Source: Prevotella sp. Rep29 (GTDB lineage: Bacteria > Bacteroidota > Bacteroidia > Bacteroidales > Bacteroidaceae). From it: 64,000 nt of DNA. The notes beneath the pieces are model-generated. The model saw only the letters and a program-made list of their open reading frames with translations, searched no databases and was not told the origin of the DNA. The stretch covers positions 2,604,001 through 2,668,000 of the forward strand of contig NZ_CP047159.1 in the NCBI RefSeq assembly GCF_019551475.1, given 5' to 3'. This document shows positions 1 to 64,000 of this stretch, piece after piece. Position 1 is the first letter of the stretch; every line of letters starts with the position of its first letter. Position numbers and translations under genes: made by a program.

Positions 1-1005
1 TGTGCCGCCATGGCTATAGTCGATGTCGGGATGCATCAATATGCTGCTCACAATCACGATGCCCGTGAGCGCACAGATAACAACGGTGTCCCAGAAGGTT
101 CCCGTTGCCGACACCAAAGCCTGCCTCACTGGGTTGCGTGCCTGTGCGGCGGCTGCAGCAATGGGTGCCGAACCCAGTCCCGACTCGTTGCTGAACAACC
201 CGCGCGCAATACCGTAACGTGCCGCCATAATAATCGAACCACCCACAAAGCCGCCACCGGCAGCCTCTGACGAAAAGGCTGAAACGACTATCAGCTTAAT
301 GGCTGGCAGCACAAACGCACCGTTGACACAGAGGATATAGATGCAGCCTACGACATAGAACGCTGCCATGAAAGGCACCAGCGCTCCGCACACCTTGGCG
401 ATACTCTTGATGCCTCCCAGCACGACGAGTGACACAAGGAGGGTGACAACCACTGCCGTAACCCAGGGAGAGATGCCGAAACCTTCCTCTGCCATGACGG
501 AAATGGCGTTCGCCTGCACGGTGGACCCGATGCCGAACGATGCCATAAATGCAAAGACGGCGAACAGCACAGCAAGCCACTTCCATCCCAGACCGCGCTC
601 TAAGGCATACATAGGACCGCCGAGCATGGTGCCCTGGGCTGTCTTGACACGATATTTCATAGCCAACAGCCCTTCGCTATACTTGGTGGCGATGCCAAAC
701 ACGCCCGTCAACCAGCACCAGAAGACGGCTCCCGGACCTCCCAGCGACACCGCCGTTGCGATGCCGATAATGTTTCCCGTACCGATGGTTGCCGCCAAGG
801 CTGTTGCCAAGGCTCCAAACTGCGACACATCGCCCTTGGCGTCCTTGTCGGGAACGACACTGAGGTGTATAGCGGTGAAAATCTTGCGCTGTGGAAAACG
901 CAGTCGGATGGTGAGATAGACATGCGTGCCGAGCAAGAGAATAATCATCGGCCATCCCCATAGAAAGTCACTGGCTTGGGTGAGAAAGTGGTTGATAGTC
1001 TCCAT
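1..1005 (-). CDS. Sodium:alanine symporter family protein (AGCS), 3' end cut by window edge
   Basis: The leftward frame begins METINHFLTQASDF at 1005 and stays open for 335 codons to the window edge, so the C-terminus is missing. It has the AGCS look: repeated hydrophobic segments and the glycine-rich stretches GTGNIIGIATAV, GGPMYALERGLG and GIARGLFSNESGLGSAP, the last being a family signature. Members are inner-membrane carriers that bring in alanine or glycine with Na+. A promoter-like CAAAAATA (reverse complement TATTTTTG) lies at 1035-1042. Upstream is a 500-bp gap holding a palindrome array, and beyond it the 3' end of sufC. Family assignment is firm; the exact substrate is inferred. Confidence 0.9.
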   Translation of the reverse strand, partial: METINHFLTQASDFLWGWPMIILLLGTHVYLTIRLRFPQRKIFTAIHLSVVPDKDAKGDVSQFGALATALAATIGTGNIIGIATAVSLGGPGAVFWCWLTGVFGIATKYSEGLLAMKYRVKTAQGTMLGGPMYALERGLGWKWLAVLFAVFAFMASFGIGSTVQANAISVMAEEGFGISPWVTAVVVTLLVSLVVLGGIKSIAKVCGALVPFMAAFYVVGCIYILCVNGAFVLPAIKLIVVSAFSSEAAGGGFVGGSIIMAARYGIARGLFSNESGLGSAPIAAAAAQARNPVRQALVSATGTFWDTVVICALTGIVIVSSILMHPDIDYSHGGT

Positions 1006-1265
1006 ATATGCGTAGTCGTTTTTATTGTTTTCTACAAAAATAATGCAAATCGAACGCAATCAAGCTCGCTTGAAATTGCTGAGATGCAGCTTATTTTTTA
1101 CAAAGATAGTATTTTTCTTTGGAAACACCAACGATGTGCGGGTCTTTTTGTAAAACAAAAATCAACAACCCGGTTCTGGAAAACAAGCGAAAAAGGAACT
1201 CAAACTTCCGCTTTTTCCTTGACTGTATATTCATACAGAAAGGCAGAATGTTTATGCAGTTTTCC

Positions 1266-1370
1266 CGTCGTTGAACTATCGTTTTCCAAAAGGGGAACTT
1301 TTAGGCTCCAAAAGGGGAACTTTTAGCTTCCAAAAGTGGCACTTTTAGGACGCGAAAGTGGCACTTTTGG
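1266..1370. repeat. 22-bp-period palindrome array, copy A
   Basis: Four 13-bp cores start at 1289, 1311, 1333 and 1355, exactly 22 bp apart: AAAGGGGAACTTT twice, then AAAGTGGCACTTT twice. A decayed fifth unit, GTTGAACTATC, lies in phase at 1270. Spacers are C/T-rich on the plus strand (such as AGGCTCC). The last unit runs into ACTTTTGGAAA, as in copy B. The array sits in the 1006-1504 gap, 260 bp upstream of the symporter start and 135 bp past the sufC stop. The rest of the gap is AT-rich with no credible gene. The function is unknown. Confidence 0.85.
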
Positions 1371-1504
1371 AAAGCACCTTTTAACTACCTGTAAATCAAA
1401 ATATTACAAAACAGCCTCCACAAACGCGCAGACTGAATAAATATACATTTTGAGAGGAGTGCCGAAGTGCCTCGTGAGGGAGGGTAATGCCTCGCTACCG
1501 ACTC

Positions 1505-2245
1505 CTATTTTTTAATCCAGTCGTAACCTCGCTTTTGTATCTCTTGTGCGAGTTCCATGCCGCCGGTGCGGACGATGCGCCCGTCGTAGAGGATGTGTAC
1601 CACGTCGGGGCGAATCATTTCGAGCAGACGGTCGTAGTGGGTGATGACGATGCGGCAGTTGTCCGCCGTACGCAGTTTGTTGACTCCCTCAGCCACGATG
1701 CGCATGGCATCAACATCGAGCCCCGAATCGGTCTCGTCAAGGATGGCAAGACGCGGTTCGAGCATCGCCATCTGGAAGATTTCGTTGCGCTTTTTCTCAC
1801 CGCCGCTGAAGCCTTCGTTCACCGAACGGCGGGTGAACTTCGAATCGAGTTCCACCACCTGCCGTTTCTCATTCATGAGTTTCAGGAAATCGGCAGCCTT
1901 CAGTTCGGGCAAGCCTTGATATTTGCGCTTCTCGTTGATGGCTGTCTTCAGGAAATTGGTCATCGACACGCCCGGAATCTCCACCGGATATTGGAACGAG
2001 AGGAAGAGTCCTTCGTTGGCGCGGGCGTCGGGTGTCATCTCGAGCAGATTCTTGCCGTTGAACACCGCCGTGCCGTCGGTCACCTCGTAGAGCGGATTGC
2101 CCACGAGCACAGCCGAGAGTGTTGACTTGCCGCTGCCGTTAGGTCCCATGACGGCGTGCGTCTCACCCGGTTTAATCACAAGGTCGATGCCTTTCAATAT
2201 CTCTTTGTCGCCGATACGGGCGTGCAGATTGCGTACTTCTAACAT
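1505..2245 (-). CDS. sufC: Fe-S cluster assembly ATPase SufC
   Basis: A 246-residue ABC-type ATPase of the SUF Fe-S assembly machinery; SufC powers the cytoplasmic SufBC2D scaffold. Visible motifs are Walker A GPNGSGKST (about residues 34-42), signature FSGGEKKRNE, Walker B LAILDETDSGLDVDAM and a switch histidine in VITHYDRLLE. Length fits the family. In related genomes sufB, sufC, sufD and sufS are usually adjacent. Here sufB is 3.8 kb upstream, with foreign DNA between, and sufD/sufS are not downstream, where a palindrome array and a symporter follow. The gene has its own promoter. Its first 137 nt are duplicated at 4776-4916. Confidence 0.97.
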   Translation of the reverse strand: MLEVRNLHARIGDKEILKGIDLVIKPGETHAVMGPNGSGKSTLSAVLVGNPLYEVTDGTAVFNGKNLLEMTPDARANEGLFLSFQYPVEIPGVSMTNFLKTAINEKRKYQGLPELKAADFLKLMNEKRQVVELDSKFTRRSVNEGFSGGEKKRNEIFQMAMLEPRLAILDETDSGLDVDAMRIVAEGVNKLRTADNCRIVITHYDRLLEMIRPDVVHILYDGRIVRTGGMELAQEIQKRGYDWIKK

Positions 2246-2269
2246 ATTTATTCAATCTGTAATTGGCTG

Positions 2270-2301
2270 CAAAATTACAAATAAAAAATGAGCCATGCAA
2301 A
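2270..2301 (-). promoter_or_regulatory. sufC promoter
   Basis: Read leftward, TTTG (2301-2298) and TAATTTTG (2277-2270) are separated by 20 bp, the Bacteroidetes -33/-7 arrangement, 24 bp before the sufC ATG. This would let sufC be expressed although it is separated from sufB. Between this site and the IS30 end there is a GC-rich hairpin with arms GGGGC and GCCCC near 2417-2431. Confidence 0.7.
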
Positions 2302-2448
2302 TTATCCGCAACATTGTTTGTGAGATATGTAGTTCATAAGTTCCAATAAGAAGTGCAAATGGTTTTCAATTGTAAGCTCTCAACCATGTAAAACACTCGT
2401 GGAACGCCGTCGGCAAGGGGCAGACAGCCCCGGCGAGACATTGATTCA

Positions 2449-3488
2449 CCAGTAGCAATACAAAAAAAGCAAAAAGGGAGACTGCTGTCTCCCAAAGATT
2501 AGTTAACTTTGTATTGTAATGATGTATCATCAACTAACCTCACAGCAAAGGTACACAATTTTCGTGTTACGGCAAAAGAATGTAGCGATAAAAGACATCG
2601 CTGATACGATAGGAGTGCATTACAGCACAGTCTATCGTGAGTTGAAACGCAACAAAGGCACACACCATTACCATTATGGTATAGCCCAGCATAAGTGTGA
2701 CGAGCGTAAGCACAGGATGAGGAAACACCGCAAGTTCTCCATAGATATGCGAAAGAGAATCGTCTCACTCCTGGTGTGTGAGCAGTGGTCGCCGGAACAA
2801 ATCAAGGGATGGATGGAAAGGAATGGGGAAAAGTGCGTTTCAGTAGAAACCATCTATCAATATATCCGATTTGACCGCAAGTGCGGAGGAGAACTCTACA
2901 AACACTGCAGGCACCGCCTGAAGAACATCAGAAGGACTGCCGAAACTGCACATACTGCCATAAAGGACAGGGTAATGATAGAACAGAGGGAAGAAGAGGC
3001 TGACGGAACACGATTCGGGGATTTCGAAATGGACACCATCATCGGAAAGGACGGAAAAGGGGCAATCGTTACAATTGTCGAGAGAAGCCGGGACTTCTTC
3101 ATGATGAGAAAACTCAGACACGGGAAAAACGCAAAGCAGCTGGCAAAAACCGTAGTAGCCATGATGACACCGTACATAGGAAGGATAAAAAGTATTACCA
3201 CAGACAACGGAAGTGAGTTCGCTGAGCACAAATACATAGCAGAGAGACTCAAAACAAAGATCTTCTTCACACATCCATACTCATCATGGGAGAAAGGAAA
3301 CATAGAAAACACCAACAAACTCATCAGGCAATATATACCAAAAGGAACTGACTTTAAACATATTTCAGAGGAACAAATAAAGAGAATACAACATAAAATA
3401 AACCGTAGGCCAAGAAAAAAACTGAACTTTTCCACACCTACTGCTGAATTCTTCAAAAAAAATAACATAACTTTGCACTTGCTACTGG
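2449..3488 (+). mobile_element. IS30-family insertion sequence
   Basis: Terminal inverted repeats have the core CCAGTAGCAA (2449-2458) and TTGCTACTGG (3479-3488), and may extend a few bases outward (GATT is shared). The element is about 1.04 kb. Inside the left end, GGGAGAC-TGCT-GTCTCCC (2476-2493) forms a hairpin before the transposase, a common way to block read-in transcription, followed by a TAACTTTG -7 box. No clear short target duplication is visible, so the exact ends are uncertain. Confidence 0.85.
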
Positions 3489-3526
3489 AATCTACAGTTA
3501 CCATTTTTTGCGCCTTTTTAAAATAA
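2519..3526 (+). CDS. IS30-family transposase
   Basis: A 335-residue protein starting MMYHQLTSQQRYTIF. An N-terminal HTH (IADTIGVHYSTVYRELKRNKG) would bind the inverted repeats. The DDE catalytic core shows D in FGDFEMDTIIGK, D in TTDNGSEF and E in WEKGNIENTNKLIRQYIP, so it looks active. The frame runs through the right inverted repeat and stops 38 nt outside the element, so the last residues (about STVTIFCAFLK) are encoded by flanking DNA. An A-run just before (FKKNN) could have slipped: other IS30 relatives end near an NFALA-type sequence, which is present here in another frame. Confidence 0.95.
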   Translation: MMYHQLTSQQRYTIFVLRQKNVAIKDIADTIGVHYSTVYRELKRNKGTHHYHYGIAQHKCDERKHRMRKHRKFSIDMRKRIVSLLVCEQWSPEQIKGWMERNGEKCVSVETIYQYIRFDRKCGGELYKHCRHRLKNIRRTAETAHTAIKDRVMIEQREEEADGTRFGDFEMDTIIGKDGKGAIVTIVERSRDFFMMRKLRHGKNAKQLAKTVVAMMTPYIGRIKSITTDNGSEFAEHKYIAERLKTKIFFTHPYSSWEKGNIENTNKLIRQYIPKGTDFKHISEEQIKRIQHKINRRPRKKLNFSTPTAEFFKKNNITLHLLLESTVTIFCAFLK

Positions 3527-3540
3527 AATGCGTATTTTTG
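3507..3540 (+). promoter_or_regulatory. Promoter of the pectate lyase gene
   Basis: TTTG (3507-3510) and TATTTTTG (3533-3540) are 22 bp apart, 34 bp before the ATG. The -33 box is only about 19 bp outside the IS30 right end, so the element landed just upstream of, or brought in, this promoter. Confidence 0.6.
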
Positions 3541-3573
3541 CATCCGTATTCAATAGAGTAATATATAAGACAT

Positions 3574-4665
3574 ATGAAGAAAAGATTCTATTTATCAGTA
3601 TCGGTAGCCCTTTTGCTCGGTACAGTCCTAGTGTTCTCGTCATGCTCTGACAACGCTGACACCCCCATTGGAGAAGAAGAAAAGCCAGACCTGTCGGTTT
3701 ATGACATGAACCGACCAGTAGGATTCGGAAAAGAGGTGACGGGTAGCAATAACCAGAATCCTGTCCTCGTGACCACAGAAGCAGAGCTGAGGAATGCCGT
3801 GAGCGGCACAGAGCCAGCCACAGTGTATATTCAAGGGCATATTTCACTAAGTACAAGAATCATGGTGGGTTCGAACAAGACGATACTCGGTATTTCAGGC
3901 GCATCAGTAAAAAATGCCAACCGTGACGAGAATGCCGGCATCTTCCTGCTGGTTGGCAGTAATAATGTCATTATACGCAACCTCACACTGCTTGGTCCTG
4001 GCGCATACGATATAGACGCGAACGATGGCGACAACATTTCCTTGACAAATGCCACGAATGTATGGGTAGATCACTGTGACATTCAGGATGGCATTGACGG
4101 CAACTTCGACATTGTGTCGGGTTCAGACAACATCTGCTGTAGTTGGACCCGCTTCCGCTATCTGATAGAGCCCAAGGCTGGCGGCAGCGGAGAAAACGAC
4201 AAGCACTGCAATAGCAATTTGATAGGCAACAGCAATAATTCGGCAGACGTTGACGAAGGTCATCTTAACTGCACGTTTATCAACTGTTGGTGGGGTTCAG
4301 GATGTATAGAACGCTGTCCGCGTGTGCGTTTCGGAAAGGTTCATGTGGTCAACTGCCTATATGACGGCACCGATTACAACTATTGCATAGGCTATGGAGT
4401 ATATAGCAATATCTATGTAGAAAAATGTGCCTTCACAACTGAAGAGGCACAGAAGAACGCTCTTCGTGACTGGCACGGAGATAAAGACTTCAATGTCAAA
4501 ATAACAGGTTGTGTTGGACTGGAAGATACCGAACTGCATCAGGGTGACAGAACTCAGTTCGTACCGACATACGACTATCTCTCATATGATGCCAACAAGG
4601 TTGCTACCATACTGACCGATGCCAGTACAGGTGCAGGTGCCACATTGAATATCCAATACAAATAA
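3574..4665 (+). CDS. Pectate lyase family 1 (PL1) lipoprotein
   Basis: A 363-residue secreted protein. A lipoprotein signal ends VFSSCSDN (Cys about 25), followed by a right-handed beta-helix. Diagnostic motifs are NVWVDHCDIQDGIDGNFDI (the vWiDH block) and CPRVRFGKVHVVNCLYD (catalytic and substrate-binding Arg region). PL1 enzymes cleave polygalacturonate by beta-elimination, using Ca2+. The gene is on the opposite strand to the suf genes, between the IS30 element and a sufC/sufB scar, and it is not near a polysaccharide-utilisation system in this window. It therefore looks like cargo brought into the locus. Fold assignment is strong; substrate is inferred from family. Confidence 0.9.
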   Translation: MKKRFYLSVSVALLLGTVLVFSSCSDNADTPIGEEEKPDLSVYDMNRPVGFGKEVTGSNNQNPVLVTTEAELRNAVSGTEPATVYIQGHISLSTRIMVGSNKTILGISGASVKNANRDENAGIFLLVGSNNVIIRNLTLLGPGAYDIDANDGDNISLTNATNVWVDHCDIQDGIDGNFDIVSGSDNICCSWTRFRYLIEPKAGGSGENDKHCNSNLIGNSNNSADVDEGHLNCTFINCWWGSGCIERCPRVRFGKVHVVNCLYDGTDYNYCIGYGVYSNIYVEKCAFTTEEAQKNALRDWHGDKDFNVKITGCVGLEDTELHQGDRTQFVPTYDYLSYDANKVATILTDASTGAGATLNIQYK

Positions 4666-4670
4666 CGCGA

Positions 4671-4778
4671 TTAACCTACCGTCCCTTCAAGCGAGACGGA
4701 GAGCAGTTTCTGAGCCTCGACGACAAACTCCATCGGCAGTTTCTGCAACACCTCCTTCGCATAGCCATTGACGATGAG
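4671..4778. repeat. Duplicate of the sufB 3' end
   Basis: 108 bp aligned without gaps to 6067-6174. I count four differences, three within the last ten bases around the stop codon and one changing Ala to Val (MEFVVEA for MEFAVEA). Similarity ends at the sufB stop codon. Confidence 0.93.
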
Positions 4779-4916
4779 CACAGCCGAGAGTGTTGACTTA
4801 CCACTGCCGTTAGGTCCCATGACGGCGTGCGTCTCACCCGGTTTAATCACAAGGTCGATGCCTTTCAATATCTCTTTGTCGCCGATACGGGCGTGCAGAT
4901 TGCGTACTTCTAACAT
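4671..4916 (-). pseudogene. Chimeric remnant: SufC N-terminus fused to SufB C-terminus
   Basis: An 81-codon frame. Residues 1-46 equal SufC from MLEVRNLHARIGD through Walker A to LSAVL; the rest equal the SufB C-terminus from IVNGYAKEV to LEGTVG. The join falls at the trinucleotide gag (4776-4778), which sits at both parental breakpoints (2105-2107 in sufC, 6172-6174 in sufB). It lacks the ABC signature and Walker B and cannot be a working ATPase. This is the junction expected from a tandem duplication, or from single-crossover integration of a circle carrying sufB 3' - cargo - sufC 5'. Confidence 0.93.
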
Positions 4917-4920
4917 ATTT
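4776..4920. repeat. Duplicate of the sufC 5' end
   Basis: 145 bp aligned without gaps to 2105-2249 with two silent differences (ttaccactg for ttgccgctg). Similarity ends four bases upstream of the start codon, so the sufC promoter is not part of the copy. Confidence 0.95.
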
Positions 4921-4987
4921 TCTTTATTCTTCTTAGTCTTGATTCTTTTTTCTCACTGCCGTTCGATGGCTCGTCTTTTCATCTCTG

Positions 4988-6043
4988 TCAGAACCTCACT
5001 CCCACGCTGGCGTTGACAATCCAGTCGTCCATTTGCATCTCTACTCCCGAGGCTGAGGAGAAACGGATGTCGTTGACTAGGGCGGCAGCACCCACATACA
5101 CCTGCTTACTCAGGTTATAATGCACCGATGCGCGGGCTACTCCCGTGAGGAAATACTTGTGTTTGGTCTTAACCTCCTTACTGATGTCTGTCTGAAACCT
5201 GCTTCCATCGCTCAGCGGAACATCGACGGCGGCAGTGATGAAGTTCTTATTGAAAAACACCAACAAGGGAGCTGCCGAGATGTGCATCAGCAAACGTCCC
5301 TGATTAGGCGTATAGTTGTAGCCATAACCCAACCCAACGGCAGCCTGATAGAACTCTATTTTCTTCAAGCCGTTCAGCATGGCTGAAGCCATTTGGTTCT
5401 TACCATCCAGGCGGGCGGAGAGAAAGAGGGCGTATGCCGTGAGCGAACCTGCCGACCGTTTTTGTATGACCGACTGTTTCATGGCTGCGGGCAGCGAATA
5501 TTTCTTATAGTTGAACACATAGTAACCATTGATGATGGTAGCCTTCAACCGCGTGTCGCCTTCCTTGATGGGCAGGTTCCCTTCGGTGGCAGTGGCATCG
5601 AGCGTTCCCCTCAAACCTTCTGTGGAATGGCTGCGAAACTCTACTCCGAACCGCTTACCAAACCATGCGAGGTTGAAATCGCTGGAATATCCGTGCGCAA
5701 CGTCGAATGAGTAACTGGCTGACAGCGAACGGTAACCCATCATGATGGCTGTCTGTCCGCTCAGTTTGGAACGCATGTCAACACTGATATCCTGATAAGT
5801 GGGAATATCATGTCCTTCCACACTGGCGCTGATGCCGGCGAAATTGGTTGTCACGGACACTTTCCACCCATGTTTCGGCAATTCAAGGTAAGTCGAATCC
5901 AAATTCCTGAACGCCAAATTGTCGAGGAATGTTTTCACGGTCTTTACAGCCCGCTTTCCCCATGGCGCCTTCTCATTGTCTTGTGCCTGTGCTTCAAAGA
6001 CAGCGAAACACAACAATACTGTTAATATATATATCCTTTTCAT
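4988..6043 (-). CDS. DUF4421-type outer-membrane protein
   Basis: A 351-residue protein with signal peptide MKRIYILTVLLCFAVFEAQAQ, alternating beta-strand patterns and a terminal Phe (VNASVGVRF), as in outer-membrane barrels. It resembles the DUF4421 family of Bacteroidetes, whose function is unknown. The start is 23 bp after the sufB stop, so it is probably cotranscribed with sufB. It occupies the sufB-sufC spacer in one arm of the duplication, where the other arm has pectate lyase plus IS30. The family call is from memory of sequence style; the barrel topology is inferred. Confidence 0.75.
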   Translation of the reverse strand: MKRIYILTVLLCFAVFEAQAQDNEKAPWGKRAVKTVKTFLDNLAFRNLDSTYLELPKHGWKVSVTTNFAGISASVEGHDIPTYQDISVDMRSKLSGQTAIMMGYRSLSASYSFDVAHGYSSDFNLAWFGKRFGVEFRSHSTEGLRGTLDATATEGNLPIKEGDTRLKATIINGYYVFNYKKYSLPAAMKQSVIQKRSAGSLTAYALFLSARLDGKNQMASAMLNGLKKIEFYQAAVGLGYGYNYTPNQGRLLMHISAAPLLVFFNKNFITAAVDVPLSDGSRFQTDISKEVKTKHKYFLTGVARASVHYNLSKQVYVGAAALVNDIRFSSASGVEMQMDDWIVNASVGVRF

Positions 6044-6066
6044 TTATAAAAATGTTGGTTTTCCCA

Positions 6067-7509
6067 TCATCCCACCGTCCCTTCAAGCGAGACGGAGAGC
6101 AGTTTCTGAGCCTCGACGGCAAACTCCATCGGCAGTTTCTGCAACACCTCCTTCGCATAGCCATTGACGATGAGTCCCACCGCTGCTTCCGTCGGAATGC
6201 CTCGCTGGTTGCAATACATGAGCTGGTCCTCGCTGATTTTCGACGTAGTCGCTTCGTGCTCCACGATAGCGGTCTCGTTGTGGATATCCATATAGGGGAA
6301 GGTGTGCGCCCCACAGTCGCTGCCTAAAAGCAGAGAGTCACACGACGAGTAGTTGCGGGCGTTGTCGGCGTTCGACGTCGCACGCACCAGTCCGCGATAC
6401 GAGTTTTGCGAATGACCGGCAGAGATTCCCTTCGAAATAATCGTCGAACGGGTATTCTTGCCGATGTGTATCATCTTCGTCCCCGTGTCTGCCTCCTGAT
6501 AATTGTTTGTTACGGCAACCGAATAAAACTCTGCCACACTGTTGTCGCCACGCAAGACGCACGACGGATATTTCCACGTGATGGCACTTCCCGTCTCCAC
6601 TTGCGTCCATGAGAGTTTGGAGTGCGCACCGCGCAACTCTCCCCGCTTCGTCACGAGGTTCAACACACCGCCCCGACCCTTCTCATCGCCGGGATACCAG
6701 TTCTGAACCGTCGAATATTTCACTTCGGCACGGTCCATCACAATAATCTCAACAATCGCGGCATGCAACTGATTCTCGTCGCGCATCGGTGCCGTACAAC
6801 CCTCTAAATAAGAAACATAACTGTCATCTTCCGCCACAATCAGCGTACGCTCAAACTGCCCCGTGTTGCGGGCATTGATGCGGAAATAGGACGACAGTTC
6901 CATCGGACAACGAACGCCCTTGGGAATATATACAAACGAACCGTCGGAAAAGACCGCACTGTTGAGCGCCGCAAAGAAATTGTCGCGATAGGGAACCACC
7001 GTCCCTAAAAACTTACGCACCAACTCGGGATGCTCTTGAACGGCTTCACCGATGCTGCAGAAAATCACTCCCAACTCGGAAAGTTTCTCCTTGAAAGTAG
7101 TCTTCACGCTGACCGAGTCCATGATGGCATCGACAGCCACGCCACTCAATGCCAGCCGTTCTTCGAGAGGAATGCCGAGTTTGTCGAATGTCTTTTCCAG
7201 TTCGGGGTCTATCTCGCCCGTCCCCTTCGGCTTCTGCGCCAACGGGTCGGCATAATAAGAAATGTCTTGGTAATCTATTTCTGGCAATCGGACGTGCCCC
7301 CACGAAGGCTGTTCGAGCGTCTGCCAATAGCGAAACGCCTTCAGACGGAACTCCAACAGCCATTCCGGCTCGTTCTTCTTGGCTGAAATCAGGCGCACAA
7401 CATCCTCGTTCAAGCCCTTCTCGATAATCTCGGTCTTGACGTCGGTGGTGAAACCGAACTCATATTTCCGTTCTGCAACCTGCCGTACAAATCTATTATT
7501 GTCGTTCAT
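6067..7509 (-). CDS. sufB: Fe-S cluster assembly protein SufB
   Basis: A 480-residue SufB, the scaffold subunit that partners SufC and SufD in cytoplasmic Fe-S cluster assembly. Typical blocks are [11 protein letters not shown] near the N-terminus, [65 protein letters not shown], and near the C-terminus [19 protein letters not shown] and [17 protein letters not shown] sequence ([12 protein letters not shown]). Length fits. It is the first gene of a leftward unit followed by the DUF4421 gene. A strong AAGGAG lies at 7527-7522, unusual in this phylum, although 14 nt from the ATG. The last 108 bp are duplicated at 4671-4778. Confidence 0.97.
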
Positions 7510-7541
7510 AAAAAATGAAAACTCCTTATAAAAAGTGGCTA

Positions 7542-7549
7542 CAAAAATA
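7542..7549 (-). promoter_or_regulatory. sufB -7 box
   Basis: TATTTTTG read leftward, about 33 bp before the sufB ATG. A TTTG at the expected -33 distance is not obvious. Confidence 0.5.
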
Positions 7550-7590
7550 CTAAAAAAGATTGAGAAAATAACTATTCCTCCCCAATTATG

Positions 7591-9582
7591 TCATTCCTTC
7601 GCAGCTTTCTCCGTCGCCTTTCGTGCTTTTCGCTCCGCTTTCTCAGCAGCCTTTTGCGCCTTCCGCGCTGCTTTTTCAGCCGCTTTTTGCTCCTTTCGTT
7701 CAGCCTTCTCCAATGCCTTTCGCGCCCTTTCCTCCTTTCGCGCAGCCTGCTCTGATGCTTTTTCGGCTTGCTTTTTTGCCACCTTCTCTGCCTTCATCCG
7801 CAACAACTCCTCTTCGGTCATTTCCTGTCCGCTCTTGTCCTTGTGCTTATAGAACATGATACCGGGATTCGTTATCTTCATATCCCGCATATTGTCGGTA
7901 TCGGTGAAACTGAACGAACAGTAAAGCGCCCTACGCTTGCCCAGCTGCATCAGGTTGCCGGCAGCTATGGCGCCGTCGCTCTTGATGTCTGCCCTCAGAT
8001 TCCGAATGTGGACTCCCCCATAGCTGCAGTCGTCAATCTGCGCATCGACCGTTCCGATGGGTAACTTCCCTCCCTGTGTCCGACGTATCTTCGCCGTGCG
8101 CGACTTCGATATGTCAATCTTGAAACTCGCCTGACAAGCCAGATTTCCCAACTTGGGAAGATCCACCACTTGCGACAATTTGAAGGCATCGCTCTTCACA
8201 CTGCCTGTGAGATATTTATGAAGATTGTCTATGCCTAACGAGAAGTTCAGGCTTCCTGCTGCTGTGTGAAGCCACCCTTGAAAGTCCAACCGCTTCCAAT
8301 GCACGTCGAAACTTCCCTTGGCATGGAGATTTCCCAACTTGCGAACTTGCCCCATCATCAGCTTTTTCACCACAAACTGATTGATGATTTTCTCCTTCAT
8401 ATCGCCCTTCACACGCAGGTCGCTCACATTGAAATGCACACCCAACTTCTTCTTGCCTCTCAGTTGCGACACCTTCCCTGCACCGCTCGCCGTGAGCCGT
8501 CCGTCATCCGTCTTCACACGCACGCCACTGAACGACAGCTCGTCCTCCGAACCACGCATCCGCGCCTGGAAATTAAGCGGCAGACTGAAATGTTTCAGCG
8601 GAGGAGAGAAAGCTCTCGAAATATCCTTGAGATAAGCACGGCCGGAAATATTACCGGTAGAAAAACTCAAACGCCTACCCGTCTTTCTATTGGGCAGCTG
8701 CACCTGCGCGTCAGCTATTTCTACGACCGTTGACTTCTGCTGCAAAAATATATCCTTGAAAAACAAACTGTCGTGATAGAAATCTATCGTCGTGCGCAAA
8801 TCGGACACATCTATTCCTCCTGTCTTATCTATCAATCGGCATTTCTCAAGGACAGCCCTTACCGAGTCTTTCTTCAGGAAATCAATCTCCAATTTCATGT
8901 CTGCCGTCATGTTGAGATGCCCCACATCGAAGAAACCACGATGAGGCTTCCCCACGTTTTTGCGCGGCTTCTTATTGTCCGTCTTCACGTTCAGACCCTC
9001 AATCTCCACCGCATGCCTGTTTTTGCGTCGCTTTTTATACGTCACTTGCCGCAACGAAAATTCCGATGAGTTATACTGCGCACACACGTCTTGCAACTTG
9101 ACATTGCTGATATCAATCTCCATTTTTCTCGACTGCTTATGCTTTCCCGCATCCCTACCGCCAGCCAACGAATCTATGAGGAACTGATAATTGGCGGGTT
9201 CGTCGGGCGATGGTTTCAGCAAGAGCGCATTCAGTCCCTTTATGTTGATACGCTTCACAATGACCTTCTTTTTCAATAGCGCCCAGAGATCCACATCAGC
9301 AACCAGCACATCCATATCCAACATTTCACGATGCTCCTGGTCCTCTATCGTCAGACCATGCAGAAACACATCATAACCCCAGAAATCAATCGATACACTG
9401 TCCACCTTCACACGCGTATTCAGTCTTTCAGACAGCAATCCGGTCGCCTTCCCCATCATGTAATTCTGCACAGCCGGTGTGTTCAGCAAATAGGCACCGA
9501 TTGCTGTCAGCACGACTATCACGACCGAGAAAATTCCCAGTCCTTTCAATATCTTGAATACGATTCTCATCCAGTTTTTCAT
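7591..9582 (-). CDS. AsmA-like envelope protein with Lys/Ala/Glu-rich tail
   Basis: A 663-residue protein. One N-terminal membrane helix (about residues 12-31) precedes a long beta-rich periplasmic part with the AsmA-type opening TPAVQNYMMGKATGLLSERLNTRVKVDSVSIDFWG. AsmA/TamB relatives are bridge-like proteins linked to lipid transport between membranes. The final roughly 80 residues (after ...SGQEMTEEELLRMKAEK) are made almost only of Ala, Lys, Glu and Arg and should form a charged helix; this tail is not a usual AsmA part. A TACCTTTG box reads leftward at 9611-9604. It is divergent from ychF. Family is fairly sure, function inferred. Confidence 0.8.
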   Translation of the reverse strand: MKNWMRIVFKILKGLGIFSVVIVVLTAIGAYLLNTPAVQNYMMGKATGLLSERLNTRVKVDSVSIDFWGYDVFLHGLTIEDQEHREMLDMDVLVADVDLWALLKKKVIVKRINIKGLNALLLKPSPDEPANYQFLIDSLAGGRDAGKHKQSRKMEIDISNVKLQDVCAQYNSSEFSLRQVTYKKRRKNRHAVEIEGLNVKTDNKKPRKNVGKPHRGFFDVGHLNMTADMKLEIDFLKKDSVRAVLEKCRLIDKTGGIDVSDLRTTIDFYHDSLFFKDIFLQQKSTVVEIADAQVQLPNRKTGRRLSFSTGNISGRAYLKDISRAFSPPLKHFSLPLNFQARMRGSEDELSFSGVRVKTDDGRLTASGAGKVSQLRGKKKLGVHFNVSDLRVKGDMKEKIINQFVVKKLMMGQVRKLGNLHAKGSFDVHWKRLDFQGWLHTAAGSLNFSLGIDNLHKYLTGSVKSDAFKLSQVVDLPKLGNLACQASFKIDISKSRTAKIRRTQGGKLPIGTVDAQIDDCSYGGVHIRNLRADIKSDGAIAAGNLMQLGKRRALYCSFSFTDTDNMRDMKITNPGIMFYKHKDKSGQEMTEEELLRMKAEKVAKKQAEKASEQAARKEERARKALEKAERKEQKAAEKAARKAQKAAEKAERKARKATEKAAKE

Positions 9583-9679
9583 CTGTGTCGCCTTCTATCC
9601 GTGCAAAGGTATAAATAATTCCGCAAATGAACAATAATATTTTTTTTTTCGACAAGCCTCTTAATCCAAAATTTTTATG

Positions 9680-9687
9680 TACATTTG
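9680..9687 (+). promoter_or_regulatory. ychF -7 box
   Basis: TACATTTG, 26 bp before the ychF ATG; the upstream T-run at 9641-9649 may serve as the -33 region. Confidence 0.55.
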
Positions 9688-9713
9688 CACACAATTAGAA
9701 AACTCTGAAAGAT

Positions 9714-10814
9714 ATGGCATTAAAATGTGGCATCGTAGGACTGCCAAACGTAGGTAAGTCAACACTCTTCAACTGCCTGTCGAGCGCAAAGGCACAGGCA
9801 GCCAACTTTCCCTTCTGCACGATAGAACCCAACGTCGGCGTCATCACCGTGCCCGACGAGCGACTCACACGACTTGCAGAGATTGTTCACCCCGGACGTA
9901 TCGTGCCGGCAACGTGCGAAGTTGTTGACATCGCCGGACTCGTAAAGGGGGCATCAAAAGGCGAAGGACTGGGAAACAAATTTCTCGGAAACATCCGGGA
10001 GACTGATGCCATCATCCATGTGCTGCGCTGCTTCGACGACGACAATATCACCCACGTGGACGGAACCATAGACCCTGTGCGTGACAAGGAGATTATCGAC
10101 ACCGAACTGCAACTCAAAGACCTCGAAACCATAGAAGGACAACTCGCCAAAACACAAAAGACGGCCGCCGCCGGCAACAAGGATGCCAAAGTGCTCATGA
10201 CCGTACTGGAAGCCTACAAAGAAGTTTTGGAAAAAGGGAAAAACACCCGTGTCGTCACGTTTGAGAGCAAAGAGGAACAAGATGCCGCCCGCAATCTTTT
10301 CCTTCTCACGTCAAAGCCCGTGCTCTATGTGTGCAACGTGGACGAGGCATCCGCAAAAACTGGCAACGAATACGCCCGTCGCATCGAACAGTTAGCGGCT
10401 GAAGAGGGAGCAGAAACTATGATTATCGCAGGAAAAACAGAGGAGGACATCGCCGAACTGGAGTCGTATGAAGACAAGAAACTTTTTCTTGACGAACTGG
10501 GATTGGAAGAAAGCGGCGTGAACCGACTCATTAAAAAAGCCTATGCACTACTCAACCTGCAGACATTCATCACCGCCGGTGAGATGGAAGTGAAGGCTTG
10601 GACCTATAAGAAAGGATGGAAAGCACCACAATGTGCCGGTGTTATCCATACCGATTTTGAAAAGGGATTCATTCGCGCAGAGGTCATCAAATACGATGAC
10701 TATATCCAATACGGATCGGAAGCTGCCGTGCGCGAAGCAGGAAAACTGGCTGTGGAAGGAAAGGAATATGTCGTCCAAGACGGAGACATCATGCACTTCC
10801 GGTTCAATGTGTAG
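9714..10814 (+). CDS. ychF: Redox-regulated ATPase YchF
   Basis: A 366-residue Obg-family P-loop protein starting MALKCGIVGLPNVGKSTLFN. G1 is GLPNVGKST, G3 is DIAGLVKGASKGEGLGN, the G4 region is NVDE instead of NKxD, matching the ATP preference of YchF/OLA1, and the C-terminal TGS domain ends VQDGDIMHFRFNV. YchF binds ribosomes and influences translation and stress responses. It is followed 36 bp later by lgt, so the two probably share a transcript. Confidence 0.97.
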   Translation: MALKCGIVGLPNVGKSTLFNCLSSAKAQAANFPFCTIEPNVGVITVPDERLTRLAEIVHPGRIVPATCEVVDIAGLVKGASKGEGLGNKFLGNIRETDAIIHVLRCFDDDNITHVDGTIDPVRDKEIIDTELQLKDLETIEGQLAKTQKTAAAGNKDAKVLMTVLEAYKEVLEKGKNTRVVTFESKEEQDAARNLFLLTSKPVLYVCNVDEASAKTGNEYARRIEQLAAEEGAETMIIAGKTEEDIAELESYEDKKLFLDELGLEESGVNRLIKKAYALLNLQTFITAGEMEVKAWTYKKGWKAPQCAGVIHTDFEKGFIRAEVIKYDDYIQYGSEAAVREAGKLAVEGKEYVVQDGDIMHFRFNV

Positions 10815-10850
10815 CGCTTTGTTAAAGGATAAATGACAAATAATAAATAA

Positions 10851-11711
10851 ATGATGACGCATTTTATCAACTACATCAACTGGGCACCGTCGGAGATTGC
10901 ATTCCAGATTGGCAGCTTTGGGTTTCGTTGGTACTCGCTCTGCTGGCTGATTGGTCTCGTGCTGGCATTTCTCATCGTCCGACGACTATATAAAGAACAG
11001 AAAATCAAGGATGAACTGTTCGACCCGCTGTTGATTTATTGTTTTCTCGGTATCATCATCGGTGCGCGGTTGGGACACTGTTTCTTCTACGAGCCCGATG
11101 TATATCTGAGCAGTTGGGACCGCTTCCTCGAAGTCTTTCTCCCAATGAAACATACGGCTGAGGGATGGAAGTTTACCGGATACGAAGGATTGGCATCACA
11201 CGGTGGTACGCTCGGACTGATGCTGGGACTTTATCTGTACTATCGCCGCACACATCTCAATCTCTGGATTGTATTCGACAACATCGCTATTGCCACTCCG
11301 CTGACAGCTTGCTTCATCCGCTTAGGCAACCTGATGAACTCGGAGATTATCGGCAAGGTGACCGACGTTCCTTGGGCATTTGTCTTTGAAAATGCGGGAC
11401 GGGGACTGTCGGACGCTCCGCGACATCCGGGACAACTCTACGAGGCTATCTGCTACTTCGTCTTTTTCTTTATCGGCTGGTATCTTTACAGAAAGAGACC
11501 TGAGAAAGTCGGCACGGGCTTCTTCTTCGGACTATGCCTGACACTTATTTTCACCGCACGATTCTTCATCGAGTTTACCAAGATAGACCAAGTGGATTTC
11601 GAAAGCGGCATGCTTCTCAATATGGGACAACTGCTTAGCCTCCCCTTCATCGTTATCGGCATTGCCTGTATGACTGGCGGGAAATGGCTAAAAAGACTGG
11701 GAGCGAAGTAA
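10851..11711 (+). CDS. lgt: Prolipoprotein diacylglyceryl transferase Lgt
   Basis: A 286-residue, multi-pass inner-membrane enzyme that moves diacylglycerol from phosphatidylglycerol to the lipobox cysteine, the first step of lipoprotein maturation. The family signature is seen in GYEGLASHGGTLGLMLGLYLYYRR and FIRLGNLMNSEIIGKVTDVPWAFVF, with a later RHPGQLYEA block. This fits a window rich in lipoproteins. The start MMTHFINYINWAP is chosen for the hydrophobic onset; a start one codon later is possible. It converges on ispG: only 9 bp separate its stop from the ancestral ispG stop at 11721. Confidence 0.97.
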   Translation: MMTHFINYINWAPSEIAFQIGSFGFRWYSLCWLIGLVLAFLIVRRLYKEQKIKDELFDPLLIYCFLGIIIGARLGHCFFYEPDVYLSSWDRFLEVFLPMKHTAEGWKFTGYEGLASHGGTLGLMLGLYLYYRRTHLNLWIVFDNIAIATPLTACFIRLGNLMNSEIIGKVTDVPWAFVFENAGRGLSDAPRHPGQLYEAICYFVFFFIGWYLYRKRPEKVGTGFFFGLCLTLIFTARFFIEFTKIDQVDFESGMLLNMGQLLSLPFIVIGIACMTGGKWLKRLGAK

Positions 11712-11720
11712 GGAAGTTCT

Positions 11721-11813
11721 TTATCCGCTCACACCATTACCTGCTGCAGCTTGATCATTTTGAATGAGTTGCAGCAGTTTTTCTACCGCCTCTTCCTCGG
11801 GGATATTCTTTTC
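11721..11813 (-). pseudogene. ispG: Detached 3' end of ispG
   Basis: Read leftward, this stretch encodes KNIPEEEAVEKLLQL followed by IQNDQAAAGNGVSG and a TAA stop at 11723-11721. That is the natural ispG C-terminus, now cut off by the IS1634-type element. Its first 48 bp (11766-11813) are the target duplication shared with 13495-13542. Confidence 0.92.
11766..11813. repeat. 48-bp target duplication, left copy
   Basis: Identical to 13495-13542 over all 48 bases, both within ispG coding sequence. The copies directly abut the CTGACTTC ends of the insertion sequence. Long, variable target duplications are a known trait of IS1634-type elements. Confidence 0.93.
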
Positions 11814-13494
11814 CTGACTTCATCACTTTTTTGCGCCATCATATAGCGCACAATGATAATCAGCGAGTTACGTAAAATTATTGGGTGGTTTGGGTGGCGC
11901 AAGCGAAAAACGTGTACCTTTGCACCATGTATGTACGCAAGAAACACAATCGTTCCGGCTCTACAAGTGTGGTAGTGGTCAGTAAAGCGAGTGGAAAGTA
12001 TAAAGAAATAAAATCGTTTGGCTCCTCTACATCCGAAGAGGAAATACATTCATTATGCGATAAGGCTGCTGCATGGATACGTTCATTTGGCGGTCAGCAA
12101 GAACTTGACTTTGATGACCGCAAGGGAAAGGAAGTCGAGGAGACAGAGCGTTTCCTTAGCAATATTGACAACGTGTTGATAAACGGTACTCGGCTTCTGC
12201 TTGATCAAGTCTATGACAGCATCGGCTTCAACCGGATTCCCGATGAGATTCTGCGTCATTTGGTAATCGCAAGGGTGTCGCAGCCCAGAAGCAAACTTGC
12301 CACAGTAGATTACCTGAAGTCATATTATGATGAAGATGTTGACCTCAACCACATCTATCGCTACATGGACAAGCTCTACAATACCCAGATGGAGCTTGCG
12401 CAGCAGATTAGCGTAGAGCACACCCGGAAACTGTTCGGAGGCAAGATTGGATTGATGTTCTACGACGTGACGACGCTCTACTTTGAGACAGCACAGACGG
12501 ACGTATTGCGTGAACCGGGGTTTTCAAAGGATGGAAAGACGGCAGAGTCACAGGTTATACTCGGTCTGCTTGTATCAGAAGGAGGCTACCCGCTTTCATA
12601 CTCTCTGTTCAACGGCAGCCAGTATGAGGGCTTCACCATGATACCAATGATAGATGACTTCAAGCAGCGTTTCAATCTGGGGAAAGATTTTGTTGTGGTG
12701 GCAGACTCAGGCTTGATGAACAAGAACAATGTCACTTTGCTGCAGGAGGCTGGCTACAACTACATACTTGGAGCCCGCATCAAGAGCGAGAGCGCAAGCG
12801 TGAAGCAATGGATTCTCTCTTTAGAGAAGGTTGATAAAGCCTGTTACGACTACAAACGTGAGAATGGGGAAAGACTTATCGTCAGTTATTCCGACAAGCG
12901 TGCAAAGAAGGATGCCTACAACCGTGACCGCGGAATTGTCCGATTGAGAAAAGCCTATAAGACCGGACGCATCACGAAGAGTCAGGTGAACAAGCGTGGC
13001 TACAACAAGTTTCTTGAAATCAGCAAGGACATAGAAGTCGTCATCAGCGAAGAGAAGATTGCAGAGGACTGCCAGTGGGACGGACTCAAGGGCTACATCA
13101 CCAATACAGACCTTGACGCCGAGCGTGTCATTGCCGAGTATCATGGACTCTGGGTGGTGGAACGTGCATTCCGTATTTCAAAAGGAACTCTGGAAATGCG
13201 TCCGATGTTTCATTTTACAGAACGTAGGATAGAGGCACATGTCTGCATTTGCTTCATCGCCTATAAGGTATATAAGGAACTGGAGCGACTCATTGCCATT
13301 AACAAGATTGGGATGAGTGTCGATAAGGTGCTTGAGGCAGCCAAAACTATCACGACAATCAGGGTAAGGATGCCTAAAAACGGGACTTACTTCACTAAGA
13401 CACTCTTCTTGACGGAGAAGCACCTCGCAGTGAAACCACTTTTCGACATATCTGGCAACAAATCTTAATTTGGGTGGCGCATTGACGAAGTCAG
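11814..13494 (+). mobile_element. IS1634-type insertion sequence
   Basis: 1681 bp with terminal inverted repeats CTGACTTCATCA (11814-11825) and TGACGAAGTCAG (13483-13494), one mismatch in 12. It carries one transposase and is flanked by a perfect 48-bp direct repeat. The motif TGGGTGGCGC appears near both ends (11891-11900 and 13471-13480), possibly an internal transposase-binding repeat. It lies in the last codons of ispG. Confidence 0.93.
11927..13468 (+). CDS. IS1634-family transposase (IS4-like DDE)
   Basis: A 513-residue transposase starting MYVRKKHNRSGSTSV. The IS4-type catalytic elements are visible: GLMFYDVTTLYFE (first Asp), FVVVADSGLMNKNN (second Asp) and the Y-(2)-R-(3)-E-(6)-K-like region WVVERAFRISKGTLEMRPMFH (Glu). 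A -33 TTTG (11889-11892) and -7 TACCTTTG (11915-11922) put the transcription start at or next to the ATG, so the message would have almost no leader. An upstream in-frame ATG at 11885 lies inside the promoter and is rejected. Confidence 0.95.
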   Translation: MYVRKKHNRSGSTSVVVVSKASGKYKEIKSFGSSTSEEEIHSLCDKAAAWIRSFGGQQELDFDDRKGKEVEETERFLSNIDNVLINGTRLLLDQVYDSIGFNRIPDEILRHLVIARVSQPRSKLATVDYLKSYYDEDVDLNHIYRYMDKLYNTQMELAQQISVEHTRKLFGGKIGLMFYDVTTLYFETAQTDVLREPGFSKDGKTAESQVILGLLVSEGGYPLSYSLFNGSQYEGFTMIPMIDDFKQRFNLGKDFVVVADSGLMNKNNVTLLQEAGYNYILGARIKSESASVKQWILSLEKVDKACYDYKRENGERLIVSYSDKRAKKDAYNRDRGIVRLRKAYKTGRITKSQVNKRGYNKFLEISKDIEVVISEEKIAEDCQWDGLKGYITNTDLDAERVIAEYHGLWVVERAFRISKGTLEMRPMFHFTERRIEAHVCICFIAYKVYKELERLIAINKIGMSVDKVLEAAKTITTIRVRMPKNGTYFTKTLFLTEKHLAVKPLFDISGNKS

Positions 13495-14901
13495 GAGTTG
13501 CAGCAGTTTTTCTACCGCCTCTTCCTCGGGGATATTCTTTTCTACACACACTTTCTGCCTGTAGAGAGAAATCCGTCCGCGTGCCGCCCCGACATATCCG
13601 TAGTCGGCATCAGCCATCTCACCGGGTCCGTTGACGATACATCCCATGATGGCAATTTTCAAACCCGTCAGGTGTTGCGTCGCCTCTTTGATACGGAGAA
13701 TCGTATCCCTTAAATTATATAATGTGCGCCCGCAACCCGGACAAGAGATGTATTCGGTTTTCGTAAACTTGATACGGGCAGCCTGCAGGATATTGTCTGC
13801 CAACGCCTGCAATTTCTCTGCGCTGAAACGTGCGTCATCGGTGGTGATGACCAAGTCCTTTGCCTTGCGGTCAATCAACAGTGCCCCACAAGCCATCGAT
13901 GCCTTCAGCTGCAATTCTTCCCAATCGGTGGCTTGAACATGCAAACGTATCGTATCGCCATCAAGACGACAGTATTCCCCATCTTCGTTCCATTCCCCAT
14001 TCTCTGCCATCGCCCGCAGTTTCGCACAAGGCTCAATCAGTCGCACCAAAGTCTTGGCTACGGGAATTTCGGCTTCGGGCTCCTCACTGAGCGACACACG
14101 GATGGTGTCGCCGATGCCTTCCGTCAGCAGGGCTCCTATTCCCACGGCACTCCTAACACGTCCGTCCTCTCCTTCACCAGCCTCCGTCACACCGAGGTGC
14201 AGCGGATAGTGCATCTGTTCCCTCTCCATACATTCCACCAACAGGCGGACAGACTGCACCATCACCACGGTGTTGGATGCCTTGATGGAAATCAGAACAT
14301 CGTTGAATCGTTCGCGCTTGAGAATCCGGAGAAACTCCATACAACTCTCTACAATTCCTTCGGGCGTATCGCCATAGCGCGACATGATGCGGTCGGAGAG
14401 CGAACCGTGATTCACGCCTATCCGGAGTGCCGTGCGATGTGCTTTGCAAAGATTGATTAATGGAAGGAACCGCCTTTCTATCTTCTGAAGTTCGTCGGCA
14501 TACTGCTCGTCGGTATATTCTATCCGCTTGAACGTGCGGGCAGGATCGACATAATTTCCCGGATTGATTCTCACCTTTTGCGCATACAGCGCAGCCACTT
14601 CAGCCACATTGGGATTGAAATGCACATCGGCAACGATTGGTGTGTGGTAGCCTTTTTCCCGAAGACCGGCGCTAATATTTCTGAGATTCTCCGCTTCTTT
14701 TGTCCCTTGTGTGGTCAGCCGCACCAGTTCACCGCCGGCATCAATAATCCTGCAAGCCTGTTCCACAGACCCGTCTGTGTCGAGTGTTGAAGTGGTTGTC
14801 ATCGATTGAACGCGTATAGGGTTATCGCCCCCGATGCGCAAATCGCCCACACACACTTCGTCACTTTGCCGTCGCTTGTATCCGAAAGGTTGTTCTGTCA
14901 T
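13465..14901 (-). CDS. ispG: 4-hydroxy-3-methylbut-2-enyl diphosphate synthase IspG (altered C-terminus)
   Basis: A 478-residue IspG (GcpE), a cytoplasmic 4Fe-4S enzyme of the MEP isoprenoid pathway. The TIM-barrel half has IRVQSMTTTSTLD, GIVADVHFNP-like and RIGVNHGSLSDRI blocks. The cluster domain has CPGCGRT and GCIVNGPGEMADADYGYVG, supplying three Cys and the ligand Glu. A segment of about 100 residues separates the halves, so it is a large-type IspG with a short insert. The insertion sequence has replaced the last 14 native residues after LLQL with LTSSMRHPN. Catalytic residues are untouched, so it is probably functional. It is the last gene of rpoN-PAP2-purE-ispG, 13 bp after purE. Confidence 0.95.
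   Translation of the reverse strand: MTEQPFGYKRRQSDEVCVGDLRIGGDNPIRVQSMTTTSTLDTDGSVEQACRIIDAGGELVRLTTQGTKEAENLRNISAGLREKGYHTPIVADVHFNPNVAEVAALYAQKVRINPGNYVDPARTFKRIEYTDEQYADELQKIERRFLPLINLCKAHRTALRIGVNHGSLSDRIMSRYGDTPEGIVESCMEFLRILKRERFNDVLISIKASNTVVMVQSVRLLVECMEREQMHYPLHLGVTEAGEGEDGRVRSAVGIGALLTEGIGDTIRVSLSEEPEAEIPVAKTLVRLIEPCAKLRAMAENGEWNEDGEYCRLDGDTIRLHVQATDWEELQLKASMACGALLIDRKAKDLVITTDDARFSAEKLQALADNILQAARIKFTKTEYISCPGCGRTLYNLRDTILRIKEATQHLTGLKIAIMGCIVNGPGEMADADYGYVGAARGRISLYRQKVCVEKNIPEEEAVEKLLQLLTSSMRHPN
13495..13542. repeat. 48-bp target duplication, right copy
   Basis: Partner of 11766-11813; here it is still part of the continuous ispG reading frame. Confidence 0.93.
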
Positions 14902-14914
14902 CTTTTCGCTGTAT

Positions 14915-15421
14915 TCAATTGGTTTTGAATTGATACTTTATTTCAGCAAGTTCTTTGTTTGCTTTCTCTATCTTTTCCCCGAGTTTCTTTTTTTGTTCGG
15001 CTACCCTCACGGCAATATTCGCATCAGCCAGCGCTATCATCTGCGCTGCGAGCACTGCCGCGTTGGCTGCACCGTTCACACCGACCGTCGCCACAGGTAT
15101 TCCCGGAGGCATCTGCACGATACTGAGCAGCGCATCCAGTCCGTCGAGCATCCCCTTGATGGGTACTCCGATGACGGGAAGGTTTGTCTGAGCTGCAATC
15201 ACTCCAGGCAAGGCGGCAGCCATTCCGGCTCCGGCAATAATAACTTTCACGCCTCGTTCCTGAGCATTCTTAGCAAAAGTTTCAACGGCATCGGGGGTGC
15301 GATGTGCAGAGAGGGCATTCACCTCGAAAGGAATCTGCAACTCTTCCAGCTGTTTCATGGCTTTCTCCATGACGGGCAGGTCGCTGGTGCTGCCCATGAT
15401 AATACTTACAAGTGGTTTCAT
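14915..15421 (-). CDS. purE: 5-(carboxyamino)imidazole ribonucleotide mutase PurE
   Basis: A 168-residue PurE, which converts N5-CAIR to CAIR in purine synthesis. Visible are [12 protein letters not shown] at the N-terminus, [17 protein letters not shown] (catalytic His region), [27 protein letters not shown] and [22 protein letters not shown]. The start at 15421 overlaps the stop of the PAP2 gene (ATGA), showing translational coupling; longer upstream frames are only overlap with that gene. A C-terminal helix rich in Lys/Glu follows the core. Confidence 0.97.
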
Positions 15422-16053
15422 ATAATTAAATTGATAGATAATTTCATAACGGAAAAATAGGCGCAGACGAACCCTGTCAGGAAGCCGACGACTACCTGAA
15501 GCAGCGTGTGTTGACGGAGAATCATGCGGCTCGACCCAACCAGTCCTGCGAGCAATATCACCAGACACAGCCACCAAAGGGGATTGAAGAAGAAGAGATG
15601 CGCATAGGCAATCAGGACTCCTGCCACTCCACCTATCGCTGCGGTATGGGTCGAAACTTTCCACCACACGTTGATGATGGCGCAGATAATCTGTATCAGA
15701 AGGGCTGCAACGAGTATGCTACTGACGAAATGGGGCACGTGCAAGATATTCATCAGATAAAAACAGGTAAAATAAGAGAGGATGGAAATCACGTAGGGAA
15801 CCATCCGTCGCTCCCGTTGTCCAAGGTGATAATGGCTCCACCCCTGATATTTCAGGTAAAGACGTATCAGATAAGTGGGCATCAATATCGTCAGGACATA
15901 TACCAACAGCAGCAGTTGCATCTTATACATGAACGGCAACATACGAAGATAACTGAACACAAACAACAGTGCCAGCCCCAACAAGGGCAGGTAGAAAGGT
16001 GTGAAGATGATGCTCAACACCCTTGCTGCTTGTATGATTAACCGTTTATTCAT
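15418..16053 (-). CDS. PAP2-family membrane phosphatase-like protein
   Basis: A 211-residue, multi-pass membrane protein. Diverged PAP2 motifs are [14 protein letters not shown] (region 1), [11 protein letters not shown] in place of PSGH (region 2) and [21 protein letters not shown] (region 3, where the usual acidic residue after His is Gln). PAP2 enzymes act on lipid phosphates or pyrophosphates such as undecaprenyl-PP. It overlaps rpoN by 8 bp and purE by 4 bp. Membership is likely, activity less certain because of the residue changes. Confidence 0.8.
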
Positions 16054-17572
16054 GACTTTCCTGTTTCTTTTTGCGCTCTCTCCTCATCCGCGCCACGGGC
16101 ATTCCCATCTGCTCCCGGTATTTTGCCACGGTGCGTCGGGCGATGGGGAAACCTTTCTCTTTCATGATGGCAGTGAGCGCTTCGTCGCTCAGCGGCTCGT
16201 CCTTGTCTTCGCTGTCGATGATTTCTTTTAGGATGACTTTCATTTTCCGTGTTGACAATTCTTCGCCGTCGGCAGTGGTATAGCCTTCGCTGAAGAAGAA
16301 TCTCAGCGGGAAGATTCCCCAGCGTGTCTCCACATACTTAAGATTGCTGACGCGCGAGATGGTAGAGAGGTCTAGTCCTGTCCGCTTTGCCACGTCTTTG
16401 AGTTTCATCGGGCGGAGTTCTGTCTCGTCGCCTTCCTGAAAGAATTTCCGCTGTATGTCGATAATCGCCCTCATGGTCGTGACCATTGTAATCTGCCGTT
16501 GTCTGACCGCATTGATAAAGTCCTGCGCCTTGCTGACTTTCTCTTTTGTATAGAGCAGCGCCTCTTTGTCTTTGCGGGTCATCGTCTCTTTATTTTCCTG
16601 ATAGTTTTTCAGCAGTTCGGTAAAGGTGGGTGAGATGTGCAGCTCCGGAATATCGCCTCGGTTAAGGGAAAACGTAAGCGTTCCGTCGTCGCCTGTATCC
16701 ACGATGAAGTCGGGCGTTATTTGCTGAATGCTCCTGCCCTCCGTTTCTCCCAACGCTGCTCCGGGCTTCGGGTTCAGTCGATGTATTTCTGTCTGCAAGG
16801 TTTCTGCCTGCTCGTCGGTCAGTCCCAGTGCAGCAACAATCTTGTTCCAGTTTTTTTTCGTGAATGCTTCGAAATGGCTTCTCACCACTTTCTCCATACG
16901 TTCTTTCCATACAGAGTCTGGCTTACGCCGTATCTGCAGCAGGAGACACTCCTGCAGGTTGCGTGCCCCAATTCCCGGCGGGTCGAACGTTTGCAGCACA
17001 CGCAGCACTTCCTCTATATCAGCCGTGCTCACATCTATGTGGTGGTAGATGGCGAGTTCGTCGGCGATGGTGTCGAGTTCTTTTCGGAGCAGTCCGTCGT
17101 CGTCGAGCGAACCGATGAGATATTCCATGATTTCCCGTTGTTGCTCGGTAAGCATTTGCTCGCCCATCTGTTCTCTCAGTTTGTCATAGAACGACACGGG
17201 GTCTCCATACACTATTTCTTCATATTCGGCTGTCTGCTTGCTGTATGAAGGGCTGTGATAGTCGGGCATCTGGTCGTCGCTCCCAATGCTTTCCAACGCT
17301 GCATCCAAGGCATCGGCACGCTCCTCTCGTTCCGTCTGTTGTTCGAAGGTTTCTTCTGTGCTATCGTCTCTCGCTTCCTCGTTCTGTCCTTTCAGTTCTC
17401 TGCCTTCCTCACTGATTTCCAATGCCGGATTATCATCAATCTCCGCATTGATACTCTGTTCAAGTTCTGTCAGCGGCATTTCCAACAAGTGCACATTAAG
17501 CATTTGCTGCGCTGTAAGGCGCTGCACCTGCTGTTGTTTCTGCTCCTGTATATTGACAAGTTTTTGAGGCAT
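16046..17572 (-). CDS. rpoN: RNA polymerase sigma-54 factor RpoN
   Basis: A 508-residue sigma-54. The N-terminal glutamine-rich activator-interacting region (QKQQQVQRLTAQQMLNVHLLEMPLTELEQ) is followed by an acidic linker, the core-binding domain, an HTH (LKDVAKRTGLDLSTISRVSNLKYVETRWGIFPLRFFFSE) and the C-terminal RpoN box ARRTVAKYREQMGMP. It directs polymerase to -24/-12 promoters with bEBP activators. First gene of a tight operon with PAP2, purE and ispG. Its promoter shares a 34-bp block with leuS. Confidence 0.97.
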   Translation of the reverse strand: MPQKLVNIQEQKQQQVQRLTAQQMLNVHLLEMPLTELEQSINAEIDDNPALEISEEGRELKGQNEEARDDSTEETFEQQTEREERADALDAALESIGSDDQMPDYHSPSYSKQTAEYEEIVYGDPVSFYDKLREQMGEQMLTEQQREIMEYLIGSLDDDGLLRKELDTIADELAIYHHIDVSTADIEEVLRVLQTFDPPGIGARNLQECLLLQIRRKPDSVWKERMEKVVRSHFEAFTKKNWNKIVAALGLTDEQAETLQTEIHRLNPKPGAALGETEGRSIQQITPDFIVDTGDDGTLTFSLNRGDIPELHISPTFTELLKNYQENKETMTRKDKEALLYTKEKVSKAQDFINAVRQRQITMVTTMRAIIDIQRKFFQEGDETELRPMKLKDVAKRTGLDLSTISRVSNLKYVETRWGIFPLRFFFSEGYTTADGEELSTRKMKVILKEIIDSEDKDEPLSDEALTAIMKEKGFPIARRTVAKYREQMGMPVARMRRERKKKQESHE

Positions 17573-17597
17573 AACGAGACGCTCTTTAATATAATGT

Positions 17598-17631
17598 GCA
17601 AAATTAGATAAAATTTCCGAGATTATAAACC
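17598..17631 (-). promoter_or_regulatory. rpoN promoter with block shared with leuS
   Basis: Read leftward from 17631: a block with TTATAATCTCGGAAATT followed by the -7 box TAATTTTG (17606-17599). Thirty of 34 positions match 41083-41116 before leuS. Just upstream is an inverted repeat AACTTGAACAAGTT (about 17645-17658). Confidence 0.75.
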
Positions 17632-17680
17632 AGTTGAGATAAAAACTTGTTCAAGTTTTCGGTTTCTAAAAATCTCCCCC

Positions 17681-18328
17681 TCACTTAAAGTATTCCACCA
17701 TTTGCGCTGCCAAGGCTGCCAGTTTCTCGGGACTGTCGTTGCCAAACCTTTTCCATGTTTGCTCGCACGCCGCCATCAGTGGATGGTCTGCCGGCGCGTT
17801 CCTCTTCAGGTAAGGGTCGCAATGCTGGTAGCATTCCATCAGTTCCACCACCTCTTCGGGCTTGATTTTCATCTTCTTAGCCAGTTCGATAATCTCCGGC
17901 GTCTCGGGCACCATCGTGTTGGGTGTCAGTCGGAAATAGAGGTCGAGGACGAGGATGAGCATGGCGGGTTTGAGGTGGGGATGTCCTTCCATCGGGCGGA
18001 AGTCGCGTTCGAATGTTTCGTTTTCCTCCACACCGTCGTAGAACATACCTGCCTGTCCGAAGCCTTTCATCTGGCGGAGCAGTTTCACTCCCCGCGCCAG
18101 ACGTTGCGGACTTTTCGCATATTTCGCCCAGAGGCGCTCCAGTTGCGGTGTGTCTAACTGTCGCAAGCGGAACATCTGTTCGTAGAGCATCTGCGGAGGG
18201 ATGTGCAGTTCCATACTCAGCTCCACCATCTGGCGGGAGTATAGTGGTTTCAAGCCTGTCGGCTTTTTCAGATAGAGCTGCATGAGCAGCAGCCAGTATT
18301 CGTCTGACCAGTTAAAATGTTTTCCCAT
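17681..18328 (-). CDS. Conserved hypothetical protein
   Basis: A 215-residue cytoplasmic protein, no signal or membrane segment, rich in charged helices (start MGKHFNWSDEYWLLLMQLY; end EKLAALAAQMVEYFK). I do not recognise a characterised domain. It reads like a conserved Bacteroidales protein: good codon use, and a leftward TAACTTTG -7 box at 18362-18355. It stands alone upstream of rpoN with its own promoter, about 108 bp before the rpoN start. Confidence 0.75.
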   Translation of the reverse strand: MGKHFNWSDEYWLLLMQLYLKKPTGLKPLYSRQMVELSMELHIPPQMLYEQMFRLRQLDTPQLERLWAKYAKSPQRLARGVKLLRQMKGFGQAGMFYDGVEENETFERDFRPMEGHPHLKPAMLILVLDLYFRLTPNTMVPETPEIIELAKKMKIKPEEVVELMECYQHCDPYLKRNAPADHPLMAACEQTWKRFGNDSPEKLAALAAQMVEYFK

Positions 18329-18419
18329 AATCTTCTTTCATTTCGTTACGCAGCCAAAGTTATTAAAAATCAGCGAAAAAGCAAAATATAAACAAAAAAT
18401 CTTTTTGTTTACGAAAATG

Positions 18420-18451
18420 TTTGCATAGTTCAAAAGAAATACCTAATTTTG
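18420..18451 (+). promoter_or_regulatory. Promoter of the secreted protein gene
   Basis: TTTG (18420-18423) and TAATTTTG (18444-18451) with 20 bp between, a textbook Bacteroidetes promoter, 32 bp before the ATG. Confidence 0.8.
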
Positions 18452-18483
18452 CACATCAATAAATTATTAATAACAAAAACAAA

Positions 18484-20034
18484 ATGCTTATGAAAAAACT
18501 TTTTACTTTATTTACAATGATGCTTGTGTTTGCAGCTAATGTTGCTGCGGAAAGCGTAACTCTCCAATATTCTGGCACAGAAACAGGAAACATGACGGGG
18601 GAAAATGATGCTGCTACCGTAGGTTTAGATGCAGCAAAATGGTCTGTTGTGGCAGACAAAGGAGGCAATAATAATTTCCCTGGCTTAAATAAAGCTGGTG
18701 ACATTCGCCTTTATTGGCATGCGAATGGTGGAAACACGATTACCGTGACCTCTCTTGAAAATGCTACAATTAACTCCATTACAATAACTTTTACAGGAGC
18801 TTCTTACAACAATGTTTCTGTAACAGCAGGAGGAAGTACTATCACTGGTACGGATGGGGTATATAATATCAATGCATCTTCTTTTGTATTAGGAAATGCT
18901 AACACCTCAAACATACAAGTAAGAATCAAAACTATCGTTATCGATTATTCTGCTTCTACAGACACCCGTACTGCTACATCCATCGATTTTTCTGGTGGTT
19001 ATGTTACTAAATTCACCTATGGTCCTAACGAAATGCCGACATTGCCTACTGCTACCGTAAAAGCTAACGGAAGCACAGTAAGCGGTGCCGCTGTAACATG
19101 GGCTGTTGAAAAAGTTTCAGGAAACGACAAACTCATTCCCACCATCAACGGCAATAAGATTGAAATTCCCAACCAATCATATGGAAAGTTGAACGTTACT
19201 GCTTCATATGCTGGTGATGCAACAACCTATCAGCCAAGTACAAAAAGCTACACCATCGATGTTTACAAAGGCCGCATGAATATTGCAGAAATCTTAGAAG
19301 ATTTTGAAAACAAAGGTGAAGAAGACTGGAGTGCAGGCATTCCTACTTCACTCTGGATGGTAGAAGACTATGGAGGCGGTATGTTGTTCGTAAGCAATCC
19401 TACAGTGACTTATGTCAACGGTTCTTACACCTATATCAAAGACGATTACAATAACAACCTACTGCTTTTTGGAAGTGGTTTGGGATTCCAAAAAGGCGAT
19501 GTCATTACCAGCGACCAGGGTGGCGGTGAATATGCTCCTATCTATGGCGACCTGAAGACCTACAACGGACTGCTGGAACTCGCTGTCACACAAAACAACT
19601 TCCAGGTAGAAAGCAGCGGTGCTACGGTTACACCTGAAACCATTACCACTCCGTTAATGCTTCCTCTCGTTTCATCCATGAACGCATATCTGAAGATTGA
19701 AAATGCTGTTTACAAGAGTGCTGATGGCAGGAACTTGACCTTCACTGCCGATGAGACCGATTTCATCGTTCGCCAGAACTGGACCAACGTGGCTATTGAC
19801 GGCTTGGAGGTGGGTGCTACCTACACCCTCGAGGGTATGGGAGCCATATATAACACCACTCCGCAGCTCTATCTCATCAGCTTCGAAAAGACTGCCGATG
19901 CGACAGCCATCAAGAACATTGATGCCGACGCTGCAGACGCCAACGCTCCTATCTACAACCTCGCAGGACAGCAGGTGACAGACAGCTACAAGGGTGTTGT
20001 GATTCAGAACGGCAAGAAGCGTTTGAACAAATAA
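18484..20034 (+). CDS. Large secreted protein with Prevotella-type C-terminal motif
   Basis: A 516-residue exported protein. Signal peptide MLMKKLFTLFTMMLVFAANVAA precedes Thr/Ser/Asn-rich beta domains (about residues 23-160), an Ig-like part (about 165-265) and an OB-fold-like part (about 275-475). The tail PIYNLAGQQVTDSYKGVVIQNGKKRLNK is a short C-terminal module common in Prevotella secreted proteins and possibly related to sorting. No catalytic motif is visible; an adhesin or carbohydrate-binding role is possible. Base composition is AT-richer at the 5' half. It has its own promoter and terminator, so it is a single-gene unit. Confidence 0.85.
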   Translation: MLMKKLFTLFTMMLVFAANVAAESVTLQYSGTETGNMTGENDAATVGLDAAKWSVVADKGGNNNFPGLNKAGDIRLYWHANGGNTITVTSLENATINSITITFTGASYNNVSVTAGGSTITGTDGVYNINASSFVLGNANTSNIQVRIKTIVIDYSASTDTRTATSIDFSGGYVTKFTYGPNEMPTLPTATVKANGSTVSGAAVTWAVEKVSGNDKLIPTINGNKIEIPNQSYGKLNVTASYAGDATTYQPSTKSYTIDVYKGRMNIAEILEDFENKGEEDWSAGIPTSLWMVEDYGGGMLFVSNPTVTYVNGSYTYIKDDYNNNLLLFGSGLGFQKGDVITSDQGGGEYAPIYGDLKTYNGLLELAVTQNNFQVESSGATVTPETITTPLMLPLVSSMNAYLKIENAVYKSADGRNLTFTADETDFIVRQNWTNVAIDGLEVGATYTLEGMGAIYNTTPQLYLISFEKTADATAIKNIDADAADANAPIYNLAGQQVTDSYKGVVIQNGKKRLNK

Positions 20035-20061
20035 ACTGACAACGCATTCATACAAACGAAA

Positions 20062-20086
20062 AAGCCCCTTGCGAGGGGCTTTTTTG
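20062..20086 (+). terminator. Rho-independent terminator
   Basis: Stem AAGCCCCT / AGGGGCTT with loop TGCG, followed by a T-run, 27 bp after the stop of the secreted protein gene. Confidence 0.93.
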
Positions 20087-20200
20087 TTGTCTGATGGTAA
20101 ACTCCGTCTCCTTTGCTTTTCCCGAATACGAAGCAGGCAAGCACCGCATCTTAAGAAATAAACGAATTTGTTTCGTTCTCCAACCGATTTTTCGTACCAC

Positions 20201-20356
20201 TACATAAGGTACTGACGCTCGACAATAAAAATAAAATCAGGCTTTTATTTTGTATTATCCTCGCTTAATCGTACCTTTACATAAGGTACTGACGCTCGAC
20301 AATAAAAATAAAATCAGGCTTTTATTTTGTATTATCCTCGCTTAATCGTACCTTTG
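20201..20356 (+). promoter_or_regulatory. Tandem 77-bp promoter duplication upstream of the DEAD-box helicase
   Basis: 20201-20277 and 20278-20354 are perfect tandem copies. Each has AAGGTACTGACGCTCGAC, an inverted repeat AAAATAAAA-TCAGGC-TTTTATTTT, and CTCGCTTAATCG before the -7 box. The proximal copy gives TTTG (20326-20329), 19 bp, TACCTTTG (20349-20356), a good promoter 36 bp before the ATG. In the distal copy the -7 box is TACCTTTA. At the copy junction GTACCTT-TACAT-AAGGTAC (20271-20289) forms an operator-like palindrome. The rest of the 20035-20392 gap holds a terminator and AT-rich sequence. A related element precedes the gene at 30273. Confidence 0.85.
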
Positions 20357-20392
20357 CAGCCTGATTTAAAAGTTTGATTAAAAAGACGTTAC

Positions 20393-22249
20393 ATGAAGAC
20401 ATTTGAAGAATTAGGAGTTTGCGCAGAGATACGGCGTGCCATCGAAGAACTCGGTTTCGAACAACCCATGCCCATCCAGGAAGAGGTGATTCCCTATCTG
20501 CTGGGCAACCGCAACGACGTGATTGCACTCGCACAGACAGGAACCGGAAAGACGGCTGCATTCGGAATACCACTGCTGCAACGCATCAACACGGCTGAGA
20601 AAAAGACGCAAGCCATCGTGCTCAGTCCTACACGCGAACTCTGTCTCCAAATCACCGACGACCTGAAAGACTTTTCCAAGTACATGACGGACATCCGCGT
20701 GACGGCAGTCTATGGGGGAACGTCTATCGTCAACCAAATCAACACACTCAAACGGGGCGTGCACATCATCGTCGCCACGCCGGGACGACTCATCGACCTG
20801 ATGAAACGGGGCGTGGCAAAGCTGGACGACGTGCACAACGTGGTGCTCGACGAAGCCGACGAAATGCTCAACATGGGGTTCAAGGAGGATATGGACGAGA
20901 TTCTTTCGGGCGTTCCGGAAGAGCGCAACACGCTGCTCTTCTCTGCCACGATGAGCCGCGAGATTGAACGCATCGCACGGACCTTCCTGCACGAACCGAA
21001 GGAAATCGTGGTGGGAAGCCGCAACGAGGGCGCCGAACACGTCAACCATATCTATTACATGGTGAACGCCAAAGACAAATATCTCGCACTCAAACGCATC
21101 GTGGACTACTACCCGCGCATATTCGCCATCATCTTCTGCCGCACCAAACTCGAGACGCAGGAGATTGCAGACAAACTCATACGCGACGGCTACAACGCCG
21201 AATCGCTGCACGGCGACCTCTCGCAACAACAGCGGGACCTGACCATGCAGAAATTCCGGCAGCACCTCACACAACTGCTCGTAGCCACCGACGTGGCGGC
21301 ACGCGGACTCGATGTGAACGACCTGACGCACGTCATCAACTTCGGACTGCCCGACGACATAGAAAACTACACCCACCGCAGCGGAAGAACAGGGCGCGCA
21401 GGAAAGAAGGGAACGTCTATCTCTATCGTCCACAGCCGTGAGAAACACAAAATCAGGGCAATCGAAAAGGAAATCGGAAAACAGTTTGTGGAAGGCGAAA
21501 TCCCATCGCCGAAAGACATCTGCACCAAACAACTCTACAAGGTGATGGACCAAATCGACAAGACCGACGTCGATGAAGAGCAGATTGCGCCCTTCATGGC
21601 TGACATCAACCGGCGCTTCGACTACATGGAGAAGGAGGAACTCATCAAGAAGATTGTCGCACTCGAGTTCGGGAAATTCCTCGCCTACTATGCGGATGCT
21701 CCGGAAATATCAAAGCCGGAACCCGCAAAACGAGAGAAAAAAGAGAAGAACAAAGGGAAAGACGGCGGCAACCGCAAACCGGAAAAGGGATTCCGCCGGC
21801 TGTTCATCAACCTTGGAAAAGACGACGGATTCTACCCGGGCGAAATCATGCAGTTCATCAATCGCAACGTGGAAGGCAAAAAAGTGGCTGTGGGACATAT
21901 CGACCTGCTCGCAAAAATCGCTTACATCGAAGTGTCTGAACGCGATGCACGGCGCGTGATGGACGGACTGAACGGTGCCGCCTACAGAAACCGCAACGTG
22001 CGCTGCAACGACGCTGACAACCCCTCCGAACAGCGAAAAGCAAAGCACGGAAAGCAAACCCCGCCGAAAGAAGAGCGCAACAGCAAGCGCAAAGGAAGAA
22101 AAAACAAACGGGAAATCCGCATGGAAAGCGGCAGAAAAGACGACTGGCGCCAATTCTTCCAAGGACACGACATCCAACTCGTGGGCGAAGAGCCCGACTT
22201 CTCGGAAGAGGGATGGGCACGAAGAAAACCGAAGAAAAAGAAAAAATAA
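20393..22249 (+). CDS. DEAD-box ATP-dependent RNA helicase (DeaD/CsdA-like)
   Basis: A 618-residue helicase. The Q motif (FEELGVCAEIRRAIEELGFEQPMPIQ), AQTGTGKTAAF (I), PTRELCLQI (Ia), TPGRLID, VLDEADEMLNMGF (II), FSATMSREI (III), DVAARGLDVNDLTHVINF and HRSGRTGRAGKKG (VI) are all intact. A DbpA-type RNA-binding domain follows (RRLFINLGKDDGFYPGEIMQFINRN, about residues 465-540), then a Lys/Arg-rich tail ending KPKKKKK. Such proteins act in ribosome assembly and cold or RNA-decay responses. The duplicated promoter points to strong or regulated expression. Confidence 0.96.
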   Translation: MKTFEELGVCAEIRRAIEELGFEQPMPIQEEVIPYLLGNRNDVIALAQTGTGKTAAFGIPLLQRINTAEKKTQAIVLSPTRELCLQITDDLKDFSKYMTDIRVTAVYGGTSIVNQINTLKRGVHIIVATPGRLIDLMKRGVAKLDDVHNVVLDEADEMLNMGFKEDMDEILSGVPEERNTLLFSATMSREIERIARTFLHEPKEIVVGSRNEGAEHVNHIYYMVNAKDKYLALKRIVDYYPRIFAIIFCRTKLETQEIADKLIRDGYNAESLHGDLSQQQRDLTMQKFRQHLTQLLVATDVAARGLDVNDLTHVINFGLPDDIENYTHRSGRTGRAGKKGTSISIVHSREKHKIRAIEKEIGKQFVEGEIPSPKDICTKQLYKVMDQIDKTDVDEEQIAPFMADINRRFDYMEKEELIKKIVALEFGKFLAYYADAPEISKPEPAKREKKEKNKGKDGGNRKPEKGFRRLFINLGKDDGFYPGEIMQFINRNVEGKKVAVGHIDLLAKIAYIEVSERDARRVMDGLNGAAYRNRNVRCNDADNPSEQRKAKHGKQTPPKEERNSKRKGRKNKREIRMESGRKDDWRQFFQGHDIQLVGEEPDFSEEGWARRKPKKKKK

Positions 22250-22399
22250 TCCCCAATCGGCATGGGAACGGGAAAAAGGATTCGCCCGATTCACATCCCC
22301 CGGGTTGTCTCCTTCTCAGGCGTGGACACATCAACCGTCCCCTACACTGTAAAGCTGTAGAGGTATGTCTGTCCTATATAATAAATAAGGTGAGATTGA

Positions 22400-22618
22400 C
22401 TAAATGGCATCAAAGCCCTTGGTGCTGATGCTCTTCACCACATCGTTGATGTCCTGTTCGATGTAATCATTCGCTTTCTGGCTGTCAAGCACACGCTGCT
22501 GTGCCTCCAACTCAGCATCGTCGTTATGGTAAGTGCAAGCCTTACTCTTCAGTTCTGCAAAAGCCCAACCTATCAGGGCAACGGCAACAATCGCCGCAAA
22601 AAAAATCAATGCGTTCAT
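22400..22618 (-). CDS. Small single-pass membrane protein
   Basis: 72 residues: one N-terminal membrane helix (MNALIFFAAIVAVALIGWAFAELKSKA) and a charged helical tail (DAELEAQQRVLDSQKANDYIEQDINDVVKSI). No known domain. A leftward -7 box TAACTTTG at 22656-22649 supports expression. It sits in the gap between the helicase and the antiporter, convergent to the former. Confidence 0.65.
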   Translation of the reverse strand: MNALIFFAAIVAVALIGWAFAELKSKACTYHNDDAELEAQQRVLDSQKANDYIEQDINDVVKSISTKGFDAI

Positions 22619-22733
22619 ATCTTATTCTTTTTTTACGTTTTCTGCCTGCAAAGTTAAAACTTCGCCAAAGCATCTCCAAATTTTTGATGCACAATTTTTC
22701 TCACCACCCCACAAAGAGGCGTGGATTTAACCT

Positions 22734-24197
22734 TTATGTCTCGATGGAATGGGGCTTTTCGTCACTTTCGATGGTCAGTAAGACGTCGCCTTTGCGCAGC
22801 TCCAGACGCCCGTTGGGCACGATAAAACTATTGCCGCGTTTGACCATCATGACCAACGTCCCTTCAGGAAAATGCATGTCCGAGAGGTGGTTGCCGCTGG
22901 CGAGATCGGCTTCGGAGAGCGTCATCTCTGACAGTCGCGACCCGAGTTTGTCGGGCAGTTCCACTCCAAACTCATTGCCCGTCTTCGGCTCTTGCGTGGC
23001 AAGTCCGAGCCAACGGGCACACGCCGTGATGGTGGTGCCTTGCAGCGAGAGCGAGAGCAGCGTGATGACAAACACCACATCGAACAGGAAATCGGCATCC
23101 TCGATGCCCGCAATGACTGGGTAAGTGGCAAAAATGATGGGGACGGCGCCGCGCAAGCCCACCCAGGAAAGAAAGAGCTTGGCTTTCACCGGCACGCGGA
23201 ATGGCTGCAAACACAGGAACACGGCAATCGGACGCGCAACAAACATCATGAACAGACCAATGGCTACCGCCACAAGCAGCACCCGGACCATCTGACTCGG
23301 ATTGACAAGCAGACCGAGCGTGAGGAACATCACAATCTGCAAAAGCCACGTGAGCCCCTGCATGAAAGTGTCGGTCTCCTGACGGTACGACAGCCGGCTG
23401 TTGCCCGCAACCAGTCCGGCAACATATACCGCCAGATAGCCATTGCCGTGCAGCAGGTCGGTCAGCGTGAAGATGATGAGAATCATACTCAGCACCAACA
23501 CCGGATAGAGCGACGGATTGGGCAGGTTGATGTGGTTCACAATCCACACCAACGCCCTGCCGCTCAGATAGCCCAAGAGCGCACCGACAGCCAGCTGGGC
23601 AACGATTTTCGTCGCCAACTCCATACCGGAAAACTCGCCTGCGGAGACAATCAGGTTGACCAGCGCAATGGTGAGCACGTATGCCATCGGGTCGTTGCTC
23701 CCGCTCTCTAACTCGAGTGTCGGACGGAGGTTGTGCTTGAGCCCGATGCCCTGTGAGCGCAGCAGGTTGAAAACGGATGCTGAATCGGTGGATGAGACCG
23801 TGGCAGCCAAGAGCAGCGACAACGGAAGCGACAGACCGATGTCGAGCTGTGTCCATTCGGAAAGGTAATAGATGAGCAGTCCCGTGATGACCGTCGTCAG
23901 AATCACGCCTACAGTAGAGAGCATCAGCCCCTGAGCCACTATTGGCTCGATGTCGCGACGCTTGGTGTCCATGCCGCCGGAAAACAGGATGACACTCAAC
24001 GAAAGCATACCGATGAGCTGCGCATCTTCATGGCTATGGAACTGCAATCCCAAGCCGTCGCTGCCGAAAAGCATGCCCGTGAAAAGGAACAATAACAGTG
24101 TGGGCACTCCGAAACGATAGCCCCACTTGCTGATGACTATGCTCACGAAAACGAGCACCGCACCCATGAAAAAGATATTCTCTGCCGTAAAATTCAT
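22734..24197 (-). CDS. Potassium/proton antiporter (CPA1 type with RCK_C domain)
   Basis: A 487-residue inner-membrane antiporter starting MNFTAENIFFMGAVLVFVSIV. About 12 hydrophobic helices include the cation/proton exchanger blocks FTGMLFGSDGLGLQF, AATVSSTDSASVFNLLRSQG and LELESGSNDPMAYVLTIALVN (acidic residues for ion exchange) and FLSWVGLRGAVPIIFATYPV. A cytoplasmic TrkA_C-like domain at about residues 405-487 has LRKGDVLLTIES. This matches the YhaP/CvrA group of K+/H+ antiporters that protect against K+ or osmotic stress. Confidence 0.92.
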   Translation of the reverse strand: MNFTAENIFFMGAVLVFVSIVISKWGYRFGVPTLLLFLFTGMLFGSDGLGLQFHSHEDAQLIGMLSLSVILFSGGMDTKRRDIEPIVAQGLMLSTVGVILTTVITGLLIYYLSEWTQLDIGLSLPLSLLLAATVSSTDSASVFNLLRSQGIGLKHNLRPTLELESGSNDPMAYVLTIALVNLIVSAGEFSGMELATKIVAQLAVGALLGYLSGRALVWIVNHINLPNPSLYPVLVLSMILIIFTLTDLLHGNGYLAVYVAGLVAGNSRLSYRQETDTFMQGLTWLLQIVMFLTLGLLVNPSQMVRVLLVAVAIGLFMMFVARPIAVFLCLQPFRVPVKAKLFLSWVGLRGAVPIIFATYPVIAGIEDADFLFDVVFVITLLSLSLQGTTITACARWLGLATQEPKTGNEFGVELPDKLGSRLSEMTLSEADLASGNHLSDMHFPEGTLVMMVKRGNSFIVPNGRLELRKGDVLLTIESDEKPHSIET

Positions 24198-24256
24198 TTG
24201 ACCATCTTTATTTTAAGGTCCGCCGCCCCACCTATGCGCAGCGGCGGACCGAATGA

Positions 24257-24649
24257 TTAGAATAACTCGCTGATTAACAGCGCCTCATCACCCTCGAAGG
24301 TGAGCACTTCCGTGACAGGTTCATAACTCATGCGCACGAACTGACTCAGTTGCAAAGCGACAAATGCCTGGTCCCTCGAGACGCAAACCTCTGCAATGTA
24401 ATTGCCGTTTACGGTCGGCGTAGGGTGAAATTCGCCAATCGCACTGATGAGTGACTCGCGAACCGCTTCGAGGATTTTCTTAAGTCGCTCGCCGTCAGCA
24501 GGTGTATACTCCAGCAGTCGTGCATCCACCACGCTGCCTGTCGGTTGATAAACAACCGTGGTTCGCAGCCCGAACAACGAACTGCTCACTGTGATACGGC
24601 TATCGGAACGCAGGGTCTCCCATATCCGTAAATTCTTTATTTTTGCCAT
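24257..24649 (-). CDS. Hypothetical protein
   Basis: 130 residues, start MAKIKNLRIWETLRSDSRITVSS, no signal or membrane segment, alternating strand/helix prediction by eye. No family recognised. It lies 60 bp upstream of the antiporter on the same strand, so the two may be cotranscribed. Confidence 0.7.
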   Translation of the reverse strand: MAKIKNLRIWETLRSDSRITVSSSLFGLRTTVVYQPTGSVVDARLLEYTPADGERLKKILEAVRESLISAIGEFHPTPTVNGNYIAEVCVSRDQAFVALQLSQFVRMSYEPVTEVLTFEGDEALLISELF

Positions 24650-24705
24650 GTTTCAATGTTTTTTGTTAATAATGATTCTTCCACTTCTTCTACGGAAAGA
24701 ACTTA

Positions 24706-25104
24706 CTAACAAAGCAAGCGCCTCAGCGTAATCACGTAATAGCGACGCGGAGACGCAACTCCAGCGCGAAAATAGGTGCAATATCGCGACAGGAGCAGAC
24801 TGGCATACTTACTAAGATTTAACGATTTACTTTTTGCCCAAGGACTTGTATATGATCCTGACTTTCCGCCATAGGTGGGCAACAGGCGGACAGGGCGGGA
24901 TGAACAGACGCGATGTGACGATGACGCCGGGCGCAACATGTCGCGGAACGATGAACGGCAGCCTTCAACCGCACTCTTGTCGCTGTCGTCGCACCCCCTC
25001 AAGAGGTCTGCTTTCTCACCGCTCAAAGCCACCGGCTGCTGCTTGATGCCCGCATGGGAATCAAGGAAGCCGCACAAGAAACAAGCGACAAAAACGAGAC
25101 GCAT
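24706..25104 (-). CDS. Small exported hypothetical protein
   Basis: About 132 residues from the Met at 25104 (MRLVFVACFLCGFLDSHA signal-like start). It ends in the basic YYVITLRRLLC. Serine- and arginine-rich, no recognised domain. The start is chosen because it begins the signal peptide; a longer form from 25185 would start inside the likely promoter (CAAAGATA at 25143-25150). Moderate confidence that it is a gene. Confidence 0.5.
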   Translation of the reverse strand: MRLVFVACFLCGFLDSHAGIKQQPVALSGEKADLLRGCDDSDKSAVEGCRSSFRDMLRPASSSHRVCSSRPVRLLPTYGGKSGSYTSPWAKSKSLNLSKYASLLLSRYCTYFRAGVASPRRYYVITLRRLLC

Positions 25105-25647
25105 CAGAACTGTTTTCACCTTACCGTTTTTGATAATTATTTGCAAAGATAAACAAAAAACGGCACAAAACGAAACATTTCCCACACATAATTATTATAT
25201 AGGGAAAGAAAGACAACACTCAAGAAACAACATGCCGCTGCCTTTTCCTGACAAAATTCCTGCAATCTCCATACGGCGCATACCAGATACTTAGAAACAG
25301 GAACCGCTTCGTGTCCCTTACGCCGCTGCTTCCCTTTCAAAAAACACTACGAATCTATTACCGTCACCGACAAGACACGCCTGAAATGTGTCACGCCAGG
25401 CGCATTTTTCACTGAAAAAGAACAATGCAAATTACGAAATGGAAGCAAAATCCTTGCTGTTTTCTTAAAAAAATTAACGCGCTTCCTGCCCTTTTTTCTG
25501 TCTCTCCGGACAATCAGTCCACCGAGAAAAAGATAGGCGATTCTACGAAAAAATTCCGTTTTCATCGGGGTTTCGAGGGTCTAAAAACACCCGAAGAATG
25601 CCTAAAACTTACCATATATACCGGAAATATTCACAAAAGGGTCGGCA

Positions 25648-25770
25648 AAAGTGCAACTTTCACTGCCTAAGAGTTGAAGTTTCGCGCCCTCAAAGTTGAA
25701 CTTTCGCATTCCCAAAGTTCAACTTTTGGAAAACAGCCCCCTGACTTTTGCATCCAGAAAGCTCCGATTT
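25648..25770. repeat. 22-bp-period palindrome array, copy B
   Basis: Cores start at 25648 (AAAGTGCAACTTT), 25670 (AGAGTTGAAGTTT), 25692 (AAAGTTGAACTTT) and 25714 (AAAGTTCAACTTT), exactly 22 bp apart. Two decayed units continue in phase at 25736 and 25758 (GAAAGCTCCGATTTCC). Units three and four are exact reverse complements. The array lies in the 1.5-kb gap 25105-26632, which has no credible gene. The gap also holds CATCGGGGTTT at 25563-25573, a hairpin at 25822-25845 and a candidate small RNA at 26146-26312. Confidence 0.88.
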
Positions 25771-25821
25771 CCACCTTTTATTCACACTATATTCACTTTT
25801 AATTCATCAACTGCCAGTCAA

Positions 25822-25845
25822 CATGTTGCGCTTTTTCGCAACATG
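25822..25845. repeat. Perfect hairpin downstream of array B
   Basis: CATGTTGCG, loop CTTTTT, CGCAACATG: a 9-bp perfect inverted repeat about 55 bp after the last array unit. A decayed likeness (GCAACATTTATGCGAAA) follows array C near 38916. No terminator T-run. Confidence 0.6.
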
Positions 25846-26145
25846 AGCGTAGTTTTAACAAATATTCAGACCAAGTCGTCGCCAATCACATTCCCCACCC
25901 TGGACCATCCACCAAACCGATGCCGCCAAATTGATACCGCCCGGAGTGGCTGGCGTATAGGCACAAAAAAAATACGAACCGCTCACCGAAATGAGAAGTC
26001 CGCATCTGATTCGTAACTTGTGTATCAATTTAAGTCTGTCTCTCTCAAATTACCTCATGTGTCTGGTAAGAACTTCCTGCATTATACATGCGTCTGACCT
26101 TATATATCATGTTGTGTTCGTCAATTTACAACCTTAGACTGAGAG

Positions 26146-26325
26146 AAAAATGCTACATCGGAATCATCTCGACTGCAATGTAGCAAAAAATTACTCAAAA
26201 AATATCTATTATAAAAAATTACTCTCAGCTTTTAAAATAAAAAGTGAAATGTTTAAGTTTAAAAGTTACTACCTTCACAGGCAATAATTAAAAATACGAG
26301 TCTATATAATTCTGACGCAAAGGTA
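26146..26325 (-). ncRNA. Candidate small RNA (promoter to terminator, no ORF)
   Basis: Read leftward, a -7 box TACCTTTG (26325-26318) predicts a start near 26312. About 130 nt on, TGCTACAT (26185-26178) pairs with ATGTAGCA (26158-26151), with about 19 nt between and T-rich sequence just after. The enclosed sequence is AT-rich with no sensible reading frame. It could instead be a free-standing terminator for the AraC gene 450 bp upstream. No matching -33 box is clear. Speculative. Confidence 0.35.
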
Positions 26326-26632
26326 TCGGTTTTTTCGCTTTCGGAGGTTGTCACACGCATTTGAAAACTTGTCATAACATGATTTTGCGATTTGTCACAC
26401 AGATTTTAATGATAAATCAAAATATTAAAATCATCGTAAAATGCTTTATTTACAGAAGTTCTGAAGCATTTATATAAAAATACACCTCCCACTTTGAAAA
26501 ACACGTTTGTCAGATATAAATTTCTTATTTGTTACAATAAAATAAGCTTTTCATTGCCAAAAAACACATAATTTTATCCGAATTTTTCCGCATCCATGGA
26601 GCGTTTTTTGGAATATCTTTCCTGTTTTTTGC

Positions 26633-27772
26633 CTACTTCATAGGATTTTCGTGCATCTGCATCAGTTTTTTAGCGTCTTTATAGACCCTGAATTTGCTGG
26701 GTGGGAAGCCATATTTCCGCTTAAAAGCCTTGCTCATCGTGGGCAAATCGGCATAACCGCATTCATAAGCAACCTCCGAAAGCGTCATGTCGGTATTCAA
26801 AAGAAGTTGCTCACAGCGCGTGATGCGCTTTTCAGCAAGCCATCCGTTGAATGAGATACCCAACTCGTCGGACAGGAAACTGGAAAGGTCGTCACGCGAT
26901 ATATTCAGCGTGTCGGCGACATCGTCCATCGTTATGTTGTTTTGCAGTAGGGGGAAAGGTTCCTGCTGAAGCCACTCTTCGACATTGCGCTCCAAGTCCT
27001 TAAACTTCAATTTTCTGTCCACAATATCGTATTTGATGATGGCTTGACGGAACTTCAAATGCCCGGCAAAGGTTGCAACCATCAGTGCCAGCAACAGAAA
27101 CTTGAGAACGATGTGGAAGAGGATGGAATTGGAGAATTGCCCGATGAAAAGGACGATAATGCCTATTCCCCAAAATGTGAGGTAGCCACTCATCCGCTTC
27201 TCGTGGTTATCATAGGTGTTGATGTTCAGCTCGTTGACCACATGGCTGTATTTCCTATAAATCTGATAAATCAGATGCGCCATGAAAATGATGTTTAACA
27301 GCAGCATGACAAAGAGATAGAGGCGTGCACTGAAGTGGAGATTAGTGCGAGAAGCCCCTACGGCGAACTCCGTGAGCGAGAAATAGGAGTGAATATCCCC
27401 TTTCGACATGTTCCACCAGGCAAGGAGGGCTATGACGAGCACGTTGACATTCAGCATAATCAGATAGCTCTTCTGCTTGTGATAATCGGCATGGAACAGC
27501 GCCGTGAACGAGAAAAAGTAACTCTCATAAAGGAAATAAATCATCAGCAACGAGCCGATTGACAGAACCTCATGGTGGTTGTCATTGAATTTGGAGAATC
27601 CCAGTTCCATCGCCAAATATGCAGCAACGAAGAACGAAAGGACGAGGAACACCACCCGTTGGAAGCGGAAGGCAGGATTTGTGATGCTGCGTCCCACGAA
27701 GAAAAGGAGTATCGAGAACACGATCGACACCACCAAATCAATTCCCGTCATTATATAAAATAAGGTGTGCAT
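26633..27772 (-). CDS. AraC-family regulator with N-terminal membrane domain
   Basis: 379 residues. About seven hydrophobic helices occupy residues 5-235, followed by a soluble linker and a C-terminal AraC-type double HTH (MDDVADTLNISRDDLSSFLSDELG, then TDMTLSEVAYECGYADLPTMSKAFKRKYGFPPSKFR). The DNA-binding part is therefore tethered to the inner membrane and may respond to an envelope signal. A leftward CAAAAATA -7 box lies at 27842-27849. No adjacent target gene is evident: downstream is the long non-coding gap. Confidence 0.88.
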   Translation of the reverse strand: MHTLFYIMTGIDLVVSIVFSILLFFVGRSITNPAFRFQRVVFLVLSFFVAAYLAMELGFSKFNDNHHEVLSIGSLLMIYFLYESYFFSFTALFHADYHKQKSYLIMLNVNVLVIALLAWWNMSKGDIHSYFSLTEFAVGASRTNLHFSARLYLFVMLLLNIIFMAHLIYQIYRKYSHVVNELNINTYDNHEKRMSGYLTFWGIGIIVLFIGQFSNSILFHIVLKFLLLALMVATFAGHLKFRQAIIKYDIVDRKLKFKDLERNVEEWLQQEPFPLLQNNITMDDVADTLNISRDDLSSFLSDELGISFNGWLAEKRITRCEQLLLNTDMTLSEVAYECGYADLPTMSKAFKRKYGFPPSKFRVYKDAKKLMQMHENPMK

Positions 27773-27932
27773 ACGCTTATATAGACTTACCTTTCTAAAG
27801 CATTGCTTTATTTCATTATAACAAACTCGTCAAATTTGGTTGCAAAAATAATAAAAAAAACTTAACAAACACCTATTTAAACACTTATTAACACAACATG
27901 TAATTTCCCATACTTCCGAATTTACACAAAAG

Positions 27933-27969
27933 AAACCGCACCGAAGGTATGCCTTTCAGTGCGGTTTTT
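27933..27969 (-). terminator. Terminator of the lemA operon
   Basis: AAACCGCAC (27933-27941) pairs with GTGCGGTTT (27959-27967). T-rich tracts lie on both sides, so it may work in both directions; it follows lemA by about 25 bp. Confidence 0.85.
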
Positions 27970-27992
27970 CTACTGCATGTCAGCTCACGCTG

Positions 27993-28577
27993 TTAGTCGA
28001 AATTCACGGTCGGAGCTTTCTGCGCAGCGGCTTCAGCCTCGAACTTATCCATCGTTTTGAATCCGAACACGCCGGCAAAGAGCGATTTGGGGAAGCTGCG
28101 GATGCTGGTGTTGTAGTCCGTCACTGCCTTGTTATACTTCTGGCGTGCCTCGTTGATGCGGTTTTCCGAACCCTCAAGCTGGTCCTGCAGCGCCATAAAG
28201 TTTTCGTTCGCTTTCAGTTCAGGATAATTCTCGGTGATAGCCATGAGCTTGTTGAGTGCCGAACTCAGTTCGCCCTGCGCCTCCTGGAACTGCTTGATTT
28301 GCTCCGGAGTGGCGTTGGAGATGTCGATATTCATCTGCGTTGCCTTTGCCCTTGCGTTGACGACAGCTTCGAATGTTTCCTTCTCGTGCTTGGCGTAAGC
28401 TTTCACGGTGTTGACGAGATTCGGAATCAGGTCAGCCCGACGCTGATAAGTGGCTTGCAAGTCAGCCCACGTCTGTGTAGCCTTCTCCTGTGAACTTACC
28501 ATTCCGTTGTAAGCAGAAATTGCCATCAAGACGATTACAGCAACCACTGCCAATCCAATAAAACTCTTCTTTTTCAT
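27993..28577 (-). CDS. LemA family protein
   Basis: 194 residues from MKKKSFIGLAVVAVIVLMAISAYNGMVSSQE. One N-terminal membrane helix is followed by the LemA helical bundle (TWADLQATYQRRADLIPNLVNTVKAYAKHEKETF... NEARQKYNKAVTDYNTSIRSFPKSLFAGVFGFK). The start at 28577 is used because the membrane helix begins there. It is last in a leftward operon of two TPM-domain proteins and LemA, a widespread pairing of unknown envelope function. Confidence 0.95.
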   Translation of the reverse strand: MKKKSFIGLAVVAVIVLMAISAYNGMVSSQEKATQTWADLQATYQRRADLIPNLVNTVKAYAKHEKETFEAVVNARAKATQMNIDISNATPEQIKQFQEAQGELSSALNKLMAITENYPELKANENFMALQDQLEGSENRINEARQKYNKAVTDYNTSIRSFPKSLFAGVFGFKTMDKFEAEAAAQKAPTVNFD

Positions 28578-28612
28578 TGTTTTCCTTATTTTATGGTTGA
28601 TACTTACTTCTT

Positions 28613-29482
28613 TCACCAGCTTCCTCCGGCACCGCCGCCCCCGAACGTTCCGCCACCATAGGACCCGCCGCGGCTGCCACCACCGAAGGAGCCTCCACGA
28701 CCGCCGCCGTATCTTGGACCGCGCGGGAAACGAATCCCTCCGTCGGTATCGAACCGACCGCCGCCCAAGCTGCCACCGCCATAGCCTCCATCAAATCCGC
28801 CACCGTTTTTCATCGCCCTGCGTATGAAAATAAAAATAGCAGTGAACAGACCCACCGTAATGACCAGTGACCAGAACGAACTGCCCGGTTCTTCAGAAGG
28901 ATCGGTCATCACAACCTTTCCTGTCTTCATCTTGTTATAGATGACGTTACAGGTTTGAACCACCGCCAGATTAGGCTGGTAGAGCTTCATGTTCTCTGCA
29001 ATATACACCCGTCCGATTTCCCCGCAAAGCGCATCAGTCAGATAGGCTTCCAGCCCCTGTCCCGGTGCTATAAAATACTGCTTATCTTCCGTCGCGATGA
29101 CAACAATCAGTCCCGAGCGCGACTCCTTTCCTCCCACGCCATACTTGGCGCCCACATCCTGAGCCATGCGGTACGCATCTTGATTCTGCACTCGCCTGAC
29201 AATGATGAACGCCGACTGTATGCCGCATTCTGTCTCCAATTTCCTCAGATACATGTTCGCTGAATCGCGCATGATGGGGTCCATGATGGAATCCGGATCA
29301 GAAACATATTGGTCGGAATCGCGCAGATGAACCATTTCAATATTCTCCGCATTCCAAACCTTCTCTTCCCGAACCGCTTCTCTCTCCGGGCTGCCTCCGC
29401 AATTACCGCCTAAAGCAAAGATACAGAGGAAAAGGACACAAAACCCTATGAAAACATATTTGGGGGATATCAATGAATTCAT
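28613..29482 (-). CDS. TPM-domain membrane protein with Gly-rich tail
   Basis: 289 residues: signal or anchor (residues 8-26), a TPM/YgcG domain (about 45-195; GVGGKESRSGLIVVIATEDKQYFIAPGQGLEAYL), a membrane helix (about 207-225) and a glycine-rich tail ending GGGGAGGSW, typical of this family. TPM proteins act at the membrane, some in photosystem repair or phosphatase roles, others unknown. It overlaps the next gene upstream by 4 bp. Confidence 0.93.
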   Translation of the reverse strand: MNSLISPKYVFIGFCVLFLCIFALGGNCGGSPEREAVREEKVWNAENIEMVHLRDSDQYVSDPDSIMDPIMRDSANMYLRKLETECGIQSAFIIVRRVQNQDAYRMAQDVGAKYGVGGKESRSGLIVVIATEDKQYFIAPGQGLEAYLTDALCGEIGRVYIAENMKLYQPNLAVVQTCNVIYNKMKTGKVVMTDPSEEPGSSFWSLVITVGLFTAIFIFIRRAMKNGGGFDGGYGGGSLGGGRFDTDGGIRFPRGPRYGGGRGGSFGGGSRGGSYGGGTFGGGGAGGSW

Positions 29483-30039
29483 TGAGTAAATTCTTCGTCC
29501 TTTTTCTTGTTGAGTTTATCGTACAGTTCTTTGCACATCTCTACGACACCCTGATTCGGATTGTTGCGCTCCATGCTGGGCATCAGCTTTTCGTTCATCA
29601 CCTTCGCAGCAAAGCTGTCGGGCAACTCATGCCCCATGCCTCTGCCTTTGAAAATGCCCCATTGACGATTTTCCACAGCAACAACAATCACCATGTCGCG
29701 ATGCGGTCCGTTACCCGTTGCATAACGCTCTCCCAACTCTTCGGCAAAACTGTTTAAGTCAGCCGACTTTGCGCGCCCGACCACTACAATAGCCGAACGT
29801 ATCTGGCTGTTCTTCTCCAGGCGCTTCATGAGTTTGTTCAGCTTGTCCTTATCTTTCGGAAGAATAAACCCGTCTGGGTCAGAAACAAACTGTGCCGTGT
29901 CTTTCTGGTGAACCAATTCAATGTCGGCAGCTCCCCAAGAAGGCAACTCGTCTTTCATCAACTCTCCTGCAGGTTTTTTATTACCCGAACATGCTGCCAT
30001 CAAAATCAAGACAGCCACAATAGACAAGAAATTTTTCAT
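29479..30039 (-). CDS. TPM-domain lipoprotein
   Basis: 186 residues from MKNFLSIVAVLILMAACSGNK (lipobox Cys 17). The TPM domain includes RSAIVVVGRAKSADLNSFAEELGERYATGNGPHRDMVIVVAVENRQWGIFKGRGMGHELPD. First gene of the TPM-TPM-lemA operon. A leftward -7 box TATATTTG (30079-30072) supports the start at 30039 over a longer upstream frame. Relative to its neighbour it lacks the membrane helix and Gly tail and is anchored by lipid instead. Confidence 0.92.
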   Translation of the reverse strand: MKNFLSIVAVLILMAACSGNKKPAGELMKDELPSWGAADIELVHQKDTAQFVSDPDGFILPKDKDKLNKLMKRLEKNSQIRSAIVVVGRAKSADLNSFAEELGERYATGNGPHRDMVIVVAVENRQWGIFKGRGMGHELPDSFAAKVMNEKLMPSMERNNPNQGVVEMCKELYDKLNKKKDEEFTQ

Positions 30040-30170
30040 AACCGTATGCTTTATTTCTATCGTTTGGACTGCAAATATAATCATTTATTTTCAATTGGCT
30101 ACTTCTTTTAAAGAAAAAACCATTTCACCTTCGGAAAAGCACAAAAAGAATTAGTTTCTTTTTGCTTTGT

Positions 30171-30267
30171 CCTCGCTTAATCGTCTTTGGCTCACGCCTA
30201 AGGTACTCACGCTCGACAAAAAAAGAAAAACTTTCTTTTGTTTTGTTCTCGCTTAATCGTACCTTTG
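30171..30267 (+). promoter_or_regulatory. Structured promoter of the THUMP-like gene, degenerate tandem
   Basis: Two degenerate units about 76 bp apart share CTCGCTTAATCG (30172 and 30248) and AAGGTACTCACGCTCGAC (about 30199-30216) with the helicase promoter. The stem is again self-complementary but of different sequence: AAAAGAAA-AAC-TTTCTTTT. TTTG (30237-30240), 19 bp, TACCTTTG (30260-30267) forms the promoter. The -7 box ends only 5 nt before the ATG. Confidence 0.8.
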
Positions 30268-30272
30268 CAGGC

Positions 30273-31448
30273 ATGAATCGAGAAACGGCTTCATATATCG
30301 TAGAACACGCAGAAGATGACGTGCGCCAACTGGCTCTTAAAAGCGTTCCAGAGGGCGTTGACCTGACGTTTGCTCTCGAACAAATCAGCGGCAGGCAAAT
30401 GGCTTTGCGCAAGTTGCCGACATGGGCAGCAACCGAGTCCATCATCTATCCCCCACACTTGAATATGGAGCAGTGCTCCAGCGAGCACACCGCACAATAC
30501 AAAGCACAACTCTGCCGAAAGCTGAACAGCCGGCAGACGATGGTTGACCTAACGGGAGGATACGGAGTGGATTTCTCATTCATGGCACGGGAATTTGAAC
30601 ACGCCGTGTATGTGGAACAACAACCGCTCCTCTGCGAACTGGCAACACACAACATGCCGATACTCGGAATTGACAATATTGATATAAAAAATGCCGATTC
30701 CATCGACTATATCAACTCCATCGAACACGTTTCCCTGCTGTTTCTTGACCCAGCACGACGCGACCTGAACGGCAGACGAACCTATGCGCTGGAAGACTGT
30801 TCGCCCGACGTGGTCTCTCTGCACAGACATTTACTGACGAAATGCGATTACCTATTGCTCAAACTCTCGCCGATGTTCGACTGGAGAGAGGCGACAAAAC
30901 AGCTAGAGTATGTCTGCGAAGTGCATATTGTCAGCACGAAGAACGAGTGCAAGGAACTGCTGGTATTGCTGTCGCGCCAAGATGCACGACGACTGCGTGT
31001 CGTCTGTGCAAACGACGATGACGTGTTTGAGTTCTTCCCGGAAACAAAACCGGCAGAAAGAACATTTGCCGAACCAGCCTGCGGACAGTTCATTTATGAG
31101 CCAAACAGTTCTGTCATGAAAGCCGGCTGTTTCGATGAAGTGGCTCACCGGTGGGGCGTGGCTGCCATCGCACCGCATAGCCACTTGTTCGTTTCAGAGA
31201 AAGACATCCCGTCGTTTCCTGGACGGAAGTTTCAAATTTCCGCCATTTCATCGATGAATAAGCAGTCGCTCAAAACCCTTTTCACGGAAATACGACAAGC
31301 CAATGTAAGCGTCAGAAACTTCCCCATGAGCGCTCACGAACTGAAACAAAAACTCCACCTGAAAGATGGAGGAGACATTTATGTTTTTGGAACAACAACT
31401 AACAAGCGGCAACACATCCTTCTCGTTTGTCGCAAAAATGAAGAATGA
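30273..31448 (+). CDS. THUMP-like class I SAM-dependent methyltransferase
   Basis: 391 residues from MNRETASYIVEHAEDDVRQLALKSV. An SAM-binding Rossmann core has MVDLTGGYGVDFSFMAREFEHAVYVEQQPLLCELATHN (motif I) and VSLLFLDPARRDLNGRR (motif IV, DPAR). A THUMP-like C-terminal domain follows, as in the Porphyromonas PG_1098 group. Probably an RNA methyltransferase; substrate unknown. The promoter implies a leaderless mRNA. A longer frame from 30162 lies across the promoter and is rejected. It overlaps the MFS gene by 4 bp. Confidence 0.88.
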   Translation: MNRETASYIVEHAEDDVRQLALKSVPEGVDLTFALEQISGRQMALRKLPTWAATESIIYPPHLNMEQCSSEHTAQYKAQLCRKLNSRQTMVDLTGGYGVDFSFMAREFEHAVYVEQQPLLCELATHNMPILGIDNIDIKNADSIDYINSIEHVSLLFLDPARRDLNGRRTYALEDCSPDVVSLHRHLLTKCDYLLLKLSPMFDWREATKQLEYVCEVHIVSTKNECKELLVLLSRQDARRLRVVCANDDDVFEFFPETKPAERTFAEPACGQFIYEPNSSVMKAGCFDEVAHRWGVAAIAPHSHLFVSEKDIPSFPGRKFQISAISSMNKQSLKTLFTEIRQANVSVRNFPMSAHELKQKLHLKDGGDIYVFGTTTNKRQHILLVCRKNEE

Positions 31449-32635
31449 AAATGGAAAAAGAACGGCTTTGGAACGCTAATTATAATAAGGTGATGTTCTC
31501 AAACTTCGCCCTCAACTTCTCTTTCTATGTGCTCACGCCACTGCTGCCGCTCTATCTGAGCGAACATTTTGCGGCAACGAAAGACGTCATCGGACTGGTC
31601 CTTTCGGGCTACACCATCACGGCACTGCTGTTCCGCCCGTTCAGTGGCTACATCGTTGACACGTTTTCGCGAAAAGCAGTTTTGCTCTTCTGCCTGTTGC
31701 TCAACGTCGTTTTCTTTTTAGGCTACCTCGCCGCTTCCACCCTTTTACTCTTTACCATTGTCCGGACCATGCACGGTGCACCTTTCGGAGGCGCTACCGT
31801 TGCCAACAGCACCATCGCCATCGACGTGCTGCCGTCCAGTCGGCGAAACGAAGGAATCGGATTCTATGGGATAAGCAACAACATTGCCACAGCCATAGCA
31901 CCCACCATCGGCATCTCCGTCTATAAAATGACGGGCAATTTCGAGATGCTTTTCTGGATGGCATTTGTCGTTGCCTTTCTCGGCATGGCTGTGGTTGCAA
32001 CCACCCAGACTCCACAGCGGGAGCCGGAAAGCGGCAAACGTCCCCTCTCCCTCGACCGGTTTTTCCTCTTACGGGGCTGGACGCTTGCTCTCGCCATCGC
32101 CTGCTTCGGACTTTGTTACGGCATCCTGAGCAACTACCTCGCCATCTACGGCAAAGAACGGTTGGGCATCACCAGTGGCACAGGCACCTATTTCATGCTC
32201 CTCTCCTTAGGTCTTATCCTCTCCCGTCTGCAGGGAGCCACCGCGCTGCGCAAAGGACGCCTCATCCGTAATGCCAGCGAGGGCGTACTCATCTCCACGA
32301 TCGGATATACGCTCTTTACCATCTCCGACAGCATGTGGGGTTATTATGGCTCGGCACTGCTCATCGGACTGGGTAATGGTCACATGTGGCCAGCCATCCA
32401 AAACATGATTATCGGCATGGCGCACCACAACGAGCGAGGCACAGCCAACTCTACCCTGCTCACGGCATGGGACTTGGGTGTCGGCTTGGGCATCCTGCTC
32501 GGTGGCGTGTTGGCAGAGCTTTTCGACTATGGTGCTGCATTCTGGAGCATGGTCATCGTGCATATTGCCGGTGTTGCCGTCTATTTCCTGCTGGTTCGGC
32601 AATCCTACATCAAACACAGAATACACCTTCCGTAG
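31445..32635 (+). CDS. MFS transporter
   Basis: 396 residues, about 12 membrane helices, start MKMEKERLWNANYNKVMFSNFALNFSFYVLTPLLPLYL. An MFS loop motif is seen after helix 2 (RPFSGYIVDTFSRKAVLL), and YGISNNIATAIAPTIG resembles the motif-C antiporter region. Likely an efflux carrier of the drug or sugar-efflux type; substrate unknown. Translationally coupled to the methyltransferase gene. Confidence 0.92.
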   Translation: MKMEKERLWNANYNKVMFSNFALNFSFYVLTPLLPLYLSEHFAATKDVIGLVLSGYTITALLFRPFSGYIVDTFSRKAVLLFCLLLNVVFFLGYLAASTLLLFTIVRTMHGAPFGGATVANSTIAIDVLPSSRRNEGIGFYGISNNIATAIAPTIGISVYKMTGNFEMLFWMAFVVAFLGMAVVATTQTPQREPESGKRPLSLDRFFLLRGWTLALAIACFGLCYGILSNYLAIYGKERLGITSGTGTYFMLLSLGLILSRLQGATALRKGRLIRNASEGVLISTIGYTLFTISDSMWGYYGSALLIGLGNGHMWPAIQNMIIGMAHHNERGTANSTLLTAWDLGVGLGILLGGVLAELFDYGAAFWSMVIVHIAGVAVYFLLVRQSYIKHRIHLP

Positions 32636-32654
32636 AACATTCGTCGGGCTTTTA

Positions 32655-32686
32655 TTTGCGGCACTTAATTTTTTTTCTTACTTTTG
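32655..32686 (+). promoter_or_regulatory. Promoter of the DUF4369 lipoprotein
   Basis: TTTG (32655-32658), 20 bp, TACTTTTG (32679-32686); 62 bp before the ATG. Confidence 0.75.
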
Positions 32687-32748
32687 CGCCACATTGTTTG
32701 CCTGATACTCAGGCGAAAGAGTAAACGAGAAACAAAACAATAAGAAAT

Positions 32749-33921
32749 ATGAAACTGACAATGAAATCGCTTTCAAAGGCAGCCTATGCACTGCTCGTCG
32801 TAACAGCCATGACCGCTTGTTCGGAAAAGAAATTCCATGTAACGGGAAAAATCGCACAAGCAAAAGACTCGGTGCTCTATTTTGAAAACATGTCGCTTGA
32901 CGGTCCGCAAATCGTTGATTCCGTCAAGCTGGATGGTGACGGAGGCTTTTCTTTCGATGGAGTTGCACCAGACGCCCCAGAGTTCTACCGGTTGCGAATT
33001 GCCGGTCAAATCATCAACGTCGCCATTGATTCGACGGAGACCGTCAACGTCAATGCCGCCTACCCGTCCATGGCAACCCAATACACGATTGAAGGCTCTG
33101 AGAATAACCTGAAAATCAAGGAGCTCACACTTCGCCAAATGGCACTGCAGGCGCAAGCACAAGCCGTTGTCAACAATCCGCAACTGGGAATCAATGCCGT
33201 AGAAGACAGTATTTTTAAGATGATAGACACCTACAAGGACGATATCAAAAAGAACTTTATCTATAAAGAGCCCATGAAGTCGTACGCCTATTTTGCGCTC
33301 TTCCAGGGTATTGTCGTAGGAAACTCCTACTTGATGGTGTTCGATCCACGCCAGAATCCTGACGATGTCAAGGCTTTCGCTGCGATTGCCACCAGCTGGG
33401 ACACCTACTATCCAGGCTCGCTGCGCGGAGAGAACCTCCACAACATCGCGCTCCAAAACATGAAAGACCAGCGCATCGTGCAAAATCAGGAACAAAGCAT
33501 AGAAATTGATGCCGATAAAGTGTCGATGGCGAACTTAATCGATATTGCCCTGACCGACAATAAGGGAAACATCCGCCGACTGACCGACCTCGCAGGAAAA
33601 GTTGTTTTGCTCGATTTTCATCTCTTTTCCGGGAAGGGTTCCACGCAGCGCATCATGATGCTGCGCGAACTATACAACAAGTATCATGACCGGGGATTGG
33701 AAATCTACCAAGTTTCGCTCGATGAAGACGAACATTTCTGGAAGACACAGACAGCTGCCTTGCCGTGGATATGCGTCCGCGACAACGGAACACGCACACA
33801 GGCATATCTGGCGACGGTCAAGAGCATTCCCTGCGACTTTATCATCAATCGGGAAAATACCGTCATCAAGGCACCCAGACAAATCAAGGATCTTAACGCA
33901 GACATTGCTGCACAGCTTTAA
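32749..33921 (+). CDS. DUF4369/thioredoxin-fold lipoprotein without CXXC
   Basis: 390 residues. A lipoprotein signal (MTACSEKK, Cys 24) and N-terminal DUF4369 domain (about 27-130) precede a C-terminal thioredoxin/TlpA-like fold (from about 265: DLAGKVVLLDFHLFSGKGSTQRIMMLRELYNKYHDRGLEIYQVSLDED). Where redox members have WCxxC, this has FSGKGS, so no thiol-disulfide chemistry at that site is possible. The cis-Pro region is changed too (VKSIPCDFII). Likely a structural or binding derivative at the periplasmic face. Cysteine-less relatives occur in Bacteroidetes. Confidence 0.88.
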   Translation: MKLTMKSLSKAAYALLVVTAMTACSEKKFHVTGKIAQAKDSVLYFENMSLDGPQIVDSVKLDGDGGFSFDGVAPDAPEFYRLRIAGQIINVAIDSTETVNVNAAYPSMATQYTIEGSENNLKIKELTLRQMALQAQAQAVVNNPQLGINAVEDSIFKMIDTYKDDIKKNFIYKEPMKSYAYFALFQGIVVGNSYLMVFDPRQNPDDVKAFAAIATSWDTYYPGSLRGENLHNIALQNMKDQRIVQNQEQSIEIDADKVSMANLIDIALTDNKGNIRRLTDLAGKVVLLDFHLFSGKGSTQRIMMLRELYNKYHDRGLEIYQVSLDEDEHFWKTQTAALPWICVRDNGTRTQAYLATVKSIPCDFIINRENTVIKAPRQIKDLNADIAAQL

Positions 33922-33935
33922 TTCCGACAAGCAAC

Positions 33936-34637
33936 ATGAAAATCAATATCCTCCTGTGCGACACTTTCCCGGGACTGCTGCCTGAGTATATCCCATCCTA
34001 TACTTCGATGTTCACGAAACTTTTCTCGTCGGTCTCCGAAGACGTGACCTTCGACGAGTTTCGCACCTTTGAGGGAGAACTCCCTGAGAAATTGTCGCCC
34101 GAAGATATTTACTTGATTACGGGCTGCAACCAAAGCGCCTATGCGCAGCTGCCCTGGATTGAAAACCTGCTTGAATGGATTAAGCGGGCTGCACGCCAGC
34201 ATACAAAACTGGTTGGAATCTGTTTCGGTCACCAAGCCATCTGTCTTGCGCTGGGAGGAGATGTCAAGCGTTATCCCGGCGGATGGGGCATGGGAATTCG
34301 GGAGTCTGAGATTGACGATGACGACATGAAGCGGTTCTTTCCGAACGAAAAGCTGAGTCTGCTCTATAATCACCACGACCAAGTGACGGCTCTGCCCCAT
34401 GATGCTGTCTGTCTTGCAAGCAGCGAATTTTGCCACTACGATGCCGTCCGCATAGGCAACCACATCCTTACCTTCCAAGGACATCCGGAGTATGTGCCCG
34501 AATATGAGCAACACCTTCTGGAATACCACTCAGAAGGAGAAGACCCGCAGGTCATTGATGCAGCATGGCGCTCCATCGAACAAAAGAAACATTTGGGAAA
34601 AGAAGTGGCGCGCTTTATCCTGCACTTCTTCAAATAA
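33936..34637 (+). CDS. Class I glutamine amidotransferase (GMP synthase-like)
   Basis: 233 residues. The GATase1 triad is visible: nucleophile Cys in LVGICFGHQAICLALGG, then His and Glu in LTFQGHPEYVPEY. Stand-alone members resemble the GuaA amidotransferase domain; some hydrolyse gamma-glutamyl compounds. Start 14 bp after the upstream lipoprotein gene, so likely cotranscribed; the substrate cannot be told from sequence. Confidence 0.9.
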   Translation: MKINILLCDTFPGLLPEYIPSYTSMFTKLFSSVSEDVTFDEFRTFEGELPEKLSPEDIYLITGCNQSAYAQLPWIENLLEWIKRAARQHTKLVGICFGHQAICLALGGDVKRYPGGWGMGIRESEIDDDDMKRFFPNEKLSLLYNHHDQVTALPHDAVCLASSEFCHYDAVRIGNHILTFQGHPEYVPEYEQHLLEYHSEGEDPQVIDAAWRSIEQKKHLGKEVARFILHFFK

Positions 34638-34643
34638 GTGGGG

Positions 34644-35645
34644 TCATAACAATTTCTCCAACTCTTCCTTGATGGTCTGCTCGTCGAGTCCTTGTGCCAC
34701 GACACGCCCATTCTTCAAGAGCATATTGTCGGGAATCCCCATCAGTCCGAGCGTCTCAAGCAACGGTCCGTCAACCATTTCTCCGTCGCAGACTGTCGTC
34801 CAGCGAATCGTGTCCCGCTCAAGAATCTCCTTACACTTTTTTACGTCCCCATCAATACAGATGCCAAGCAGCGTCAGGCGCTCTCCGTATTTTCGCTTCA
34901 GGTTTTTCAACTGCCGTTGCAACGTCGTGCTTTCATGATTCCATGATGCCCACACGTTGACAATGGCGACTCCTTTGTTCAACTGCTTGTCAGAGAACGT
35001 ATTTCCGTTGACATCTTTTGCTGAAAACGAGCGTATTGCGGCGTTTTTCCCGACTCTTTTCAACACGCTGAGTTGTTGTTTCATCTGAACGAGCAGACCG
35101 TTTTTGGGCTGCTTCTCCAGCAAGGTTGCCACCAACTTGTCAGCCTTTTGATAATCGGGCTCCATAGCATGCAAGAAATATTTTCGCACCAGATATCCGC
35201 CAACGGGCGATTCCGGGTGGTCGTTGATGAAGTTTTCGGCATGTTTCAAGATTTCCGGCGGAGAGGAATTGGCTATCTGCAGGCGGAACTTGGTCATCAG
35301 CTCATTGCTCTTCGTTCCCGTCATCTCCATTTCTTTCAAGTGAGACGCGTCGGCATTGATTTCCACCTTTCCGCCAGGCTCAGCAAAGACAGGCTGCTCC
35401 GAAAAGTTTGGAAACACCATGACCAACACCGTCGGACTCTCACAAGGCATCTCATAGGCAAAGCGTCCGCCCTGCACCTTAATCGTGTCCAATCCATTGA
35501 TTGTACCGTCAAGGCTATAGACGAACAACTCACTTTGATTCATGTGAAGAAAACGGCCTTCAATCTTAAAATAACCGCTTTTCCCGCCACATGAAGCCAG
35601 AAGGAGAACTGCTGCCGCTATTGCCAGAGACCGTATGATTCGCAT
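34644..35645 (-). CDS. DUF4369/TlpA-like lipoprotein without CXXC
   Basis: 333 residues. A lipoprotein signal (AAAVLLLASCGGKSG, Cys 19) and DUF4369 domain (about 24-120) precede a TlpA-like domain (from about 205) with GVAIVNVWASWNHESTTLQRQLKNLKRKYG. The position of WCxxC reads WNHES, losing both cysteines. The later GLMGIPDNMLLKNGRVV keeps the cis-Pro loop. It is convergent with the amidotransferase gene (6 bp apart) and in line with the TPR lipoprotein gene, 9 bp upstream of it, so probably in one operon. Confidence 0.9.
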   Translation of the reverse strand: MRIIRSLAIAAAVLLLASCGGKSGYFKIEGRFLHMNQSELFVYSLDGTINGLDTIKVQGGRFAYEMPCESPTVLVMVFPNFSEQPVFAEPGGKVEINADASHLKEMEMTGTKSNELMTKFRLQIANSSPPEILKHAENFINDHPESPVGGYLVRKYFLHAMEPDYQKADKLVATLLEKQPKNGLLVQMKQQLSVLKRVGKNAAIRSFSAKDVNGNTFSDKQLNKGVAIVNVWASWNHESTTLQRQLKNLKRKYGERLTLLGICIDGDVKKCKEILERDTIRWTTVCDGEMVDGPLLETLGLMGIPDNMLLKNGRVVAQGLDEQTIKEELEKLL

Positions 35646-35654
35646 CCTTTTTTC

Positions 35655-37337
35655 CTATTTGCTTACGTTCTTCAATTCGATGTCTTTCTCGGCAACTGCC
35701 CTGAGCGACGCATCTTGCGCGAAAGCACGCTGCAGACAGTTTGCTGCCGACGGGTTGTTTCCTTCGCGGGCATACAGCACGGCAGCCAGATAATTGGTCG
35801 TAGCGTCTGCATTCTTCATTGTTTCCAAAATCTTTTCTGCCTCGGCGTAATGCTTGTTGAGGATACATGCCAGCAGCGCACTTTTTGTCGATTTGTCAGC
35901 CAGCAGACTTTCCGCTGCTGCGTATTTGCCCTGTGCCAGACAGAGGATGGCTGTCGCCTCATCAAGACGATTGCCGCCGGCTGCCTTCGAAAGTTCGGCT
36001 TCCGCCCCTGCCAAATCACCATCTGCCAACGTCAGAAGTCCCTTGTTGGCACGGGCTTCCGCCAGCTGTCCGTTGACTTGCAGCGCGCGCTCAACATATT
36101 TTTTTGCCTCAGCCAGATTCTTTTCCTTGAATGCCAACACGCCCAGATTGTTCCAGGCACGGGCATCGGCGGGATAAACCTGCGTTATCTTCTGATAGAT
36201 TTGTTTTTGTTCAGCCCTTTCATCTGTCAGCGTTGCCGCATAGAGCAGCTCTTCCACCGAGAGTTTCTGAGGGTCGGAAAGATATTGCGAACGGATTTGC
36301 TCGTCCGAACGTCCGATTGTTTCATAGTTGATAATCAGGCGGGAGCGTCGCAGTTCGGGCAACACCTCGTCTGCCAGTCCTCTGAATGCGACTCCCATAT
36401 TGCGCATTTTCTCCTCGCGCTGCTGCGGGTCGTCATACATCGAAAGCACTCTCAGGATGACTTCCTTGTCTTGGATGTTGGAGGCTCTCACGAGCTGCTG
36501 GAATCCGTCCCAGTCCTGTGCTGTGTAGCGTGCTGCCACCTGGGCGTCCACCTTGTTTTGTTTCAACACGTCTTCCACGTAATTTTTGCTGGCATCCTGC
36601 CGCTTTCCTGCCAGTCGGTCGTTAAACGAGAATCCTCCTTCCGGCGATGCGTATGCCTGCACTTCCACGTTTTTCAGGTTCAGCTTTTCCCGGTCGGCAT
36701 TGATTCGTTTCAGTAAAGCCACAAACTCCTGCACGGAATTGTTTTTCAATTCGCTCTTCCGCAGTTCAGCCTGATTGACCAGGAACTTCACCGTCGCCTC
36801 GTAACGCTGGTTGGTGATTCGCTGGAACGAGTCGGGCGACAGGCACAATCCGTCCTCGTCGAGTATTCTTTTATAGAATTCCAACGTAGCCATCACACCA
36901 TCGGCGAGATGCAGGTGGGGCAGATTCACGCTTCTCTTGCCCACTTTTGCCTGAAATGTCATCAGCAGATTGCTGTTGCGATAGGCGTCCGTATAGTCGA
37001 ATGCGTGGTTCAGGGAGAAGTTGGTTCCCCGCTGTTTGAAGATGACCTGGTGGTTGTCTATGACGTTTTCGCCTTGGAAAGTCACGCTTTCACCTCTCTG
37101 CAGCTCTTCTCCCGTAGCCGAGACGAGCACCGGAGTCATCGTTATGACAGCCTTTTTGTGCATCCACTTGGCAGGAATCTTTCCGTTGATAACCACGGGA
37201 ATCTGCCCACCCTTCACCTCCATGGGTGTCGGTGTCGTGAAAAACTGTTCTGCCGCGAGCGGTTTCAGCTGACTGCTACACGAATTGAATAATAAAACGG
37301 ATGCTGAACAAATGACTGTAAAAAGGAGTTTTCTCAT
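35655..37337 (-). CDS. TPR-repeat lipoprotein
   Basis: 560 residues from MRKLLFTVICSASVLLFNSCSSQ (lipobox Cys 20). The first half is a beta-rich region. An OmpA-like stretch follows in the middle (RINADREKLNLKNVEVQAYASPEGGFSFNDRLAGKRQDASKNYVEDVL), reminiscent of the peptidoglycan-binding OmpA_C fold. TPR helices occupy about residues 380-550 (ARAWNNLGVLAFKEKNLAEAKKYVERAL). Probably an outer-membrane or periplasmic scaffold. The start at 37337 begins the signal peptide; a longer frame would run into the tRNA-Leu gene. Confidence 0.9.
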   Translation of the reverse strand: MRKLLFTVICSASVLLFNSCSSQLKPLAAEQFFTTPTPMEVKGGQIPVVINGKIPAKWMHKKAVITMTPVLVSATGEELQRGESVTFQGENVIDNHQVIFKQRGTNFSLNHAFDYTDAYRNSNLLMTFQAKVGKRSVNLPHLHLADGVMATLEFYKRILDEDGLCLSPDSFQRITNQRYEATVKFLVNQAELRKSELKNNSVQEFVALLKRINADREKLNLKNVEVQAYASPEGGFSFNDRLAGKRQDASKNYVEDVLKQNKVDAQVAARYTAQDWDGFQQLVRASNIQDKEVILRVLSMYDDPQQREEKMRNMGVAFRGLADEVLPELRRSRLIINYETIGRSDEQIRSQYLSDPQKLSVEELLYAATLTDERAEQKQIYQKITQVYPADARAWNNLGVLAFKEKNLAEAKKYVERALQVNGQLAEARANKGLLTLADGDLAGAEAELSKAAGGNRLDEATAILCLAQGKYAAAESLLADKSTKSALLACILNKHYAEAEKILETMKNADATTNYLAAVLYAREGNNPSAANCLQRAFAQDASLRAVAEKDIELKNVSK

Positions 37338-37357
37338 AATCAATCTATTTTTTGATG

Positions 37358-37444
37358 TGCCGCGAGCGGGACTCGAACCCGCACAGCCATTACTGGCCAA
37401 GGGATTTTAAGTCCCTCGTGTCTACCAATTCCACCATTGCGGCA
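37358..37444 (-). tRNA. tRNA-Leu (anticodon TAA)
   Basis: An 87-nt cloverleaf read leftward from TGCCGCAATGGTGGAATTGG. Acceptor arms TGCCGCA / TCGCGGCA pair, the anticodon loop is CTTAAAA with TAA, there is a class-II long variable arm, and the T arm is GCGGGTTCGAGTCCCGC. No CCA is encoded (AT-rich sequence follows). Confidence 0.97.
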
Positions 37445-37467
37445 TTGTGAAAACCAACAAAATAATG

Positions 37468-37540
<73 letters not shown>

Positions 37541-37684
37541 AAAGCAAGGCTATCCTTGTTTTTCGGCTGCAAAGATAATGATTTATTCTTAATTACCGAA
37601 ATTTGTGTGTCCATTTTTGTTTTCAACGGTTTATTCCAAAACAAATTGCGAGGTTTGATGCCATTATTGGACAATAACTCCCCC

Positions 37685-38455
37685 TCATCTAAATTTCACG
37701 ATACAATCAATGCAAATCGGACGTGAACTGACATCATCAATAAAAACATTTGCGGGGTGCATATCTTCGAGTGCCAAGCGTTCTGAAATATAGCTAATGC
37801 CTTGTCCGTCACAATTGTCGCGAAATCCCTTTGCCGCCACCATATTGTCTATTTCCTCTTTCGTTGCCAACCTCTGGCAACGAACATATGGCTGCGTAAG
37901 GATAATACGCATGAGGTTATCACTATCACGTGTAAATCCAATTACATGCATAGCTGTTTCGGGGAATAGGTAATTATGAAGCACGATGGCATCAAGAGCC
38001 TTTTGGGTAGTTGAATAAATAGAGGCACGCTCTTTGATGACAGAGGTATCGCCATCCCTATAATAAACTTTTGCTTCAGCACCTTGAGCTATCTTCGGTC
38101 CAAAGGTGTCAATGAGAATCTGTTCCGAATTGTCAACCCACAATTGTGCGGCTTTAGCCCACTGCTCTATGAGCGTCTCCTGATATTCATCTATTTCCCA
38201 GTTTGCCGGGCTTCCTTTGCCGCCTTCAGCATTGCGACCTGCCGTAATGCTTGCTGTCGCGTAGCTTGCGACGATGGCCGCCCCAATGAGGACCTTACCT
38301 GCCGTGCAGAATCCTGCATGCTCTGGAGAATCGTAGCGATAAAAGTCTCTTGTCCCATTCTGTATTTCATTAATTAGTTGATCTATCTGCAGAAGAGTTG
38401 ACTGCCTGAAACCATCAGTCTTTATTGCTAAATAAATGTCTTTCAGCTCGTCCAT
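37685..38455 (-). CDS. Polyvalent-protein-type Ser/Thr/Tyr kinase domain protein
   Basis: About 256 residues from MDELKDIYLAIKTDGFRQ. The C-terminal half has the kinase-like pattern of phage or mobile-element polyvalent proteins: glycine-loop-like IAQGAEAKVYYRDGDTSVIKE (Lys), hinge IILTQPYVR, catalytic-loop-like LEDMHPANVFIDD and metal-site-like ICIDCIVKF. The promoter TATCTTTG at 38489-38482 sits almost on an earlier ATG (38479), so the Met at 38455 is preferred; the earlier start would be leaderless. It stands alone downstream of no operon, beside two tRNAs, a usual place for mobile DNA. Confidence 0.72.
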   Translation of the reverse strand: MDELKDIYLAIKTDGFRQSTLLQIDQLINEIQNGTRDFYRYDSPEHAGFCTAGKVLIGAAIVASYATASITAGRNAEGGKGSPANWEIDEYQETLIEQWAKAAQLWVDNSEQILIDTFGPKIAQGAEAKVYYRDGDTSVIKERASIYSTTQKALDAIVLHNYLFPETAMHVIGFTRDSDNLMRIILTQPYVRCQRLATKEEIDNMVAAKGFRDNCDGQGISYISERLALEDMHPANVFIDDVSSRPICIDCIVKFR

Positions 38456-38481
38456 CCTTCCGTTTGATAAGTTTATCATTG

Positions 38482-38489
38482 CAAAGATA
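38482..38489 (-). promoter_or_regulatory. -7 box of the kinase-like gene
   Basis: TATCTTTG read leftward. It decides the start choice of the gene downstream. Confidence 0.6.
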
Positions 38490-38538
38490 GTTGAATCTTT
38501 ACAAACCACCAAATCTTTGACATAGAATTATACGTTTT

Positions 38539-38592
38539 GACACGCCGATTCGCCCCTGCGGGAAGACGATGTGGGGAGCCGGATGGCGTGTC
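38539..38592. repeat. Inverted repeat upstream of the kinase-like gene
   Basis: GACACGCC (38539-38546) and GGCGTGTC (38585-38592), 8 bp perfect arms with a GC-rich 38-bp loop that can fold further. No T-run. Together with array C it fills the gene-free stretch 38456-39191. Confidence 0.55.
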
Positions 38593-38812
38593 GGCTTGAA
38601 CGAAATGGCGAGGGTGATAGTTAGTGTTCATATTGCAACTAAAAAACGCCCGTTTTGGCGCGCCCGATGCAAATGCTTGCGATATTTCAAAAATAAAATC
38701 TTGCGGTCGGGAAAACCGCCTGTTTTCAGCAACATCCGTAATCGTCTGACACAAAGAATCTTACAGCGGCGATGCCGCTTTTTCGCTGCGAAAAGATGAT
38801 GATGGGCGCGCG

Positions 38813-38891
38813 AAAGTGCCACTTTCGCACCCTCAAAGTTCAACTTTCACCCTCCAAAAGTCTAACTATTACCTCCCAAAAGTGCAACTTT
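38813..38891. repeat. 22-bp-period palindrome array, copy C
   Basis: Cores start at 38813 (AAAGTGCCACTTT), 38835 (AAAGTTCAACTTT), 38857 (AAAGTCTAACTAT) and 38879 (AAAGTGCAACTTT), all exactly 22 bp apart, with C-rich spacers (CGCACCCTC, CACCCTCC, ACCTCCC). Half-units flank both ends. The 16-mer AATGCTTGCGATATTT lies 141 bp upstream of the first core and recurs before array D. The gap has no credible gene. Confidence 0.88.
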
Positions 38892-39094
38892 TGCGCACAG
38901 AAAAGGCGATTTCTTGCAACATTTATGCGAAACCGACAGCAAAACCGTATATCTTTCCACGAAACATACCATCCCTCTCGCCACTCATTTTCTAAAATCC
39001 CAAAAATCGCTTGTCAAGATATTTGCCGAAAAATTAACGCTTTTAACTTAAAATCCGCCCCGATTTTAACAATTCGCGAGTCCGATGATGCAAA

Positions 39095-39121
39095 AATTCG
39101 GGCGGATACACCGATCCGCCC
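39095..39121 (-). terminator. Terminator of the small membrane protein gene
   Basis: Perfect 8-bp stem GGGCGGAT (39100-39107) / ATCCGCCC (39114-39121), 6-nt loop, followed leftward by GAATTTTTG. It lies 71 bp past the stop of the gene at 39192. Confidence 0.7.
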
Positions 39122-39191
39122 CTAAACGAAGCAAACAATGGAGCATGAGACCTACCCTCCTGAAGAATAAAAAAACGTAGCTTTTTTGTCT

Positions 39192-39518
39192 TTAGTATGG
39201 TGATAATCCCATTTCAATGCGCTGCTGACGAGTGTCACCTCCACCCTTTGTACAACTGCCAAGACAGTTCCCAAGAAACAATAGGACAAAAAAGATGATA
39301 CAGAGCATGGCAGAAATGCTGAATGAATTAAACAGATGGTGTCCGCTTGTCTCTTCATCCTTGGTAAAGATATATGCCACGGTACCAAAGATGATGGCGA
39401 GTATGATGTAGTATTTGAAACTACTTAATCCCACTCCATATCCTACAAAAAAAGCCGAAGCGATACTTATTATCGCAATGGCAGCAGATGCCTTTTCTAA
39501 TATTTTTTTGAAGTTCAT
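39192..39518 (-). CDS. Small multi-pass membrane protein
   Basis: 108 residues, start MNFKKILEKASAAIAIISIASAFFVGYGVG, three or four hydrophobic helices, Cys pair in LGNCLGSCTKGGGDT. No family recognised. Single gene with a downstream terminator; AT-rich compared with housekeeping neighbours. Confidence 0.65.
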   Translation of the reverse strand: MNFKKILEKASAAIAIISIASAFFVGYGVGLSSFKYYIILAIIFGTVAYIFTKDEETSGHHLFNSFSISAMLCIIFFVLLFLGNCLGSCTKGGGDTRQQRIEMGLSPY

Positions 39519-39651
39519 ATATTATAAATCGAGAAATTATTGTGGCTGCATCCGTATATTACGTGAGTGTTGGCTTTTGCTTATCGTTAAAGGTATTATA
39601 AACCACAACTCGAATGCAAATATAGGAATTTATTTTGAAAAACAAAAAAAA

Positions 39652-39685
39652 TCTCCCACCTCCCGAGAGAAAAAGAGGTGAGAGA
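39652..39685 (-). terminator. Terminator after the 39819 gene
   Basis: TCTCCCACCTC (39652-39662) pairs with GAGGTGAGAGA (39675-39685), one mismatch or wobble, and a T8 run follows leftward. The 130 bp between it and the gene contain GACAGAG-ACCTA-CTCTGTC (39810-39828) over the stop codon; no gene is seen there. Confidence 0.8.
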
Positions 39686-39818
39686 CTTCTTGAGTTTGGA
39701 TGGATAGGTTTTTACTTCCATCTCCAGCGTTCGATGTGCAATCCTTCTGACTGTGCCGCGCTAAAAGGCGGACGTCTTTGCACCAATGCGGGCAAAGGTG
39801 TTGCCCGGGGACAGAGAC

Positions 39819-40256
39819 CTACTCTGTCGTGTTTGTCTTAGGCGCTGCAGCGAATCCCGACGTCTGCTTCAGATTCAATGTCGTGGACTCGTTGGTCAGC
39901 GTGAGGTTTTCGCCAGACAGGGTGTAGTTGAAGGTCACGTCTTGCAACTTGATGGTGCCCGTTGTCTCGTCGGTCGGCTCAATAACCGCCTGACCGCTTC
40001 CCATCGTGTACCATTTCTCGTCTTCCTTGAACTTGTAGTAAGTGCGGAAGGTGCCCGCTTCCGTCAGGTCGATCACCACGCCGCTGTATTTCTCCAGCTG
40101 AGCGCTGTCGTTATTGAAGAATGCGGCGATGTTTTCCACTTCCCATTGTTGGTTGATGACCGGTCCATCGTGATGATTGTTTACTGCCATCGTGCTCACT
40201 GCGAACATTGCCAGCGCTGCCAGCATCATGCTCTTCAAATTCATTACCTTTTTCAT
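39819..40256 (-). CDS. Secreted lipocalin-like small protein
   Basis: 145 residues with signal MKKVMNLKSMMLAALAMFAVSTMA and one beta-rich domain: QQWEVENIAAFF, YSGVVIDLTEAGTFRTYYKFKEDEKWYTMGSG, GTIKLQDVTFNYTLSGENLTLTN. The KWYT plus layered strand pattern resembles the lipocalin-like Bacteroidales proteins and also the edge gene at 63589-64000. Function unknown; ligand binding is a guess. A leftward CAAATATA -7 box lies at about 40369-40376. Confidence 0.8.
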   Translation of the reverse strand: MKKVMNLKSMMLAALAMFAVSTMAVNNHHDGPVINQQWEVENIAAFFNNDSAQLEKYSGVVIDLTEAGTFRTYYKFKEDEKWYTMGSGQAVIEPTDETTGTIKLQDVTFNYTLSGENLTLTNESTTLNLKQTSGFAAAPKTNTTE

Positions 40257-40458
40257 AATCGTCTTACTTTAATAATTTAATAATAGATATTGATTGATTA
40301 AACTCTTGCCGCCCGAGAAGGAACGTGCGGCAGTTTTTCTCTGTTGCCTCCATCGGCTTGACTTCGGTGCAAATATATGTTCGACTCTCTCTTTCTGCAA
40401 ATAATTGCTTTATTTTTCCAATAGATTAACATATTTATTCATGTTTCGCCCCAATATA

Positions 40459-40501
40459 TACATAAATATACGGAAATGGACATGTTTCTACATAAATATA
40501 C
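40459..40501. repeat. Direct repeat 30 bp apart upstream of the DUF4298 promoter
   Basis: TACATAAATATAC occurs at 40459-40471 and 40489-40501, followed at different distances by GGAAAT. A 30-bp step is about three helical turns, as for paired activator sites. It lies in the 40257-40661 gap, whose other content is a TGCCGC/GCGGCA hairpin near 40309-40334 and the promoter at 40613. Confidence 0.5.
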
Positions 40502-40612
40502 ATCTGTATGGAAATCGAAATACTTATTTGCATAATCGCCTTCCCGACAGCGAAAGATGTATAAATGTGTTATCGTTTGGCGGTTCTGTTCCGAATAAAA
40601 ACGGGCTTTTAT

Positions 40613-40643
40613 TTTGTTTTGTGCCCACTTCGTTGTATTTTTG
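40613..40643 (+). promoter_or_regulatory. Promoter of the DUF4298 gene
   Basis: TTTG (40613-40616), 19 bp, TATTTTTG (40636-40643). The -33 region is part of an inverted repeat AATAAAA-ACGGGC-TTTTATT, like the helicase promoter. Confidence 0.7.
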
Positions 40644-40661
40644 CATCAAATCATTCATGCC

Positions 40662-40985
40662 ATGAAGAACAACAATGAACAAATAGAGCGCATACAGGCG
40701 ATGGAAGAACGGTTTGACCAGCTTTCGCAAGCGGCAGAAAGGCTGTCAACTGCCCTGAAACAGTATGAGGAGATGCAAGAGGCGGCGACCATACTTGGCG
40801 AATATTATGGCAGCGATGAGTGGAAAAAGGACTTCGCTGACGATGAAAAGGGGTTGTTGCCTGCCGATTTGAAGCGTGGCGTCTTGTCGGAAGACGGCGT
40901 GTGGAACCTGCTCTCCGACCATCACGACCTCATCGCCCGCATGCAAAACCTTGTGAAGCGAGGTCGCAATAATAAGAAGATGTGA
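40662..40985 (+). CDS. DUF4298 domain protein
   Basis: 107 residues from MKNNNEQIERIQAMEERFDQLSQ. A coiled-coil N-terminal half is followed by LGEYYGSDEWKKDFADDEKGLLPADLKRGVLSEDGVWNLLSDHHDLIARM, the DUF4298 pattern. Function unknown. The start at 40662 follows the promoter; an earlier in-frame ATG (40614) lies inside it. Confidence 0.85.
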   Translation: MKNNNEQIERIQAMEERFDQLSQAAERLSTALKQYEEMQEAATILGEYYGSDEWKKDFADDEKGLLPADLKRGVLSEDGVWNLLSDHHDLIARMQNLVKRGRNNKKM

Positions 40986-41082
40986 CTTCGATTTGAAGAC
41001 AAAACGCTGCCTTGCCCCTTAGGCGCACTTGTTCAAGATGGGCGGCACCTCAGCACTAAAAATGAAATTTCTTTATGATACA

Positions 41083-41116
41083 GGCTTATAATCTCGGAAA
41101 TTATACTTAATTTTGC
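41083..41116 (+). promoter_or_regulatory. leuS promoter with block shared with rpoN
   Basis: TTATAATCTCGGAAATT (41086-41102) and -7 TAATTTTG (41108-41115). Thirty of 34 positions match the rpoN promoter at 17631-17598. An inverted repeat CTTG-TT-CAAG lies further upstream near 41029-41038. There is no ordinary TTTG at -33. Confidence 0.75.
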
Positions 41117-41156
41117 GGGGTAAAAAGAATTTTCAAGAAACCGGAACTTTACAAAT

Positions 41157-44051
<2,895 letters not shown>

Positions 44052-44100
44052 TTCGGACGGCAAAAAGAGAAACGAAAAAATAATCGAAGACAGAAAATAT

Positions 44101-45042
44101 ATGAATTTTACCAAACAACAATTCAAAAGTGAACTGAAAGACTATGCCGTCATCACACTGGGCTCGGTCGTTTACGCACTGGCATGGACATTCTTTCTGC
44201 TCCCCTACCACATCGTGTCGGGCGGCGTAACAGGTCTGTCTGCCATCGTTTTCTACGCCACGGGCATCCCCCTTCAGTACACCTATTTCGGCATCAATGC
44301 CATCCTGCTGGTCTTTGCGCTGAAAATTATCGGTTTCCGATTCATGACAAAGACCATCTACGCCACCTTCATGCTCTCGTTTATGCTCAGTTTCACACAG
44401 ACACTGGTGGCTGACGAGAACGGCAATCTCATCAAACTGATGGGCGAAGGCAACGACTTCATGTCGCTCCTCATCGGCAGTATCATGCTCGGTGTGGCGC
44501 TCGCCGTCGTGTTCCTCAACAACGGCAGCACGGGCGGAACGGATATCATCGCCGCTTGTATCAACAAATACAAACCCATTTCGCTCGGACGCGTACTCAT
44601 CACCGTTGACCTGTGCATCATCGGAAGCTGTCTTTTCATCCCTGCCTTCGGCGAACTCTTCCAGCGCGCACAGATGGTGGTGTTCGGACTTTGCACGATG
44701 GTGGTTATGAACTTCATGCTCGACTACGTGATGAACGCGCGGCGCGAATCTGTGCAATTCCTCATCTTTTCGAAAAAATACAACGAGATAGCCAAAGCCA
44801 TCGGTACCGAAACCTCGCACGGCATCACGCTGCTCGACGGACAAGGCTGGTACAGCGGACAGGAGACGAAGGTGCTCTGCATCCTTACCCGCAAGCGTGA
44901 GAGCGTTGCCATCTTCCGCATCATCAAGACCATCGACCCCGACGCATTCGTCTCGCAAAGTTCGGTCATCGGCGTCTATGGAAAGGGATTCGACGCCATC
45001 AAAGTGAAAGCCAAGAAAACAGAAGAAAACAAACCCGCATGA
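44101..45042 (+). CDS. YitT family membrane protein
   Basis: 313 residues. Five or six membrane helices (about 15-205) contain [32 protein letters not shown] and [19 protein letters not shown] cytoplasmic DUF2179 domain (about 215-300) has [28 protein letters not shown]. Function unknown; the C-terminal domain is thought to bind a small ligand. It overlaps rdgB by 4 bp and follows leuS by 49 bp. Confidence 0.95.
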
Positions 45043-45689
45043 AAAAGATTGTTTTTGCGACGAACAACAAGCATAAGCTGGAGGAGGCACAGCAAATCCT
45101 CGGCAACGAGTTCAAAATCCTCTCACTTGCCGACATCAATTGCCATGAAGAACTGCCCGAAACTTCCGATACGCTCGAAGGAAATGCCTACCAGAAGGCA
45201 GAATATGTGTGGAGCCATTATTTCAGAGACGAGAAGATACCTGTCTTTGCCGACGATACGGGACTCGAAGTGGAGGCACTCGGAGGCGAACCAGGCGTAC
45301 TCTCTGCCCGCTATGCCGCTATCGACGGCGACCCGCAGCAAAGCCACGACAGCGAAGCAAACATGAAAAAACTGCTCCGCAAACTCGATGGCGAAGACAA
45401 CCGGACAGCCCGCTTCCGCACAGTCATCTCATTAGTAATCGACGCCAGTGATACAACGACAGAAATTCCTCTTTATATGGAAAAAAGATGGGAATTCGAG
45501 GGCATCGTCAACGGACAGATTATCCGCGAGCGTCGCGGCACCACCGGCTTCGGATACGACCCCATCTTCCAGCCCGACGGCTACGAACAGACATTCGCCG
45601 AACTGGGAGCAGACATCAAAAACCAAATCTCTCACCGCGCACGAGCCATGCAAAAGCTCGCGGAGTTCCTGAAGGACAAAAACCTGTAA
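45039..45689 (+). CDS. rdgB: Non-canonical purine NTP pyrophosphatase (RdgB/HAM1)
   Basis: 216 residues. The HAM1 signatures are [39 protein letters not shown] and [23 protein letters not shown]. It hydrolyses dITP, ITP and XTP to keep them out of nucleic acids. There is a short insert near residues 105-150. Last gene of the leuS operon by overlap. Confidence 0.97.
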
Positions 45690-45773
45690 TCATCATTATA
45701 CAACCCCGTCCGGTCTAACACCCGACATCGGGGTCAATCGGTGCATCAACCCGCCCGAAACAAAAAAGTGTAA

Positions 45774-46223
45774 CTAATAGTGTGACAATATCTTCTTCGC
45801 CAATGCCCTCTGCCGCTCTTTCTTGGTAGGCTTCGAAGGCATCAGTGCATCAAAGACTCCATTGACAGCCCCTTCTATGAATCCGCAAAAGACAGCCTCT
45901 CCCACCGTGTCATAATATTGGTTGCATTCAAATAAAGGGGGAGGTGCAGGAACCCAAAACGGACCGCAACGAAATGGCGAGACATCAACTTCGTTCACCA
46001 AAGCATATTGATTTTGCAACATGACACTTCCAGTCGATTCTTGTCCGGGAGGAGACAGCAAATAGCTCTTTTTCCACAATGAATAAATGGGCGGCACGAT
46101 TTTCACTGCCTGGTAGACAGAATCGCCTTGCCATGCGTAGTTCTTCAGTATCAGCTGCTGGGCTCCCGTTTTTCCAAATCCTATGAACAGATAAAGGGAA
46201 AGAATAAACGCCAATCTTCTCAT
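45774..46223 (-). CDS. Exported hypothetical protein
   Basis: 149 residues from MRRLAFILSLYLFIGFGKTGA (signal peptide). The rest has proline/aromatic stretches (FRCGPFWVPAPPPLFECNQYYDTVGEAVFCGFIEGAVNGVFD) and a basic C-terminus. No family recognised. The start at 46223 begins the signal peptide and follows a leftward TATCTTTG box (46251-46244). Convergent with rdgB. Confidence 0.65.
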   Translation of the reverse strand: MRRLAFILSLYLFIGFGKTGAQQLILKNYAWQGDSVYQAVKIVPPIYSLWKKSYLLSPPGQESTGSVMLQNQYALVNEVDVSPFRCGPFWVPAPPPLFECNQYYDTVGEAVFCGFIEGAVNGVFDALMPSKPTKKERQRALAKKILSHY

Positions 46224-46529
46224 ACCAACATAATTTACTGGTGCAAAGATAGTTATTTTCTTTTTAAAAACAAAAAAGCGCAGGTTTATAGTTGAAAAGA
46301 CAAAGAAGGGAAAAACGGAAATCATTAAAGAAAACTGGACGGGCGGAAAAAATTTCCTGCCGTTTTTTTACAATTATTAACGCGAATGCTTGCGATATTT
46401 TCCACCGAACTTTCCCTCGCACCCGTACAGGCAAACCTCGCGCATCGGGGTTTGTAAAACATTATCAGTCAACTTATTAAAAGAAACACACACGAAAACT
46501 ATTTACAAAATAATCAAGAATATTCTCCA

Positions 46530-46651
46530 AAAATGCAGGTTTTTGCCCCTGAAAGTGGCACTTTGGGAAGCGAAAGTGCCACTTTTGACCTCCAAAACGG
46601 GAACTTTTGCGTCCTGAAAGGGCAACTTTGGGGAGGTCAAAGTTCAACTTT
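46530..46651. repeat. 22-bp-period palindrome array, copy D
   Basis: Cores start at 46552 (AAAGTGGCACTTT), 46573 (AAAGTGCCACTTT), 46595 (AAACGGGAACTTT), 46617 (AAAGGGCAACTTT) and 46639 (AAAGTTCAACTTT): steps of 21, 22, 22 and 22 bp, with a weaker unit at 46530. The first two full units are exact reverse complements. Upstream are AATGCTTGCGATATTT (46385-46400, shared with C) and CATCGGGGTTT (46443-46453, shared with B). The remainder of the 46224-47020 gap is AT-rich with no credible gene; a TAATTTTG -7 box lies at 46899-46906. Confidence 0.9.
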
Positions 46652-47020
46652 CGCCCGACAATTCTTGAATTTTCACTGAACGAGAGTGGCTTTTTACTAT
46701 TATTATTCAAAAACTATTCATTTGTTTTTCCAGAATTGAAAAGTTCGATTCATGAAATTTTCGGACACCCGTCGTTTTATTAACGTTCTTTACTTTTTAA
46801 TTGAAAGTTAATTCAAAAATAAGTTTAATTTTCACCATTTATATCTATATAAAATTAAAAAAATAAGGCTAAACGATTGATTTCTCCTTTTTATTTGCTA
46901 ATTTTGTATTCGCTGTATGATTCCTGAGTGGTCATTTGCAGGCAATTTCGGGGCAGTGTTCATGTAGCATGGATAATAAAAAGTCTTTTTATGCGTTAAT
47001 CTAAATATTTTCATCTGTTT

Positions 47021-47314
47021 ATGATTAAATGGGGTTTGACATTTCTCTTAGCGTCTCTGATGGTCCTTTCCACCAGCTGTGGAAGGCGGAATCCCCTTGA
47101 GAAGTATATGCTGATGCGAGAGCGGGAAGAGGCTGAGATGCAAAGGACGTACAGGGAATATAACGAGCAATACAACTACGGTACGCCGGAAGAGGAATTG
47201 TATGAGGAGGAAGATGAGTACGACACCAAGCACTCAATGGGCATTTATGAACGTGAACAGGAATATTTGGAGTATGAACATAACAAGAACAACCAGATGT
47301 TGTTCGACAGATAA
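47021..47314 (+). CDS. Small acidic lipoprotein
   Basis: 97 residues: a lipoprotein signal (LMVLSTSCGRR, Cys 20) followed by a Glu/Tyr-rich, probably helical or disordered part (YGTPEEELYEEEDEYDTKHSMGIYEREQEYLEYEHNK). No family recognised. It ends 10 bp before the PorZ-like gene, so they are probably cotranscribed, from the TAATTTTG promoter at 46899. Confidence 0.75.
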   Translation: MIKWGLTFLLASLMVLSTSCGRRNPLEKYMLMREREEAEMQRTYREYNEQYNYGTPEEELYEEEDEYDTKHSMGIYEREQEYLEYEHNKNNQMLFDR

Positions 47315-47324
47315 AAAGAATTTG

Positions 47325-49418
47325 ATGAAACGCATATTCAAACGCATATTTGCTTTTTTGCTGATGGCATGGGCTGTCATAGCCACCCATGCGGCAGTTA
47401 TCGGTTCGTGGAACATCTACTACGCCTATCGCGACATCACGGAGATAGAACCTGCGGGCAGCACGGTTTACGTGCTCAGCTCGGGCGGTTTGTTCTCATA
47501 CAACGTCAACGACCAGAGCGTGCAGGTGTATGACAAGGTCAATGCGCTCTCCGACTGCGGCATTGCACACATCAACTACTGTCCGGCAGCAAAAAAGCTA
47601 CTCATCATCTACGACAATCAAAACATGGACGTGCTCTCCACTGACGGAGAGACGGAAAACCTGTCCGACTACTACAACAAGTCGATGACGCAGGACAAGA
47701 CTGTCAACACCGTCTATATACAGGGGCAGTATGCCTATTTGGCAACGGGGTTCGGCATCGTGAAGGTGAATGTGCAGAACGTGGAGGTGAGCGATTCTTA
47801 CAACCTGGGCTTCAAGGTGAATTACTGCTACATCGAAAACGGCAATATCTTTGCCGCTTCCGAGACCGACGGATTGTGGTCGGCACCGCTGACAGTGAAC
47901 CTGTTAGACAAGAAGAACTGGAGTCGCAGCGGTGACTATGTGCCGAAGAGTTTCGACAAGCGGACGGTGTATGACGAGAAGAACAAGTGCTGGTGGACTG
48001 CCGACAGCGACGGCTCGCTGATGGCATACACCGAGAGTGGCGGTTCGAAAACCATCACGGTTCAAGGCATCCGCCCGGACGGTCCGAAATACAACCACTT
48101 CGGTTTCATACGCTTCACCAACAATACGCTCTACTCCGTCGGTGGCGGATATAGCGCACACGGCGAACTGGGGCGTCCGGCTGCCGTACAATCGTTCAGC
48201 GGTGACACATGGACATGCTTCGAAGAGAATATCCAGTCGCGCATCGGACATCAATACAACGACATGCTCAGCATCGACGTCGATCCCACTAACAGCAGCC
48301 ATGTGACTGTGAGCGGAAAGAGCGGCATCTATGAATTTATCGACGGCAAACTCTCAAAACACCATAATATTGACAACAGTCCGCTGCTTCCTGCCATCAG
48401 CGGCAACCGCGACTATGTGGTTGTTCCGACGCTGAAATACGACAGCCAAGGCAATTTGTGGGCATTCAATTCCCGCGTCAGACAAGCATCACTCTTCAAA
48501 CTTGGCAACGACAACCAATGGCAGTCGCTGCACAAGGATATTTTCCTGAGCAAGAACGGCAGGAGTATGAACGCGATGGCAGGGATGTTTTTCGATAGCC
48601 GCAACCTGCTGTGGATGGTCAACGACCACTGGGACTTCCCCGCCTTTTTCGCCTACCAGCCGGAAAGTGACGGCGTGATGGCATTCACATCGTTCATCAA
48701 CCAAGACGGAGCAACGCTCTCGCCCATCTTCATACAATGTATCGCTGAAGACAAGTCGGGCAACATCTGGGTGGGAACGGATGCCGGCGTGATGGTGGTC
48801 TATGCACAGGACATCGCCAACGGCTATACGGACAAAATCAACCAGATAAAAGTGCCGCGCAACGATGGCACCAACTTCGCCGACTATCTGCTCGACGGCG
48901 TGAACGTATCGTGCATCGCGGTAGATGGTGGCGGGCGCAAATGGTTCGGAACCAACGGCAACGGTGTCTATCTCATCAGCGAAGACAACAACACGCAAAT
49001 ACACCACTTCCTCTCAACCAACAGCCAGCTGCTTTCCAACAATATCGAATCGATAGCCATCAACGACCATACAGGCGAAGTTTTCTTCGGCACGGACAAA
49101 GGACTCTGCTCCTATATGAGCGATGCCAATGTGCCGAACGAAGAGATGACGAGCGACAACGTGTATGCCTATCCCAATCCCGTGCGCCCGGATTATACCG
49201 GACCAATCATTGTCACCGGACTCAGTTACGACGCTGACGTGAAGATTCTCACGAGCAACGGCGTACTTGTAGCCCAGGGACGGAGCAACGGAGGCATGTT
49301 TACCTGGGACGGAAAAGACATGAAGGGGAAGCCGGTGGTAAGCGGTGTATATATGGTTCATACCGCTACGAGCGAAGGCAAAAAAGGCGCTGTGTGCAAG
49401 ATAGCCATCGTCCGCTAA
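47325..49418 (+). CDS. PorZ-like beta-propeller protein (type IX secretion associated)
   Basis: 697 residues from MKRIFKRIFAFLLMAWAVIATHAAVIGSW (signal). Two-component-regulator-like beta-propeller repeats run from about 35 to 600 (IWVGTDAGVMVVYAQD, KWFGTNGNGVYLIS, VFFGTDKGLCSYMSD). A C-terminal Ig-like/CTD module has YAYPNPVRPDYTGPIIVTGLSYDADVKILTSNG and ends KKGAVCKIAIVR. This layout matches PorZ, a surface component of the type IX attachment complex that helps supply A-LPS for cargo anchoring. A generic T9SS cargo is the alternative. The start at 47325 is preferred; an upstream ATG lies in the lipoprotein gene. Confidence 0.82.
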   Translation: MKRIFKRIFAFLLMAWAVIATHAAVIGSWNIYYAYRDITEIEPAGSTVYVLSSGGLFSYNVNDQSVQVYDKVNALSDCGIAHINYCPAAKKLLIIYDNQNMDVLSTDGETENLSDYYNKSMTQDKTVNTVYIQGQYAYLATGFGIVKVNVQNVEVSDSYNLGFKVNYCYIENGNIFAASETDGLWSAPLTVNLLDKKNWSRSGDYVPKSFDKRTVYDEKNKCWWTADSDGSLMAYTESGGSKTITVQGIRPDGPKYNHFGFIRFTNNTLYSVGGGYSAHGELGRPAAVQSFSGDTWTCFEENIQSRIGHQYNDMLSIDVDPTNSSHVTVSGKSGIYEFIDGKLSKHHNIDNSPLLPAISGNRDYVVVPTLKYDSQGNLWAFNSRVRQASLFKLGNDNQWQSLHKDIFLSKNGRSMNAMAGMFFDSRNLLWMVNDHWDFPAFFAYQPESDGVMAFTSFINQDGATLSPIFIQCIAEDKSGNIWVGTDAGVMVVYAQDIANGYTDKINQIKVPRNDGTNFADYLLDGVNVSCIAVDGGGRKWFGTNGNGVYLISEDNNTQIHHFLSTNSQLLSNNIESIAINDHTGEVFFGTDKGLCSYMSDANVPNEEMTSDNVYAYPNPVRPDYTGPIIVTGLSYDADVKILTSNGVLVAQGRSNGGMFTWDGKDMKGKPVVSGVYMVHTATSEGKKGAVCKIAIVR

Positions 49419-50419
49419 CGTTTTCTGCCTATTACAAAAGGCAGGAATCTTTCAAGAACATAAATAGATGGTATGCACAGCAGTATTCCTCCGACAGTTA
49501 GCAGGAGGTTCGGAAGAATGGTTCCCTCATAAACCGACAGCGGAATGCCTAAAACATAGACGGTGAAGCCCTTGATGAGCGTATAGTTCGTGAGGTGAAG
49601 TGCGCAGATTGTCAACGTGTTTTTCGACATATATTCCACCCACCGACAGCGCCCGAAACGCTTTGAAAGACCTTCACACAACACTTTCATCATGTAAATG
49701 CCACTGAAGGCTGCCAATAAGAAGAACATCGCATTGCCATACTGGTTTCGGTATAGATAGACGCGCTCGTTCATCAGCGCTGCTGCCGTCACTACAATCA
49801 ATGCCAACAACCCCATCAGACCGTTTGATTGGAACAGTTGCTTGAGTTCGCTTCCTGCACAGTAAAAGAGCATTCCTATCATCATCGTTCCCAAACTGAA
49901 TGGCAGGACGTGAGCGTTTAGATAAGCATTCAAAAAACCGAACATACCTATCATCATCACTACAATCAGACGCTGAAGGAATCCAAGTTTCCGAAAGAGG
50001 AAATAATAAACCACTTCGAGCAGGAAAAGACAAAAGAGAAACCACAAAGGTATGTTGTGTACCATGTCCGGCGCATTGCAAAACAGTGCTGCCACCAACG
50101 GCTCATACCATAGCGTCGTTTCATCAACAGCACCATAATGTCTTCCAACGAACCACCAGAAGACAAACGTCAGCAGATTGAAACACACATAAGGAATCAT
50201 CAACTGACGGAAACGCTTTCGCACAAACGCTTTCGCATCCGGATTCCTGTCAAACGAGAACAAAAAGCCTGAGAGAAAGAAAAACAGCGGCATGCGGAAC
50301 ACACTGATCCAATCGGTCACGAAGGGCGTAACCTGCGTGTGTGCCAATATCACCAACGTGATGCCTATCGCCTTGGCATAATCTATCCAAACTATCCGCT
50401 CTTTCATAGTCTCTTTCAT
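49415..50419 (-). CDS. Acyltransferase 3 family membrane protein
   Basis: 334 residues with about ten membrane helices. Start MKETMKERIVWIDYAKAIGITLVILAHTQV has the family's early Asp/His (YAKAIG...AHT); FFFLSGFLFSFDRNPD and VRKRFRQLMIPYVCFN follow. Such enzymes O-acylate sugars of LPS, capsule or glycans at the inner membrane. It overlaps the phosphoethanolamine transferase gene by 4 bp and converges with the PorZ-like gene (4-bp overlap). Confidence 0.92.
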   Translation of the reverse strand: MKETMKERIVWIDYAKAIGITLVILAHTQVTPFVTDWISVFRMPLFFFLSGFLFSFDRNPDAKAFVRKRFRQLMIPYVCFNLLTFVFWWFVGRHYGAVDETTLWYEPLVAALFCNAPDMVHNIPLWFLFCLFLLEVVYYFLFRKLGFLQRLIVVMMIGMFGFLNAYLNAHVLPFSLGTMMIGMLFYCAGSELKQLFQSNGLMGLLALIVVTAAALMNERVYLYRNQYGNAMFFLLAAFSGIYMMKVLCEGLSKRFGRCRWVEYMSKNTLTICALHLTNYTLIKGFTVYVLGIPLSVYEGTILPNLLLTVGGILLCIPSIYVLERFLPFVIGRKR

Positions 50420-51933
50420 CTGAATATGTCCTCATTTTCATCAAACACATCGCACTTCACACCTCCGGCACTCAAAACGGAATGGAAGAGGAAAGAAGAA
50501 TTGTATTTCTTCAACCTGTTCTTCCGCAAAGCCTCCACTTTATCTGCATGCCGAGCCATATACGAATCGGAGAACCACACGAAACAAGCCGGATGATGAA
50601 GGGCTTCATGGTCGGCACCGTGTGTGTACATACCATCTTCACCCATACACTCTCCGTGGTCGGAAAGATAGATGAGCACGGCATTGCGATGACGCAGCCG
50701 GTTGATGGCGGCATTCCAGAAATAGTCAGAATAGAGAATGGTATTGTCATAAGCATTGAGCATCTCCTCGTGCGAATTGGAAGAAATCACCTTACTCGAC
50801 AACGTAGGTTTCCACCGCTCAAAACGCTCTGGAAAATGTGCGTTATACCACCAATGCGAACCGATGGTGTGAAGAATCAACAGATGCCTGTTTTCCTCAC
50901 GTTCCAGTTCCTTATCCATATAAGGCAGGATATCTTCATCGAGCCATTTTTCGTAGTGATAGAGCGATTTTCCACTGTTCACATAAATGAGACTGTCACA
51001 CTCTTTCATAAAATAAATGAACGTGGACACGGGCTCCTGATTGGCTATCCAGGCTGTCCGATAGCCCGCTTTCCTGAACAACGACACAAACGAACGCTCC
51101 TCATACGCCCTATCAGGATCATCATGACTGGCACGGGTCAGCAAATAGGGAACACTCGTATGCGTGAATGCTTCTTCAGAATAGATATTCGGTAGCGACA
51201 ATACGTTCTTTTCCTTACACAAAAGTGGTGTTGTCGGGCGGGAATAACCATTGATTTGCAGATTGGATGACCGGACAGACTCACCTAAAACAACCACTAT
51301 CACTACCGAATCATCCTCACAAAGCACCTTTCCAGGAAAGTCAGGGCGCACGTTTTTTATTTCTTTCCTATTAGAAAAATAAGTGTTTACACTATAATAT
51401 ATATTATAAGGTATGCGCGCATTCAAGGGATTAGCGAACGCACGCACATGGGTCACTCCGAAAATGATGAGGAAAGCAAAAAGAAAATGAATCAAAGGAA
51501 ATGAAAAAGTCACTTTCTTAAAGCGATAGTAAACCACCGAAAAAGCAAATATCAAACTCACTATCACCAACAATACAAGCTGCCATGAAACCACATCCAT
51601 ATCGGTACGAATATCGTTCACGACAGCGAGTTCAAACAACATCGGCGTCAGTGTCACCTTCGCAGTATATTTGAAGTAAGCCAATATGGCGCAAATGGCT
51701 GTCAATAACGGGAAAGTAACAGCAAACACATATCGGTTGATGCTTATCAGATAAAGCACACCGAATGTGGCAAAGGCAACAACCAAGAACTGAAGCAGTA
51801 TGTTGATTAAGTCGGAAAAACCTCGGAAAGGGATGTCATAGAAATCAGACAACAAGAAAAATAATCCGTAGAAAGCTGTTAATCCAACTACGAACAGCAA
51901 TGGCTTGATGTGTGATTTACTGATACGTAACAT
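50416..51933 (-). CDS. Phosphoethanolamine transferase (EptA-like, sulfatase fold)
   Basis: 505 residues. Five N-terminal membrane helices (to about 165) precede a periplasmic alkaline-phosphatase/sulfatase domain. Metal and nucleophile motifs are VVVLGESVRSSNLQINGYSRPTTP, SEEAFTHTSVPYLLTRASH (catalytic Thr region), LHTIGSHWWYNAHFPERF and VLIYLSDHGECMGEDGMY. EptA-type enzymes put phosphoethanolamine on lipid A or core, and some act on other glycans. In a leftward cluster with CapA-like, acyltransferase and NlpC/P60 genes. Confidence 0.93.
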   Translation of the reverse strand: MLRISKSHIKPLLFVVGLTAFYGLFFLLSDFYDIPFRGFSDLINILLQFLVVAFATFGVLYLISINRYVFAVTFPLLTAICAILAYFKYTAKVTLTPMLFELAVVNDIRTDMDVVSWQLVLLVIVSLIFAFSVVYYRFKKVTFSFPLIHFLFAFLIIFGVTHVRAFANPLNARIPYNIYYSVNTYFSNRKEIKNVRPDFPGKVLCEDDSVVIVVVLGESVRSSNLQINGYSRPTTPLLCKEKNVLSLPNIYSEEAFTHTSVPYLLTRASHDDPDRAYEERSFVSLFRKAGYRTAWIANQEPVSTFIYFMKECDSLIYVNSGKSLYHYEKWLDEDILPYMDKELEREENRHLLILHTIGSHWWYNAHFPERFERWKPTLSSKVISSNSHEEMLNAYDNTILYSDYFWNAAINRLRHRNAVLIYLSDHGECMGEDGMYTHGADHEALHHPACFVWFSDSYMARHADKVEALRKNRLKKYNSSFLFHSVLSAGGVKCDVFDENEDIFR

Positions 51934-51942
51934 TTAAAGTTA

Positions 51943-53058
51943 TTATAAAAGTGTGATGTTACCCTCCGAATCAATCGTTATAGGATTCTGTGGAATGTCC
52001 TGTTCACTCAGTATTTTTATCTCGCGCGCAACGCTGTTGGTCATATCTTTACGCGGACCTGCTCCACGCTGCTGGATGAACGAATGAATCTTTCCGCTGA
52101 GAAAGCGACCATTTTTATCTATTTCAATGTTGATGACGGGTGCATATCCAGATATTCCAGTGAGGCTCATCCCGTAAGGTGTACAGAAATTACCGAGGCT
52201 GTATGCGATGAAACGTCCGTTATATACTTCCACCGCACGAACCACATGCGGACCATGTCCATACACGACATCAGCACCATGGTCTATACAAAAATGAGCA
52301 AACTCACGGAGATTTCCACGATTCTCTCCTAAAAATATTTCCGTACCGCGTGGCAAATGGCGCTTGTCTCTTCCTTCTGCACCACCATGAAACGAAACAA
52401 TCACAATGTCAGATTTCTCACGAAGGTCTTCCACTATCCGCTTTACAAGGCTTAAATCAGTATGTTTCAACGTGTAGGAATTATGTCCGAAAGCGCAAAT
52501 ACCATACTTCACTCCGTCCTTTTCCAATACCACTGACTCTATCCTACCCTTTATGCCGGAATATTTGATGCCCTGAGCGTCGAGCACTCTCTCGGACTCA
52601 GCAATACCTTCAGCTCCGAAATCATTCGCATGATTGTTTGCCATGCTCAGATAGTCGTATCCTGCTTCTTTAAGCAGGGGTGCAAAACTTGGCGGCATAC
52701 GGAAAGCATAACTATATTTCCCACTGCCTTTCGTGCTTTTTCCACCACTGCAGATGGCTCCCTCGAGGTTACCGACTGCGAGGTCTGCCTGTTGCGTAAA
52801 TTCCTTTGTATCACTGAAAATGTCTCTTCCATTATTAGGCGGCAACTGCACCGTAGGATAAGTCGTGCCCATCATGATGTCGCCACACATTGATATAACC
52901 ATCTTTTCAGGCAGTTGCTTCGTTTCTTTCACCTGAGAACGTGGCAAACTATCAGTCTCTATGTTGACCGACTGGCGATTATTCTCTGCCTTTGATGTGC
53001 ATGACAACGACAACACCATTGCCATAAATAGAAAAAATTGCTTCATTATATATTTCAT
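51943..53058 (-). CDS. CapA-family (PGA_cap) lipoprotein
   Basis: About 371 residues from MKYIMKQFFLFMAMVLSLSCTSKAE (lipobox Cys; the second Met at 53046 is an equally good start). A metallophosphatase-like CapA domain has MVISMCGDIMMGTTYP, VGNLEGAICSGG, LSMANNHANDFG, VIVSFHGGAEG and GHGPHVVRAVEVYNGRFIAYSLGNF. CapA takes part in poly-gamma-glutamate capsule export in Bacillus; in Bacteroidetes its role is unclear. The gene starts the block with the transferases, 9 bp upstream of the phosphoethanolamine transferase gene. Confidence 0.93.
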   Translation of the reverse strand: MKYIMKQFFLFMAMVLSLSCTSKAENNRQSVNIETDSLPRSQVKETKQLPEKMVISMCGDIMMGTTYPTVQLPPNNGRDIFSDTKEFTQQADLAVGNLEGAICSGGKSTKGSGKYSYAFRMPPSFAPLLKEAGYDYLSMANNHANDFGAEGIAESERVLDAQGIKYSGIKGRIESVVLEKDGVKYGICAFGHNSYTLKHTDLSLVKRIVEDLREKSDIVIVSFHGGAEGRDKRHLPRGTEIFLGENRGNLREFAHFCIDHGADVVYGHGPHVVRAVEVYNGRFIAYSLGNFCTPYGMSLTGISGYAPVINIEIDKNGRFLSGKIHSFIQQRGAGPRKDMTNSVAREIKILSEQDIPQNPITIDSEGNITLL

Positions 53059-53122
53059 TTTTGTTTTTAATAAAAAAGGCGCCAACGGATAGCGCCTCAA
53101 TAACTAATATAAAAGTAGAAAT

Positions 53123-53668
53123 TTAATAGTCCAAAATACGCCGAGCGCCGATGTATCGTCCTTTGTAATAACCAGCTTTCGCATAGTTATCTACGACCAC
53201 TCCACGACGGGAAGCATGTACGAAATGGAAATTTCCGTCTTCCTCTACTTCAGTCACAATACCTACATGACCGACACTCCTACCAGAACGCGGACTCGTA
53301 AAGAACACCAGGTCACCCTGACGAAGTTCGTCTCTCTTCACAGAAACACCCTGTGTATATTGTGTCTTTGAGCTCGGACTGAGCGAGATATTTTTTATTC
53401 CATATACGTAACTCGTAAATCCAGAGCAGTCAAAAGCATGCGGACCTTTCATACCGGAACGATAAGGACGACCCAGGTACTTCATTGCATTTTCTATGAT
53501 ATCAGCTCCTGTCACATTGAAAAGAGCCTCTAACTCATCGCTGCTCTCCGAAAAATCAACATAAGAAGCATCCGGCTTGTCGTCACCAACAACCACATCC
53601 GTCGCACTCGTTGATAAAAAAGTGAATGTACTAAGTAGAAAAGTAGTTACTATATATTTAAAATCCAT
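53123..53668 (-). CDS. NlpC/P60 family endopeptidase
   Basis: 181 residues from MDFKYIVTTFLLSTFTFLSTSA (signal). The C40 catalytic set is visible: Cys in HAFDCSGFTSYVYG, His in VGHVGIVTEVEEDG and a third residue in FHFVHAS. It likely cleaves peptidoglycan stem peptides. The longer frame to 53767 adds an implausible hydrophobic leader lying over the promoter (CAAATATA near 53704). First leftward gene beside the oriC candidate. Confidence 0.93.
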   Translation of the reverse strand: MDFKYIVTTFLLSTFTFLSTSATDVVVGDDKPDASYVDFSESSDELEALFNVTGADIIENAMKYLGRPYRSGMKGPHAFDCSGFTSYVYGIKNISLSPSSKTQYTQGVSVKRDELRQGDLVFFTSPRSGRSVGHVGIVTEVEEDGNFHFVHASRRGVVVDNYAKAGYYKGRYIGARRILDY

Positions 53669-53919
53669 GATCAAAATAATTAGTCCTATTAAAAATGATA
53701 TTGCAAATATAAAGAAAATCAGTGAGTTATAAAAATCATATTTACATTCTTTTTTATAATAAATCAAAAAAGAAAAGTGGTTCGAAAGGTGTTTACTGTC
53801 AATATATCAGACATTTAAGAGAGATAAAACAGCGAAATGAACGAAATCCGTATTTCATGTTTTTTAATATAATTATACGTAACTTTAAATGTTAAAATAG
53901 CATCAAACTAAAATATAAC

Positions 53920-54301
53920 CTATCCACTTATCAAACGATTATCATTATATTTCTTTATTTTATTTTTTGAAAAAAGAAAGGATTGATGATGATGTCTTGT
54001 GGATATGTTGATAAAAAAGTACGTAAAATTCCAGTTATAAGATATGCACATTCAAGTGTTATTTATCCACTACTTTTTATAGATTTAATTATTTAATAAT
54101 AAATAGGTTATAATACTTATTCACAATTTCTTTTTAAAAGGTAGTTTTTAATAAGTGGATAATCTCTATAAATAAAATATGTTGAATATGTGTTCAAAAA
54201 TGAATCATATATTGGGTATTTTTCAATAATCAATATCTTCATTTTATTTATATGTGGAAAAAAGATAAGTTATACCACCAATTATCCACAATTTATCCAC
54301 A
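53920..54301. other. Candidate chromosomal replication origin (oriC) with DnaA-box cluster
   Basis: Perfect TTATNCACA boxes are at 54282-54290, 54293-54301 (11 bp apart, same orientation) and 54117-54125. One-mismatch boxes are at 54063-54071, 53998-54006 (reverse) and 54154-54162 (reverse); weaker ones are at 53920-53928 and 54253-54261 (reverse). All lie in a very AT-rich 780-bp gene-free stretch (53669-54448) with T/A tracts suited to unwinding. Flanking genes run outward on both sides for several kilobases. dnaA is not adjacent. There is no other explanation visible for the gap. Confidence 0.75.
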
Positions 54302-54448
54302 ATAATTTTTGATAAGTCTTAAATTCCAATTTAAAGATGTATTTTTGTGATCAAATAATTAAGGTAGAAATATTTTTATGATATGTTTTTTTAAAAAAAA
54401 TAGTTTTTTGGTTATATTTTACGTTCCCTTCTTGTCTATATATGTAGA

Positions 54449-54952
54449 ATGAAAAAAGAAAATATAGAAGTGTTGTTCCGACAATACTATAATAAAATGA
54501 TACGACTCGCAAGACGAATGCTCTATGACGTTGAAGAATCACGCGATGTGGTTAGCGAAGTGTTTGCCACACTCATTAAGACTAATGTCATACCTACCAA
54601 CGTGGAAGCCTATCTGCTCATGAGTGTGCGTAACCGGTGTATAAATATCTTGCAACATAAAGAAGTCAAAAAACGTTTCGAGCAGGCATACATCATAGAA
54701 CAATCTGAAGTTTATATTACCGATACGATAGCCTTAGATACTGTAGAGGAAGAACAGCGACTAACTTTATTACTCAATTATGCTGAGCAAAATCTGCCAG
54801 AACAAACATTACGCGTGTTTCGTATGAGGCATATAAAAAGTATGAAATATCAGGAAATAGCCGAAGAGTTGGGTATCAGTCGTGTGATGGTTTATAAACA
54901 TTTGACTAAAGCCATACAGATAATTAGAGAATATAATAATCAAAATAAATAA
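54449..54952 (+). CDS. ECF-type RNA polymerase sigma-70 factor
   Basis: 167 residues. Region 2 is FRQYYNKMIRLARRMLYDVEESRDVVSEVFATLIKTN; region 4 HTH is TLRVFRMRHIKSMKYQEIAEELGISRVMVYKHLTKAIQIIREY. It belongs to the Bacteroidetes ECF group that works with an inner-membrane anti-sigma and an outer-membrane receptor, which follow 4 and 14 bp apart. Here the three form a signalling operon beginning right of the oriC candidate. Confidence 0.95.
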   Translation: MKKENIEVLFRQYYNKMIRLARRMLYDVEESRDVVSEVFATLIKTNVIPTNVEAYLLMSVRNRCINILQHKEVKKRFEQAYIIEQSEVYITDTIALDTVEEEQRLTLLLNYAEQNLPEQTLRVFRMRHIKSMKYQEIAEELGISRVMVYKHLTKAIQIIREYNNQNK

Positions 54953-54956
54953 GACC

Positions 54957-55613
54957 ATGGATAGAAAAGAAAAAATCCAGTTGTTATTGGATATGCAGGA
55001 GTATCCTGAAAAGTTTTCAGAGCAAGCATTGAGAGCGATGCTTGACGATCCCGAAATGGGTGAAATGATGGAAGCTACGGCACAATTAAAGCAAGCCATG
55101 ATAAATAATGAAAACGATATTGAAATAGATACCGAATGGCAGCGTTTCTTACAAACTCATCCAATTGAGAAAAAATATGAACGCAACATTTTGAAAATAG
55201 CTGCTATCTTTATAGGTATATTAATGATATCGGGTATTACCTTCGCAGCTATTCATATTATACGTCATTCCTCCAATGTTATTAATAATCCGCAAGTTTC
55301 AATCAAAGAGACTACTATTGTAAATTCAAATAAACTATCAGCTGCTGATATAGTAAAAACCGATACTATACCACAAAATGTGATACGTTACGACGAGACC
55401 AAACTCGAGCAAATACTGACCGATATGGCTGACTATTATGGACTGACGTTGAATTGGAAAAGCAAGGAAGCAAAGACATTACGGTTATTTTATATATGGA
55501 ACAAACAACAATCTGCATCAGAAGCTATAAATAGTATCAATTCTTTTGAGCGCATCCATTTGGAATTGATCGACAATATTCTGATAGTAGAAATACAAAC
55601 CAATAAGCCTTAA
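54957..55613 (+). CDS. Short anti-sigma factor with DUF4974-like domain
   Basis: 218 residues: a cytoplasmic N-terminus (1-75), one membrane helix (about 76-100, ILKIAAIFIGILMISGITFAAIHII), a low-complexity linker and a C-terminal DUF4974-type domain (about 140-218, YDETKLEQILTDMADYYGLTLNWKSKEAKTLRLFYIWNKQQSASEAINSIN). The FecR beta domain normally between the helix and DUF4974 is missing, so it is a trimmed version. It should hold the sigma factor until the receptor signals. Confidence 0.82.
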   Translation: MDRKEKIQLLLDMQEYPEKFSEQALRAMLDDPEMGEMMEATAQLKQAMINNENDIEIDTEWQRFLQTHPIEKKYERNILKIAAIFIGILMISGITFAAIHIIRHSSNVINNPQVSIKETTIVNSNKLSAADIVKTDTIPQNVIRYDETKLEQILTDMADYYGLTLNWKSKEAKTLRLFYIWNKQQSASEAINSINSFERIHLELIDNILIVEIQTNKP

Positions 55614-55622
55614 ATAATAACT

Positions 55623-58199
55623 ATGAGACGACTAACAATCATCTGTGTGCTATACCTTGTGACAACATTTGCTTTGGCTCAGCGTATTACTAAACGCTAT
55701 GATAATATATCAATGTCAAAAATTTTAATGGAATTCAATGACCTGCAACGTGAATATACCATCAACTTCATTTACGATGAATTGGAGGATTTTAAGGTAA
55801 CGACAGAAATAAAAAATAAAAAAATAACAGATGCTATTTTCCAAATTGTCGGTTTCTATCCTATCCGAGTTATCAAGAGCGGTGAATATGAGATTTTCGT
55901 GGAGTGTACTTATAAAACTGACCGTCATCTGATGGGTACTATTATTGATGAGCAGGGCCAACCAGTGGCATACGCTAATGTAGCTATTCTCCATCCGAAA
56001 GACTCCACCCTACTGAGTGGAGGTGTATCGAATGAAAGTGGATATTTTGCAGTTCCTTACGAAACATTTTCTACGGAGGGAAACAAGGAGGGAGCCGTCC
56101 TCGCGCGTATCTCATACGTTGGCTATAAAACTATATATAAAATATGTAGTCAACCTGAGATAGGGACAATACGGATGCACCCCGAAACGCAAACACTCAA
56201 AAGCGTCACAGTCAAAGGCGAACGACCTATCTATCAAACCAAAGGCAGTAGCATCATTACAAACGTGGCAGGTACGGTTTTGGAACGTTTGCACAGTACC
56301 AGCGAACTGCTATTACAAGTACCAGGTGTTATTGCTTCACCAAATGGAACGATATCTGTTTTTGGACGTGGAACTCCTATTTACTATATCAACAACCGCA
56401 AAGTGCAAAACATGCAGGAAATAACCCGTCTATCACCCAAGGACATCCAGAATATCGAACTAGTACGTAATCCTGGAGCACAATACGATGCAAAAGTGAG
56501 AGCCGTCATAAAAATAACAACACGCATAAAGGAAGAAGGATATACACTACAGGTAAATGTCAGTGAAAAACTCAATAATGTACTGACATCAAAAGGATCT
56601 GTCAATGTAGGATTGAAAAAAGAAAAACTCAATACCTCAATGTATCTGGAGTACGAGGACTTTCATCGACACTTTAACCAACCACAGATAGTAGAACTCG
56701 TTGTAGATGGTGATAACTATCGATATGAAAATACAGAGAATAACTACAAATCACACCAGAAAGAACCGCGTTGGTCGGCTAACATAGATTACGAGTTCAA
56801 CGAACGACACATTGCAGGTATCAGTTACGATGGTTATCACAATACGTGGCTTTCTCCGTCTGATGCTTGGCGCATCTGTAGCAAAAATAGTCAAGAGTTC
56901 CAGCGCACCCGCATTTTGAGCGACTACCATAACGATATAAATTCTACCCACGTCAACACGTTTTACAATGCTGAGTGGACGAATCGCCTACGCACCGCCC
57001 TCAATATTGACTATGCAGGCAACTCCAGCAACTACCGCCAACTGACCGATGAAATAACAAATGACGTAACGCGCTCAACACTTAACAAAAGCAAGAGTCG
57101 TTACCACATCTATGCAGGTCGGCTAACGTTCGACTACACTTTAGGACCGAAATCCTCATTGTTATGGGGTGCAGAGTACAACCGCGTGACAGGCAACGGA
57201 ACAGCTGATTGCAGCAATACCATCGTGCCATCTTCTGATTATAGACAATGGGAAAATAAAACTGCAGCTTTTGTGGAGGCGAAAGTGATGTTTGGCAACT
57301 GGACACTGAACGGAGGCCTGCGCTATGAGGACGTGACAAGCGACTATGCAGACCGTTTGGCTCCCGATGCCAATGTCCACCGTCATTACCGCAATCTGTT
57401 TCCTTCTGTGGAAATCAGCTATGGACACGGAGGATGGATAAATACTCTCTCGTTCTCGTCGCGTACCAGACGTCCGTCATTGCGCCAACTGAGTAACTAT
57501 ACATTCTATGACAGCGAGTTTGCCTATCAACACGGCAATCCCAGTCTTCGGCCCATGACATTCTACACCGCTGAGTGGAGCACGGGTTACAAGTTTATCT
57601 ATGCCTCAGTCAGCTATATTTATAAGAAAAACGTGATAACTAACGACATATACACCGAGAATGAACACTCCCACATATTGGTGAGTTCCCCCAGTAATTT
57701 CGACCACGCAAGTCAGTTGAGTGCCAATGTCGGTTTGCAATATAAACTCCGTTGGTGGCGACCATCGCTCCGCATGGCTGTTAGCCACACGTTCTTTAAC
57801 GGCGAGTATATGAAAGAGCCATACAATTACGACAAGACCGAGTTCTCTGTCGTGACCAGCCAATACTTTGACCTGCCACACTCATGGCTCGCTAACATCT
57901 ATTATTATTACAACAGCGGCGGTACGCAGAACTATGTTCAATTGAAATCTTACCAGATGCTCAACCTAAGCCTACAGAAGTCCTTCTTACAAAATCGTCT
58001 AAGTGTGAAACTGGCGGCTCAAGACATCTTCCATAAAATGAAGTTCAATGCAGAATCGCGCATCCGCAACGTCCACTTCTGGCAGATTGAAGACCAAAAA
58101 TATTGGAATTTCTCGCTAAGTATCGTCTATCGTCTGAATCAACTCAAGACCAAGTATCGCGGAAAGAATGCCGCCAACGAGCAAATTAACCGACTATAG
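55623..58199 (+). CDS. Outer-membrane receptor-like protein with STN-like signalling domain
   Basis: 858 residues. Signal MRRLTIICVLYLVTTFALAQ is followed by an STN-like domain (about 25-95), a CarboxypepD_reg-like domain (about 103-190, MGTIIDEQGQPVAYANVAILHPKDSTLLSGG), a plug (LLQVPGVIASPNGTISVFGRGTPIYYINNRKVQNMQEITRL) and a large barrel. The barrel has no clear TonB-box, and the end is INRL rather than Phe. The N-terminal domain could signal through the adjacent anti-sigma. Substrate unknown; no SusD-like partner follows. Confidence 0.9.
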   Translation: MRRLTIICVLYLVTTFALAQRITKRYDNISMSKILMEFNDLQREYTINFIYDELEDFKVTTEIKNKKITDAIFQIVGFYPIRVIKSGEYEIFVECTYKTDRHLMGTIIDEQGQPVAYANVAILHPKDSTLLSGGVSNESGYFAVPYETFSTEGNKEGAVLARISYVGYKTIYKICSQPEIGTIRMHPETQTLKSVTVKGERPIYQTKGSSIITNVAGTVLERLHSTSELLLQVPGVIASPNGTISVFGRGTPIYYINNRKVQNMQEITRLSPKDIQNIELVRNPGAQYDAKVRAVIKITTRIKEEGYTLQVNVSEKLNNVLTSKGSVNVGLKKEKLNTSMYLEYEDFHRHFNQPQIVELVVDGDNYRYENTENNYKSHQKEPRWSANIDYEFNERHIAGISYDGYHNTWLSPSDAWRICSKNSQEFQRTRILSDYHNDINSTHVNTFYNAEWTNRLRTALNIDYAGNSSNYRQLTDEITNDVTRSTLNKSKSRYHIYAGRLTFDYTLGPKSSLLWGAEYNRVTGNGTADCSNTIVPSSDYRQWENKTAAFVEAKVMFGNWTLNGGLRYEDVTSDYADRLAPDANVHRHYRNLFPSVEISYGHGGWINTLSFSSRTRRPSLRQLSNYTFYDSEFAYQHGNPSLRPMTFYTAEWSTGYKFIYASVSYIYKKNVITNDIYTENEHSHILVSSPSNFDHASQLSANVGLQYKLRWWRPSLRMAVSHTFFNGEYMKEPYNYDKTEFSVVTSQYFDLPHSWLANIYYYYNSGGTQNYVQLKSYQMLNLSLQKSFLQNRLSVKLAAQDIFHKMKFNAESRIRNVHFWQIEDQKYWNFSLSIVYRLNQLKTKYRGKNAANEQINRL

Positions 58200-58242
58200 A
58201 ATCTCTTTGCTTTTCGTTTTTCATTAAATAAAACCCTTTTGC

Positions 58243-58291
58243 AAAATTTTCGCAGAATAAAAGTTCTACTTTTGTCCTGCGAAAATTTTTA
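58243..58291 (+). terminator. Long hairpin after the receptor gene
   Basis: Outer arms AAAATTTTCGCAG (58243-58255) and CTGCGAAAATTTT (58278-58290) are perfect 13-mers. Inside, AAAAG-TTCTA-CTTTT forms a second stem, whose 13-mer AAAGTTCTACTTT is a single family-1 palindrome core. The run ends in T5. Probably a terminator. Confidence 0.75.
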
Positions 58292-58327
58292 TGTAAAAAA
58301 CAAATTCCTTCGCATTACTTCTTAATA

Positions 58328-58406
58328 GTAACACCGTTACCTAACAGAAGTAACATCGTTACTTCTATAAAATAACACTGTTACTTTTAAGAGATAACAT
58401 TATTGC
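58328..58406. repeat. Second type of 22-bp-period palindrome array
   Basis: GTAACACCGTTAC (58328), GTAACATCGTTAC (58350), ATAACACTGTTAC (58372) and the decayed ATAACATTATTGC (58394): four 13-bp dyads exactly 22 bp apart with 9-bp spacers. Same geometry as arrays A-D but different sequence. It lies in the 58200-58517 gap between two terminators, so it is not obviously a promoter region. Confidence 0.85.
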
Positions 58407-58457
58407 GTAAACATGCTGTTTGTGTTTTTATTAGAGAAATGATAAAATTTGTTTCAC

Positions 58458-58496
58458 ATAAAAAAAGGAGTTGTACGCTTTTTGTACAACTCCTTT
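58458..58496 (-). terminator. Rubredoxin terminator
   Basis: Perfect 13-bp stem AAAGGAGTTGTAC (58464-58476) / GTACAACTCCTTT (58484-58496), followed leftward by a T-run. 22 bp beyond the rubredoxin stop. Confidence 0.92.
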
Positions 58497-58517
58497 AAAC
58501 TATAGTAAGATGTTTGA

Positions 58518-58679
58518 TTACTCTTCAACTTTGAAGTCATCTTTTCCTACACCGCAGATGGGGCATACCCAATCTTCTGGAATATCTTCAAACGCTGTTC
58601 CTGGTTCTATACCACTGTCAGGATCACCGATAGCAGGGTCGTAGATATACCCGCAAACTTCACAAATGTACTTTTTCAT
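58518..58679 (-). CDS. Rubredoxin
   Basis: 53 residues, [19 protein letters not shown]... with the two CxxCG knuckles (CEVCG, residues 6-10; CPICG, 39-43) that bind one iron. A small cytoplasmic electron carrier, often for peroxide or superoxide defence in anaerobes. The start at 58679 matches the family; a longer frame to 58772 is not needed. Single gene with its own terminator. Confidence 0.97.
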
Positions 58680-58711
58680 AATGTCTTTCTTTTTAAGTGA
58701 ATAATATGATT

Positions 58712-59758
58712 TTACTGAATAATGTCTCTTATTTTCTGTATGATTTGCTTTTCGCTGATTTGATTCATACATGCATAGTCGTTCCTATGGCATGGCTGAT
58801 TGCCGTATATACTGCAGGGACGACATTCCATTTCCAATTGAATAGCATTGTTTTCGCTTTGTCGCCATCCCATAAATCCGGCATAAGGATGTGTTGCTCC
58901 CCAGATGCTGACGACGGGAGTATCGGTCAGTGATGCCAAGTGCATGTTTGCACTGTCCATCGAAAGCATCACGTTCAGTTCTCTCATCAACAGAAGTTCG
59001 TTGTCCAATCCTCCCAATTTTTCCGATGCGTTCACACATCTCGCATATTTTGAACACCATTCGTTGATGATATCCTTCTCCTTCTTGCCTGCTCCGAAAA
59101 AGAAAATTCTGATGTTTTCGTCTTGAGAAAGCTCTTTAACAACGTTCTCCATCTTGTCTATCGGATAGATTTTTCCTTGGTGGGCAGCGAAGGGTGCTAT
59201 GCCAATCCAGCGCTCATTCGGCTGCTTTTCTCCAATTACGGCTGAGAGAACATGGTCATTGTCTGCGCTTCCCAATCCTATTTCCCTGTCTTTCTTCAAT
59301 TCAAAAGTAAAGCCCAATGCAGAAAAAACATCCTGGTAATTCTCGAAGGAAGTGGGTATTTGCTGTAGGACTTTATTGTTTTTTCGAACCAATTTTTTTC
59401 TTTCAGACCGGTGTTTGTTGATATGTTTTACTTTACAACCACCGATGAGAAATCTCAATCGCAGGTATTTTGTGCGCAACACGTCATGCAAATCGGCAAC
59501 AGCCGTGAAATTCTTAGCCTTCAGGCGCCGATAGAGAACATTTAATCCATGGATTCCGCGATATTCATTCTTGAAATCGGCTTCCATGAAAAACACGTTT
59601 GGTGACAAGTTTTCAAAGAACGCACGTGCAAACCCACGACTGAGAATGGTTATCCTCAGTTCAGGATAAGCATCAGCAAGCGCTGCAATGACAGGAACGG
59701 TCATCGCAACATCGCCCATTGCCGACAGTCTGATAACCAGTATATGCTGATGATTCAT
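58712..59758 (-). CDS. Glycosyltransferase family 9 (heptosyltransferase-like)
   Basis: 348 residues. Start [39 protein letters not shown] is the GT9 N-terminal fold. Later [36 protein letters not shown] is the nucleotide-sugar site. It adds heptose or another sugar to the LPS core at the inner membrane's cytoplasmic face. It lies 16 bp after a DUF4254 gene, a common pairing in Bacteroidetes LPS loci. Confidence 0.93.
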
Positions 59759-59774
59759 TTTTTATAATTGCCGT

Positions 59775-60386
59775 TCACGTTGGCGTTTTTCCGTATAGAA
59801 TAGGATTGGTAGAAGGGTCGTTATACATTTTCATTTGTCTGTAAACCTTCATGTACTTCTTTCCTTTTTCTATATCTTCAAGCAGTTGGTCGATGGCAGT
59901 TGAAAGGTCCACCCGCTGTTCAAGCAGAATATTGAGTTTCATCTGGCATTTCTCACGATGTTCGTCCGTAGCATCCTGTCGTTCCACCTCTTCCTGCATG
60001 TGATAGATTTTCAGTGCCAGAATAGAGAGGCGATCGATTGCCCATGCTGGACTTTCAGTGTTGATGCGTGCATCGGGCAGCACGTTTACGTCGCAATATT
60101 TCTGACGGAAATAACTGTCTATCTGCTCAACCAAGTCCGTCCTGTCTTGATTGGAACGGTCTATGCGTCGTTTCAGTTGCAGTGCGTCAATAGGGTCGAT
60201 ATGCGGATCGCGTATGATATCTTCCAAGTGCCATTGCACGGTGTCTATCCAACATTTCAGATAGAGGCGATTCTCTAATGAATCACGGCTATATGGATTA
60301 TTAATCTCCATATCAATATCATTCTTTACGTGATAATCGCAGATAGCCTGCTGGAATATCCTGTTAAAATTCTCTGTGTATGACAT
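59775..60386 (-). CDS. DUF4254 domain protein
   Basis: 203 residues, helical and charged, start MSYTENFNRIFQQAICDYHVKND; further DLVEQIDSYFRQKY and MQEEVERQDATDEHREKCQMKLNILLEQRVDLSTAIDQLLEDIEKGKKYMKVYRQMKMYNDPSTNPILYG, the usual DUF4254 end. Function unknown; its position upstream of a GT9 gene suggests LPS synthesis. A leftward TATCTTTG lies about 25 nt before the start. The following gap 60387-60773 is AT-rich with no gene; GCACAATA-TGGGG-TATTATGTGC near 60638 is a weak dyad. Confidence 0.9.
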   Translation of the reverse strand: MSYTENFNRIFQQAICDYHVKNDIDMEINNPYSRDSLENRLYLKCWIDTVQWHLEDIIRDPHIDPIDALQLKRRIDRSNQDRTDLVEQIDSYFRQKYCDVNVLPDARINTESPAWAIDRLSILALKIYHMQEEVERQDATDEHREKCQMKLNILLEQRVDLSTAIDQLLEDIEKGKKYMKVYRQMKMYNDPSTNPILYGKTPT

Positions 60387-60773
60387 AGCTTTTTCTTTGA
60401 TTTAATTTTTGCAAAGATAATAAAAACGGATTGGCACACAAAATAAAACTACCTATTTTTTGAAGAATTCTTCGTTTGATGTTCATGTTCTGCTTCAAAA
60501 AGTTCTCATTAATGTTCCCGTTTCAAGTGTTATATTCTTTGGTTAAATGGGTTTTCAGAAAAGGAAACACGCCTTTTAATTGTCATAAAAAAGAGGTTGA
60601 AAATGCAATTATTGGGTCTGAAATGGGCAAAAAACATGCACAATATGGGGTATTATGTGCAATAAATAGTGCTTTTTTAATGAAAAAATTTGCATACATG
60701 AAATTTAATTTGTTCCTTTGCAACCGATTTCAAAAATGAAAATTAGTTATAACCATTTAAAAAGAAAAGAATT

Positions 60774-61010
60774 ATGTCAGAAATTGAATCAAAGGTAAAA
60801 GCAATCATCGTAGATAAACTCGGTGTTGACGAATCAGAAGTGAAGCCTGAAGCAAGCTTTACAAATGATCTGGGTGCAGATTCATTGGATACAGTAGAAC
60901 TCATCATGGAGTTCGAAAAGGAATTTAACATTTCAATTCCAGACGATAAAGCAGAGAAAATCGGCACCGTAAGCGATGCTATCGCATATATCGAGGAAAA
61001 CGCAAAATAA
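60774..61010 (+). CDS. acpP: Acyl carrier protein
   Basis: 78 residues, acidic, with the phosphopantetheine site [17 protein letters not shown] (Ser 37). Carries growing fatty acyl chains in type II synthesis. A TTCCTTTG in place of TAnnTTTG precedes the ATG. It is followed by a terminator-like hairpin and then fabF and rnc, the classic acpP-fabF-rnc order. Confidence 0.98.
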
Positions 61011-61040
61011 GAGTTTTCCATTCGATGATAAATGTTGGGT

Positions 61041-61090
61041 GTTGGGTGTTGGTTAAAACGGACCAAATCCAACACCCAATTTTCTTTTTG
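61041..61090 (+). terminator. Terminator or attenuator between acpP and fabF
   Basis: TTGGGTGTTGG (61042-61052) pairs perfectly with CCAACACCCAA (61069-61079) and is followed by TTTTCTTTTT. An intrinsic terminator in mid-operon would leave acpP more abundant than fabF. Confidence 0.85.
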
Positions 61091-61125
61091 AAGATTATTC
61101 ATATACCAAGAACACAAATATTTGT

Positions 61126-62388
61126 ATGGAGTTAAAAAGAGTAGTTGTTACAGGACTTGGAGCTGTAACACCAGTAGGTAACACTGTGGAGGATACGTGG
61201 AAAAACCTTGTTGCAGGAGTAAGTGGTGCCGACGGGATAAAGAGTTTTGACTGTTCGAAGTTCAAAACACAGTTTGCATGTGAAGTAAAAGACCTGGACA
61301 TTAACGAATATATTGACAGGAAAGAGTCACGCAAGATAGACCGCTACACACAGTTGGCGCTCATCAGTGCAATGCAGGGAGTGAAAGACTCAGGCATCGA
61401 CCTTGAGAAAGAGAACCTGAATCGCATCGGTGTGATCTACGGTGTGGGTATCGGTGGAATCAAGACTTTTGAAGAGGAAGTGAAATATTATGGTCAGCAT
61501 ATTGAAGACGGACCTAAATTCTCACCTTTCTTCATTCCGAAAATGATTTCCGACATAGCGTCTGGACACATCTCGATACATTTCGGATTCCATGGTCCGA
61601 ACTATACGACGACGAGTGCCTGTGCATCATCCACGCATGCCCTTGCCGATGCGTTCAACTTGCTGCGTCTCGGCAAGGCTGACATCATTGTGGCAGGCGG
61701 TGCTGAAGCTGCCATTTGCGACTGCGGATTGGGTGGATTCAATGCGATGCACGCCTTGTCAACGCGTAATGACGACCCGAAGCGTGCCAGCCGTCCGTTC
61801 AGTGCGAGCCGCGACGGTTTTGTGATGGGCGAAGGTGCCGGCTGTCTGATTCTCGAAGAATTGGAGCATGCCAAGGCGCGCGGAGCAAAGATTTATGCAG
61901 AGATGGTGGGCGAAGGTGAGAGCGCCGATGCGTTCCATATCACGGCTTCCCATCCGGAAGGACTCGGTGCAAAGCTCGTGATGGAAGAAGCGCTTGCCGA
62001 TGCAGGACTCAAACCAGAGGACATTGACTATATCAATGTGCACGGAACATCTACGCACGTGGGTGATATCTCCGAGGTGAAAGCCATCAAGGAGGTCTTC
62101 GGCGATGCAGCCTATAAGCTCAACATCAGTTCGACGAAGTCGATGACCGGTCACTTGCTCGGCGCTGCCGGCGCAATAGAGGCACTGGTGACCGTCTTGT
62201 CCGTGCAGAACGACATTGTTCCACCGACCATCAACCACGACGAAGACGACAAGGACGAGGAGATTGACTACAATCTGAACTTCACCTTCAACACAGCGCA
62301 GAAGCGTCAGGTGCGTGCTGCACTGAGCAACACCTTCGGATTCGGTGGTCATAATGCATGTGTGGTATTCAAGAAATATGAAGGCTGA
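61126..62388 (+). CDS. fabF: Beta-ketoacyl-ACP synthase II
   Basis: 420 residues. The Cys-His-His triad is visible: TTTSACASSTHALADAFN (Cys), NVHGTSTHVGDISE (His) and KSMTGHLLGAAGAIEALV (His), plus the C-terminal NTFGFGGHNACVVF. It condenses malonyl-ACP with acyl-ACP to extend fatty acids. Start MELKRVVVTGLGAVTPVGN. It is followed 45 bp later by the preferred rnc start. Confidence 0.98.
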   Translation: MELKRVVVTGLGAVTPVGNTVEDTWKNLVAGVSGADGIKSFDCSKFKTQFACEVKDLDINEYIDRKESRKIDRYTQLALISAMQGVKDSGIDLEKENLNRIGVIYGVGIGGIKTFEEEVKYYGQHIEDGPKFSPFFIPKMISDIASGHISIHFGFHGPNYTTTSACASSTHALADAFNLLRLGKADIIVAGGAEAAICDCGLGGFNAMHALSTRNDDPKRASRPFSASRDGFVMGEGAGCLILEELEHAKARGAKIYAEMVGEGESADAFHITASHPEGLGAKLVMEEALADAGLKPEDIDYINVHGTSTHVGDISEVKAIKEVFGDAAYKLNISSTKSMTGHLLGAAGAIEALVTVLSVQNDIVPPTINHDEDDKDEEIDYNLNFTFNTAQKRQVRAALSNTFGFGGHNACVVFKKYEG

Positions 62389-62433
62389 TGCCTCTTGAAA
62401 CCACAAGAATCGTATAACAAGCAAACTTTAAAT

Positions 62434-63447
62434 ATGTTGAGAAACATGATTAGTCGGGTAAGGCTCCCTTTTCAAAAGGAAAAGGAGCTTTACCTTTCTT
62501 TACATAAGGTGCTCGGTTTTTATCCGAACCACATCGGCTATTACAAGCAGGCACTCATGCACAAGAGTGTTGTGGCGCGCGAGAAAGGGAAACGCATCAA
62601 TAACGAACGCCTCGAATTTCTCGGCGACTCCATTCTCGGTGCCGTCGTGAGCGATATCGTCTATAAGCATTTCGAACGAAAAGGAGAGGGATTCCTGACC
62701 AATACACGTTCCAAGATTGTGCAGCGACCCACACTCAACCGCTTGGCGGAAGAGATGGGAATCATACATCTTATCAAGTATAACAGCAACATCTCTTCAC
62801 ACAACAACTACACGGGAGGCAACGCTTTCGAGGCACTTGTCGGAGCCATCTATCTCGACCAAGGCTACAAGGCTTGCATGAAATTCGTGGAGAAGCAGAT
62901 ACTGAGACATCTGATTAACCTCGACAAGGTGGCTTACAAGGAAGTGAACTTCAAGAGTAAACTGCTCGAATGGAGCCAGAAGAACCGCATACAGATTGAG
63001 TTTGTGCAGACAGACATGCACAAGGACGAAAAGGGAAGTCCCGTTTTCTCCTGCATGGTGATGCTTGAAGGCATAGAGGGCTGTCCGGGAACGGGATATT
63101 CCAAGAAAGAAAGCCAGCAGATTGCTGCGAAGGAAACGCTGAACCGCTTGCGCAAGAATCCAAAATTTATAGACGATGTGTTCGCTGCCAAGACCAACCG
63201 CACAAAGATGGAGGAAGAACCCGTTCAGTGTGTGCCCGATACGGAGGAGAAGGTGGATTTCATCAATGCGTCGAAGGCTGAAGAAACGCAGCCCGTTGAG
63301 CGCTTCAACGACACCGTTGAGGTGAAGGTGGAAACCGCTGCGGTTGATGATGAATTTGACTTGAGCGACATCAAGACAACCGTTGGCGAACCGTCCAGAG
63401 AAGATATCATAGCGGCTGCAGAGGCAGCAGCCTTCAACGAAGGCTAA
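62434..63447 (+). CDS. rnc: Ribonuclease III with long acidic C-terminal extension
   Basis: 337 residues from MLRNMISRVRLPFQKEKELYLSL (a TTG 39 bp upstream is possible but less likely). The RNase III domain has the catalytic block NNERLEFLGDSILGAVVSDIVY and GNAFEALVGAIYLDQGY. A dsRNA-binding domain follows (about 170-245, FVQTDMHKDEKGSPVFSCMV... GYSKKESQQIAAKETLNRLRK). About 80 further residues are acidic and probably disordered (VDDEFDLSDIKTTVGEPS), unlike the roughly 230-residue E. coli enzyme. It processes rRNA and structured RNAs. Confidence 0.96.
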   Translation: MLRNMISRVRLPFQKEKELYLSLHKVLGFYPNHIGYYKQALMHKSVVAREKGKRINNERLEFLGDSILGAVVSDIVYKHFERKGEGFLTNTRSKIVQRPTLNRLAEEMGIIHLIKYNSNISSHNNYTGGNAFEALVGAIYLDQGYKACMKFVEKQILRHLINLDKVAYKEVNFKSKLLEWSQKNRIQIEFVQTDMHKDEKGSPVFSCMVMLEGIEGCPGTGYSKKESQQIAAKETLNRLRKNPKFIDDVFAAKTNRTKMEEEPVQCVPDTEEKVDFINASKAEETQPVERFNDTVEVKVETAAVDDEFDLSDIKTTVGEPSREDIIAAAEAAAFNEG

Positions 63448-63510
63448 ACGTTCTATCTTCTTTAGTTGACAAGTCCTCCAGTAAACAAGTAACTAATCCC
63501 CACTCCCTTC

Positions 63511-63530
63511 GGGAGGGGTTAGGGGGTGGG
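63511..63530 (+). other. G-quadruplex-type sequence in the rnc 3' region
   Basis: Four G-runs of 3-5 in 20 nt: GGG-A-GGGG-TTA-GGGGG-T-GGG. It meets the usual G4 pattern in an otherwise AT-rich area, just after a CTCCC-TTCG-GGGAG hairpin. Position between the rnc stop and the terminator. Confidence 0.6.
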
Positions 63531-63540
63531 TTTTATATAT

Positions 63541-63580
63541 AAAAAAATAAGAGGGTGTAATCACGCCCTCTTATTTTTTT
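63541..63580. terminator. Bidirectional terminator between rnc and the edge lipoprotein gene
   Basis: AATAAGAGGG pairs with CCCTCTTATT (extended by A/T pairs), flanked by A7 on the left and T7 on the right, so it serves both converging genes. Confidence 0.93.
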
Positions 63581-63588
63581 GCTTCCAT

Positions 63589-64000
63589 TTATTCAGAAAA
63601 ATCTATCACAATAGTGCCAGAACTCTTGACACCGCTTGTGGAAGTAAACTGTGCTAAAGTCATTCCTTCAGCAAGTAATTTCAAGGTTTTACCATTAATG
63701 ACGTAGTCAACAATGTCTTTACTACCATCTTCTGGGTCGGTTGATATGATTTTTCCAGTATTTTTGCCAGTTTCCTCAATAGTGATATATGGTTCACCAC
63801 CATCTTCTACAGTGTACCATTTTCCGTCTTCTGTTTTGTGAATCATGACAATGATTTTGTTTCGCTGTGTAAAATCATAAACCGCGGCGTCATAACCAAT
63901 CAGTTGGGAGTGGTCGTCAACAAGTTCTTCAAAGTCAGCCTCACTCATTTTCCATTGTTGATAGATAGTCGTGTCTTTATCATCGTCATCGCACGAAACA
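63589..64000 (-). CDS. Lipocalin-like lipoprotein, 5' end cut by window edge
   Basis: At least 137 residues, open to the right edge. The visible N-terminal part VSCDDDDKDTTIYQQWKMSEADFEEL shows a lipobox-like Cys followed by acidic residues. The beta-rich body includes AVYDFTQRNKIIVMIHKTEDGKWYTVEDGGEPYITIEE and ends GTIVIDFSE. The QQW...KWYT pattern echoes the secreted protein at 39819-40256. An internal ATG at 63948 is not the start because the frame continues upstream with sensible sequence. Function unknown. Confidence 0.8.
   Translation of the reverse strand, partial: VSCDDDDKDTTIYQQWKMSEADFEELVDDHSQLIGYDAAVYDFTQRNKIIVMIHKTEDGKWYTVEDGGEPYITIEETGKNTGKIISTDPEDGSKDIVDYVINGKTLKLLAEGMTLAQFTSTSGVKSSGTIVIDFSE

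Follow-up and report, generated by a model that had tools for sequence, protein, structure and literature searches.

Four arrays of a short, regularly repeated dyad lie in the window, the 64,000-nt stretch of DNA analysed here, and the first of them forms part of a full-length composite element. The genome of origin is designated G000. The features are as follows.

1223..1238, plus strand: left terminal T-type dyad of the full-length element, CTGTATATTCATACAG, located by reading the sequence; the nhmmer match extends over model positions 3-171
1267..1279, plus strand: degenerate in-phase dyad 0, GTCGTTGAACTAT, 22 bp ahead of the first unit; a degenerate unit is likewise placed in other copies
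1289..1367, plus strand: array 1, four 13-bp dyads in 22-bp steps
1382..1406, plus strand: module B of the array 1 element, a 25-bp palindrome-like block with four mismatches to TAACnnnTTGATnATCAAnnnGTTA
1434..1447, plus strand: right terminal T-type dyad, TGAATAAATATACA, located by reading the sequence
25648..25726, plus strand: array 2, four dyads in 22-bp steps, one unit with two mismatches
38813..38891, strand ambiguous (69.5 versus 66.6 bits): array 3, four dyads in 22-bp steps, the third decayed
46530..46651, plus strand: array 4, six dyads including a decayed first one, in steps of 22, 21, 22, 22 and 22 bp

An earlier, sequence-only reading had reported four arrays in these gaps, with positions and step sizes (22 bp, once 21 bp) that proved correct. 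Array 2 is followed by a further weak in-phase match at 25758. Allowing up to two mismatches, the window contains 25 dyad matches, 16 inside the four arrays and nine outside, compared with a shuffle mean of 7.3, and none of 100 shuffles reached 25. The C/T-rich plus-strand spacers ascribed to all four arrays are present in arrays 2 (20/27 bases) and 3 (21/27) but not in arrays 1 (14/27) and 4 (22/44), and the single orientation that the arrays were thought to share is not supported; elements occur in both orientations genome-wide. The centre of module B at 1382..1406 is 33 bp from that of the last dyad of array 1; no B-like site (up to five mismatches) lies inside 150 bp of arrays 2, 3 or 4.

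Architecture and copy number of the element

The 22-bp phasing surpasses its controls in a scan of the whole genome, as the sequence-only reading would have it: exact dyads number 387, compared with three for a reversed-pattern control, and exact 22-bp pairs of AAAGTNNNACTTT number 221, compared with none. The dyads are embedded in a composite element whose two ends are T-type dyads (TGCATAAAYATACA) and which further comprises a degenerate dyad, in the usual case four AAAGTKSMACTTT dyads, and module B, a 25-bp palindrome (TAACnnnTTGATnATCAAnnnGTTA). The earlier description missed this larger composite: the T dyads, the module B centred 33 bp away and the direct repeats that mark the ends in the congener G163.

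A search with nhmmer of 1.06 Mb of the genome, a sample that includes DNA chosen for having dyads, returned 74 rows, which count one window array twice and include one unit-less form. The 172-bp core is fully spanned by 46 copies, with a median pairwise identity of 0.74 (range 0.59-0.93). A T dyad with up to three mismatches is found on the left of all 46, a partly circular result because the left end of the model defined full length, and on the right of 45. In anchored profiles the dyads hold more information than the spacers. Among 310 unit matches, some of them chance matches near elements, 295 have G or C as the centre base of the dyad, which is compatible with a symmetric dimer, and 50 belong to no AAAG-n5-CTTT type with a G/C centre. 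Unselected DNA (40 stretches of 20 kb) yielded 39 elements, and the genome is estimated to carry about 130 copies.

Module B is held at a constant distance. A B-like site with up to six mismatches in 18 positions occurs at 20-50 bp in 58 of the 73 scorable elements, and in 56 of these the centre-to-centre distance to the last dyad is exactly 33 bp; the reversed pattern gave eight matches among the 73, none of them at 33 bp. Among 181 genomes of the genus, G000 counted, the module exceeds its control in 174.

Genomic context and spacing

None of the 74 rows lies inside a gene predicted by a codon-usage script, and the earlier view that the repeats are non-coding is supported. The 71 rows with both neighbours show no preference for gene direction in G000 (20 ++, 20 --, 17 -+ and 14 +-), unlike G163, where 17 divergent gaps stand against five convergent ones. 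Copies in G000 are evenly spaced: over the 40 stretches of 20 kb the variance-to-mean ratio is 0.34, a value that none of 20,000 uniform simulations equalled in evenness, and the 39 gaps have a CV of 0.70 (P = 0.009), the reference being uniform placement rather than the available intergenic gaps. Spacing in G163 is clumped overall (CV 1.30), yet gaps shorter than 5 kb are too few (three; P = 0.0001).

Geometry and dyad sequence in relatives

Of 398 genomes, 12 carry a 22-bp pair of exact dyads, G000 among them (control pattern in three), and at least 20 dyads are present in only three of 249 genomes of the family, again counting G000. G163 has the same element layout with a second dyad type, and 28 of its 51 elements follow one fixed order. 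A B-like site accompanies 36 of the 51, at 32-33 bp in 32; the reversed pattern accompanies seven, never at that distance. As dyads switch type in this congener, a 9-bp spacer is kept in 140 of 144 adjacent steps, and the mixture of 13- and 14-bp dyads gives centre spacings of mostly 22.0, 22.5 or 23.0 bp. The strict 22-bp period in G000 therefore follows from the 13-bp length of its dyad; it holds for the arrays of this genome but is not the conserved quantity, G163 having kept the spacer instead.

Element positions are mostly not common to G000 and G163. Of the 24 gene sides that carry an element in G163, four have one in G000, compared with 11 of 143 sides without. Such patchy dyads and so few shared positions would not be expected of a fixed essential site. 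In one gap with conserved neighbours, the G163 element has as its counterpart in G000 an array built of other dyads. Within one species pair (G117/G278), eight orthologous arrays conserve 384/415 dyad, 171/216 spacer and 737/900 flank positions; leaving out units exact in either species, the dyads retain 222/247 (P = 0.0017), statistics in which alignment columns are not independent. TCCAG- and TCTAG-type dyads of this pair were sorted by eye.

Helical phase was evaluated at 20 B loci of G010, G377, G337 and G318, picked for good B matches and with the array side picked by 22-bp self-similarity. In three of these four species, alongside other dyads, A/T tracts recur from module B at intervals of about 11 bp. 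With all loci pooled, AAA/TTT tracts have their peaks 15, 26, 37 ... 103 bp away from B and a power of 279 at 11 bp; when the anchors were jittered by as much as 11 bp, none of 300 runs matched this power (maximum 102). By species, the power is 64 in G010, 27 in G318, 9 in G337 and 1.5 in G377, where phasing of A/T tracts at 11 bp was not seen. A perfect dyad with 5-bp arms lies 32-33 bp from B in ten of the 20 loci. With the exception of the A/T tracts of G377, the dyads are in helical phase, as in an operator array for a dimeric protein. The geometry would suit the cooperative dimer binding proposed earlier, its phase being kept while the dyads change in several relatives.

Interpretation

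There is about an even chance, in our judgement, that the arrays are dispersed composite intergenic sites, rapidly gained and lost, on which an oligomeric DNA-wrapping protein assembles. Assembly would take place on double-stranded DNA, with one dimer per 13-14-bp dyad and the near-constant 9-bp spacer setting neighbouring dimers about two helix turns apart. The ~11-bp recurrence of half-site A/T tracts in several species hints at curved, wrapped DNA. Module B, which keeps phase with the array, could serve as an anchor for another, more conserved protein or for the beginning of assembly. Rapid gain, loss and remodelling of the element would explain why positions and dyads vary between species while the geometry stays. 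The sequence itself shows the anatomy and geometry of the element, its intergenic placement irrespective of gene direction, its over-even spacing in G000 and, in one species pair, dyads that are better conserved than spacers; the binding protein, its wrapping of DNA and the function are all inferred. As a first guess the role is chromosome organisation, favoured because copies are evenly spaced, and local regulation or selfishness may be the alternative. Counting against this reading are the patchy dyads and few shared positions, the clumped spacing and the excess of divergent gaps in G163, the missing A/T phasing in G377 and the lack of module B at three of the four window arrays.

A possible, though on balance unlikely, explanation is a selfish MITE-like mobile element, whose dyads and module B would be recognition sites for a recombinase acting in trans. 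The rather sharp ends, the fixed layout over many copies, the exclusively intergenic location in both orientations and the few positions common to species all fit such an element, as do the forms carrying one unit or none. Also in its favour are the terminal T dyads of G000, weak inverted ends (TGAATTCGACGA) seen by eye in 16 hand-picked copies, and the direct repeats near GGAAAAATAGAACAAT that flank both sides of 30 of the 51 G163 elements, with 27 of these sharing a single orientation. In G163, 66 of 88 GGAAAAATAGAACAAT-like matches lie within 200 bp of an element, and the reversed pattern has 16 matches in all. Three informative G163/G000 gaps held no clean empty site, which weighs neither for nor against mobility. 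On the other hand, no autonomous partner or target duplication was found, and the Y1 transposase (PF01797), the sole transposase family searched, is absent from both genomes. Carriage by the plasmid, phage or viral records searched is unsupported by matches: viral contigs contained no exact A-type pair, one window element had no plasmid match and one other G000 element no phage match. The even spacing in G000 is also not what is usually seen in mobile elements that lack target immunity.

It is improbable that the arrays are a functionless mutational product, with the 22-bp period set by slippage and the palindromes perfected by template switching. This explanation draws on the finding that 22 bp is the commonest tandem period, in unrelated sequences, both in unselected congener stretches (13 regions in 8/24 stretches; the set excludes L186, L187, L196, L198, L199 and L201, which come from G163 or G117 or lie near known dyads) and in other genera of the family (four regions in 3/10 stretches). 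Competing periods are 14 bp in congeners (eight regions, four in one stretch) and 33 bp in other genera (three); 18 bp (six regions) outnumbers 22 bp (five) in G163 outside elements, and 33 bp has seven regions in G000. The dyad score is above all 30 own shuffles in ten of the 17 period-22 regions and not in the other seven. One shuffle control of the tandem scans was flawed, complexity having been tested on the original letters, and a dyad-pair count in 20 short stretches was too small a sample for the period to emerge in most species. Against a mutational origin stand the G117/G278 arrays, in which dyads are better conserved than spacers, the fixed distance to module B and the fixed order in G163.

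It is very improbable that the arrays act at the RNA level, as small hairpins in transcripts: each dyad could form a 5-bp hairpin, but elements in G000 are indifferent to gene direction, dyad phase is locked to module B, the symmetry reaches positions 6 and 8, which would lie in the hairpin loop (T-A 139 and G-C 80, compared with T-C 46 and G-A 23, among the 310 unit matches), and the window arrays have no Rfam match.

The same spacing with other palindromes in some relatives suggests an undescribed protein-bound DNA element. Extending the assembly-site reading to a family-wide class, with 9-bp-spaced dyads tied to module B at evenly spaced chromosome-organising sites, is tentative and rather doubtful; geometry would be inherited and sequence not, the sequence preference of the wrapping protein shifting quickly between species. 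To our knowledge, chromosome organisation and intergenic repeats are poorly known in Bacteroidota. A family of sites whose phase and distance to a conserved palindrome persist as the dyads turn over would offer a direct handle on its reader protein and a case in which to test rapid co-evolution of protein and DNA, and the estimated ~130 copies in G000 should make a pull-down or DAP-seq experiment easily interpretable.

Comparison with known systems

The literature searched on BrickBuilt elements, Bacteroidetes RAYT, Prevotella 22-bp palindromes and minisatellites, the four 13-mers and the B core contained no description of the elements. The sole literature match to the 13-mers was a paper on a Daphnia tandem repeat.

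The BrickBuilt MITEs of Porphyromonas gingivalis comprise 19 elements with 1 to 22.8 copies of 23-nt repeats without spacers, between a leader and a tail with IS5-like terminal repeats (PMC4596501). The likeness is that of a dispersed intergenic Bacteroidota element with short tandem repeats and non-repeat flanks; here, however, each 22-bp step is made up of 13 bp of dyad and 9 bp of spacer, there are mostly four dyads, module B lies at 33 bp, and about 130 copies are estimated. The BrickBuilt terminal repeat GAGACCTTTGCA (up to one mismatch) is absent within 400 bp of all 74 elements, and at up to two mismatches the window has six matches, compared with 6.2 expected. The intergenic location is shared, the spacerless 23-nt unit and the terminal repeat are not, and the possible relation to BrickBuilt on which the sequence-only reading took no side is not supported.

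REP/BIME palindromes are dispersed, extragenic, present in high copy and associated with RAYT transposases. The present elements resemble them as dispersed extragenic palindromes of high copy number and differ in their phased multi-dyad arrays; the Y1 transposase was found in neither G000 nor G163 (0/2), compared with five of 14 control genomes, and assignment to the REP/RAYT group is not supported. Lrp/AsnC octamers and plasmid iteron arrays have sites about two helix turns apart and wrap DNA. The spacing is alike, and DNA wrapping at the present elements would be a predicted further likeness; plasmid iterons differ in being direct repeats at origins. Noc, SlmA and MatP recognize short palindromes scattered over the chromosome, a dispersal that the present elements share; theirs are single sites of conserved sequence, whereas those found here are arrays with dyads that vary between species.

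The element in its own genome

The arrays of a 22-bp-period dyad proposed by the sequence-only reading were relocated in the window at the same positions and with the same, mostly 22-bp, steps. The features concerned are the following.

1289-1367, array 1, the only full-length element in the window
20192-20355, 77-bp tandem duplicate, two copies with 97% matches
25648-25726, array 2
38813-38891, array 3
46530-46651, array 4
47202-49418, PorZ N-terminal-domain protein (type 9 secretion system), encoded by the first long ORF right of array 4
58315-58400, further tandem array of 22-bp period between genes, unrelated in sequence

Allowing up to two mismatches, AAAGTKSMACTTT matches the window 25 times against 7.3 expected, with 16 of the 25 matches inside the four arrays; no B-like site lies within 150 bp of arrays 2-4. 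In the whole genome (G000, a 2.73-Mb single contig of which the window is bases 2604001-2668000), 387 exact dyads were found against three for the reversed-pattern control, and the claimed 22-bp phasing clearly exceeds controls, with 221 exact 22-bp pairs of AAAGTNNNACTTT against none. The C/T-rich plus-strand spacers ascribed to all four arrays were recovered for two and not for the other two, and the idea of a single common orientation was not supported, as both orientations are present among the G000 elements.

With nhmmer, 74 non-overlapping rows were obtained from 1.06 Mb of G000, some of it DNA fetched for its dyads; 46 of the rows span the 172-bp core. Aligned copies start with a T-type dyad, TGCATAAACATACA, followed 22 bp on by a second T-type dyad and then by a degenerate unit; next come the A dyads, in most copies four, set 9 bp apart, and after them TGGAAAGC, module B (TAACnnnTTGAnnnTCAA followed by TTAC) and the last T dyad. 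With up to three mismatches, the left T dyad is found in all 46 full-length copies, partly by definition, and the right one in 45. Reduced forms that have a single A unit or none are also present. Among 310 unit matches, AAAGTTSAACTTT accounts for 127 and AAAGTGSCACTTT for 75, while combinations of TT and GG half-sites, such as AAAGTTCCCCTTT, account for 44 and TT/TG hybrids for four, a linkage that may stem from whole-unit copying. Several G000 elements, for instance near 1615969 and 2342833, adjoin a G-rich repeat resembling GGGGGAGGGTTAGGGAGGGGCTCC or the complement of that repeat.

Placement on the chromosome

None of the 74 G000 rows lies inside a script-predicted gene, and the gene contexts, read in element orientation, are ++ for 20, -- for 20, -+ for 17 and +- for 14, with three unknown; in the congener G163 they are -+ for 17, ++ for 15, -- for ten and +- for five. 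Forty 20-kb stretches of G000, picked without reference to dyads, contain 39 elements, which extrapolates to about 130 per genome, and their counts are even (variance/mean 0.34), to a degree that 20,000 simulations of uniform placement never reached. For the first 40 positions of elements in the dyad scan, the gap CV was 0.70 (P = 0.009), with only one gap below 7 kb. For 81 positions in G163, gaps below 5 kb are too few (3; P = 0.0001), but the overall gap CV is 1.30, with long stretches devoid of elements.

Distribution among relatives

The distribution of the exact dyad across relatives is patchy. An exact 22-bp pair occurs in 12 of 398 genus genomes, the own included (control match in three), and at least 20 dyads occur in three of 249 family genomes, namely the own, G477 (23) and G568 (20). 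When each species was represented by one genome, three exact units were found in five places; records near the own genome may have been omitted from that scan. Dyad-rich genomes are G163 (176), G400 (140), G278 (52), G399 (30), G117 (25) and G401 (23), with controls of 0-1; G006 (9, control 2) and G398 (5) are dyad-poor. L031, a contig from the bin Prevotella sp. RGIG4794, carries a G000-type element; that genome has only five dyads, so L031 may have been misbinned.

Within 0.42 Mb of G163, most of it picked around known dyads, 51 elements were identified, 28 of which show the order TTAT on either strand (T being AAACATATATGTTT); the spacer is 9 bp in 140 of 144 adjacent dyad steps, and direct repeats like GGAAAAATAGAACAAT bracket 30 of the 51. 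A 177-bp stretch is shared at 83% identity between L208/L120 of G163 and L049 of G000, although the species are otherwise distant. Inspection of G117 and G278 by eye showed AAAGTGSCACTTT sharing a single 22-bp phase with dyads that resemble TCCAGCCCCTGGA and TCTAGAGTCTAGA.

For module B, TAACNNNTTGATNATCAANNNGTTA at up to three mismatches outnumbers its reversed control in 174 of the 181 genus genomes, the own included (3146 matches against 439 in total); in 117 genomes from other families the excess is smaller (635 matches against 379). At up to six mismatches, the distance from B to the last dyad is 33 bp in 56 of the 73 G000 elements that could be scored and 32-33 bp in 32 of the 51 from G163; the reversed pattern never falls at those distances. 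Twenty B loci selected for good matches from four further species (G010, G318, G337 and G377) include ten with a perfect 5-bp-arm dyad 32-33 bp from B; when pooled, the AAA/TTT tracts of these loci show an 11-bp recurrence counted from B that none of 300 jittered anchorings reaches, a phasing that is clear in G010 and G318, weak in G337 and absent in G377.

The 22-bp period in its own right

A tandem scan blind to sequence covered 24 unselected congener stretches (0.44 Mb) and ten from other genera of the family (0.16 Mb). The commonest period was 22 bp in both, with 13 regions in eight congener stretches (about one in shuffles) and four regions in three of the other stretches, where 33 bp has three; the arrays in L274, L276 and L282, from these other genera, are of unrelated sequence. 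Dyad scores lie above all shuffles in ten of 17 period-22 regions scored. Besides the main element, G000 holds 12 period-22 regions, eight of which, at seven loci (L052, L058, L060, L073, L093, L098 and L102), form a second family of AAATTCAGTGAATTT-like dyads; in several of its arrays an A-like dyad and AAATCAAGTTGAATT-like dyads come after these. Outside its elements, G163 has five period-22 regions, below its six of 18 bp.

Conservation, turnover and comparison with known elements

For eight arrays orthologous between G117 and G278, conservation is 384/415 in dyads against 171/216 in spacers, and remains higher in dyads (222/247; P = 0.0017) without units that are exact in either species. 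The phase kept despite sequence change, the symmetry reaching into the dyad centre and, in G000, the lack of preference for gene direction argue for recognition of the elements as double-stranded DNA by a putative oligomeric protein.

G163 and G000 were compared through 93 reciprocal best hits (median identity 65%). Only four of 24 G163 gene sides with an element also have one in G000. Of the gaps flanked by conserved genes on both sides, three had an element in one or both species: the first has elements in both, the second an element in G163 and an array of other dyads in G000, and the third an element in G000 and 110 bp in G163. That copies are gained and lost over time is shown by the few common positions, the bracketing repeats and the deleted forms; a mobile component is therefore possible.

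In the literature collection searched, no description of these elements turned up. Compared with known systems, the element failed the features tested both of the BrickBuilt MITE group of Porphyromonas gingivalis and of REP/RAYT, in which a palindrome is paired with a transposase.
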